Origin: Oscillospiraceae bacterium
GTDB lineage: Bacteria > Bacillota > Clostridia > Oscillospirales > Oscillospiraceae
Length of the DNA: 36,860 nt
Direction: 5' to 3'
NCBI GenBank assembly: GCA_015067935.1
Contig: SVLL01000014.1
Coordinates: 1 to 36,860 of the forward strand
Positions within the stretch are counted from its first letter, which is position 1. Each line of letters starts with the position of its first letter. Shown here one piece after another: positions 1 to 36,860 of this stretch. The notes beneath the pieces are model-generated. The model searched no databases and was not told the DNA's origin. It was given only the letters and a program-made list of their open reading frames with translations. Both the position numbers and the translations under genes were made by a program.

Positions 1-66
1 ATCCTCGGCTTCCAAAAATTTAAGGCTATGTAGGTATCATCAGGTTACCTACATAGCTGTAGGTAT
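1..66. repeat. Palindromic TACCTA/TAGGTA cluster at the broken end of spoIVB
   Basis: The word TGTAGGTA/TACCTACA occurs three times in 40 bases and forms overlapping inverted repeats. One is CTATGTAGGT (27-36) with ACCTACATAG (48-57). The other is TACCTACA (46-53) with TGTAGGTA (58-65), four bases apart. The block touches the stop codon of the truncated spoIVB gene, so it may be the end of an inserted element or a recombination scar. The half-sites resemble the operators upstream of nifS (TTACCTA and TAGGTAA), but the spacer is 8 rather than 9 bases. No coding sequence is seen here. Confidence 0.5.
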
Positions 67-986
67 CATAGATTGACACACACATGGGTCACCGCGCCGA
101 TGAGCTTGCCATCCTGCATAATCGGCGAGCCGCTCATCCCCTGCACGATGCCGCCGGTACACGCCAAAAGAGCCGTATCCGTCACCTTCAGCAGCAGATT
201 CCGCCCGCCGTCGCGGCTCTGGGGATAAATTTTGAGAATTTTCACAGAATATTCCCGTACCCCTTCCCCGGAAACCGTGGACCGAATCACTGCGTCTCCT
301 ACCTTCACCTGAGAAGCGGTGGCAATGGGCACTGTTTGCCCTTCCCAACCTTTTTCGCACATGCCGAACACACCCTGCTGGGTATTCCGCTGCAGCCTTC
401 CCACAGCCTCCGGGGATTCCATCGTGCCGTAAAGCTGCCCCGGTTCTCCGATTTTTCCTTTTTTTACCGCTGTCACCCGGGCATCGTATGCCCAGCCCTC
501 GGCAAGCTGCAGCAATTTCCCGTTGCCATCGTTGACCCCGTGCCCCAGCGTGCCAAATTGCTTTGTCGCCGGATCATACCAAGTCACCGTACCGATTCCC
601 GTAACGCCCTGCCGCAGATAAACGCCCAATTTCGGACCATCCGGGGTAATTACAGGCGACATTTTCAGATTTTCCGTTTTCCCCTGCCGCTGAATCTGAA
701 TGGAAACCGTCCCATCGGAGCATTCCAATGCCTTGCGTACATCCTCGGCGCAGGTGATGACCACATCATCAATTTTCTGAATAATGTCACCACCCAGCAA
801 ACCTGCCGCCTTGGCACTGACGCCCTGAATTTCATCAAATCCGGCAATGGTCACCTGATTGTCCCGCAGTTCCAGCCCTACGATTCTCCCCACCGGCACC
901 AATTCCTTTGCCAGTGCGGTTGTCGTCAATAAATATACACACAGCATCGTGCAGCCGATGCGTCTGAGCAAATTTTTTCCTTTCAT
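66..986 (-). CDS. spoIVB: SpoIVB-type S55 serine peptidase, C-terminus truncated
   Basis: SpoIVB is the forespore-secreted serine peptidase that triggers pro-sigma-K processing in sporulation. The start at 986 (MKGKN) has a GGAGGTG ribosome binding site; an upstream in-frame start at 1097 would run through promoter DNA. The 306-residue product has an N-terminal hydrophobic segment (about residues 7-25), a PDZ domain (about 40-115) and the S55 peptidase domain. The likely catalytic residues are His in GTLGHGV, Asp in KVTDTALL and Ser in GMSGSP. After GAVTHVCVN the protein stops, where family members usually continue for about 20 more residues beginning with DPT. The missing tail coincides with the palindromic block at 1-66, so the gene looks broken there. 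All catalytic residues remain, so activity is not excluded. In many relatives spo0A follows downstream; that lies outside the window. Confidence 0.85.
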   Translation of the reverse strand: MKGKNLLRRIGCTMLCVYLLTTTALAKELVPVGRIVGLELRDNQVTIAGFDEIQGVSAKAAGLLGGDIIQKIDDVVITCAEDVRKALECSDGTVSIQIQRQGKTENLKMSPVITPDGPKLGVYLRQGVTGIGTVTWYDPATKQFGTLGHGVNDGNGKLLQLAEGWAYDARVTAVKKGKIGEPGQLYGTMESPEAVGRLQRNTQQGVFGMCEKGWEGQTVPIATASQVKVGDAVIRSTVSGEGVREYSVKILKIYPQSRDGGRNLLLKVTDTALLACTGGIVQGMSGSPIMQDGKLIGAVTHVCVNL

Positions 987-1083
987 TTTCTTCACCTCCG
1001 CCCTCTTAATATTCCAAAGGCAAATGAAAAGTAACCGCTGAAAAAGTCGAAAAATTTGGGAAAATTTTGCAATGATTTTTCTT

Positions 1084-1106
1084 TTACCTATTGACAAAGT
1101 AGGTAA
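1084..1106 (+). promoter_or_regulatory. Operator 1 of the nifS operon (probable Rrf2/IscR site)
   Basis: This is a perfect 7-base inverted repeat, TTACCTA-N9-TAGGTAA, 23 bases in total. It completely covers the -35 hexamer of the nifS promoter, which is a repressor position. A second site with the same geometry lies 34 bases downstream. The operon encodes an Rrf2-family regulator, so autoregulation is the simplest reading; the binding itself is inferred. Confidence 0.7.
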
Positions 1107-1119
1107 GTAATGCTATATT
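1091..1119 (+). promoter_or_regulatory. SigA-type promoter of nifS-nifU-rrf2
   Basis: TTGACA (1091-1096), a 17-base spacer and TATATT (1114-1119) make a near-consensus housekeeping promoter. Transcription should begin near 1126, about 70 bases before nifS. The 5' leader holds a small GC-rich hairpin (GGTCGGC/GCCGGCC, about 1160-1179) just before the ribosome binding site. Confidence 0.8.
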
Positions 1120-1140
1120 ACCCACGGAAATACTAGGTAA
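1118..1140 (+). promoter_or_regulatory. Operator 2 of the nifS operon (probable Rrf2/IscR site)
   Basis: TTACCCA-N9-TAGGTAA has the same 23-base layout as operator 1, with one mismatch between the arms. It overlaps the end of the -10 hexamer and the predicted transcription start, so occupancy of both sites would block the promoter. Confidence 0.65.
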
Positions 1141-1195
1141 ATAAAAACTGTCACGCCGGGTCGGCATCCATGCCGGCCTTTCAGGAGGATTTTAT

Positions 1196-2383
1196 ATGCA
1201 AGTTTACGCAGATAATGCCGCCACTACCAAAATCAGTGCCGCGGCTTTGCAGGCCATGCTGCCTGCCTTTGAAACCTATTACGGCAACCCCTCCAGCCTG
1301 CACTCCGTAGGTCAGGAGGCCAAGGAGCTGCTGGAAGATGCCCGTAACCGAATCGCCAAGTGCATCGGTGCCGAGCCCCGGGAGATTTACTTCACCTCCG
1401 GCGGCAGTGAGGCCGACAATCAGGCGATTCTTTCCGCTGCAAAATTGGGCGCGAAAAAAGGCAAAAAGCACATTATTTCCACCGCTTTCGAGCATCACGC
1501 TGTTCTGCATGTGCTGGAAAAGCTGGAAAAAGAGGGCTTTGAAGTCACCTATCTGGATGTAAAAACCAATCACAACATCACCGCTCAGGATGTGAAAAAC
1601 GCCATCCGGGAGGACACCTGTCTTGTCACCGTGATGTACGCCAATAACGAAATCGGCTCGGTGCTTCCCATTCCCGAAATTGGTGCGGTCTGTAAGGAAG
1701 CCGGTGTGCTTTTCCATACCGATGCTGTGCAGGCGGTTGGTCATATCGCCATTGATGTCAAAAAGGAAAACATCGATATGCTCAGCCTTTCCGCCCATAA
1801 GTTCCATGGTCCCAAGGGCATCGGCGTGCTGTACTGCCGCCGGGGCATTCTGCTGACCAACCTGATCGACGGTGGTGCGCAGGAACGGGGCAAGCGTGCC
1901 GGCACGGAAAATCTGCCTGCCATCTGCGGCATGGTTGCCGCTTTGGAAGACAGCCTTGCCCATTTGGAAGAAAACACCGCCAAGGTCACCGCACTGCGGG
2001 ATAAGCTGATCGACGGTCTGTCCAAAATTCCCCACTGCGCCCTGAACGGTGACCCTGTCAACCGCCTGAGCGGCAATGTGAGCTTCTGCTTTGAGGGCAT
2101 TGAGGGCGAAAGTCTGCTGCTTCTGCTGGATATGAAGGGCGTTCAGGCATCCTCCGGCTCTGCCTGCACCTCCGGCTCGCTGGATCCCAGCCATGTGCTG
2201 CTGGCCATCGGACGGGTTCACGATGTGGCCCACGGCTCTCTGCGGCTTTCTCTGTGTGAGTACAACACCGAAGAGGAAATTGACCACATTCTCACCGTTG
2301 TTCCTGAAGTCGTGGCGTATCTGCGGAGCATTTCCCCCGTCTGGCGTGACCTGCAAACCGGTAAGAGAACGTATATTCTGTAA
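1196..2383 (+). CDS. nifS: Cysteine desulfurase NifS/IscS
   Basis: This PLP enzyme removes sulfur from L-cysteine and passes it to the NifU scaffold for iron-sulfur cluster assembly in the cytoplasm. The 395-residue length is normal for class I NifS/IscS. Visible motifs are the N-terminal DNAATT, the His-containing AFEHHA, the PLP-binding lysine in [12 protein letters not shown] and the sulfur-accepting cysteine in [10 protein letters not shown] good AGGAGG lies 8 bases before the ATG. It is the first gene of an operon with nifU (62 bases downstream) and an Rrf2 regulator, under a promoter with two operators. Whether it serves general or dedicated cluster assembly cannot be told, but it is the typical Clostridia housekeeping arrangement. 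Confidence 0.95.
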
Positions 2384-2395
2384 GTATAAGATGTA

Positions 2396-2420
2396 GGGCG
2401 GGGGCTTGCTCCCGCCGCCC
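2396..2420 (+). repeat. GC-rich intercistronic hairpin between nifS and nifU
   Basis: GGGCGG (2396-2401) pairs with CCGCCC (2415-2420) around an imperfect GC-rich interior. There is no U-tract, so it is not a terminator. It looks like a short interspersed palindrome that could also stabilise or process the nifS mRNA. Confidence 0.45.
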
Positions 2421-2445
2421 AATCTGTAAATAAAGGAGAAAAATT

Positions 2446-2874
2446 ATGGCACTTTACAGTGAAAAAGTTATGGACCATTTCACCCATCCCCGGAATGTGG
2501 GCGTGATTGAAAACGCCGACGGCATCGGCGAGGTGGGCAACGCCAAGTGCGGCGACATTATGAAGATCTATCTGAAGATTGAAAACGAGACCATCGTGGA
2601 TGTAAAGTTTGAGACCTTTGGCTGTGGCAGTGCCATTGCCTCCTCCTCCATGGCCACCGAGATGATCAAGGGCAAGTCCATCCACGAAGCAATGGCCCTG
2701 ACCAACGCTGCCGTTGCCGAGGCGTTGGACGGTCTGCCCCTGCACAAAATGCACTGCTCCGTTCTGGCAGAGGAAGCCATCAAGAGCGCACTGAAGGACT
2801 ATTTTGACAAGAATAACATCCCTTACGACCCCAAGGATTTCCCGGATTGCGCCCACTGCGCCCATTGCGACTGA
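2446..2874 (+). CDS. nifU: NifU/IscU-type iron-sulfur scaffold protein
   Basis: This is the N-terminal NifU/IscU scaffold on which NifS-derived sulfur and iron are assembled into clusters. The 142-residue protein starts MALYSEKVMDHF after an AGGAG site. The three cluster-binding cysteines sit in NAKCGD, FGCGSA and HKMHCSVLAE. The C-terminus carries an extra cysteine-rich tail (CAHCAHC) that could bind metal or be a redox site. The gene lies between nifS and the Rrf2 regulator; its stop codon is one base before the regulator's ATG, indicating translational coupling. Confidence 0.94.
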   Translation: MALYSEKVMDHFTHPRNVGVIENADGIGEVGNAKCGDIMKIYLKIENETIVDVKFETFGCGSAIASSSMATEMIKGKSIHEAMALTNAAVAEALDGLPLHKMHCSVLAEEAIKSALKDYFDKNNIPYDPKDFPDCAHCAHCD

Positions 2875-2875
2875 T

Positions 2876-3283
2876 ATGATCGTATCGACAAAAGGACGCT
2901 ACGCTCTGCGGGTGATGGTGTGTCTGGCCCAGCAGGAGGCAGATGCCTACATCCCCTTAAAAGAGATTGCAGAGGCGGAACATATTTCCCAAAAGTATCT
3001 GGAAGCCATTATGACCACGCTGTCCAAAGCGGACTTTGTGGATGCCGTCCACGGCAAGGGCGGCGGCTACCGGCTGAACAGAGCACCGGAAAAGTATACC
3101 ATCGGCAGTATTTTGAAGCTTACGGAGGGTTCCCTGGCGGTTGCCTCCTGCTCCGTCACCGGACCGGCTGCCTGCTCCCGGACTACCTGTTGTGAGGCAA
3201 AGCCCATGTGGGATAAGCTGGATGCGATGATCGACAATTTTTTTGAGGGCATCACCCTTGCGGACCTGCTGAAAAAAGATTAA
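2876..3283 (+). CDS. Rrf2-family regulator, IscR-like
   Basis: This is a transcription factor of the Rrf2 family, 135 residues. The start at 2876 follows the nifU stop by one base and gives the canonical family N-terminus (MIVSTKGRYALRVMV); longer in-frame starts lie inside nifU. A winged helix-turn-helix fills about residues 1-75 (EHISQKYLEAIM, then the wing GKGGGYRL). Cysteines at 92, 100, 105 and 106 occupy the position where IscR-type members bind a [2Fe-2S] cluster, so it probably senses cluster status. Being in the nifS-nifU operon with two matching operators over the promoter, it most likely represses its own operon when clusters are plentiful. CymR-like cysteine-metabolism control is the alternative, but CymR lacks the cysteine cluster. 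Confidence 0.88.
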   Translation: MIVSTKGRYALRVMVCLAQQEADAYIPLKEIAEAEHISQKYLEAIMTTLSKADFVDAVHGKGGGYRLNRAPEKYTIGSILKLTEGSLAVASCSVTGPAACSRTTCCEAKPMWDKLDAMIDNFFEGITLADLLKKD

Positions 3284-3287
3284 CAGT

Positions 3288-3317
3288 AAAAATCCCCTCC
3301 GTCAGGAGGGGATTTTT
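3288..3317. terminator. Bidirectional terminator between rrf2 and the convergent six-gene operon
   Basis: ATCCCCTCC and GGAGGGGAT pair around a GTCA loop, with A5 on one side and T5 on the other. The hairpin can therefore end transcription from both the rrf2 gene (+) and the ceramidase-like gene (-), whose stop codon is at 3319-3321. Confidence 0.9.
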
Positions 3318-3318
3318 A

Positions 3319-4668
3319 TCACTTTTTCATTTTCTCCAGCAATTCTTTGCCGCCTTGGATAATCCGCTCTGCCACGCCGGCTTTGTAACGGGAGGTTCTA
3401 GCCTCATAGCCACCCTCATCAAAAGCAGACTGCATAGGGAAATATCCCTGACTGCCGTTGGTCAGCGCACAAGGCAGAATCAAATCCCAGCCCTCCGTGT
3501 CCTTGATCCCAACGCCAATATCCGTAAAGGGCTCACCGGGAATGCCCACAAGAGCAATATTCCCCAACCGCACCCCTGTCAATGTCAGGTCAATAAATTC
3601 CGGACCGTGCTCCAAATCACACATCCGCAGCGCCTCCGCCACTACTGTGGTCAGCTCCATCGCTTCATAGGGAATCAGATCATCCCGACCTTCTTCGTGG
3701 AGTTTTTTGTACTCGTGTGCCAAGGGCAGCTGCTCTGCTGTGGGCATGTTGGTGGGCAATTTCAGGGTCTGACGCAGGCAGTCAATGCTTTCCACATCCA
3801 CATACGCCACCTTGTCATACACCTGCAAAACTGTACCCGCCAGCGCCCGACCCACAAACCGGGCCATTCCGGGGCTCTTCATCTCGTTGTCAAAGCTGAT
3901 TTCCGTGTCATTCATATCGCCGGGCTTGGGGTGGACATTGGTGCTGCCCACATCTCCCTCCGCCCCGGGGAAGAACATACATTTCGTCCCGTCCAGCGCC
4001 TTTTCAAGGGTACTGCGCATTGCACCCGGCCAATCCGCAGAAATCAGATTTCCATTGATGGTATCTGCGTGCAGGCCGTAATTCACCAGCACAATACTGT
4101 TCCCGCTTTCCCGATCAAATCGCAGTACATTCACCCGCTGATCCAGCGTGCCGATGGGATGATCAATATTGGGGTCATCGATGAGCGGGCAGGTCATAGT
4201 CGTGCCGTCCTTCATCTTGTACCGGCGGATATATGCCACCCGTTCCGGTGCCCAACCCTGAGCAAAACCCATCTTTGCAGGCTGTAAGTCCGCCAGTGCA
4301 AGGGCGGCCACATCGGATAGACGCCTGCCTAAAAATTGGGTGTATTCCAAAATATTCTCCGCCATTGTGGGCAGATCGCTAACCTCCGGACCGGTATGGG
4401 TATGGGACGCACAGATAAAAATACAATTTTCCTCCACTCCGGTGGTCTGTGCAATTTTTGTCCGGTAACTGTCAGCCACACTGGTCTTGATCAGGCAATT
4501 ATCCACTGCTATCAGCAAAATCGTCTTGTCGCTGCAGCGCAGCGCCATACAGCTGGCCATCAGGTCATCCAAAAAGCCCTCTGCAAAGCGTTCGATGTAA
4601 TAGCCGTGCACAAAAATCCCCAAGGGAGGATTGATGTTCAGCTCTGCATAGCCTACTGCAAATGCCAT
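3319..4668 (-). CDS. Neutral/alkaline ceramidase-like hydrolase
   Basis: The 449-residue protein resembles the N-terminal domain of neutral/alkaline non-lysosomal ceramidases. The zinc-site motif SHTHTGPE (about residues 87-94) and a later histidine in NYGLHADTINGNLISADWPG match the metal-binding layout of that family. There is no signal peptide, so it is probably cytoplasmic, unlike secreted ceramidases. Many bacterial members of this family have unknown substrates, so ceramide cleavage should not be assumed. It is the last gene of a six-gene operon; its ribosome binding site GGAGG lies inside the end of nagA, only two bases separate the two genes, and a terminator follows. Confidence 0.75.
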   Translation of the reverse strand: MAFAVGYAELNINPPLGIFVHGYYIERFAEGFLDDLMASCMALRCSDKTILLIAVDNCLIKTSVADSYRTKIAQTTGVEENCIFICASHTHTGPEVSDLPTMAENILEYTQFLGRRLSDVAALALADLQPAKMGFAQGWAPERVAYIRRYKMKDGTTMTCPLIDDPNIDHPIGTLDQRVNVLRFDRESGNSIVLVNYGLHADTINGNLISADWPGAMRSTLEKALDGTKCMFFPGAEGDVGSTNVHPKPGDMNDTEISFDNEMKSPGMARFVGRALAGTVLQVYDKVAYVDVESIDCLRQTLKLPTNMPTAEQLPLAHEYKKLHEEGRDDLIPYEAMELTTVVAEALRMCDLEHGPEFIDLTLTGVRLGNIALVGIPGEPFTDIGVGIKDTEGWDLILPCALTNGSQGYFPMQSAFDEGGYEARTSRYKAGVAERIIQGGKELLEKMKK

Positions 4669-4670
4669 AC

Positions 4671-5813
4671 TTATACCTCCTCAAACCGGCAGATTTTACC
4701 CGCCAGCATTACCTTTTGCACATTAAATTTGTCGTCCACGAACACCAGATCTGCCACCTTTCCCTTGGCAACAGAACCCACATCCTCCAAACCCACCGCA
4801 CGGGCAGGGTTGGTGGACGCCATCAAAAACGCCTGAGCGATTCCGCAGTTTGTGTGGCACATAATGTTACGGCAAGCCATATCCATGGTCAGCTTGCTGC
4901 CGGCAATGCCCCCATTGTGATCAAAATTCAGATCCTGCACGTGGGCATACTGCTCCGGCACGGGATTGTTGTATACCGTACTGTCCGTCACCAAAATCAC
5001 GCGATTGACGCCTTTTGTGTGTAGCAATAGCTGCTGCATTTCCGGGTGAACATGAATTCCCTGAGAATCGCAGATCAGTTCTGCATACATCTCCGCCTCT
5101 TTGAAGCAATATTCGTCCGGTCCATAGCCGCGCAAGCCCTTGCAGGAGAGCTTTCTGCCCGTAGCATTCATACAGTGGGTCATCAGGGTGGGGCGATATT
5201 TCCCCAGATCCCGAATCTCCATCGGCGTTGCCTCGCTGTGCCCCACTGCGATCACCGCATTGGGATTTACCTGCTTTGCGTAGGTCAAAAACGGCAGCAG
5301 ATCTTCCCGCTCTGGTGCCACTGTCCAAACTCTCACAGATTGGCCGCAGGCGTCAGCAATGGGCTTGTAATCTTCCTCACGCACCCCGTACCGCCAGGGA
5401 TTTTTATCTGCGTGAGAGCCATAATCCGGGTTCGTGTAAGGGCCTTCCATATAGATGCCCTTGATGGTCGGCGTATGCACCATTGCCGCCTTGATTTTGG
5501 CGATGGATTCCAGCAGCGTTTCCCGATTCATATGGTAGTCGGTGGTTGCCAAAATGGTCGTCTCACCGTGGCGCAGAAAATACGCCGCTGCCTTTTCTGG
5601 GTCGTGACAGGTAGAAAATCCCCCGCCCCCGTGGACGTGAATATCCACAAAACCCGGGCCTACATATGCCCCCTGTGCGTCAAGGATTTCCGCACCCTCG
5701 GGAATCTCCAAATCCTGCCCAAAGGCTGCAATGCGGCCATCCGCAACGAGCATTTTCCCATCAAATAAAATTCCGTTTTCCAACACCAGATTGGCATTTA
5801 CAATGGCAACCAT
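4671..5813 (-). CDS. nagA: N-acetylglucosamine-6-phosphate deacetylase
   Basis: NagA removes acetate from N-acetylglucosamine-6-phosphate in amino-sugar breakdown and cell-wall recycling. The 380-residue amidohydrolase shows the metal-binding GFVDIHVHGGGG, the active-site MEGPYTNPDYGSHA, the metal ligands in AVGHSEAT and LMTHCMNATG, and the catalytic Asp region ILVTDST. Two Gly residues usually found in the MEGPF...KGAH loop are replaced, which may reflect a subfamily with a different sugar. It sits 17 bases after the desulfidase-like gene and 2 bases before the ceramidase-like gene. No nagB or nagE lies nearby. AGGAGG precedes the ATG. Confidence 0.85.
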   Translation of the reverse strand: MVAIVNANLVLENGILFDGKMLVADGRIAAFGQDLEIPEGAEILDAQGAYVGPGFVDIHVHGGGGFSTCHDPEKAAAYFLRHGETTILATTDYHMNRETLLESIAKIKAAMVHTPTIKGIYMEGPYTNPDYGSHADKNPWRYGVREEDYKPIADACGQSVRVWTVAPEREDLLPFLTYAKQVNPNAVIAVGHSEATPMEIRDLGKYRPTLMTHCMNATGRKLSCKGLRGYGPDEYCFKEAEMYAELICDSQGIHVHPEMQQLLLHTKGVNRVILVTDSTVYNNPVPEQYAHVQDLNFDHNGGIAGSKLTMDMACRNIMCHTNCGIAQAFLMASTNPARAVGLEDVGSVAKGKVADLVFVDDKFNVQKVMLAGKICRFEEV

Positions 5814-5830
5814 TGCCCTACCTCCTAAAA

Positions 5831-7126
5831 TCAGCAGGAACGATTTTTCTCCTCGCTCAGCATGATATCCAAAATCGTCTTATCCGTAGCGCGCATACCC
5901 TCCCGGGCCAGACGGCCAACATTTTGCACCGTCTTGTCCACGCCCTTAGTGACGATGCCGTCGCCGCCGTAGAATTGCTGATGCTCGCAGTACATATCCC
6001 AGCCCAAAATACCCGCATCCACCGCCGCGGCAATTTTGGCCGCGCAGGAGGGTTTTGCACCGTCGCAGATGGTGCCGGACAAAATGGCAATGGCATTGAC
6101 CACTGTGTGGGCCACTGCATGGCTCTTTCCGCCCATCAGATAGGCGATGCCTGCTCCGGCACCGCACCCCGCACTGATGGCTCCGCAGTAGGCCGACAGA
6201 CGACCGATTCCGGTCTTTTGATGGATGGTCACCAAATCGCTGACCGCCACAGCGCGGAGCAATTCCTCTTCACTTTTCCCCAGTGCCTTGGCATAGATCG
6301 CCACCGGCACGCTGGCAGTAATACCCTGATTTCCGCTGCCGGAAATGATGATTGCCGGCATTTCACAGCCGCTCATCCGGGCATCGGAACCGGCTGCCGC
6401 ATAAGCTGCCGCCTGCTTGCTGAGCAAATCTCCCTGCCGGGAGAGCAAAACGCTTCCGATGTTCGCACCCCAGTTATTCTTCAAGCCCTCTTCCGCTAAC
6501 GCCAGATTGCATTTCAGCTGCTGACCGATGGTCGGGCGCACATCCTCCACATCCAGACAATCCGCAAAGGCCACAATATCCTCAATACTCAGGCAGCTTT
6601 TGTCCGTCAGATGGTCTTCTGAAGACTCTACGATGGGCAAATTCAGCAAGATTTCCCCGTTTTTTTCCAAATAAACCACATTTGTGTGGTGATTTGTGAT
6701 GCGAATCCGGGCAGAATCCGCCCCACGGGTCAGGGTCAGGTCAATGTCAAAGGCCAGCTCCGAATCCGATTGAAAAAGCTCCACCGGCGTAGCAGCCATA
6801 AATTCCTGCAATGCCGGCAGCTGCGCTTCGGTGACCTGCGAGATGACCTGCAATTCCTTTTCTGCGTCACCAGCCACAATACCGATACAAATGGCCGGCA
6901 CAATGCCGTGAAGGCCACCGGTATTGGGCACAATAACACTCTTGACATTCTTGATGATGGCACCGCTGATTCTGGCGGTCACCTTTTCCGGGACAGCTCC
7001 CAGCAAAAGCCGTCCCTTGGCACCGGCATAGGCCAGCGCGATGGGCTCGGTGCAGCCCATTGCCGGGCGCAGCTCTTCCTGCAAAATATTCAGATACTGC
7101 TGATAAAGGGCGTCATTTCTCTTCAT
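5831..7126 (-). CDS. L-cysteine desulfidase / L-serine dehydratase-like (UPF0597, CdsB family)
   Basis: The 431-residue protein belongs to the UPF0597 family, which includes L-cysteine desulfidase (cysteine to pyruvate, ammonia and sulfide) and resembles the iron-sulfur L-serine dehydratase alpha chain. Supporting motifs are the N-terminal RPAMGCTEPIALAYA with Cys25, the VPNTGG loop, and C-terminal cysteines in GTICDGAKPSCAAKIA that are placed to bind a cluster. Its ATG overlaps the stop of the GtrA gene by four bases (ATGA), so the two are translationally coupled. Whether cysteine or serine is the substrate cannot be read from sequence. Confidence 0.8.
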   Translation of the reverse strand: MKRNDALYQQYLNILQEELRPAMGCTEPIALAYAGAKGRLLLGAVPEKVTARISGAIIKNVKSVIVPNTGGLHGIVPAICIGIVAGDAEKELQVISQVTEAQLPALQEFMAATPVELFQSDSELAFDIDLTLTRGADSARIRITNHHTNVVYLEKNGEILLNLPIVESSEDHLTDKSCLSIEDIVAFADCLDVEDVRPTIGQQLKCNLALAEEGLKNNWGANIGSVLLSRQGDLLSKQAAAYAAAGSDARMSGCEMPAIIISGSGNQGITASVPVAIYAKALGKSEEELLRAVAVSDLVTIHQKTGIGRLSAYCGAISAGCGAGAGIAYLMGGKSHAVAHTVVNAIAILSGTICDGAKPSCAAKIAAAVDAGILGWDMYCEHQQFYGGDGIVTKGVDKTVQNVGRLAREGMRATDKTILDIMLSEEKNRSC

Positions 7127-7575
7127 ACTTTCACTCTCTTTTCCGCATTTTCCGTTGCTTTAAAGACCCAAAGCTTCTGCATAATATAACTGACCACAAA
7201 CAGCGCGGTCATCACGCCGGCGTAGATCACGCCCCGCAATGCCACCTGCTCTTCCCCGATGGAGAACAGAGCATAGATTCCGGTGGTCAAAAGCAGCTGC
7301 AGCACCGCCACCGGCAATGCCTGCAGCATATATCGCACAAACGCCACACCGATGGATCGCTGACTGCGGAACACCAGCTTCTGGTTGATGTAAAAATTGA
7401 TTACATTGGACACCATCCGAGCAATTACCATCGGCAGCAACGCCACCGCCGCATCCGACAGCCGTCCCGACAACAGCCAAGCCGACAGCAGAAACACGCC
7501 TTCCTCCGCCACCGAGCTGATAAAGGAGCTGGCAGTATATTTCAGAAATTGCTTTTTGATTTTCAGTTTCTTCAT
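7123..7575 (-). CDS. GtrA-family membrane protein
   Basis: The 150-residue protein is mostly hydrophobic, with four predicted membrane segments (about residues 12-35, 42-62, 82-105 and 112-135). The pattern SSVAEEGVFLLSAWLL then ARMVSNVINFYINQKLVF is typical of GtrA, a family that helps move lipid-linked sugars across membranes in cell-surface glycosylation. No glycosyltransferase accompanies it here, so its partner must lie elsewhere. AGGAGG precedes the ATG, and the stop overlaps the next gene's start. It is an unexpected member of a mainly catabolic operon. Confidence 0.8.
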   Translation of the reverse strand: MKKLKIKKQFLKYTASSFISSVAEEGVFLLSAWLLSGRLSDAAVALLPMVIARMVSNVINFYINQKLVFRSQRSIGVAFVRYMLQALPVAVLQLLLTTGIYALFSIGEEQVALRGVIYAGVMTALFVVSYIMQKLWVFKATENAEKRVKV

Positions 7576-7596
7576 TTGCTGCCCTCCTTTTGCAAG

Positions 7597-9909
7597 TTAT
7601 TCTCCGATAAATTCGTGGTGACCCGGCTGAGCCAGATAGTAAAAATACTTCTCATCCTCGCCGGCATATTCAGCGTTCTGGGAAACGGTCATTCCATCAA
7701 ACAGCTTGGGTACACCCACCCGGGCGACCGTGTTTTCGGGAGAATCCAGCGTAATGCGAATTTTCTTTTCGCCCCGACGGATCTGCACCTTGATGTCCCC
7801 CTTTACCGACGGCACGAGCACATCAATTTCGGTCAGATCTCCCAGCTGTGGGATCACATGATACTGCTCATACCCGGGCTTTTCCGGCCAGACGCCTGCC
7901 ACATGACCGGACAGATTGATCAGCGGACCGCCGGTCCACGCATGATTCTTCGTACCCCAGCCTCTGTGAAAATGCTCCCACAAGGTAGTATGTTCGTCTG
8001 CAATCATCTCTGCATAACGCAGACGCATTCTTGCCAATGCCGCAGACTCCTCACCCATAGCAAACATCGCATCCAGCACATATTTTTCCATATATGGGCT
8101 GGAATTGAACTGATTTTTCAGCACATTCAAAATAGCGGGGTACTGCTCCTTGTCCGCCAGACCGGCAAGCACTGCCAAAGCATTTGCCCGATCGTCCGGC
8201 TGTTCGGGACGGGAGAATTTGTAGGCATAGCCATTGTCCTCATAGCTCTCCTGAGGGGCGTGATAGCCATTTTCCGTCCAGTATTTTGCCCGGAAAGCAG
8301 CAGAAATGGTGTCAATGCGCTTGTTAATCAGGGGCAGGTCCTTGGTAATACCCAGCACCTCGGCCATATTCTTCACAGCGGTCAACGCCAGCACATACCA
8401 AGCGTTTTCCATCACCGGCACATCGAACTTTTCGCCCCAATCGGGCCAGTCCCAGTTGCCCAGACGGTGCGCAAGCAGGCCGTCCTGACCCAGCACCCAC
8501 ATTTTCAGATAGTCCATTGATGGCTGATACACCTGCTCCAGCAGATCCTTCTCTCCGGTGTACAGATAGTAGGTCCAAAAGCCGTTCACACCGGCCAGCT
8601 GCTGGAATGGCAGCTCGAAATAGTGGTTGGTGATGGGCACTACCGTCTGCAAAATATTGGTCTGATGGGCGGGATAAACATCCTTGCGCTGCCAGCCAAT
8701 CACCGTATCCACACCCTTGCGGTACAGCAGATACGAATCCGGGTCGAGGGCATAGAAGGTCATATGGGACTCATTGGTGCAGTCGCCCCACCATTGGGCA
8801 CGCTCTCGGTCCGGGCAGTCCATATAGGTATCCCGCATTGTGATATACAGCGTCAGCAGAGACTTCATCCACAAGGTATTCAGGTCCTCGTCCTCACAGA
8901 CAAAGCTGCCGGCAAACTCGGTGGCATAACCGCTCTGACGGTACTGCAGGTCCAGAATTTTGACACCGGCAGGAATCACATAAGTGACGGTTTGTGCGCT
9001 CATCCAGTGCCAGCCCTCAAATTCCTGCACACCCTCTTTGGTCACATAGTAAGTATTGATGGCATCATCGCCATCGCTGAGGATCTGAATTTCCAGCCCG
9101 GCAGGCGCATCCACCTTCAGGTAAGGCTGAAATTGCATATTGTAGGGAAGCCGCATCCCGATAGATACTTCTTCTGCCGTTCCCTCCTGATAGGGCGCAA
9201 AAGCCCAAGGATTCTGGTAGCCGCACTGCTCCCAGTACTTCATTTGCGGAATACTCCGCTCCCACAGACCGCCCCACGGGGCATCGCCCACAGCACCGTA
9301 AACAGTCGCCTTATCCCAGCTGCTGTCATCAAAATCAGGTGCTTGCCAGTTTTCCAGACCGATTTCCAGCCGGGCATCGTAGTAGTTGTGCTCCTCGGGG
9401 ATCCGGGTGGAGGGACCTTCGCCCTTAAGCTCCTGCCGGTTCAGAAAAGCCGGATGCTTTTTCACCTTCCAGCTTTCATCGGTCACAAGCAAGACATTGC
9501 CCAACTGGGCTTCCATCACAAACGCGCCCTGACCGCTGGAATGGTAGGAATAATACTTGCTGTCGTTGCCAAAATAGAACGCCAGCACCGCAATGGTATT
9601 TTCCCCCACACGCAAAAACTTCGTGAGGTCCACATATTCAAAATAACTGTCATTTTCGTTGGGGCCGCGCTTGACCTGCCCGTCCTCAATGACCTTCTCC
9701 CCATTGATCCACAGCCAGTACCGGGAATCCACCGCAATTCGGGCAATTGCCTCTGCCGGTACTGCAGACAGGGTTACTTTTTTCCGCAGGCACAGCCAGT
9801 TGTGCATGGTAATGTTATCTTCGCCCCAAATCCACTTTGCCTGCCACGGTGTTTCCACCGGGCCGTCCCGCTTGATGGGGTCACCGTAATGAATGCTACC
9901 GTTTTTCAT
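7597..9909 (-). CDS. GH78-type alpha-L-rhamnosidase-like glycosidase
   Basis: A 770-residue glycosidase that probably removes terminal rhamnose from glycans or plant glycosides. An N-terminal beta-sandwich (about residues 25-150, opening AKWIWGEDN) is followed by a second sandwich and an (alpha/alpha)6 barrel. The signature MDCPDRERAQWWGD (about 362-375) matches the DCPxRER...GD catalytic region of GH78. No signal peptide is visible, so it acts on imported sugars. I start it at the ATG at 9909, which has AGAGAGG upstream, rather than a TTG at 9930 that overlaps the lpdA stop. The rhamnose specificity is by family only; related GH78-like clades are uncharacterised. Confidence 0.85.
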   Translation of the reverse strand: MKNGSIHYGDPIKRDGPVETPWQAKWIWGEDNITMHNWLCLRKKVTLSAVPAEAIARIAVDSRYWLWINGEKVIEDGQVKRGPNENDSYFEYVDLTKFLRVGENTIAVLAFYFGNDSKYYSYHSSGQGAFVMEAQLGNVLLVTDESWKVKKHPAFLNRQELKGEGPSTRIPEEHNYYDARLEIGLENWQAPDFDDSSWDKATVYGAVGDAPWGGLWERSIPQMKYWEQCGYQNPWAFAPYQEGTAEEVSIGMRLPYNMQFQPYLKVDAPAGLEIQILSDGDDAINTYYVTKEGVQEFEGWHWMSAQTVTYVIPAGVKILDLQYRQSGYATEFAGSFVCEDEDLNTLWMKSLLTLYITMRDTYMDCPDRERAQWWGDCTNESHMTFYALDPDSYLLYRKGVDTVIGWQRKDVYPAHQTNILQTVVPITNHYFELPFQQLAGVNGFWTYYLYTGEKDLLEQVYQPSMDYLKMWVLGQDGLLAHRLGNWDWPDWGEKFDVPVMENAWYVLALTAVKNMAEVLGITKDLPLINKRIDTISAAFRAKYWTENGYHAPQESYEDNGYAYKFSRPEQPDDRANALAVLAGLADKEQYPAILNVLKNQFNSSPYMEKYVLDAMFAMGEESAALARMRLRYAEMIADEHTTLWEHFHRGWGTKNHAWTGGPLINLSGHVAGVWPEKPGYEQYHVIPQLGDLTEIDVLVPSVKGDIKVQIRRGEKKIRITLDSPENTVARVGVPKLFDGMTVSQNAEYAGEDEKYFYYLAQPGHHEFIGE

Positions 9910-9926
9910 TGAAAAAGGCCTCTCTT

Positions 9927-11303
9927 TCAATCTTCAAATTCCCAAAGCACTTCCCGAATGATCTCGCTGACCGTGGGATGGGGGAAGATGATCTGCCGGG
10001 CATCGGTAACGCGCATCTGCATTTCCAGCATTTCCGCCGCACCCCAGATGATCTCACCGGAGTAGCTGCCCAGCAGATGCACGCCCAAGATGTTCCGCTT
10101 TTTCTTATCGATAATCACCTTGCACAGGCCGTCACAGCCCTCATTTTCTGCCACAAACCGACCGGAATAGAGCATAGAGAGCTTCCTGACCTCGTAATCA
10201 ATTCCCTTTTCCTTGCACTCTTCCTCGGTCCTGCCCACGCTGGACAGCTCCGGCTGGGTGTAGATCACAGAGGGATTTGCGTGATAGCGCATCGCATCCG
10301 GCTTGCCGCACAGATTGTTCACCGCCACCTCGGCCTCCCGATAGGCGGTGTGGGCCAGCATATGATGGCCATTTACATCACCGATGGCATACACACCGGG
10401 AATATTGGTCCGGCACATAGCATCCGTCACGATTGCGCCCCGGTCGCAGTTCACGCCGATGGTTTCCAAGCCCAATCCTTCCGTGTTGGCACGACGACCG
10501 ATGGAGAGCAATACTTTGTCAGCAGGAATGGAAATCTTGCTTCCATTGGGAGCTTCTGCCTCCACAATGCCCGGTGTAACCGCCAGGCATTTGTGGCTCA
10601 AAAGGAAAGTGATTCCCAGTTTTTCCAATTCTCTTTGGAGCATTGTTCCGATTTCCCGGTCCGTTGCACCGGCAATGTGGTCCAGCATTTCCACCACGGT
10701 GACGGCAGAGCCAACAGCTGCATAGTAAGCCGCCATTTCCAAACCGATGACACCACCACCGATGACCGTCAGCCGCTTGGGGAGCTCTTCCAGCTCCAGA
10801 ACCTCACGGTTAGTCATCACAAACTGCCCCAAATGCTCACGCACACCGGGAATGGGGGGCACTGCCGGATTGGAGCCGGTGGCGATGATCAGATTTTTGC
10901 CCAGATACGCCTTGCCGGCAGCTGTAACGGAAAAGCCCTCAGCAGTCTTGCCGGTAACGGCAGCTGTTTCCATTACCACCGTCACACCTGCGCCCTTCAT
11001 CTTGGCCCGAACGCCGGAAACCAAGGTTTTCACCACCCGACGCTTGCGGGCAATGACTGCTTTCTGGTCAATGGAAACGCCCTCGCACTTCACGCCGTAT
11101 TGCTCCGCATGCAGTGCGTGCTGATAAGTCTTGGCGGAATTCAGCAACGCCTTGGAGGGAATGCAACCCTCATTCAGGCACACGCCGCCTAAGGAATTTT
11201 TTTCAAAAAGCAAGGTCTTTTTCCCTGCGTGGGCGGCACGCTCTGCCGCCAGATAACCGCCGGGTCCGCCACCAATGACGATCACATCAAAAATTTCTGC
11301 CAT
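9927..11303 (-). CDS. lpdA: Dihydrolipoyl dehydrogenase
   Basis: This FAD enzyme reoxidises the dihydrolipoyl arm of 2-oxo-acid dehydrogenases or of the glycine cleavage system, reducing NAD. The 458-residue protein has the FAD-binding GGGPGGYLAAERA, the redox disulfide Cys42/Cys47 in GGVCLNEGCIPSK, an NAD-binding VIGGGVIGLEMA and the C-terminal interface motif HPTVSE. No acyltransferase or lipoyl protein is encoded nearby, so its partner complex is unknown. It is the first gene of the six-gene operon, behind its own promoter and an AGGAGG site. Confidence 0.92.
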   Translation of the reverse strand: MAEIFDVIVIGGGPGGYLAAERAAHAGKKTLLFEKNSLGGVCLNEGCIPSKALLNSAKTYQHALHAEQYGVKCEGVSIDQKAVIARKRRVVKTLVSGVRAKMKGAGVTVVMETAAVTGKTAEGFSVTAAGKAYLGKNLIIATGSNPAVPPIPGVREHLGQFVMTNREVLELEELPKRLTVIGGGVIGLEMAAYYAAVGSAVTVVEMLDHIAGATDREIGTMLQRELEKLGITFLLSHKCLAVTPGIVEAEAPNGSKISIPADKVLLSIGRRANTEGLGLETIGVNCDRGAIVTDAMCRTNIPGVYAIGDVNGHHMLAHTAYREAEVAVNNLCGKPDAMRYHANPSVIYTQPELSSVGRTEEECKEKGIDYEVRKLSMLYSGRFVAENEGCDGLCKVIIDKKKRNILGVHLLGSYSGEIIWGAAEMLEMQMRVTDARQIIFPHPTVSEIIREVLWEFED

Positions 11304-11344
11304 AAGTTTTCCTCCTGAACGAAAATTTGCGTATATCTCTTTCT

Positions 11345-11373
11345 ATTTTACCATATTCTCACGCAACCCGCAA
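11345..11373 (-). promoter_or_regulatory. SigA-type promoter of the lpdA operon
   Basis: On the minus strand TTGCGG (11373-11368) and TAAAAT (11350-11345) are separated by 17 bases, 42 bases upstream of the lpdA start. It should drive lpdA through the ceramidase-like gene, since the internal gaps are 21 bases or less. Confidence 0.65.
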
Positions 11374-11393
11374 GAGCGAAGTGCAAGATATGC

Positions 11394-11427
11394 AAAAACG
11401 GCGGCAGAGGAATCCCCTGCCACCGCA
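11394..11427 (-). terminator. Rho-independent terminator of carD
   Basis: On the minus strand an imperfect GC-rich stem (GCGGTGGCAG with CTGCCGCCG) is followed by five T residues. It lies immediately after the carD stop codon, separating carD from the lpdA promoter. Confidence 0.85.
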
Positions 11428-11429
11428 GC

Positions 11430-11942
11430 TTATACAGTTTCCTTTTCGATGCGGTCAAGGATGTAGGCCATCAGGGCCTCCTTGCTTTCTAAACCCAGCA
11501 CATACTGAAATTCATTGTACAAAATCTGCTCCGCATCCTTGAAAAATCGCTCATCGGAAATATGTAACCGCTTTTGGGTCACTTCCAACTCCTTTTTGTG
11601 GGCGTAGATTGCCTTGAGCATCCGAATCAGCTCCGCATGGTCACCCTTTGTCAGGATGCCTTTGTAAAGCTCCCTACGGGCGTTCTCATCCTCCACCCAA
11701 ACCCCGTCATTTTCCGGCATAGCATCAATCAGCCGATGGATCTGGTCTTTCGTCAGCAGGCGACGAATTTTTTCCAGTACATGGGGATTATCTGTAGGCA
11801 CAAAAAACACGGCACCTTTGTCGCTCTCCGGCTGCAGCAAAAGATATGTCCGCGTAATACCGCCCACCGTTCTATCCTCTGTTCCCCGGATTTTGCACAC
11901 ACCGTGGACACCGTAGATGATAGCATCATTTACCTGAAACAT
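11430..11942 (-). CDS. CarD-family RNA polymerase-binding regulator
   Basis: The 170-residue protein has the CarD/TRCF RNA-polymerase-interaction domain at its N-terminus (MFQVNDAIIYGVHGVCKI, then YLLLQP) and an alpha-helical C-terminal part that in the family contacts promoter DNA. CarD proteins bind the polymerase beta subunit and modify open-complex stability, often affecting rRNA and stress genes. It is monocistronic, with a near-consensus promoter and a terminator of its own. The C-terminal half is helical and charged, as expected. Confidence 0.88.
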   Translation of the reverse strand: MFQVNDAIIYGVHGVCKIRGTEDRTVGGITRTYLLLQPESDKGAVFFVPTDNPHVLEKIRRLLTKDQIHRLIDAMPENDGVWVEDENARRELYKGILTKGDHAELIRMLKAIYAHKKELEVTQKRLHISDERFFKDAEQILYNEFQYVLGLESKEALMAYILDRIEKETV

Positions 11943-11981
11943 TGCCCATTTCCTCCCGAAAGCTTGATCGTGTATACTTCC

Positions 11982-12010
11982 ATTATAGCTTTATTTTTTG
12001 GAAATTTCAA
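11982..12010 (-). promoter_or_regulatory. SigA-type promoter of carD
   Basis: TTGAAA (12010-12005) and TATAAT (11987-11982) on the minus strand, with a 17-base spacer, lie about 40 bases before carD. It is back to back with the divergent promoter at 12023-12051; the two -35 boxes are only 12 bases apart. Confidence 0.85.
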
Positions 12011-12022
12011 AAGCTTTTTTTC

Positions 12023-12051
12023 TTGAAAATTCACAAAAAATATGGTAAACT
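12023..12051 (+). promoter_or_regulatory. SigA-type promoter of the small gene at 12107
   Basis: TTGAAA (12023-12028) and TAAACT (12046-12051) are separated by 17 bases. The promoter is divergent from that of carD, so the polymerases would compete or share regulation. Confidence 0.75.
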
Positions 12052-12106
12052 ATGCGCATACTGAACAAATTTCAGATGTTTCACATTCCATACGGGAGGC
12101 TTTTTT

Positions 12107-12334
12107 ATGAAAGAATACGAAATCGTTTCCACATTTTTAAACGGCTGTGCCGGTGCCGCCCACCCCACAACCGATTTTGAAGAGGCACAGCTGGCAAGCA
12201 CCGACGACTTTGTCCGCACCAAGCACGGCACAGATTTTGACAAGTTTGTAAAAGAGCTTATGCCTGATGGCAAAATTGTCTACACCTTCGATAACGGCAC
12301 CGTTTGCTATATCTACGAATTCACGGAAGTATAA
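12107..12334 (+). CDS. Small acidic protein of unknown function
   Basis: A 75-residue acidic protein that I do not recognise. It has a good GAGG ribosome binding site, its own promoter and its own strong terminator, so it is very likely a real, well-expressed monocistronic gene. It has no signal peptide, no membrane segment and no obvious metal motif; the C-terminal half reads as beta strands (KIVYTFDNGTVCYIYEF). Divergent placement against carD may imply shared control. Confidence 0.75.
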   Translation: MKEYEIVSTFLNGCAGAAHPTTDFEEAQLASTDDFVRTKHGTDFDKFVKELMPDGKIVYTFDNGTVCYIYEFTEV

Positions 12335-12337
12335 ACT

Positions 12338-12368
12338 ATGCCCTGCTCCTTGGGAGCAGGGCATTTCT
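12338..12368 (+). terminator. Rho-independent terminator of the small gene
   Basis: A perfect 12-base stem, ATGCCCTGCTCC with GGAGCAGGGCAT, has a TTG loop and a short T-rich tail, starting four bases after the stop codon. Confidence 0.85.
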
Positions 12369-12381
12369 TATTGTCAAAGAA

Positions 12382-12566
12382 AACCCCCAGCACGGCTGGG
12401 GGTTCCAAAAAGCTTTCGCTATGCCTAGTCCCGCCGCAGCGGAAAGCCTCCCCTGTGTAAGGGGAGGTGTCACGGCGCTAAGCCGTGACGGAGGGGTTGT
12501 ACTCGTAGTGACAATCCCCCAGTCACCGCTGTGCGGTGACAGCCCCCTTTACACAAGGGGGCCTTA
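12382..12566. repeat. MITE-like palindromic interspersed element
   Basis: The stretch 12365-12694 has no gene and consists of hairpins. AACCCCCAGC/GCTGGGGGTT (12382-12404) is followed by CCTCCCC/GGGGAGG (12447-12467), TCACGGC/GCCGTGA (12470-12488), GTCACCGC/GCGGTGAC (12522-12540) and CCCCCTT/AAGGGGG (12543-12561). The outer parts near 12443-12464 and 12542-12566 are imperfect inverted repeats of each other (both contain GTGTAA/TTACAC), so the core is about 125 bp with terminal inverted repeats. Such non-autonomous palindromic elements are scattered through Oscillospirales genomes. No transposase is present. Confidence 0.65.
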
Positions 12567-12695
12567 GTTCGCACCTAACCGCATCTGCAGTGGTAGGGCA
12601 CCACACGCAAGCGAAAGAAAATTCGATGAGCCTATAGGCTCGGCTGGTAAAAGGCCCTAAGGGGGCCTGTGCATACCACCGGCACGGCCGGTGGT
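12567..12695. repeat. Further palindromes downstream of the Sir2 gene
   Basis: Three more hairpins lie here: GAGCC/GGCTC, GGCCC/GGGCC and a perfect 9-base stem ACCACCGGC/GCCGGTGGT (12675-12695) that abuts the Sir2 stop codon. The last could end or stabilise the minus-strand transcript, but no T-tract follows, so I do not call it a terminator. Confidence 0.45.
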
Positions 12696-13438
12696 TATGA
12701 TTCCATTCCATCCGCAACGGCTCGCAGGACCTCACCAATGGAATCCCGGATGATAAGCTCTGCCAAGCCGTCATAGGGCGTGGGCGTATGGTTAATGATC
12801 ACCAGATGCTCCCCCTGAAACACATCGATCAGGGATGCCGCCGGCTGGACCACCAAGGACGAGCCGCCCACGATCAGCACATCGGCATCACAGATAGCGT
12901 CTGCAGCTTCCGCGAAGGCAAAGCCTGGCAAGGCTTCGCCGTACAGCACCACATCCGGGCGGATCATTGCGCCGCACTCAGGGCACATAGGCACTTCCCC
13001 CGCTCCCTGCACATACTCCTTTCCGTAGCGTTTCCGGCAACGGGTGCAGTAGTACCGGGCCGCGGTGCCGTGCAGCTCGATTACCTTACTGCTGCCTGCC
13101 ATCTGATGCAGACCGTCAATATTCTGGGTAACCACCGCTGTCAAAACACCCCGCTCCTCCAACCGCGCCAACGCCACATGGGCATCATTCGGCTCGGCAT
13201 AGGGATAGAGCATATGCTCCCGGAAAAAGCGGTAAAATTTTTCCGGCTCATTGTAAAGGCACTCCCGGCTCAGGTAGTATTCCTTAGATTCGCCATCGGC
13301 ATACAGACCGCCCTGCCCCCGGAAATCCGGGATTCCGCTTTCTGTAGAAACCCCTGCGCCGCCAAAGAAAACCACACGCTCCGCTTCCGCCACGATTGCT
13401 TTCAGCCGTTCCACCTCGCGGGCATATTCAGGCTTCAT
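12695..13438 (-). CDS. cobB: Sir2-family NAD-dependent protein deacylase
   Basis: Sirtuins remove acetyl or other acyl groups from lysines using NAD. The 247-residue protein shows the NAD-binding GGAGVSTESGIPDFRG, the QNIDGLH motif, the catalytic histidine in IELHGTA, a four-cysteine zinc site (YYCTRC and PMCPEC) and the VVGGSSLVVQPA segment. The length and layout match bacterial CobB/NpdA. Its start overlaps the end of the ASCH gene by 11 bases, so they are co-translated. The gene symbol is by family. Confidence 0.93.
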   Translation of the reverse strand: MKPEYAREVERLKAIVAEAERVVFFGGAGVSTESGIPDFRGQGGLYADGESKEYYLSRECLYNEPEKFYRFFREHMLYPYAEPNDAHVALARLEERGVLTAVVTQNIDGLHQMAGSSKVIELHGTAARYYCTRCRKRYGKEYVQGAGEVPMCPECGAMIRPDVVLYGEALPGFAFAEAADAICDADVLIVGGSSLVVQPAASLIDVFQGEHLVIINHTPTPYDGLAELIIRDSIGEVLRAVADGMES

Positions 13439-13796
13439 TTACGCCACCCTTTCGCTCTTTCACCACAAATTCAATGCCCACTACGCCATACTTTTCCTGC
13501 TCTTCGGCACTGTAGTAGGCCAGCATATCCGTGTGATGCGCCGATTCTCCCGGCATATAGCCGCATTTGTGCAGCGGCAGTGCATCATACAGCCGGGCAA
13601 AGGAGGCAAACCGATGCATTGCAGTGATCTCCACCACGATTTTGCGGTTTTCAACGGACATTTCATCAAATTCGATCCAATCCCCCGGCTGCAGCAGCTG
13701 CCGTTTTTCGTCGTACAGGCGCAGCTCGATGGTCTTATGCCCGTCCCAGATCTGCCGGAACGGAGCTTCCTTTAAATGCATAAAATGCTTGCGCAT
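13428..13796 (-). CDS. ASCH-domain protein
   Basis: A 122-residue protein with the ASCH fold (RNA- and nucleoside-binding, related to PUA). Typical features are MHLKEAPFRQIWDGHKTIELRLYDEKR near the N-terminus, then QPGDWIEF, and the C-terminal beta strand GVVGIEFVV. The start at 13796 is chosen because GAGGGGGAA precedes it; a longer in-frame version would use an AT-rich leader. It is followed by the overlapping Sir2 gene. Activity may be RNA binding or, as in the ASCH amidohydrolases, hydrolysis of a modified nucleoside. Confidence 0.8.
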   Translation of the reverse strand: MRKHFMHLKEAPFRQIWDGHKTIELRLYDEKRQLLQPGDWIEFDEMSVENRKIVVEITAMHRFASFARLYDALPLHKCGYMPGESAHHTDMLAYYSAEEQEKYGVVGIEFVVKERKGGVNEA

Positions 13797-13928
13797 TCCT
13801 ATTCCCCCTCGATGGCGGTTTTTTTGCTTTGTAGATATGTAGTTGTTTGCTGGTATATTTGCATTCAAAATGTAGTGCTATTATACTGATTATTTTCTTT
13901 TACCGGACTTTTGTTGGTCAAAAGTTGG

Positions 13929-14023
13929 TCACAGCTTCACATATCTTTGATTTCTACTGTTGGGTTATCCGGGATTGTCATGCGGATCAGGTTTCGCTCA
14001 ACTGCAGGATGCAGATAAAGCTT
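13929..14023 (-). pseudogene. Remnant of an AlbA_2/RecG-like regulator C-terminus
   Basis: Directly after the SGNH hydrolase stop, the minus strand encodes YLHPAVERNLIRMTIPDN in one frame and PNSRNQRYVKL, then a stop, in another; a one-base shift near 13960 joins them. The joined text matches the characteristic C-terminal winged-helix end of divergent AAA-4/AlbA_2 regulators (pattern TIPDKPnSrnQKY). There is no start and no body, so this is a decayed fragment marking an old rearrangement. The recognition is by eye. Confidence 0.55.
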
Positions 14024-14653
14024 TCAAATGCCGCTGGGTTTACCGACAAACAGCGCTTCTTTATAAGGAACCGCTTCGGTAATTCCAAGCGCAGGTGCAA
14101 TACACGCCACAATTTGATCTGTAAATGCTCTTGTCGCAGCCGGTGTATTGTAATGAACCGGATCTGAATGCGCTTCATCCGGAAGAGATGCAGAAAGCGC
14201 ATATAGATCGTTCACTGCAAAACCGTATTTCTTCACAATGGAAACGGCCACATCATTATATGCCTCAATCTCCTCATTGTATCGCTTAAAATCTTTTGAC
14301 ATTCTTTCCGATTGCACACTTGTAGATGTGGCAAAAATAACGGTTGTATCGGGATAGTGATTTTTTATTCTCTTACAAATGCGCTCAATATAATAAGCAT
14401 ATATGTCCAGCGGTGTATGGGGATCCTCTTCATATAACCGCAGGCAATCCCAAAGTCCCGTGTTCCAGTGAAGCACATCGACTTTTCCCTCTGGCACGAT
14501 CCACTTATATTCTTCGATATAACGCAAAACATAGGACGCAAAGCGGCAGTTGTCTTCCGGGAAATACACATTTGCTTTTCCCTCTAATGTTCTCTTAATC
14601 GCTTTATCATAACCTATCCGGATCGAATCACCGATCAGCAAAACATTTTTCAT
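14024..14653 (-). CDS. SGNH/GDSL-family hydrolase
   Basis: A 209-residue hydrolase with the GDSI block (NVLLIGDSIRIGY, catalytic Ser about residue 9), an HWNTGLWD segment in place of the usual GxND block, and the C-terminal DPVHY block with catalytic Asp and His. Such enzymes are often esterases that deacetylate carbohydrates. There is no signal peptide. It lies 34 bases after the GH2 gene in an apparent two-gene unit, so a role in de-esterifying an imported glycan fits. The fragment just downstream and the second SGNH remnant at 17478 show rearrangement around this block. Confidence 0.82.
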   Translation of the reverse strand: MKNVLLIGDSIRIGYDKAIKRTLEGKANVYFPEDNCRFASYVLRYIEEYKWIVPEGKVDVLHWNTGLWDCLRLYEEDPHTPLDIYAYYIERICKRIKNHYPDTTVIFATSTSVQSERMSKDFKRYNEEIEAYNDVAVSIVKKYGFAVNDLYALSASLPDEAHSDPVHYNTPAATRAFTDQIVACIAPALGITEAVPYKEALFVGKPSGI

Positions 14654-14687
14654 GGGATCCTCCCTTTTCTATCAAAACATTCTTAAA

Positions 14688-17450
14688 TCATACTGTGTTC
14701 ATTGTGATATCATTTTTATTCATGGCTTGATTGCAATTTGACTGTGCATCCACAGAAGATATCGTACACAGTGCCTCCAGTTGTGCCATTGACAGGGTCT
14801 GCTCCGGCTGAAAATCCTCACTGATCGAATACGACAAAATGTGATTTTTCAACCAACCCGCAGCGGGATCTTGTTCTGCCAAGTGCAAAGAGCAAACAAG
14901 CAGCTTGCCATTTCCGACACGATATTCAAACAACATCGCTTCTCGTCTTGCATTTTTATAGGTGGTCGCAATATCGATGATCGGTCGGTGGGGAATTGTC
15001 AATCCATCCAACACAACGGCGGCGCCCTCATTCAGCATCGCCTCAAATTGCTTACCGCAATAACCATCATTGGGAAAATCCTGCATCAAAGGATGCTCGG
15101 CAATCACGGTAGCCAAATGGCCGTTGGTACGCCCTGCAACGGAAATCTGGTACGACACATCCTCCGACGCAAAGGGACCTGTTCCAAAAAGCACCGCTGT
15201 TTTCCCTTGCGCCAAATAATCCGTCAGTTCCTTTGCGTTGCACGAACTGCATACAACTGTATTTTGGTCCGCCAGCATCTTGGACGAAGGAGCGCTGTTT
15301 TTGGGGAAAACATATAGTTCCCACTTATTTTCACAGTCCGCATCCCCACCTAACAGAGAAACCTTCAGCTGTAACTTCTTCGGTTTTTCACAACTGGGCA
15401 TACAGAAAGTGAAATGGTACAACTCTTTTACTTCCCCGGCGGGAACATTGTTAATTTGTACTTCTTCTTTTGTCAGCACTTTATTGTTTTCGCAGACGCG
15501 GATCTGAAGCGTTGCCTTTGGAATCGGTTTACCATAGTTGGAAACCAGAATTGGAATTTTTGCAACGGAACCGCTTTCATAATTAACACAAGCCGGAAGG
15601 TCCGCCAAAAGCACCGCATCGCTGTTATATCTGCGAACATTCTCCACAGTCTCTCCCGGCTTCAGTTCATAAAACTCATTCATCATACCGACACAATAGC
15701 CAAAGGTGTGCCAATGGGTGTCGATATCGCCGAGAAAATCATAGCCGGCAAAAGTGTCACAACGACGCACCGTTTCAAAACAATGTTTCCGCAAAAGCTG
15801 CTGCCACGCAGCAGAATTCCGGTAATACAGATTTGCGCGATCCAAAAGGCCTTTATCCGCCAAGTGCCGTCTGACCGAGGACATAAATTCCGTATCCCCA
15901 ATACGCAAGCCACGGTACCTTTCCTCAAGCGACAGATCAATATATGTGCCGTGAATGCAAATTTCATGAGACAAAAGCGGCTTTCCGTAGATAGCATTGC
16001 GCTGATCTAAAACTTCATGGTCGCCGGATGCGGATTCATAACTTGTCAAACCCAAAGAATAGCTATTATACAGATCGGAATATTCTCCTACCGTTGCAAG
16101 CCGCTTTGGATTATGCAGGAACGGGGCTGTGGCATACTCTGCGTCTCGAATCGAGTATTCAACACCTCTCATCGCTGACATAGGAGAAAACAGCGAGTCT
16201 GTTTCACTGTGTACCAATTTGGCGCATGCGCGGATATGGTTCTCGCGATGATCATCGATCTGCAGTTCGTTACCGGTAGCATAAATATTGACCGCTGCAT
16301 AATGGCGGCAGAATCGTAGGATATCCGCCCATTCATCCAAAAGGGTGTTGTTGGGAGAGTCTATCTGCATCAGCATTCCCAGCTCGTCTGCCGCCTCCAT
16401 ATATTCATAAGGCGGCACCCATGTATGGAAACGAATAGAGTTGAATCCAAGTTCCTTCAACCGTTTGATTACCTTGCGGTAATAATTTTTGTCACGGGTT
16501 GGATGAACGGTATAAGGCTGATAACAATGCTCACAAACGCCACGGAAATAATACGGTTTCCCGTTAAGATATAGCCGTGTTCCCTTTGCCGTCAATCGAC
16601 GAATGCCAAAACGACAACAGAGTTCCTGAGACGCTGTGGATACCACCACCTTATAAAGCTTGGGTTCATCCGGCGACCAATATGTATAGCCGTCGGTATC
16701 GATAGAAACTTCGCATTTATTGGCCGCAATTTCCGTTGTGCAAAGGCAGGTTTCTTCATCATAAATACGAACGGTGCGAATATGCGTTTGTGCACCTTTT
16801 GTATGAACGGTAAAAGAAGAGCAATCCTGCGCGGTTGTAACCCAAACATCACGCAAACCATCGGGAAAACTGCGTATTTCCACATCGCCATAAATTCCAC
16901 CGGTACACTCGTTCACGGCACGAGTGGTTAAACCGGAAATGCGCCAGTTCTTATAACCGATTAAGCGAATGTTCGAAACAGCCAGCGTAATTCGATTCTC
17001 GCCCACTTGCAGAATTCCTTTCGGAATCAAGAAGGAAAATGGGGCAGAATAACCCTCATGCCGACCCAGGTAATGCCCATTGATCCATGCTGACACAGCA
17101 TTCTGCACGCCGCCAAAAGCAAGTTCGGTTTCCACATCCGGAACCGTGTCCAAAATAATGTCCTTACGGTATACAAAACAGCCCACCGGATTGGGAAGCA
17201 CCATATCGGGACAATAACCCGTTTGAGGATATCGCTGAAGCGTATATAGCGGATTCCATTGTAGTTTATAGTGCAAAGCTGTTGTGCGGAAGAGATCTGC
17301 CATATCTTCCCAATACCCCGGCACATTGCAGGGTGTAGCAGACTCTTTCAAGGGGGAAAGGAGAATTTCCGGTTCGACAGTATCAACATATGGGGCATTG
17401 GACAAATAGTCAATCAACCATGTTCCGTTGAGAGAAATTGTATGTTTCAT
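14688..17450 (-). CDS. Glycoside hydrolase family 2 enzyme
   Basis: A 920-residue cytoplasmic GH2 glycosidase (beta-galactosidase, glucuronidase or mannosidase type). An N-terminal jelly-roll (about 1-200) and an immunoglobulin-like domain precede a TIM barrel (about 290-600), followed by a C-terminal extension. GVCEHCYQPY and FNSIRFHTWVPP are typical of the family; the acid/base is probably Glu395 in ATGNELQID and the nucleophile Glu496 in LLSHEICIHG. The C-terminal 300 residues look like additional beta domains and a possible glutamine-amidotransferase-like fold. Substrate is unclear. AGGAGG precedes the ATG. The block appears more AT-rich than its neighbours. Confidence 0.87.
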   Translation of the reverse strand: MKHTISLNGTWLIDYLSNAPYVDTVEPEILLSPLKESATPCNVPGYWEDMADLFRTTALHYKLQWNPLYTLQRYPQTGYCPDMVLPNPVGCFVYRKDIILDTVPDVETELAFGGVQNAVSAWINGHYLGRHEGYSAPFSFLIPKGILQVGENRITLAVSNIRLIGYKNWRISGLTTRAVNECTGGIYGDVEIRSFPDGLRDVWVTTAQDCSSFTVHTKGAQTHIRTVRIYDEETCLCTTEIAANKCEVSIDTDGYTYWSPDEPKLYKVVVSTASQELCCRFGIRRLTAKGTRLYLNGKPYYFRGVCEHCYQPYTVHPTRDKNYYRKVIKRLKELGFNSIRFHTWVPPYEYMEAADELGMLMQIDSPNNTLLDEWADILRFCRHYAAVNIYATGNELQIDDHRENHIRACAKLVHSETDSLFSPMSAMRGVEYSIRDAEYATAPFLHNPKRLATVGEYSDLYNSYSLGLTSYESASGDHEVLDQRNAIYGKPLLSHEICIHGTYIDLSLEERYRGLRIGDTEFMSSVRRHLADKGLLDRANLYYRNSAAWQQLLRKHCFETVRRCDTFAGYDFLGDIDTHWHTFGYCVGMMNEFYELKPGETVENVRRYNSDAVLLADLPACVNYESGSVAKIPILVSNYGKPIPKATLQIRVCENNKVLTKEEVQINNVPAGEVKELYHFTFCMPSCEKPKKLQLKVSLLGGDADCENKWELYVFPKNSAPSSKMLADQNTVVCSSCNAKELTDYLAQGKTAVLFGTGPFASEDVSYQISVAGRTNGHLATVIAEHPLMQDFPNDGYCGKQFEAMLNEGAAVVLDGLTIPHRPIIDIATTYKNARREAMLFEYRVGNGKLLVCSLHLAEQDPAAGWLKNHILSYSISEDFQPEQTLSMAQLEALCTISSVDAQSNCNQAMNKNDITMNTV

Positions 17451-17477
17451 AGCATAACCTCCATTTGTCTGCCTGGT

Positions 17478-17634
17478 TTATCCCATTAACTCCTGAAAGC
17501 CTTTTAGCCACGCTCTTTTGATCAACTCATGTCCTGCCGATGTGGGATGTACACCGTCCGGAAGCCAATGGCTGACCGGCGCAGATTCCAGTGCTTTTTC
17601 AAATACACTTTGCAGTTCAACAAATACGGTGTTT
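17478..17634 (-). pseudogene. C-terminal remnant of a second SGNH hydrolase
   Basis: An open frame on the minus strand encodes about 51 residues containing HWLPDGVHPTSAGHELI, the block V of SGNH/GDSL hydrolases with its Asp and His, and ends MG-stop at 17478-17480. It is immediately preceded by an in-frame TAG and has no start, so only the tail remains. It lies just upstream of the GH2 gene, so a former SGNH-GH2 operon was cut here. This is the boundary with the large island that starts at 17681. Confidence 0.75.
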
Positions 17635-17680
17635 TTCTAACTATTCAAAGAACCACACAGCCACTTAGGCTCATTCCCAT

Positions 17681-18373
17681 TCAACCGTATTCCTTCAGGC
17701 AGGCCAGCATTTCCTTGCTTGTGAGCTTGCCGTTTCCTTGCTGTGCCAGCATTTCCCATTTTTGGAAAATGCCGGGAAATGCGCAAATGGGCACCTTCCG
17801 ATTCCCCACCAACGTCAGCCGCACCGCAAAAGGCAGTCTGCGGTTTCCGGAAAGTTGCTTTACAAGGGCACTGCGCAATTTGCGGTCCGCCTCTTGGGTT
17901 TCCACGATCCGGCATTGGTAGATCTTATCTTTCTGCAGCCGATCCATCAACGGCTTCAGCAATTCCGGCGTGCGGTCCAAGGCCATTGCCACAGCACCGC
18001 CCCTTTCCAGCAGGATGCGCAAAAGCCGCGCCATTTCCTCCTGCGTCGCCTCTCTTCCCCCGGCAAACTGCATATTGTCAACGATCAGCAGGTCACATTC
18101 CGGCGGAGTGATCACATAATTGCCTTCTCTGTACCAGCGCAGGACATATTCTTCCGCGAAGGCTTCAAAGGTAGTCATCAGCACCTTCTTTTCCGGATAT
18201 TTCTCCTGAAACCTATGACACAGTGCAGAGAGCAGCAGGGTTTTTCCGGAGGACGAGGGGCCCCAAAGCACAATACATTGCCCGGCATAATCCTCGGCAA
18301 AGGACATACACGCCTCGTAAGCCGGCCGAAAAGAGGGGCTGACGATCATATTTTCCACATTCCTGTTTTCCAT
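17681..18373 (-). CDS. DnaA/Hda-like AAA+ ATPase
   Basis: A 230-residue P-loop ATPase that looks like domain III of DnaA without the DNA-binding domain IV. Walker A GPSSSGKT is at 38-45 and Walker B LLIVDNMQF at about 95-103; the DnaA-like patterns VLMTTFEAFAEEYV and RTPELLKPLMDRLQ (sensor region) are present. The start at 18373 has a GGAGGGG site. It is the last gene of the third transcription unit of the island. By analogy with Hda or DnaC it may load or remodel another ATPase or a replication factor, but no function is known. No terminator is visible after it; the remnant at 17634 follows. Confidence 0.75.
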   Translation of the reverse strand: MENRNVENMIVSPSFRPAYEACMSFAEDYAGQCIVLWGPSSSGKTLLLSALCHRFQEKYPEKKVLMTTFEAFAEEYVLRWYREGNYVITPPECDLLIVDNMQFAGGREATQEEMARLLRILLERGGAVAMALDRTPELLKPLMDRLQKDKIYQCRIVETQEADRKLRSALVKQLSGNRRLPFAVRLTLVGNRKVPICAFPGIFQKWEMLAQQGNGKLTSKEMLACLKEYG

Positions 18374-18396
18374 CCGTTCCCCTCCTCCGTTTTTCT

Positions 18397-21048
18397 TTAA
18401 TTTCTTACCTTTTCCTTTGTCTTTGCGCAGCTTTCCCGGGGCGCATACCACCGCTCCTGAACGGCGAATTTACCTGCCGCATTGCTGTCCTTCTTGACCT
18501 TAACAAAGTCCTTTTCCAAAAGGCTGCACACCGCGTCAAAGGGCACAAGATAGGCATCGCCCTCCGCCGTTCTGCATTGGAAGGCATCCTCAAAGAGCCT
18601 GTGATGGCAATACCGCTCTGGTTTTTCCACCTTCGCCGCCGTCAATTCCTGCAGCAGCGTGGCTTCAAAGCGGAAATTGCTCAGCTCCCGTTCATAGTAG
18701 TCATAGACCTTGTAATCCGTCGCGTCCGCGTCAATCCGTTCACGCTTGGTAAGGGTAACCACATCCAGATAGTCCGTGGTAACCCCCTCCTGCGTAAGAT
18801 AGCTTTCGCCCTTTTCCAGACGGGGCATTCTCGCCTCCACCAGACAGGAATGGAGCTTCAGCCGCATATTCTTGTGATCCTTGCGGCCCTTATCCGGCTC
18901 CAGCATATCCTTCACATCCACTTGCTGATAGCCCATCGTACGGGTAAAGGCATTCCACCGACGGTGCTCCAACCATGCAAGACATTCCCGTTTCTTCTCC
19001 AGTTCCCGATATGCCTGCAGTTCCTCGTCGGCAAGCCCCAGACGGGTCTGTATTTCCTCGCAGGTAGCCTTTTTGTAATTATATTTCGCCACCGCAAACC
19101 GGCGGTACTGGGTCAGCATTTCCCGAACATTCTGCAGATAGACTTCGTATTCCGCCTCCGTAGTGCAATCAAACACAGAGGTTTTAAGCCAGCCCAGCGA
19201 GAAAAGTCTGTATTTCATGTGCATGGCCCGCGCCAGAGATGCCCAATAATCATAGTTATCGTTTTCGTACTTCTCCAGCTCACCGCTGGCTCTGGTCAGA
19301 TTTTCCAGGCGGTGGGAATTTACGAATTGGTCATAGGAAGGTGCACTGCCGGTTTCTGTTTTCCACAGCAAATTCTTGGACATATACACATTTGCACAGC
19401 TGTACACCTGATCCATATTGCCAAATGCGTGCATATAGATATCCGGCTTGCCGGAACGCAGACTTACAAAATGCTTCTCCTGATTGAGATTCTTCGTCAG
19501 CTCCGCGTCAAAGACCGCATATGCGATCACTACCTGACCCGGCTCTTTGTGGGCATGCTGCGCAATGTGCCGCTTGCCGATGAGCCCGCGCAGCTTTTCC
19601 GCGACGGTGATATTGTCGGAATCGCTGCCCAGCGCAACGATATAGTAATCCGAATCCAGCAGCCAATCGGCGTGCTCCTCCTCGCTGCCCCAAAGACCGC
19701 CGGTTTTCAGGTCCAGTGTGGTGTAGCGCACCGTACAGTAGGGCGCATTGGTCTCCCCTGCCTCACTGACCTTCAGCAGTTCCTCAGGCAGGATGCATTT
19801 TTCATCGCTTAGCACCGCAACGGTTCTGCGGATCTCCGGGTTTACATAGTCGATCTGAGACCAGAAGGCCTTCTCCGTATCCTTGGATACCACATTGATC
19901 TTCAGCCGGCAGGGACGCATTGTCTCCTGCTCACCCTCACCGCTGCAAACCATCATTTGTCCCATCCAGTAGGCACCGAGAAACGCCTCTGTGCCGATAA
20001 TGCCGTTGCCGAGGATGGTTACCTTCAGGTCATCACGCTCCGGACGGCCCACCAAGGGCTCATAAAGGGGCACCGTATTCAGCAGATTCTGCACCAGATT
20101 CCGATAGCCCCGCACCGGTACGATCACAGGCTTTTTGCCCCCGTCCAGCAACTCCTTTTTCTTCTCCAGCAGAGCCTTTGCCTGCCTTTCGATCTGAATG
20201 TAGGCATCGGTCTGCACGAACAGGTAAATGCTGGAATCCTTCACATACTTCAGGTTTTGGTCCTCTATCAGGCTCAGCAGTGTCTGCAGATTGCCGAACT
20301 CGTTTTCATCCATCAGATAGAACTCCCGGGGACTTTTTACAGGCTTTGGCACATGGGCCAAGTCCTTGCGGACGCAAATCGCCCCGTAACGCTTGGCTTC
20401 CTGAAAAAGCTCGGTTTCTTTTTCCTGCTCGTCATCAATGTAGGCGTCCGTAAACACCAGCACCGGCCGCTCGGAGCTTCTCTCCCGGCTGATGCTCTTG
20501 GCAAGTGCCAAGGACGCCGGATTCAGCTCGCTGAAATAGTATTTCTTCCGCCGGGTGTTGCAGAATGACCACCGCAGATGCAGCTCCGGAAAGAATCTGG
20601 CCAGCACCACCAAGACGACCGTGCCTCCGGCAACGGGCGCGACCACATTCAGAATGGAGGCATAGGCTCCGTAAATGCCCTGCCAGATCGCATTCCCGCC
20701 AAAGCCCTTGGCGATCATTTCCTTACCGCTGCGGATGTACTGGGTATAATCCTCATCCATACTGAAGGTCTGCAGTGCGTGTACAAAGCTATTGAGAAGC
20801 TCTTCTCCAAAATACAGCGGCTTTTCGCATTTTGCCGGGAACAGAATGGCATAATACCCCACAGCAAATCGCAGACACCAAACAGAAAACAGGAGACAGC
20901 CGGAAAAGACCAGTGTCCGGCTGGCTCTCAGCTTTCTTTCGGGCGTCTTGTTGCGGTTGTGAAGATAGAGCCACAAGGGTACAAACCATATAGCCACTGA
21001 CAAAAACAGCAGGCAGCCAATGATTCCCTTATCGCACCAGTGCAACAT
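18397..21048 (-). CDS. Membrane Rossmann (TrkA/RCK-like) protein with RyR domain, copy 2
   Basis: An 883-residue protein. Three membrane segments (about 8-29, 44-70, 122-150) are followed by a first Rossmann-like region (YYFSELNPASLALAKSI, then VLVFTDAY), a second with VTILGNGIIG (about 343-352), and a RyR domain near 693-740 that opens LEHRRWNAFTRTMGY. About 140 further residues follow. The layout resembles K+-channel gating (TrkA_N/RCK) domains that bind NAD or nucleotides, fused to the ryanodine-receptor repeat seen in bacterial conflict proteins. It is a paralogue of the protein at 24561-26348, but with a longer linker and C-terminus. It lies 26 bases after the AAA-protease gene. I infer a membrane sensor of a nucleotide ligand. 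Confidence 0.72.
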   Translation of the reverse strand: MLHWCDKGIIGCLLFLSVAIWFVPLWLYLHNRNKTPERKLRASRTLVFSGCLLFSVWCLRFAVGYYAILFPAKCEKPLYFGEELLNSFVHALQTFSMDEDYTQYIRSGKEMIAKGFGGNAIWQGIYGAYASILNVVAPVAGGTVVLVVLARFFPELHLRWSFCNTRRKKYYFSELNPASLALAKSISRERSSERPVLVFTDAYIDDEQEKETELFQEAKRYGAICVRKDLAHVPKPVKSPREFYLMDENEFGNLQTLLSLIEDQNLKYVKDSSIYLFVQTDAYIQIERQAKALLEKKKELLDGGKKPVIVPVRGYRNLVQNLLNTVPLYEPLVGRPERDDLKVTILGNGIIGTEAFLGAYWMGQMMVCSGEGEQETMRPCRLKINVVSKDTEKAFWSQIDYVNPEIRRTVAVLSDEKCILPEELLKVSEAGETNAPYCTVRYTTLDLKTGGLWGSEEEHADWLLDSDYYIVALGSDSDNITVAEKLRGLIGKRHIAQHAHKEPGQVVIAYAVFDAELTKNLNQEKHFVSLRSGKPDIYMHAFGNMDQVYSCANVYMSKNLLWKTETGSAPSYDQFVNSHRLENLTRASGELEKYENDNYDYWASLARAMHMKYRLFSLGWLKTSVFDCTTEAEYEVYLQNVREMLTQYRRFAVAKYNYKKATCEEIQTRLGLADEELQAYRELEKKRECLAWLEHRRWNAFTRTMGYQQVDVKDMLEPDKGRKDHKNMRLKLHSCLVEARMPRLEKGESYLTQEGVTTDYLDVVTLTKRERIDADATDYKVYDYYERELSNFRFEATLLQELTAAKVEKPERYCHHRLFEDAFQCRTAEGDAYLVPFDAVCSLLEKDFVKVKKDSNAAGKFAVQERWYAPRESCAKTKEKVRN

Positions 21049-21074
21049 ATTTTCCCTTCTCTCTGTCAGAAAAA

Positions 21075-24000
21075 TCAGTCAGCCTTTTTGATCCGGGAGG
21101 CTTCCCGGGGCAGGGCCAATGCCTGCTCGATCTGTTCGCCGGTCAGATGGTTCTTGGACATCAATTCGTCCACCAGTGCATCCATCTGCGCCTTGTTTTC
21201 GGCAATCAGCTGTACCGCCAATGCCATCTGCTCGCTCAAAATCCGGTTGACCGCTGCGCGGACCTCCACAGACATTACACCGCCTGCCGCCGTCATACCG
21301 CTGACCACCGCCAGACCGAAATTCTCATCCATACCGTAGCTGCAAACAAGGCTCTGGGCGATGCTTGTTGCCGAGGCCAGATCGCCGCTTGCACCGGTGG
21401 AAATGCCGTCCTGCGCGCCATAGTAGACGATTTCTGCAGCTCTGCCGCCCAAGCTGGTGCGAATGCGGGCCAGCAGCTCATCCTTGGTATAGATGGCCTT
21501 TCCCTCCTGCTCCGCGTGCTGCATATAGCCACCGTGGTTGCCCCGGGCAACGATGGTCAGGTAGGAAGGTGTCTCGCCGCTGAGCCAGCATAGGAAAGCG
21601 TGACCGGCCTCGTGCCGGGCAACACGCTCCAGCTGTGAGATATCCCATTTCTTCACTTCGCCGCCGTTGAAGGTCTCGAAGGCCTCCTCCAGAATGGCAT
21701 CGGTAACCTTGGTGCTGCCCTCCCGAATGGCAGAGCGCAGAGCCAGCTCAAATACGGAATCCAACTCCGCCAGACTCATACCGGTGGCACGCATTGCCAC
21801 ATTCTCCACCTGCTTTTCGGAAATTTCGAAGGCAGGATTCTTTCCGATTTTCCGCTTCATAAACCGGATACGGGCATCCTTGTCCGGGCGATCGATAAAT
21901 ACCCGGCGGTCAAAGCGGCGCATCAGAGCCGGATCAAGGCTCTTGTCCGTACCGGGCTCCACCTTGAAATTGGTAGCTGCCAGCACAAATACGGGCTTGG
22001 TGGGATCGCTGGCAAAGCCGTCCATCTCCGCCAAAAATGCGGTCAGCGTGGCTTCTGTGCCGCTGCTCTCCTCGCCGCCCTTTCTCTCCTTGGCGATGGC
22101 ATCGATCTCATCGATAAAGAGGATGGCAGGGGCATATTTCCGGGCGGTCTTGAACAGCTCGTGAACCTTTTCAGAGCCTTCGCCCACATATTTCTTCAGG
22201 AACTGGTTGCCCTCAGCGGCGATAAAGGTCACACCTGCCTCGCAGGCCATTGCCTTGGCGAGCATAGTCTTGCCGGTGCCGGGAGGTCCGTAAAGGATCA
22301 CGCCCTTGGGGGCCTTCACACCTGTTCCGATGTACTTCTTGGGATTTTTCAGATATTCCACAAAATAGGCCAACTCTTTCTTTGCTTCCTCTGCACCGAT
22401 CACATCCGTAAAGCGCACATTGGGCTTGGAAAGGGCACTGAGAATATTTTTGGAATCCTCAGCATCCACAGCCACAGCCATCCGGAAGTCAAAGAGTCTG
22501 ATTTGCGCCACCTTGCCGTTTTTGGAGATCATCTGGGCAGTCTCGAAGGACACCAGCTTGTTCTCCTTAGCCAGCTTGACCATATTGGCCTGCTGATACA
22601 GCCGATCTGCCACAGCGGCCATCTCCTTGGCGAAGGTGTCCTTGCCCTTGGCGACCCGGACAATGCCCCGAACGCCCTGCCGCAGGAAGGAAACCTTTTC
22701 CTCCTCGCTCAGGGGGGCGGACTTTCCCTCCAGCAGATACAGCGGCAAATCATTATGCTGCCGCAGACGCATAAAGAAATCCCGGGCAGGAGATTGGACA
22801 TCCTCCAGGTTCAGGTTGTCCAGCGATGCTGCCTGCGCACCGCATTTCATATCCAGCAGAATAAAATCGATATTCCTGCTCTGCAAAATGCCGATGGCTT
22901 CCTCGGTATCCTGCACGCCCAGCAGGTCCATATCGGACACCTTGCTCTGGCACAGCTGTACCGTTTCAGGGGCAGCAAATACCAATACCTGCGGTCTGCC
23001 GGAGGCGGCAAACAGCTGCCGGATCTCCGGCTTTGCGCCGTCCAGATCCACGCTGATGCGGATCTCCTCCAGCGCGTCGATATTCGTCTTGACCTTTGAG
23101 GAGCTGATCAGCCGCAGCAGCTCATACAGCTCATCGTTGAAAAAGCTCTCCGCTCTTGCCCGGATGGTACGGGCATCCGCTGCGCTGCCCTCTGCCAGCA
23201 GCAGGGCGGTATAGATCCGCTCATCCATACGCACCTTCAGCCCCGTTGTGGTTCCCAACGCATTGGCGTGGCGTTCCACCTCTCTCTGGGCGATGGTGCG
23301 CAGATTGTGGGCATCCATATGGTTGAACATTACCACATTACCGGTAGCCAGACGGGAGCAGATAGCTGCCGGGAAGAAGGGCTGTCCGCTATGGACATCC
23401 ACATCCTTCTCCAAAGCCTTGATGATGACCTTCCGGGAGTAGCCGGACAGATCGTCCGTCTCGCTCTCATTATAGAGCTGACGGCCGGCATTGGTGGTAA
23501 GGATCACGATGGTATCGGTGAAGGAGATTTCCTGGCCGAGGAACGCATCCCGTACCCGGCCGGCATCCAGCAGCTGCAGGAACAGATGGATCACCCGGGG
23601 ATGGGCCTTTTCGATCTCATCAAACAGCAGCACACATTCGGGATTTTTCGACACGAAGCCGGTCACTTCACCGGCGTGAGAGCCCTTAAAGGCATTGTCA
23701 AAGCCGGCAAAGGTCATGTGGGAATCATCGTCGGCATACTCGCTCATATCAAAGCGCATAAAGGGCTTCTGCAGGCTTGCGGCGATTCTTTCCGCAAGGA
23801 AAGTCTTGCCCACGCCGGGAGGACCGGCAAACAAAAAGATTGCCTTGGGACGCTTCCGGCTCTTGTCGGTCATAGCCAGCAGGTTGGCCTGAAAATAGCC
23901 GGTGGTGAACACATTGATGGCGTTGTCCTGACCGAAAACGGCACTTTTCAGCTCGGCGCGGATCTGCTTTACCTCTGCCACCAGCTTGCCGATCTCGGAC

Positions 24001-24539
24001 TTCGGGTCAGCCTTCTCCACCTCGGGCTCTGTCTGGTCCATCAGTGCCTCCAGAAAGAAGTCCATATCGATATGGATTTCTTCCTGCTCCGCCGGTTCTT
24101 CCTCGGCTTTCTGCTCAGGTTCTTCTTCCTTGTTCGGTGCGGGATACAAGAAAAGCTCCTTCAGCATCTCGCTGGGCTCATCCACCAGAGCCACCATCAC
24201 GCAGATGGCATCCACTTCCTCCAGCTCGTGCTCTGCCGCATAGCTCTGGGCTACCCGAAGTCTTTTTTTCATATACAGATCGTCCAGAAAAGACGCAGGA
24301 TTATCCCGGCATATATAAGCCATCAGTTTTTCACGGCCACCCTCTATGTCCGGCAATCTGCCCTTGAGGACATCCCGCAGGACCATATATTCCACGCAAC
24401 GCTTACCGCCTGCTTGGATCAAATCGATGACCGCCACAACAAACCGCTCTGCGGTAAAGGGTGCGCTAAGCTTGTTGTCCACCTTTTTGGCACTTTCGAT
24501 CAATTCCAGTAAAAGCTCGCTGTATTTCAGTTCTGCCAT
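21075..24539 (-). CDS. ClpB-type AAA+ / receiver-like / FtsH-type AAA+-M41 protease fusion
   Basis: An 1154-residue protein with an unusual order. Residues about 1-150 are helical and recall a Clp N-domain; 133-155 is very acidic. A ClpA/ClpB-type AAA+ follows (Walker A GPPGVGKT about 239-246, Walker B VLLFDEIEKAH about 303-313). Residues about 517-630 look like a receiver (REC-like) domain, with FILLDMK at the phospho-Asp position. Then comes an FtsH AAA+ (GPPGTGKT about 751-758, ILFIDEID about 806-813, RRFDRRVF) and an M41 zinc protease with HEAGH (about 976-980) and a further ligand in GASGDLASAT. FtsH is normally membrane-anchored; this protein has no membrane segment. Its neighbours on both sides are membrane RyR proteins, which could recruit it. 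Confidence 0.85.
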   Translation of the reverse strand: MAELKYSELLLELIESAKKVDNKLSAPFTAERFVVAVIDLIQAGGKRCVEYMVLRDVLKGRLPDIEGGREKLMAYICRDNPASFLDDLYMKKRLRVAQSYAAEHELEEVDAICVMVALVDEPSEMLKELFLYPAPNKEEEPEQKAEEEPAEQEEIHIDMDFFLEALMDQTEPEVEKADPKSEIGKLVAEVKQIRAELKSAVFGQDNAINVFTTGYFQANLLAMTDKSRKRPKAIFLFAGPPGVGKTFLAERIAASLQKPFMRFDMSEYADDDSHMTFAGFDNAFKGSHAGEVTGFVSKNPECVLLFDEIEKAHPRVIHLFLQLLDAGRVRDAFLGQEISFTDTIVILTTNAGRQLYNESETDDLSGYSRKVIIKALEKDVDVHSGQPFFPAAICSRLATGNVVMFNHMDAHNLRTIAQREVERHANALGTTTGLKVRMDERIYTALLLAEGSAADARTIRARAESFFNDELYELLRLISSSKVKTNIDALEEIRISVDLDGAKPEIRQLFAASGRPQVLVFAAPETVQLCQSKVSDMDLLGVQDTEEAIGILQSRNIDFILLDMKCGAQAASLDNLNLEDVQSPARDFFMRLRQHNDLPLYLLEGKSAPLSEEEKVSFLRQGVRGIVRVAKGKDTFAKEMAAVADRLYQQANMVKLAKENKLVSFETAQMISKNGKVAQIRLFDFRMAVAVDAEDSKNILSALSKPNVRFTDVIGAEEAKKELAYFVEYLKNPKKYIGTGVKAPKGVILYGPPGTGKTMLAKAMACEAGVTFIAAEGNQFLKKYVGEGSEKVHELFKTARKYAPAILFIDEIDAIAKERKGGEESSGTEATLTAFLAEMDGFASDPTKPVFVLAATNFKVEPGTDKSLDPALMRRFDRRVFIDRPDKDARIRFMKRKIGKNPAFEISEKQVENVAMRATGMSLAELDSVFELALRSAIREGSTKVTDAILEEAFETFNGGEVKKWDISQLERVARHEAGHAFLCWLSGETPSYLTIVARGNHGGYMQHAEQEGKAIYTKDELLARIRTSLGGRAAEIVYYGAQDGISTGASGDLASATSIAQSLVCSYGMDENFGLAVVSGMTAAGGVMSVEVRAAVNRILSEQMALAVQLIAENKAQMDALVDELMSKNHLTGEQIEQALALPREASRIKKAD

Positions 24540-24560
24540 ATCTCTTTCTCCTTCTGTGTA

Positions 24561-26348
24561 TCAGTTTGTGCCTACCCGGCTGTCCTTGCGCTTATCTTCC
24601 TCTGTCAGGTCGGCGTATTTTATCAGATTGTGGTGCATTTTACCCAAATCGTTGCGGCTGCTGCTATCCTTGGAGCCGCTGTACACATAGCCCTCTGAGC
24701 GCATATAGGCGTTCCAGCGGCGATGCTCCAAGGTTTCAATAATGTCCCGCTCCTCGGGCGTCAGGGTTTCCTCCGTCTTGTCCGCCCCGGGGATGCCGCA
24801 CTGAATGCGCGCCTCAATATGGATCGCGGAGGCAATAGACGAGCGATAATTATACTCATAGGTCCAGAAGCTCTCCGTATCTCCCCACTTCTTATGGCGG
24901 CGGATGGCATTGTTCTCCAGCTCGGAATCGATGATTACCCCCTCCGTAAAGGAGCTCTCCAGATCTCCGATAAAGGTAATGTCATAGGGCTGACCCCGAA
25001 AGTTCTTGATGTCTGCCAAGGCATTTTTCTGCCGGGTGTTGTGCACAATGGCCTGAATGACCGGATGGATACCCATCCGCTCAAAATACATCCGCAGGTT
25101 GACCGCGGTCTGCACATTCAGGCTGTCATCTCCCAGCGACACCAGCACATAGGATGCCTTTTTCAGCTTGGCGATTTCCTCGCCAAAGCAGCTGCTGTGC
25201 ACATCCACACCGGGGTGAATGGTGATTTTATACTGGGCCTCTCCGGGGACATAAACGCCGTTGTATTCCTCGTCCATCAATTCCGGTGCGATAGCCGTAA
25301 AGCGTTCCCGGGCAAGGCTGTCCCGGTCGAAGGCGTCGATATAAAGGCTGTAGCCGTCCATCTGACCGAACCAAGCGAGTGCCTTGAGCATCTCCGTGCC
25401 GTGGTTTCCCAAACCCACCACAATGGCGGAAATGCACTTTTTCCCATCTTCCTCTGCCCAAGCACTGCGGAAAATCGTCTGCCCGTCTTCATAGAGCACT
25501 CGGTTGATCAAGGCGCGCACCTCGTGAATCCGACGAACCTTCACAAGGCCCTTGTCAACAGAGGTCAGCAACAGCTCCCCCTCCACCTTGGTGGAGAACA
25601 CATACACATGGGTATTCTTTCTGTTTTTATGACTTTCGATCAGCGTCACTGCCTGATCGATATTTTCCGTTTCATCCTCACCAATGGCGAAAAACCAAAG
25701 AGCCTTGCTCCGGGCGTGTCTTTTGAAATTCACCACCAGAATATCCTTCTTAAAGCAGATCGCCCCCAGCTCCTTGGCCTTTGCCACACGCTCGTAGGAG
25801 CTTTCCTCGTTGTCTTCAAATACATCGGTAAAGACAATAGCTGCTTTTTTGTGGTTTTTCTTAATATCCGTTGCCAGAGCCAAAGCCTTTTCGTTCAGGG
25901 CGGAGAACGCATACACATCCCGGAAAAACGCCCCCAAATACCGAAGATAGGCGGATACATTTTTGAAAAGGGACAGCACAAAGCCAAAGGTCAGGATAGG
26001 AGCCAGCACAAAGAGCATCGCCGTCCACGCCTGATACCATCCGCAGAGCGCAGCCGGGCAGGCAAGCATATTTTCCTGCACCAAACCGAATTCACAGCCT
26101 GCAGCAAACACCTGAATCGCATTGAACACCGCCAGCAGAAACCCACGCCAACCGGAAAGCACCGTTGTTGCCCCGGCTATATGGATGGGGCAAAAGACCG
26201 CCACCGTAGCCAGAAACACCCCGGCAAACAGCAGCTGCAGCAGCTTCGGTCTCTTATTTTTCCATATTTTCCCACCTTTAAAAATCAGTGCAGCCAGCAC
26301 TGCCGCCGCCACACATCCGATGGATACGCCAAAACAAATCGGCCACAT
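24561..26348 (-). CDS. Membrane Rossmann (TrkA/RCK-like) protein with RyR domain, copy 1
   Basis: A 595-residue paralogue of the protein at 18397-21048. Three membrane segments (about 3-23, 38-58, 108-130) precede a Rossmann-like region (VYAFSALNEKALALATDI), a second with VVGLGNHG (about 310-317) and a C-terminal RyR domain (about 540-580) starting LEHRRWNAYMRSEGY. It begins the third transcription unit of the island, behind a near-consensus promoter and an AGGAGAGG site. The two copies bracket the AAA-protease gene, with 21- and 26-base gaps. A TrkA/RCK plus RyR architecture suggests binding of an NAD-like or other nucleotide ligand at the inner membrane face; transport activity is not evident. 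Confidence 0.75.
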   Translation of the reverse strand: MWPICFGVSIGCVAAAVLAALIFKGGKIWKNKRPKLLQLLFAGVFLATVAVFCPIHIAGATTVLSGWRGFLLAVFNAIQVFAAGCEFGLVQENMLACPAALCGWYQAWTAMLFVLAPILTFGFVLSLFKNVSAYLRYLGAFFRDVYAFSALNEKALALATDIKKNHKKAAIVFTDVFEDNEESSYERVAKAKELGAICFKKDILVVNFKRHARSKALWFFAIGEDETENIDQAVTLIESHKNRKNTHVYVFSTKVEGELLLTSVDKGLVKVRRIHEVRALINRVLYEDGQTIFRSAWAEEDGKKCISAIVVGLGNHGTEMLKALAWFGQMDGYSLYIDAFDRDSLARERFTAIAPELMDEEYNGVYVPGEAQYKITIHPGVDVHSSCFGEEIAKLKKASYVLVSLGDDSLNVQTAVNLRMYFERMGIHPVIQAIVHNTRQKNALADIKNFRGQPYDITFIGDLESSFTEGVIIDSELENNAIRRHKKWGDTESFWTYEYNYRSSIASAIHIEARIQCGIPGADKTEETLTPEERDIIETLEHRRWNAYMRSEGYVYSGSKDSSSRNDLGKMHHNLIKYADLTEEDKRKDSRVGTN

Positions 26349-26387
26349 AGCGATACCTCTCCTATCTTAATCGAATAAGCTTCTTTC

Positions 26388-26416
26388 ATTATACTATCCA
26401 CGGCGGATGCCGTCAA
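26388..26416 (-). promoter_or_regulatory. Near-consensus SigA promoter of the RyR-AAA-RyR-DnaA-like unit
   Basis: TTGACG (26416-26411) and TATAAT (26393-26388) on the minus strand are separated by exactly 17 bases. Transcription would begin near 26381, 33 bases before the RyR gene. This makes the last four island genes a separate, probably strongly expressed unit. Confidence 0.85.
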
Positions 26417-26430
26417 TGATTATTTCGAAA

Positions 26431-26462
26431 AGCACAACCCCGAAGAGCGAGCTCTCCGGGGT
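26431..26462 (-). terminator. Probable terminator after the CARF nuclease gene
   Basis: On the minus strand a stem of about 11 base pairs (ACCCCGGAGAGC with GCTCTTCGGGGT, one mismatch) lies just after the CARF nuclease stop and is followed by a T-rich but interrupted tail. It sits between the second and third transcription units. Confidence 0.65.
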
Positions 26463-26472
26463 AACTATGCAC

Positions 26473-27732
26473 TTACTTGTCCCAAAGGTTTCCCAGAAGA
26501 CGGATCAGCTCCTCGTCCTCCATATCCTGTATTTCTTCGATCAGCTCGATATCCATATCCTTCGCCCGCTGCCGCAGATGCTTGCCGGAATCTCCCTGAA
26601 ACTCCAATGCCGTAGCCACCAGTGCTTTCTTGGAATACTCCCCGCCGAAACGCTCTGCCACCGTATTGAGCTTATAAAGCTCTTCGGTTTTCACCAGACC
26701 GTTTTTGCAGGAGATAAAAACGGGAATTACACCGTGCATCAGGAAAATGTCGATTTCGTTTTCCGTGTCGTACCGCTCCCGGTCGTCCATTTCCCGCAGG
26801 TCTCCGTCCCAATCCATCACCACGCCGTTGAGGGCATCGTTGTAGACGGGATTTCCCTTCTTGTCCACCGCCTTTTGGGCCGCGGCAAAAACCTTCATCT
26901 CCAGCACCTGCCCTGCCTTGGTCAGGCACCGCTTCACCTGCTTATTTTTATAGGAAACAATGAGCCGCTGACCGTTTTCCTCCCGAAAGAAGGTCAGCAG
27001 TTTTTCCCGGAGCAGGTCCTGCACAATGTCCGTAATATGGCTGTAGTAGATTTTTCCGCCGGAAAGCTGCTCTTTGATATCCTCAATGGATGCGGTGGTG
27101 GTCAAGCCGTCGTCGCTCACCTGACCGACCTTCTCCGCTGCTGCAAAAATACCCATCTGGATATTCCACAGCCGCACATTCTCCTTGCAGATACCCCACA
27201 TCAGGTCAATATCCCAGAGAAATTCCTCATTGAGATCCCATTTGTAGGTGCGCTCCTCCCATGCCTCACCGTACTGGATGCCGCCGCCATAGATACAAAT
27301 ATGCTCCTGGGCGGTCAGCATCGGCGGTTCCAGATAGATGGTGTTGCCGTCCATATCACAATCATAGACCGCATTGTTGTGCAGATTGAACTTGTGGATC
27401 TGGATGTTCTGCTCCGGATGCCGCTCCCGGAATACGCCCAGAGCCATCAGCAGCAGCTCGTCGCCGCCGGTGATGTCAAACACGCAGTCTTCGTAAGCAG
27501 CCAACAGCTTTTCCAGCACGCTTACCGCATGTTCCAGATCGTTCCGCGGCGTGCTTTTGTAGTCAAACTGAACCTGCTGGCCCCGGTCCGCAAACAGCTT
27601 TTCATAGACCTGAATTTTCTTTTTCATTTCTTTGGAATCGTTGCCGATGAAGATCACCCGTTCCGGTGCACGGCTCAGGCAGCTGCAAACATTCCGGGTT
27701 GCATTTTTGTCAAAAAATTCGATGTATGTCAT
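26473..27732 (-). CDS. CARF-domain PD-(D/E)XK nuclease, Card1/Can2-like (DUF1887)
   Basis: A 419-residue protein with the layout of Card1/Can2, the cyclic-tetra-adenylate-activated nucleases of type III CRISPR systems. The N-terminal CARF domain (about 1-150) has VIFIGND and the ligand-site-like loop DITGGDELLLMA (about 86-97). A winged-helix linker (about 185-270) is followed by a restriction-endonuclease fold with Glu278 (LEMKVFAAAQK), Asp328 in NEIDIFL and Lys343 in FISCKNG, i.e. a complete PD-(D/E)XK site. There is no CRISPR array, Cas10 or other cas gene in the window, so the activating nucleotide must come from elsewhere. It is the last gene of the sigma-led unit, behind a hairpin. Confidence 0.82.
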   Translation of the reverse strand: MTYIEFFDKNATRNVCSCLSRAPERVIFIGNDSKEMKKKIQVYEKLFADRGQQVQFDYKSTPRNDLEHAVSVLEKLLAAYEDCVFDITGGDELLLMALGVFRERHPEQNIQIHKFNLHNNAVYDCDMDGNTIYLEPPMLTAQEHICIYGGGIQYGEAWEERTYKWDLNEEFLWDIDLMWGICKENVRLWNIQMGIFAAAEKVGQVSDDGLTTTASIEDIKEQLSGGKIYYSHITDIVQDLLREKLLTFFREENGQRLIVSYKNKQVKRCLTKAGQVLEMKVFAAAQKAVDKKGNPVYNDALNGVVMDWDGDLREMDDRERYDTENEIDIFLMHGVIPVFISCKNGLVKTEELYKLNTVAERFGGEYSKKALVATALEFQGDSGKHLRQRAKDMDIELIEEIQDMEDEELIRLLGNLWDK

Positions 27733-27750
27733 ATTTCCCCCGTATGCGTC

Positions 27751-27780
27751 TTAAGCCCCGAGGGAAACCTCGGGGCTTAA
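27751..27780. repeat. Intercistronic 13-bp perfect hairpin before the CARF nuclease
   Basis: TTAAGCCCCGAGG and CCTCGGGGCTTAA pair perfectly around a four-base loop, between the YbjN-like gene and the nuclease ribosome binding site. There is no T-tract on the minus strand, so it is more likely an RNA-stability or translation-tuning element that lowers or separates nuclease expression from the upstream genes. Confidence 0.6.
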
Positions 27781-27789
27781 AGCAAGCAT

Positions 27790-28263
27790 TTAATCCATAT
27801 TGATAAAATTCTCGATGGAGATCATACCCTTTTCCAGCGCGAGGAAACGGTCATTGTACTTATCCACCATAGCGCAGGAGCAGGAGATCATATACTGCAG
27901 AACGCCTTCGCTGATCTGGCTGCCTCTGTAGCTGGCCACCAGCCGGAATGCAATGCCGCCGGTGCTGATGTCATAATCAAAGCTGCCGTCAGCCATACCG
28001 AAGGAAGCGGAGCAGGCGGCGATTGCGCCCTCCATACGCTTATTTTCGCTCATCTTGAAGGGGAAGGGGGACAACACGGTAACCAGCTCTTTTTGCGGCT
28101 CCACGAGCACTGCCATCTGCAGAGGGATGTCGTCGCCGTTGACCACAAAACGCACTGCCATATCTTCTTCAACCTTTTCGTATGTCCAGTTTCTGTTGTC
28201 CACAGCAGTACACAGCAATTCATAGACCTGCTGTGCCCGGGCCATTTTCATTTCGTCAGCCAT
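27790..28263 (-). CDS. YbjN-like protein, copy 1
   Basis: A 157-residue acidic cytoplasmic protein of the YbjN/type III-secretion-chaperone-like fold. The pattern of alternating strands and helices (NRNWTYEKVEEDMAVRFVVNGDDIPLQMAVLVEP, then YDISTGGIAFRLV) is typical, and the C-terminal helix includes DKYNDRFLALEKGMISIENF. It is a paralogue of its neighbour at 28280-28759, which is 16 bases upstream. Such proteins bind partner peptides; here the partners may be the sigma factor or the sensors. GGAGG precedes the ATG. Confidence 0.75.
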   Translation of the reverse strand: MADEMKMARAQQVYELLCTAVDNRNWTYEKVEEDMAVRFVVNGDDIPLQMAVLVEPQKELVTVLSPFPFKMSENKRMEGAIAACSASFGMADGSFDYDISTGGIAFRLVASYRGSQISEGVLQYMISCSCAMVDKYNDRFLALEKGMISIENFINMD

Positions 28264-28279
28264 CGTAACATCCTCCTTC

Positions 28280-28759
28280 TCAATGATTCAGCGCATCCAG
28301 AAACTGTCCGATGGTAATCATACCCTTGCCCAGCATCAGGAATTTGTCGTTGTATTCATCCACAGTATTGCAGGTAGCCATCAGCATATAGAAGAACAAT
28401 TCTTCACCGATCTGACTTTCAATAAAGTTGTTGGTCATCCGGTAGAAAAGATGGCCGGTGCTCAGATCGAAATCGAAGCAGCCGTGAGCCAGCATATTAT
28501 TGATAACGCTCACAGCCACAGCCGTATCCAGCCGCTTGTCCTCCGGGATCACACCGGGCAGATGGGAGAAAACCATAATCAGCATTCTCTCTGCATCGAT
28601 CGCCAGCGTCAGATCGATGGGCAGGTCATCGCCCCGCGCACCGCACTTCAGCCTCAGCTTTTCATCGTCTCTTGCATAGTGCCATCCGTTATTGTCCAAA
28701 GTCCGGCACATAGTTTCAAAGGTAGCCTTCGCCAGATTCATATCCTGCCAATCAGCCAT
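28280..28759 (-). CDS. YbjN-like protein, copy 2
   Basis: A 159-residue paralogue of the preceding entry. Both share the order W(T/H)Y, a GDD(I/L)P strand, FD(Y/F)D(I/L)STG, and a C-terminal VD(K/E)YNDKFL...GMI(S/T)I. The pair probably arose by tandem duplication and may form a heterodimeric chaperone. It follows the anti-sigma-like gene by 35 bases and lies in the same unit. Confidence 0.75.
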   Translation of the reverse strand: MADWQDMNLAKATFETMCRTLDNNGWHYARDDEKLRLKCGARGDDLPIDLTLAIDAERMLIMVFSHLPGVIPEDKRLDTAVAVSVINNMLAHGCFDFDLSTGHLFYRMTNNFIESQIGEELFFYMLMATCNTVDEYNDKFLMLGKGMITIGQFLDALNH

Positions 28760-28794
28760 AGTAATCTCTCCAATCTGTTATTATTCAAAAGCAA

Positions 28795-29094
28795 TTATGC
28801 GTAGCCGTCATACTCATCCTGCTGTGTGGGTTTTTCCGACGCCACCAGCGGAAGGTCCGCATTTTTCGCATTGTTGGCACTACGCACTTTGTTGATAACG
28901 AACTTTCTGAAATCGTCGCTTCCATGTAGTCTGGCAAACTCGTCGTGGATCATCTGAAATGCCTGCACATATCTGAGACATTGGTCACAATCACGAATAT
29001 GCTCATTCACGGTAGCGGAAAGCATCAACGCGTCAGCGTCCAGCTTAGTCAATGAAACGAAATCAATCATTTCATCAACAGTTAGATGCTTCAT
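28795..29094 (-). CDS. Zinc-finger anti-sigma-like protein
   Basis: A 99-residue protein with an HxxxCxxC motif (His32, Cys36, Cys39: NEHIRDCDQCL) inside a short helical domain, the signature of zf-HC2/ZAS anti-sigma factors. It has no membrane segment, so it would be a soluble, possibly redox-sensitive inhibitor. The start at 29094 has GGGAGGGG upstream and overlaps the sigma gene end by 20 bases, the usual coupling of sigma and anti-sigma pairs. A longer version reading back into the sigma gene is unlikely. Confidence 0.7.
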   Translation of the reverse strand: MKHLTVDEMIDFVSLTKLDADALMLSATVNEHIRDCDQCLRYVQAFQMIHDEFARLHGSDDFRKFVINKVRSANNAKNADLPLVASEKPTQQDEYDGYA

Positions 29095-30022
29095 CTCCGC
29101 CCCTCCCTTTCTTGCCCCCGTCATCCTCCGGAGTTTTTTCATCCCCGGGTTTTTCCGGGGATTGTTCATCCTTTTCAGACATGGGATCAGGTTCCTCTTC
29201 GCCCATTTCGCGGCGGACAATATCGTTCATCCGATTCATCCAGTCGCTGATGGACTTTTTGCCGGAAACCTCTCCCTTGTTCTTCATGAAGAACGCTTTG
29301 TATTGCGTTTCACCATATGTAACGCCGTCGCGCCGCTTTTTTCGCAAAGCGGTGCGGATTTTTGCATCCTGCGTCTGGGTAATCACCAGCCACGGGATGC
29401 TGACAGAGGCATCCAACAGCATATTGTACATCTCATCCAGAGTCTTGTTTTCAAAGGCCGCCAGAATCAATTTGTTGGATTCGATCTTGGTAGCGTCATT
29501 GTCAAACATAAACAGACAATGGGCCAGCCAAGTCAGAACCTTGTAGATATTCACGCTGGAGGAAAGCACGATGTTGAACGCCTGCATAAGCTTTTCCACT
29601 CGTTCGGCATTCTGGTCATCGTCGCCGTTGTTCCGATCGGGCAGATTCTCCACCAGGGGGTCCTCCATATCTGCCGTCTTGAAATCGATTTTCCGCACAT
29701 TGTTGGCGAAATCCTTCTTCAGGTTTTCTGCCACGCGGAACAGCCAGTCCTCAAAGCCCTCGGGGTCATTGTTGTAGGGACCGCTCACGCCGCTGCGGCG
29801 CAGGAAATAGGGAATGGTCGTCTTGATCAGACGCACATGAATTTCCTGCATAATGTCATCTTCATATCCTCTTCCCTTGAGGGTCTCGTCGCTGCTACAC
29901 CAATTCTTCACCGTGCTGCGCAGGGTCTTTTCCGCGATCTGCGCCAACATTTCGTAAGAAATGGGCTTCTGGTCCAGCATCTGGCTGGCCATGGTTTCAA
30001 ACTCTTCTCTTGTAAAACGCAT
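29075..30022 (-). CDS. Sigma-70-family factor, divergent
   Basis: A 315-residue protein. The N-terminal part resembles region 2 of sigma-70 factors (YEDDIMQEIHVRLIKTTIPYF, then FEDWLFRVAENLKKDF), while the C-terminal part does not show a clear region 4 and ends in a highly charged low-complexity tail (about residues 270-315). I start it at 30022 (MRFTREEF); an ATG at 30034 is also possible. It is first in the second transcription unit, with the anti-sigma-like gene overlapping its end. A lost or degenerate region 4 would leave promoter recognition unclear, so it could also be a sigma-derived regulator. Confidence 0.68.
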   Translation of the reverse strand: MRFTREEFETMASQMLDQKPISYEMLAQIAEKTLRSTVKNWCSSDETLKGRGYEDDIMQEIHVRLIKTTIPYFLRRSGVSGPYNNDPEGFEDWLFRVAENLKKDFANNVRKIDFKTADMEDPLVENLPDRNNGDDDQNAERVEKLMQAFNIVLSSSVNIYKVLTWLAHCLFMFDNDATKIESNKLILAAFENKTLDEMYNMLLDASVSIPWLVITQTQDAKIRTALRKKRRDGVTYGETQYKAFFMKNKGEVSGKKSISDWMNRMNDIVRREMGEEEPDPMSEKDEQSPEKPGDEKTPEDDGGKKGRGGDEASNC

Positions 30023-30081
30023 CTCAACCACCATCCTTCTTCGGACTTGCGTTTTCTTCTTACACACTCACGAACAAATCT

Positions 30082-30110
30082 ACTATAGCATATCAAACGG
30101 GGGAAATCAA
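30082..30110 (-). promoter_or_regulatory. SigA-type promoter of the sigma-led unit
   Basis: TTGATT (30110-30105) and TATAGT (30087-30082) on the minus strand are 17 bases apart, giving a start near 30075 and a leader of about 50 bases. It begins a transcript running through the anti-sigma-like, two YbjN-like and CARF nuclease genes. Confidence 0.75.
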
Positions 30111-30233
30111 GGAATCAAAGGGTGTAAAATGTCAAATATTCAGACTTTTTTGGGGTATTTGGCCAAAACCTCCAAGAATTCGACCGCAATACAAGAATTT
30201 TTGTCTGTCATTTGAAAACACTCCACACGCGCG

Positions 30234-30268
30234 TCAAACACGCACCCATATAAAGAGCGCGTGTTTGA
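30234..30268. repeat. Inverted repeat upstream of the sigma promoter
   Basis: TCAAACACGC (30234-30243) and GCGTGTTTGA (30259-30268) form a perfect 10-base inverted repeat with a 15-base AT-rich spacer. It lies about 125 bases upstream of the -35 box of the sigma unit. It could be an operator or a factor-independent RNA hairpin; no T-tract follows. The remainder of 30111-30233 shows nothing I can assign. Confidence 0.5.
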
Positions 30269-30304
30269 ACTTATCGGGGGGAATTTGCAATTGATCATCG
30301 GCAT

Positions 30305-30331
30305 CGCCTTGTGGGGGACAATCACAAGGCG
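30305..30331. repeat. Hairpin overlapping the stop codon of the NADAR gene
   Basis: CGCCTTGTG and CACAAGGCG pair perfectly (9 bases) across a 9-base loop, at the very 3' end of the NADAR gene. It lacks a T-tract. Together with the inverted repeat at 30234-30268 it may form the 3' end of the first transcription unit. Confidence 0.45.
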
Positions 30332-30957
30332 CACAGCTGCGCGAATGTGACCGGTCCGCTCAGTACACCTGCTCTGGTCATGCCCACAAAAACAGCCGCG
30401 GTGCGGGCCTGACAGTTCAAGGATACCTTCGGATTGAACTCGATGTCCGTAAAGGCATCGTATTCCAAAATCTGCGCTGCCACCTCAGGATTCTCCTGCA
30501 GGGCAGATATGTACAGCCAGTCATAAAACGCATTCGTCGGCCGGAGCGGATAGGATTCTCCTTCAAAGAAGAAACCCGTCAGCGCACCGGAGCTCTGCAG
30601 CCGTCGGTCCAGCTTTGCCTCCTTGGGGGTCACCGTAAGCAAGTCCTGATAGGGACCGCCGCCGGAAAAGCACTTGCCTGCCTGATACACATTCTCCACG
30701 GTCAACTGCTGATCAAGTGAAGGGACATACTTTCTCAGATAAAAGGCACTCAGGCTGACGCCGAGAGGTACCGTCGATTTACTGGATGCCTCCAGAATCC
30801 GCATCCCGGGACATTGGGCGGCAAAGGCCTTATGAATCTCCGCCACATTCCGTCTTTTCTGGGTTGCGTTTAAGGCTCCGTGCCAAGGGAATTCCACATT
30901 CACTTGTTTGAAATACGGTGCTTCGCTGATTGCCGTGAAAACAGGTCTCACTGCCAT
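30322..30957 (-). CDS. NADAR-family protein (DarT1-associated antitoxin-like)
   Basis: A 211-residue protein recognised as the NADAR type found as antitoxin beside DarT1 toxins (MAVRPVF...; ASSKSTVPLGVSLSAFYL; YPLRPTNAFYDWLYI; EYDAFTDIEFNPKVSLNCQARTAAVFV). Such NADAR proteins remove ADP-ribose from nucleic acid bases, chiefly guanosine. No DarT or other ADP-ribosyltransferase gene is in the window, so it is an orphan here. The start at 30957 has GGAGGGG; upstream is a 146-base AT-rich gap, so it could have a separate promoter. It is the last gene before the sigma unit. Confidence 0.8.
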   Translation of the reverse strand: MAVRPVFTAISEAPYFKQVNVEFPWHGALNATQKRRNVAEIHKAFAAQCPGMRILEASSKSTVPLGVSLSAFYLRKYVPSLDQQLTVENVYQAGKCFSGGGPYQDLLTVTPKEAKLDRRLQSSGALTGFFFEGESYPLRPTNAFYDWLYISALQENPEVAAQILEYDAFTDIEFNPKVSLNCQARTAAVFVGMTRAGVLSGPVTFAQLCAL

Positions 30958-31103
30958 AAAAACCCCTCCATTCTTCCTGTCTAATACAGAAAACGGAAAA
31001 AATATCGTTTTTTTCGCAGGATTTCCCAAAAATTTTTAAAAATATTTATTTTTCTTTTCGTTCAAGAATGTAATACCCCGTCGAAAGGCGCAAATGATAA
31101 GTC

Positions 31104-31664
31104 TTATTCATCGTCATCCTCAAACAAAGGATCGTACAGCTTCTTGATTTCGGCATCCTTGTCGCCGGAATCGGATATTTTCCGACGCATTACCGCTCTG
31201 CGCTTTTCCATCTCCACCAGTGCCAGCACCTGCACTGTTCTTTTTGATACTGTGAGGAAATACAGCTCATCCACCTGATAGATCAGCTTGTGTTTCAAAA
31301 GGGTGCTGATTGCCTCGTCGGTGTCCTCATCACCGTGAATTGCCCGTTCCAGCTCTCGCTTGGTCGCACCGGCTCCCTCCTGCTTTTCCAGACAGGTCAG
31401 GGCCAGAATACAATCGTTGGTCATATTCAAATACAGCTTGTCCACCTCGCTGCGCTGCACCTTTCGCAGACAGAGCTGCTTGTGCCGTACGGCGTAACGA
31501 ATGCCCTCGGCATTCGTATCCACCCAGCCGCGATTCTGCAGCTGCTGCAGAAACTGCTTGGCCTCGGTGTAGGTCATATCATAATTCAGCTGCAGCCACG
31601 GGATGGTAACATACTTTTCCCCTTTCAGGGCTTCCTGAATCTGCAGTGCATTGGTTTTTCGCAT
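31104..31664 (-). CDS. Winged-helix protein of unknown function
   Basis: A 186-residue acidic protein. The N-terminal 55 residues form a winged helix resembling the FtsK gamma domain (TIPWLQLNYDMTYTEAKQFLQQLQNRGWVD); a second such unit may follow (ECLEKQ.. type, about residues 90-135). A charged C-terminus ends in FEDDDE. It follows the VirD4-like ATPase by 11 bases with its own GGAGGTG, so DNA-recognition partner of that ATPase is a reasonable guess. I do not recognise a named family. Confidence 0.65.
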   Translation of the reverse strand: MRKTNALQIQEALKGEKYVTIPWLQLNYDMTYTEAKQFLQQLQNRGWVDTNAEGIRYAVRHKQLCLRKVQRSEVDKLYLNMTNDCILALTCLEKQEGAGATKRELERAIHGDEDTDEAISTLLKHKLIYQVDELYFLTVSKRTVQVLALVEMEKRRAVMRRKISDSGDKDAEIKKLYDPLFEDDDE

Positions 31665-31675
31665 ACTGCACCTCC

Positions 31676-33361
31676 TTAAAAATCAAACAGGCTTGCTACG
31701 CTCTGCTTGTCAGCAGTGCGCTTTTTATGTACATAGGTATACTTGGCATCGGAAAAACGCAGCTTCGGCTGCCGTGCATCGGGATCGGCCTGATCGTCAG
31801 AAAACTCGGGGCAGGTATAGCTGCGCTCGATTCTGGACCAGAGCACATCCTCCCGCATTTGGGTGACGATACACTCACCCGGGTTCAGCTTGGTGAGCAT
31901 ACTCACGGGCACCAACGCCACCGTATCCTTTTCAAATCGTTCAATGGCTTCACCGGAGCCATTCAGGGCCGATGTGGGCGCGATGATGGTCTTGCGGCCG
32001 CACTCTTCAGAGAATTCCCGCTTGGTTTCCGGATTGTTGGTACCGAAAAACACATGGGTGTTCAGGTTGTCCTTGATGATCTCCGCGGTCTCCTTGCCGT
32101 AGATGTTGTACAGCTGGGCATAGGACTGTAAAATCAGCAGGAACCAGATGTTTCTGCCTGCGCAGGCGGAGATGACCTTGTCGAAATCGTTGAATTTGGG
32201 AAGATTGCCGAACTCATCCAGCAGGAAGTAGAAGGGCCGCTGCAGCCTTGTTCCCTTCTTACGGGACACACCGATCAGCTCGGTGTAAAGGTTGCTCAGG
32301 AACATGCTGATGACCTCATAGTGCAGGCTTTCCTCGTCCTTGTAGGAAAGGAAGATCACCGTAGGCGCACCGTCATCCAGCTGGCTGATCTCAAAGGTAT
32401 TGGCGCAGGTGATACGCCGCACCGCGGTATCGCGGAACTTATTCATCTTGGTAATAAAGGAGGAGGAAATACACCGTCGGGTGGTCTTTGCCTGCTCGAT
32501 GATGCACTTGTGGGCCAGCTGATGGGCCCGGGAAGTGGCCAGCGGACGGCTGGTGAAATAGCCCTTGTCGTAGTCATTCTCGTTGGCGTCGGTGAAGGTA
32601 TCGAAGATCCGCATCACCGTATCAAAGGAGAAATTATCCTCGGTAACGATACCCGTTTCGCTGTCTTCCAGCATACCGTAGAGCACCGCCATCAGCAGGT
32701 CACGGGCAGAATCCTCCCAGAAGGGGTCCTTGGTGTTCTGGGTGGGGATGATCGCACCGGCCAGAGCGGTAATGCCCTTCTCCACCTCGTCAACATATCC
32801 CTCGCGCACCTCTGCGATGGCCAGATCCAGCTCCTCCTGATTCTCATAGATAATGCCCTGAAATTCGTTTCTGGAGCCGTGCTCGGTCTGTACCACCTTC
32901 ACGGAGGCTCCCACATTCAGATATTTCTGATAGGCCCGATAATACTTGGTCAGGGGATTCCAGCAATCGCTGTGCATATAGTTGGTGAAATCCAGCATCA
33001 GAACCCGATAGCCCTTGTCCGCAAACTTTTGGGCATTGCTCCGATACAGCTCCTGCTTGGGGTCGCTGATGACCAAGCTGGGCTTATTCTTCTTGTTCAG
33101 CAGCACATTCAATGTGGGGATCACATAGCCCGTAGTCTTACCGCTTCGGGTGGCACCGATGGCCAGCAAATGGGTGTCCTCAATGAAGGTCACCTGCAGC
33201 TGTCCATCTGCGTCCCGGCGGACGCAGATGGGGATACCGTCAATATTCTGTTCGGAAAGTGCGCTGTAGGACACCGTTCTTTCCTTGTTCTGACGGGCAT
33301 ATTCCTCTGCCGTAGTCAGCTTGGCATTTTCATAATCCTTAAAAAGCTCAATATTGTTCAT
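31676..33361 (-). CDS. Soluble VirD4/TraG-type coupling ATPase
   Basis: A 561-residue ATPase of the type IV coupling-protein family. Walker A GATRSGKT is at 69-76, preceded by LLAIG; the Walker B-like LVISDPKQELY and the family motifs LDFTNYMHSDCWNPL, FYFLLDEFGNLPKF and ILQSYAQLYNIYG are all present. Unlike conjugative VirD4/TraG, it lacks the N-terminal membrane segments. No relaxase or type IV secretion gene is nearby, so it probably works as a DNA pump or substrate adaptor inside the cell. Its start overlaps the preceding gene by 14 bases. Confidence 0.85.
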   Translation of the reverse strand: MNNIELFKDYENAKLTTAEEYARQNKERTVSYSALSEQNIDGIPICVRRDADGQLQVTFIEDTHLLAIGATRSGKTTGYVIPTLNVLLNKKNKPSLVISDPKQELYRSNAQKFADKGYRVLMLDFTNYMHSDCWNPLTKYYRAYQKYLNVGASVKVVQTEHGSRNEFQGIIYENQEELDLAIAEVREGYVDEVEKGITALAGAIIPTQNTKDPFWEDSARDLLMAVLYGMLEDSETGIVTEDNFSFDTVMRIFDTFTDANENDYDKGYFTSRPLATSRAHQLAHKCIIEQAKTTRRCISSSFITKMNKFRDTAVRRITCANTFEISQLDDGAPTVIFLSYKDEESLHYEVISMFLSNLYTELIGVSRKKGTRLQRPFYFLLDEFGNLPKFNDFDKVISACAGRNIWFLLILQSYAQLYNIYGKETAEIIKDNLNTHVFFGTNNPETKREFSEECGRKTIIAPTSALNGSGEAIERFEKDTVALVPVSMLTKLNPGECIVTQMREDVLWSRIERSYTCPEFSDDQADPDARQPKLRFSDAKYTYVHKKRTADKQSVASLFDF

Positions 33362-35009
33362 TCCCTACTCCTCCCATATAACCAAAGCCCCGTCTGGTGC
33401 CGGGAATGTTCTGCTGACCGGAGATGGTCTTCAGTGTCTCGGCAGTGACAACAGAATCGTTTTCGTATGCTGCCTTCTTCAGCGCGCCGTCGATGATGCG
33501 CATAATCTGCTCGGTCTTGAAGCCTGCCAGATATGCCTTGCCGGCATCCTCCAGCTCCGCCCGACCCACGCCGAAGCAGCGAGCCCGCTCGCGGAAGGTG
33601 GCATCGATCACTGTCTGCTTTTCTTCCTCGCTGATACGGGCGGTCCAAACCACATCACACTCCCGTGCCAATGTGCGAACCGTCTCGTTGGTCTCGGAGG
33701 CAAACAGCACAATGAGCACATCGGACAAATCCAGACAGACCGTCGGCTCCAGCAGCTTAAACTTGCAGCGATATTCATAATCCAGCAGCTTGATGAGCTC
33801 CTCCAGCTCCCGCTCACCCAGCTCCTCGCAATCCTTCACCAGAAATACCGTGTGGGACTGCTTGGTTTCAGACAGTCCGCGGAGCAGGAAATTCTCCTTG
33901 GCACCCACGAAGTCTTCCATTCCCAGCGTGCCTGCATCCACCTCGATGACCTTGTTGCCGTCGGCAAAGCCGGCCTTCAGGGCGTCCACATACATATCCG
34001 CCACATAGGCATCGTCACCGGCCACCAGCAGAGTCTGGTAGAGGCTCAGGCGGTTATTGGTGGCAGGCGACAAGCTGCACAGCAGCTTGTCCAGCTCCGC
34101 CTCGCGACGCAGGGGCAGGTTCTGTGCCAGCTTCCGATCAAAGGAGAACTGCTTTTCTCGGGTGGCATCAAAGGGCAGGTCGGACAGTGCATCAATCGCT
34201 CCCTGCTTCTTGTTCAGCAGCAGCTTTTCCTTGTCCTCTGCGGACAGCAGGGTGGAAAAAGCCACCTTGGCGAAGATGCGGTCGTAAGTATTGCGCTGGA
34301 TGATTCCCAAGCCGAAAGCCTTCTCGATGATCTTCGCAACAGAGCTTTTGGTGCAGGGCTTGTCATAGCCCGTTGCGGCGCAGATGTACTTAAACACTTC
34401 CCGCTGATTGGAGCTGCGCAGGATGGTGTAGAGGGTGTTGTAATATGCGTCCTGATTCTCCGGGTCATAGGCGATGCCCATCAGGTTGCCGAACAGATTG
34501 TTCCACTTAGCGCAAAGGCTCAGTCGGCGGACAGCATTTTCCTCGTCCCGGCAAATGCAAATACCGTGATATTCCATATAGGAAAGGGTAGCCATTGCAT
34601 CCACATTGCCGTTCATAGCCGTATTCAAAAGGGTGTCGGCGATCAGCTCTGCGGTCAGGTTCTTGCTCTGCTTGAACAGCTCCTGCTTAATGAGCATTGC
34701 TTCCCGCTTCTGGGACAGCACCACCCGATCCGCGGCTGTCATCTGAACATTCTGACCGCTGCTCTCGGCAAATTCAATGGTGCGGCACAGCCGCTCATAG
34801 GCGGCATAATCGGTAATGGTCTTGTACTGCTCGGCATTCGCCAAAGCATAGTATTGCTCGGCTTCCCCGTCCATAGGAACGCAGAAAACCCTCGCCAGCT
34901 CCTGAAAGAGCGTCCGCTGCTGCGCTTCGTCTATAAAGCCGCGGCAGACGGCATCGATCAGAAAAAACTGGGTCAGCAAGGGCTCCATCAGATAGTTGGT
35001 ACTCTTCAT
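33348..35009 (-). CDS. Sel1-like / degenerate AAA+ protein
   Basis: A 553-residue protein that I do not recognise as a named family. A region near residues 130-200 looks like a Sel1/TPR-type helical repeat (DAMATLSYMEYHGICICRDEENAV). From about 330 to 500 the pattern of an AAA+ domain appears, but the Walker A position reads LLVAGDDAYVADM, with no GxxGxGKT; the Walker B and sensor positions (VFLVKDCEEL, VLIVLFAS) are also altered. Located 12 bases after clpP, it could be a non-hydrolysing adaptor or substrate selector for that protease. GTG at 35018 is an alternative start; ATG at 35009 has AGGAG upstream. Confidence 0.65.
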   Translation of the reverse strand: MKSTNYLMEPLLTQFFLIDAVCRGFIDEAQQRTLFQELARVFCVPMDGEAEQYYALANAEQYKTITDYAAYERLCRTIEFAESSGQNVQMTAADRVVLSQKREAMLIKQELFKQSKNLTAELIADTLLNTAMNGNVDAMATLSYMEYHGICICRDEENAVRRLSLCAKWNNLFGNLMGIAYDPENQDAYYNTLYTILRSSNQREVFKYICAATGYDKPCTKSSVAKIIEKAFGLGIIQRNTYDRIFAKVAFSTLLSAEDKEKLLLNKKQGAIDALSDLPFDATREKQFSFDRKLAQNLPLRREAELDKLLCSLSPATNNRLSLYQTLLVAGDDAYVADMYVDALKAGFADGNKVIEVDAGTLGMEDFVGAKENFLLRGLSETKQSHTVFLVKDCEELGERELEELIKLLDYEYRCKFKLLEPTVCLDLSDVLIVLFASETNETVRTLARECDVVWTARISEEEKQTVIDATFRERARCFGVGRAELEDAGKAYLAGFKTEQIMRIIDGALKKAAYENDSVVTAETLKTISGQQNIPGTRRGFGYMGGVGNEQY

Positions 35010-35021
35010 TCCAATCACTCC

Positions 35022-35618
35022 TTATCTCCATGCTTTGATGGTGTCGGGCACAAGGACATGGTCGACCAGACCGTAGCTCTGCGCCTCTTCGGCTGTCATG
35101 GTGTAGTCACGATCCGTATCCTTGGCAATTTGCTGCACCGTCTTGCCGGTATTTCTGGCCAAGATGGTATTCAGCGTTTTTCTGGTATGTTCAATATGCT
35201 TGGCAGCGATGATAATATCGGATGCCTGACCCTGCGCACCACCCAGAGGCTGGTGGATCAGAATCTCGCTGTTGGGCAATGCCAGACGCATCCCCTTGCT
35301 GCCGGAAGAGAGCAAAAATGCGCCCATAGACGCCGCCAAGCCGACGCAAATAGTACGCACCTTACAATCGAGCATATTGATGGTATCGTAGATCGCCAGG
35401 CCGTCGGTAACAGAGCCGCCGGGGCTATTGATCAGCAGTGTGAGGATCCGCTCCTCTTCGGGCAGATTCTCGTCAATCATCTTTTGCTCAATGTAGTGCA
35501 TCTGGGGGATGACCCGGGCCGCCATACCCGTGTCCACAGGTCCAAACAGATAAATCTGATTCTTGCGAAGCAAATACTGATCGGACAACATCTCAATTTG
35601 GGAATTTTCTCTTGCCAT
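35022..35618 (-). CDS. clpP: ClpP-family serine protease
   Basis: A 198-residue ClpP, the self-compartmentalised peptidase that works with AAA+ unfoldases. The complete catalytic triad is present: Ser97 in GLAASMGA, His122 in IHQPLGG and Asp171 in TDRDYTM. The N-terminus is longer than processed ClpP. It is the first gene of the island, with a terminator upstream; no obvious SigA -35 box lies before it. The nearest AAA+ partner in the same transcript is degenerate; candidates for a working unfoldase are the ClpB-type module at 21075 or a chromosomal ClpX/ClpC. A duplicate of the housekeeping clpP is likely. Confidence 0.92.
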   Translation of the reverse strand: MARENSQIEMLSDQYLLRKNQIYLFGPVDTGMAARVIPQMHYIEQKMIDENLPEEERILTLLINSPGGSVTDGLAIYDTINMLDCKVRTICVGLAASMGAFLLSSGSKGMRLALPNSEILIHQPLGGAQGQASDIIIAAKHIEHTRKTLNTILARNTGKTVQQIAKDTDRDYTMTAEEAQSYGLVDHVLVPDTIKAWR

Positions 35619-35714
35619 AACGGAACCTTCCTTTCAAAATTTTTCCTATTTCGTGTCTTGCACATATTAGAACGCCCCCAATTTCCTTTTTTTCGCATCA
35701 TTTGAAATTATTTT

Positions 35715-35757
35715 GTAAAAAAAATATACCCTCCTTGTCCGATTAGACAAGGAGGGT
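35715..35757 (-). terminator. Terminator of the DUF436 gene
   Basis: On the minus strand a perfect stem of 12 or more base pairs (ACCCTCCTTGTC with GACAAGGAGGGT) is followed by TATATTTTTTTT. It separates the two upstream genes from the clpP-led island. Confidence 0.92.
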
Positions 35758-35772
35758 AACACCCATTGTTAT

Positions 35773-36318
35773 TTACAGTAATTCCTGATTGTATATGGCA
35801 CGCACGCCGCCGATAAACTTGGGTCGGGTGCGCGCCGCCACCACGATGGCCTCACCGATCCGGTTGTTTTCCAGCCGAACGGGCACCGCTACTTTTTTCA
35901 GATGCATTCCGATCAGGGTCAGACCGATGTCCAGACCGGCATCCGCCTTGATCTCCTCCACCGCCACCGGGTCATCAAAATGCTCATAGGCCTGCGTTGC
36001 CAAGGAGCCGCCTGCCTTAGGCTGGGGCACCACATTTACGATTTCCGCCCCGGGCACCGCAGCACGCTCCGTAATAACCGCCCGGTTCAGATGCTCACAG
36101 CACTGAATCGCCAGATACAGCCCCTTCTCCCGGGCGAAGTCGGAAAGCCCCCGGAAAATTTCACCGGCAAGGTCAAAATTGGAATTGGTGCCGATCTTGG
36201 AACCAACCACTTCACTTGTGGAGCAACCAATGACCACCAGATTTCCACTTCTCAAATTTGCCTTCTCATAAAGCTCCGCGATTGCTGCCCGAGCCTGATT
36301 ATAAATCATTTTTTCCAT
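35773..36318 (-). CDS. DUF436 / YwlG-family protein
   Basis: A 181-residue protein of the TIGR01440/DUF436 family, of unknown function but widely conserved in Firmicutes. The motifs LVVIGCSTSEVVGSKIG, QCCEHLNRAVITER, GAEIVNVVPQPKAGGSLAT and GMHLKKVAVPVR cover the whole family alignment. The start at 36318 has a GAAGGTG site and overlaps the preceding gene's stop region with a gap of four bases. Many members lie beside central metabolic or cell-wall genes; nothing here points to a role. Confidence 0.88.
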   Translation of the reverse strand: MEKMIYNQARAAIAELYEKANLRSGNLVVIGCSTSEVVGSKIGTNSNFDLAGEIFRGLSDFAREKGLYLAIQCCEHLNRAVITERAAVPGAEIVNVVPQPKAGGSLATQAYEHFDDPVAVEEIKADAGLDIGLTLIGMHLKKVAVPVRLENNRIGEAIVVAARTRPKFIGGVRAIYNQELL

Positions 36319-36322
36319 ACGA

Positions 36323-36832
36323 TCACCTTCTGCAAAGTCCCACAAAATATCTGAAAAACGCCAAGCCATCCACCGTGTCAGGTCTTGCTTGGGTGCAGCA
36401 CATCCGCTCCGGATGCCATTGCACGCCCAAAACAGGCAGCGCAGTATGCTCGATAGCCTCCACATACTTACCATCCCACCAAGCCGTTGCCCGCAGGCCT
36501 TCGCCCAGCTCCTTCACCGCCTGATGATGGGAGCTGTTGACCGCGAAATCCGTACCGTACAGTTTCCCCGGTACGCTGTCCTGCGCCGCTGTCACCGGAT
36601 GGGCAATATAAAAATCCTGCTTATTGGTATGCACCGGGGTTTCCGGCAGATGCTGATAAAGGGAGCCGCCGAAAAATACATTCAAAAGCTGATATCCCCG
36701 GCAAATACCCAACACCGGCTTTCCTGCCTCCACATATGCATACGGCGGTCTCCAGCGGCAGCTGGTGCGGTGGTCAACGGCAGCAGTGCGGTGACAGCGG
36801 CAGCGGTTTGAGATAGTTGAATTACCCCTCAT
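36323..36832 (-). CDS. Class I glutamine amidotransferase-like (C26/PuuD type), N-terminus aberrant
   Basis: The recognisable part, from about 36736 down, is the C26 gamma-glutamyl hydrolase fold: GKPVLGICRGYQLLNV with the nucleophile Cys, NSSHHQAVK and GVQWHPE with the catalytic His and Glu. Upstream of this the frame reads about 32 residues rich in Arg and Cys that are unlike the family, which normally has 80-100 residues before the nucleophile. The DNA there is a GCGGCAGC-rich stretch followed by a repeat-like end. The frame stays open to the window edge. Either the gene is broken by a rearrangement or frameshift, or the sequence end is misassembled. Confidence 0.7.
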   Translation of the reverse strand: MRGNSTISNRCRCHRTAAVDHRTSCRWRPPYAYVEAGKPVLGICRGYQLLNVFFGGSLYQHLPETPVHTNKQDFYIAHPVTAAQDSVPGKLYGTDFAVNSSHHQAVKELGEGLRATAWWDGKYVEAIEHTALPVLGVQWHPERMCCTQARPDTVDGLAFFRYFVGLCRR

Positions 36833-36841
36833 AATAGTGGT
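36806..36841. repeat. Single 36-base repeat-like string at the window edge
   Basis: The plus strand holds a 36-base string beginning GTTTGAGATAG and ending AATAGTGGT, with the outward style of some CRISPR direct repeats (it reads ...CTCAAAC on the minus strand). Only one copy is visible before the window ends, so this is a suspicion only. It is immediately followed by a small stem (TCCGC/GCGGA). Confidence 0.2.
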
Positions 36842-36860
36842 ATCCGCAACAGCGGAAATA

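What the first reader, a model, noticed from the sequence alone, without database searches (positions are those of the whole stretch)
17681..35618. Candidate undescribed 14-gene system joining proteolysis, CARF nuclease, RyR sensors, NADAR and sigma control
All 14 genes are on one strand, with most gaps under 60 bases, several overlaps and three internal promoters. Seen directly: ClpP, a P-loop-less AAA+ relative, a VirD4-like ATPase without membrane part, a winged helix, NADAR, a sigma/anti-sigma-like pair, two YbjN paralogues, a CARF nuclease, two RyR membrane proteins, a ClpB-REC-FtsH fusion and a DnaA-like ATPase. Known: CARF, RyR/TrkA_N and NADAR domains recur in nucleotide- or NAD-centred conflict and stress systems. 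Inferred: membrane or nucleotide sensing leads to nuclease and protease action, with the sigma pair adjusting expression. I know of no named system with this composition.
Basis: partly seen in the sequence, partly recalled or inferred. Interest (0 to 1): 0.93.

Follow-up and report, generated by a model that had tools for sequence, protein, structure and literature searches.

The report
Modular RyR-sensor, nuclease and protease locus
This stretch of a clostridial genome carries gene modules that recur together, reshuffled, in related bacteria: membrane proteins with a ryanodine-receptor domain, a CARF nuclease, sigma-control-like genes and protein-degrading machines, which likely sense an NAD-derived alarm molecule and would then attack the infected cell's own contents as an immune response.

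Summary
The observation mostly holds: 14 same-strand genes at 17681-35618, nearly the composition described. NADAR and the DnaA-like ATPase were found in no other locus examined. The other twelve recur in Clostridia as shuffled modules: ClpP/Lon-like pseudo-ATPase/soluble VirD4/winged helix; sigma/anti-sigma/two small paralogues/CARF nuclease; RyR1/AAA-FtsH fusion/RyR2. No other locus has more than 7 of 13 scored families: a modular hub, not a fixed 14-gene system. Association beats chance: without the window's genome, 10 of 11 fusion-protease genomes also have an RyR protein (0.8 expected, p=6e-12), and single polypeptides join kinase, RyR and CARF-nuclease parts. RyR1 is membrane helices, a tandem RCK unit like TrkA/CASTOR, and an RyR domain (64 of 71 family members match PF02026 at E up to 0.1) with the four residues by which phage RyDEP binds cyclic ADP-ribose. 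TIR genes, makers of such signals, lie near RyR1 in 29 of 93 loci versus 1 of 23 hub loci without RyR1 and 0 of 20 random loci. Best reading: an ADP-ribose-type signal receptor hub with exchangeable outputs; the mechanism is inferred. New variant of nucleotide-signalled conflict systems.

The parts
35022..35618 (-). ClpP peptidase, module A gene 1; Ser, His and Asp of the triad in place (positions recalled)
   Evidence: PF00574 6.8e-65; family alignment
33348..35018 (-). Lon-like AAA pseudo-ATPase, module A gene 2; Walker A lost; C-terminal FGYxGG in 6 of 7 members
   Evidence: Walker A absent in 7 of 7; collinear with the AAA domain of Lon
31676..33361 (-). soluble VirD4-like ATPase, module A gene 3; GATRSGKT and LLDEF present, no hydrophobic segment
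31104..31664 (-). winged-helix-like protein, module A gene 4
   Evidence: weak HTH_45 0.012, under cut-off; 5 loci, window included
30322..30957 (-). NADAR (DarT1-associated type), probably accessory: in no other locus examined, flanked by longer gaps (146 and about 285 bases)
   Evidence: PF22397 7.7e-76; none elsewhere
29075..30067 (-). ECF-sigma-like protein (likely start 30034 or 30022), module B gene 1
   Evidence: TIGR02937 0.0011, under cut-off; Sigma70_r2 in 3 of 9 members; SigL/SigW weak
28795..29094 (-). anti-sigma-like zinc protein (HxxxCxxC), module B gene 2
   Evidence: motif in 10 of 10 aligned
28280..28759 (-). small paralogue 1 (159 aa), unknown family, module B
27790..28263 (-). 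small paralogue 2 (157 aa), module B
   Evidence: 7 contig lengths over 5 kb shared with RyR1 relatives
26473..27732 (-). CARF PD-(D/E)xK nuclease (Can2/Card1 type), module B; NExD and SCK invariant in 23 of 23 aligned
26437..26462 (-). terminator-like hairpin between CARF and RyR1
26388..26416 (-). promoter-like site before RyR1 (11 of 12 consensus)
30082..30110 (-). promoter-like site before the sigma gene (9 of 12, extended -10)
24561..26348 (-). RyR1: about four hydrophobic N-terminal segments, tandem RCK (TrkA/CASTOR-like), C-terminal RyR domain; module C gene 1
21075..24539 (-). fusion protease: Cdc48/ClpB-type AAA, middle region of unknown family (REC not confirmed), AAA, FtsH M41 peptidase; no hydrophobic segment; module C gene 2
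   Evidence: Walker A/B and HEAGH present in 14 of 14 fusions, window included
18397..21048 (-). RyR2: hydrophobic N-terminus, RCK-like region, RyR domain without the Asp aligned to RyDEP D117; module C gene 3
17681..18373 (-). DnaA-like ATPase, accessory: in no other locus examined
   Evidence: PF00308 2.2e-18; none elsewhere
35727..35758 (-). strong terminator-like hairpin (14 pairs, T run) after the upstream DUF436 gene; 5' border

Best explanation
The locus is a modular conflict system, likely anti-phage, whose hub is a membrane RyR-RCK protein predicted to bind an ADP-ribose-type nucleotide alarm signal and which would pass that signal to exchangeable outputs: a CARF nuclease and AAA/ClpP proteases, likely under sigma/anti-sigma control. 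Shown here: the domains, intact active-site motifs in the fusion protease, nuclease and ClpP, the recurrence of three modules (A: ClpP, Lon-like pseudo-ATPase, VirD4-like, winged helix; B: sigma, anti-sigma, two small paralogues, CARF; C: RyR1, fusion protease, RyR2), their genome-level association, kinase, RyR and CARF-nuclease regions in one polypeptide, and TIR genes next to RyR1 in relatives. Inferred: infection or NAD stress raises an ADP-ribose-type signal (from TIR proteins, which this genome encodes on other contigs); RyR1 binds it through H542, W545, H572 and D589 and its RCK ring changes state at the membrane; RyR2, which lacks the Asp, would bind without cleaving; proteases free the sigma factor from its anti-sigma, amplifying the modules; the CARF nuclease and proteases then halt the cell. 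NADAR is likely an accessory that trims ADP-ribose marks or damage.
Against: No function was tested. No TIR gene is in the window's locus. 49 of 84 RyR1 genes have none of the scored partners adjacent, some because contigs end. No other locus holds more than 7 of 13 families. Some parts occur outside the hub: sigma in L202 and L203; fusion-like proteases in L200, L206, L207, L208 with no other scored family; CARF in a type III-B row; ClpP-VirD4 in L196. RyR with the pseudo-ATPase is weak (2 of 3, p 0.015). The TIR profile was seeded from RyR1 loci, the random controls were not matched for defence genes, and p-values ignore ancestry. A crude catalytic-Glu pattern matched only 14 of 34 TIR ORFs. 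RyR1 was not found in viral contigs or plasmids, and in one of 50,697 phage records. In the full-length model the RyR part has low confidence. L012 lacks the simple NExD...CK pattern; L170 and L073 VirD4 relatives lack a Walker A pattern.
Confidence: 0.42

Rival explanations
1. Defence-island neighbourhood: several independent systems (a CARF effector, a Thoeris-like RyR unit, a ClpP/VirD4 unit, a sigma regulon, NADAR) simply accumulate side by side.
For: NADAR and DnaA-like gene only here; CARF next to Cmr2 in L155; VirD4-ClpP pair alone in random locus L196; partner swapping on the RyR1 tree, 15 changes with 5 the minimum.
Against: Ordered modules with overlapping genes, strong pairwise co-occurrence, and kinase-RyR-CARF fusion proteins are more than shared neighbourhood.
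Confidence: 0.27
2. A stress or homeostasis regulon: RyR-RCK proteins monitor adenine nucleotides or ions at the membrane, and proteases plus the sigma factor run protein quality control; not immunity.
For: RCK proteins of known structure (TrkA, KtrA, Kef, GsuK) belong to ion transport; proteases and sigma/anti-sigma fit envelope stress; NAPRTase (NAD salvage) near RyR1 in L037.
Against: Patchy distribution (any match in 5 of 37 genomes of the genus, 3 of them over nearly the whole protein), TIR, kinase and CARF-nuclease partners, partner swapping.
Confidence: 0.2
3. Transcription is the main output: the locus is a sigma regulon in which RyR-triggered proteolysis of the zinc anti-sigma switches on genes elsewhere; the nuclease is an accessory.
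For: The sigma/anti-sigma unit occurs with proteases or small paralogues and without CARF in the fetched stretch (L167, L204, L205, L227) and almost alone in L202.
Against: CARF catalytic residues are invariant in 23 of 23 aligned relatives; the sigma match is weak.
Confidence: 0.11

Closest known systems
Thoeris (TIR-made ADP-ribose signals with a separate effector)
   Same: RyR1 relatives are in part encoded beside TIR genes; the RyR domain is of the family whose phage members bind 2'/3'cADPR (PMC13232231: abstract, sections 4, 5, reference list and passages seen)
   Different: no TIR in the window locus, no SIR2-SLOG effector; RyR-RCK membrane protein, proteases and sigma-like control
RyDEP, phage RyR-domain cADPR glycosidase/sponge
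   Same: same domain family and the four ligand residues in RyR1
   Different: host-encoded, joined to membrane and RCK parts; H75-H100 distance 25 there, 30 here; activity untested; RyR2 lacks the Asp
Type III CRISPR CARF nucleases Can2/Card1
   Same: CARF plus PD-(D/E)xK, Can2 7bdv 5.3e-12
   Different: Cmr2 model finds nothing at E 0.001 in 17 of 19 CARF genomes, Csm1 model none of 19 over its cut-off, 8 weak; partnered with RyR, sigma and proteases
TrkA/KtrA and CASTOR/DMI1 RCK gating rings
   Different: extra RyR domain; pore sequence not examined
MADS and other multi-gene defence systems in PADLOC
   Same: similarity of VirD4 and DnaA-like genes to mad8, probably general P-loop similarity
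   Different: no methyltransferase match among the 14 genes
FtsH protease
   Same: AAA plus M41 with HEAGH
   Different: no hydrophobic segment; extra Cdc48-type AAA

Membership tests
RyR domain (PF02026) | profile match | tested here: met
   64 of 71 members at E up to 0.1, best 2.4e-7; window copy E=0.013, 16.1 bits, cut-off 27.4; PDB RyR chimera 1.5e-11
RyR domain (PF02026) | fold | tested here: met
RyDEP-type cADPR binder | ligand residues H, W, H, D | tested here: met
   RyR1: H542, W545, H572, D589; RyR2 lacks the Asp
RyDEP-type cADPR binder | binding or cleavage of 2'/3'cADPR | not testable with these tools
   needs protein
Thoeris | TIR protein in the locus | tested here: not met
   no TIR match among the 14 genes; TIR genes on other contigs and beside RyR1 in relatives
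Thoeris | SIR2-SLOG or macro effector in the locus | tested here: not met
   no such match in the 14 genes
RCK/TrkA family | tandem RCK fold | tested here: met
RCK-gated ion channel | conducting pore and selectivity | not tested
   hydrophobic regions only
Can2/Card1 CARF nuclease | CARF plus PD-(D/E)xK motif | tested here: met
Type III CRISPR effector | Cas10 in the genome | tested here: inconclusive
   G000: no Cmr2 match; one Csm1 match far under cut-off (19.5 bits of 170); genome 79% complete
ECF sigma factor | Sigma70 region 2 match | tested here: inconclusive
   3 of 9 members, best 6.6e-4, window copy not; TIGR02937 18.7 bits, cut-off 42.9
ZAS anti-sigma | HxxxCxxC | tested here: met
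   10 of 10 aligned; motif meaning recalled
DarT1-NADAR toxin-antitoxin | DarT1 partner next to NADAR | tested here: not met
   flanking genes 31104 and 29075 show no DarT match
YbjN | profile match | tested here: inconclusive
   no Pfam family at E 0.1; NCBIfam only a weak glycosylase match, 0.0067, for one paralogue; none of 120 listed relatives has a Pfam label
Lon protease | Walker A and Ser-Lys protease domain | tested here: not met
   AAA region collinear with Lon (Lon_lid 5.9e-22 in the matched stretch of L113), Walker A absent in 7 of 7, no protease part
FtsH | N-terminal membrane helices | tested here: not met
   no hydrophobic segment; M41 and HEAGH present
Receiver (REC) domain in the fusion | Response_reg profile match | tested here: inconclusive
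   no match in residues 500-700 at E 1; an Asp is kept in 14 of 14

The most novel reading that the evidence does not exclude
[quoted passage not shown] They form the hub of a large family of clostridial immune systems that swap TIR signal makers, CARF nucleases, sigma factors and protease machines, including a ClpP run by a Lon-like pseudo-ATPase and a soluble VirD4 motor, around one receptor.
Probability: 0.27. Interest if true: 0.93.

Novelty: new variant of a known kind. Interest (0 to 1): 0.74.

Why it matters
[quoted passage not shown] Here host proteins carry the same four residues on a membrane-anchored RCK unit, in part beside TIR genes, so a cellular receptor for such signals is proposed with a direct binding test. 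The locus also links machines not seen together in the sources searched: a CARF nuclease without a detected Cas10, a soluble AAA-FtsH fusion protease, a ClpP unit with a Walker-less Lon-like partner and a VirD4 motor, and a sigma/anti-sigma-like pair. If true, it would make the cADPR-ryanodine receptor question testable in bacteria.

Tried and rejected
Fixed 14-gene system: rejected, no second locus with more than 7 of 13 scored families (many contigs are short). ClpC origin of the 556-aa protein: first assumed because reverse hits were about 800-aa AAA proteins; alignment and Lon_lid match show Lon. A REC domain in the fusion: no Pfam support. 'FUS' hits of 603 aa in L159, L160 and L161 I take as housekeeping FtsH; they stand in the table (so L159 has 6, not 7, real families). 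The 36 weak genomes (residues 366-531 only) were dropped as Lon; 4 of 40 remained. The 23 RyR genomes include weak and RyR2-type matches; 14 have a nearly full-length RyR1. Redundancy: L021/L168, L024/L089, L059/L163, L010/L090 and L042/L091 are the same contigs; L089-L091 were left out of counts, but L021/L168 and L059/L163 both stand in the 93 loci. The gene picks let antisense ORFs replace real genes (RyR1 in L034) and were replaced. NADAR and the DnaA-like gene were looked for in fetched loci, not genome-wide.

YbjN identity, mobile-element borders and an empty insertion site: nothing found. DUF436 relatives in the genus (10 of 40 other genomes) showed no other window gene near them, except that G332 has sigma/anti-sigma/two small paralogues beside DUF436. 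Rfam: no match. Viral contigs: 24 pattern matches, none a relative; plasmids: none. The PDB profile search with the small paralogues gave only E 0.07 or worse. The TIR catalytic-Glu pattern (14 of 34) was too crude to use. DNA repeats: nothing informative.

Literature: ten searches, of which I saw listings. PMC13232231: abstract, sections 4 and 5, part of the reference list, passages. PMC7159879: outline with abstract and one find. PMC6697748 (CASTOR): search listing only. Burroughs et al. 2015 and 2020 on conflict systems (recalled) and Yirmiya et al. 2025 on TIR systems (seen as a reference) were not held and may describe RyR/TrkA_N conflict proteins, so novelty of the RyR-TIR pairing is not certain.


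Full report
What is there. The window is a whole contig of an unnamed draft genome (G000, 79% complete). Fourteen minus-strand genes fill 17681-35618. A 14-pair terminator-like hairpin at 35758-35727 separates them from the upstream DUF436 gene, and a hairpin at 26462-26437 followed by an 11-of-12 promoter-like site at 26416-26388 splits RyR1 from CARF; another promoter-like site precedes the sigma gene. These borders coincide with the modules below, although the overall number of promoter-like sites (23 against 15.7 +/- 4.1) is only a little above chance.

The ligand clue. In phage RyDEP, H75, W78, H100 and D117 hold 3'cADPR, with H75 and D117 catalytic (PMC13232231, sections 4 and 5). RyR1 has H542-x-x-W545, H572 and D589, with the same spacing inside each pair (between the pairs 25 residues in RyDEP, 30 here). 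H and W positions are kept in 103 of 104 aligned RyR proteins (one gap) and D589 in 93 of 104 (8 gaps, 2 N, 1 E); 8 of the 11 exceptions are RyR2-type. That paper reports six of eight tested phage relatives binding these signals and only the founding member cleaving them, so binding by RyR1 is a fair prediction, not a result. In its main text no word begins with TrkA or membrane.

TIR neighbours. A TIR profile seeded from four TIR genes of these loci finds TIR in 29 of 93 RyR1 loci (31 genes, 1,579 kb), in 1 of 23 fetched loci without RyR1, and in 0 of 20 random 20-kb loci of the same order. Thirteen lie within 153 bp on the RyR1 strand; one more, in L201, was seen later. On a FastTree of 84 RyR1 proteins the TIR-adjacent label needs 7 changes and the protease-adjacent label 5 (15 for all labels, 5 the minimum), so partners have been swapped; 49 of the 84 have none of the scored partners adjacent. 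The window has no TIR, but its genome has 8 TIR_2 matches elsewhere.

Modules. Iterated profiles of the window proteins were run over the loci found with RyR1 (80 named loci) and over regions around hits of the CARF, pseudo-ATPase, sigma and fusion-protease searches (results). Module A (ClpP, Lon-like pseudo-ATPase, VirD4-like; winged helix in 5 loci) stands in order in 7 of 7 loci with the pseudo-ATPase. Modules B and C recur in part: L034 is A plus sigma/anti-sigma plus RyR1; L049 is A without winged helix, sigma/anti-sigma, an AAA protein, CARF, RyR1; L014 is both small paralogues, CARF, RyR1, fusion protease, RyR2; L150 is sigma, anti-sigma, CARF, fusion protease; L031 is RyR1, fusion protease, a TIR-TPR protein, then ClpP, pseudo-ATPase and VirD4 up to the contig end. 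No locus but the window has more than 7 of 13 families, and NADAR and the DnaA-like gene were seen only here.

Chance. In one set of 295 genomes of the order, searches found RyR in 23 (14 nearly full-length RyR1), fusion protease in 12 (E up to 1e-120), sigma in 9, CARF in 37 and the true pseudo-ATPase in 4. Leaving the window's genome out, the fusion protease and RyR share 10 of 11 genomes (0.82 expected, p 6e-12), sigma and RyR 6 of 8 (p 2e-6), CARF and RyR 12 of 22 (p 5e-7), CARF and sigma 6 of 8 (p 5e-5), CARF and fusion protease 6 of 11 (p 7e-4), fusion and sigma 3 of 8 (p 0.002), and 3 of 3 pseudo-ATPase genomes have sigma (p 1.3e-5) and CARF (p 0.0017), 2 of 3 the fusion (p 0.004); the weakest pair is RyR with the pseudo-ATPase, 2 of 3 (p 0.015). 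Ancestry was not corrected, and many of the genes lie on different contigs of these drafts. In the protein database the 120 listed RyR1 and small-paralogue relatives share 7 contig lengths above 5 kb against 0.08 in shifted controls (max 2); RyR1 and the pseudo-ATPase share 1 (control 0.15, max 2) and the small paralogues and pseudo-ATPase 2 (control 0.12, max 1).

Fusions. L012 encodes 1503 aa with a kinase domain (1.6e-19), an RyR motif and a CARF-nuclease-like end (PADLOC 4.5e-10; the simple NExD...CK pattern is not found), followed by a phosphoesterase, RyR1, the fusion protease and a small paralogue. L170 encodes 1412 aa with Pkinase (1.5e-13), an RyR motif and Card1_endonuc (7.8e-6), one gene away from a ClpP-VirD4 pair and with TIR genes on both sides on the other strand. 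These are the strongest functional links between the RyR, CARF, ClpP/VirD4 and TIR parts.

Outputs. The CARF protein is of the Can2/Card1 kind, with NExD and SCK invariant in 23 of 23. It has probably been taken from type III CRISPR: in G306 a relative follows a gene row with a Cmr2-type Cas10 (PF22335 5.9e-27), but the Cmr2 model finds nothing at E 0.001 in 17 of 19 CARF genomes, the window's included; with the Csm1 model 8 of 19 gave weak matches and none passed the cut-off. The fusion protease keeps both Walker pairs and HEAGH in 14 of 14 and has no hydrophobic segment: a soluble FtsH relative with a second AAA domain in the chain. The 556-aa protein is collinear with the Lon AAA domain but has lost Walker A in 7 of 7. 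Of 9 VirD4 relatives, 7 show a Walker A pattern, the window's among them.

How it would work (inferred). Signal maker (TIR or other NAD enzyme) to RyR1/RyR2 at the membrane, to the CARF nuclease and proteases, with the sigma factor freed when the zinc anti-sigma is degraded. Each arrow is untested. The rivals are a mere defence-island neighbourhood, a homeostatic stress regulon, and a transcription-led regulon.

Standing. It may work like a nucleotide-signalled conflict system but fails two defining features of Thoeris as a locus (no TIR, no described effector), so it is not filed as Thoeris. I rate it a new variant of a known kind, with the reservation that the 2015, 2020 and 2025 papers most likely to mention RyR/TrkA_N proteins could not be read.

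Noticed in passing
L196:2911-5766 (random control locus of a congener): A 266-aa gene, a VirD4-like ATPase and ClpP stand together with no RyR or CARF match, so the ClpP-VirD4 pairing exists on its own too.
   Followed up: partly
L046:1-9880: A 1958-aa protein (weak transglutaminase match) with 602- and 736-aa proteins lies upstream of RyR1; its cluster occurs in 14 loci and beside RyR1 in 8 of 84; no PADLOC match.
   Followed up: partly
L227:9500-16288 (G332): Sigma, anti-sigma and both small paralogues stand beside DUF436 in a congener, with a phage-type integrase (PF00589 7.4e-25) two genes away.
   Followed up: partly
L155:856-8227 (G306): A CARF relative ends an apparent type III-B gene row with a Cmr2-type Cas10.
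   Followed up: partly
window 12695-13868: A SIR2 protein and an ASCH-domain protein overlap, 3.8 kb downstream of the locus.
   Followed up: no
window 27733-27792: A 9-bp GC-rich hairpin lies just upstream of the CARF start (sequence); possible attenuator.
   Followed up: no
MT835673.1:16788-18449: A record labelled Bacteriophage sp. encodes an RyR1 relative (45% identity over 93%); it may be a bacterial contig.
   Followed up: no
L037:10263-11471: A nicotinate phosphoribosyltransferase (NAD salvage) lies between RyR proteins and the sigma gene.
   Followed up: no
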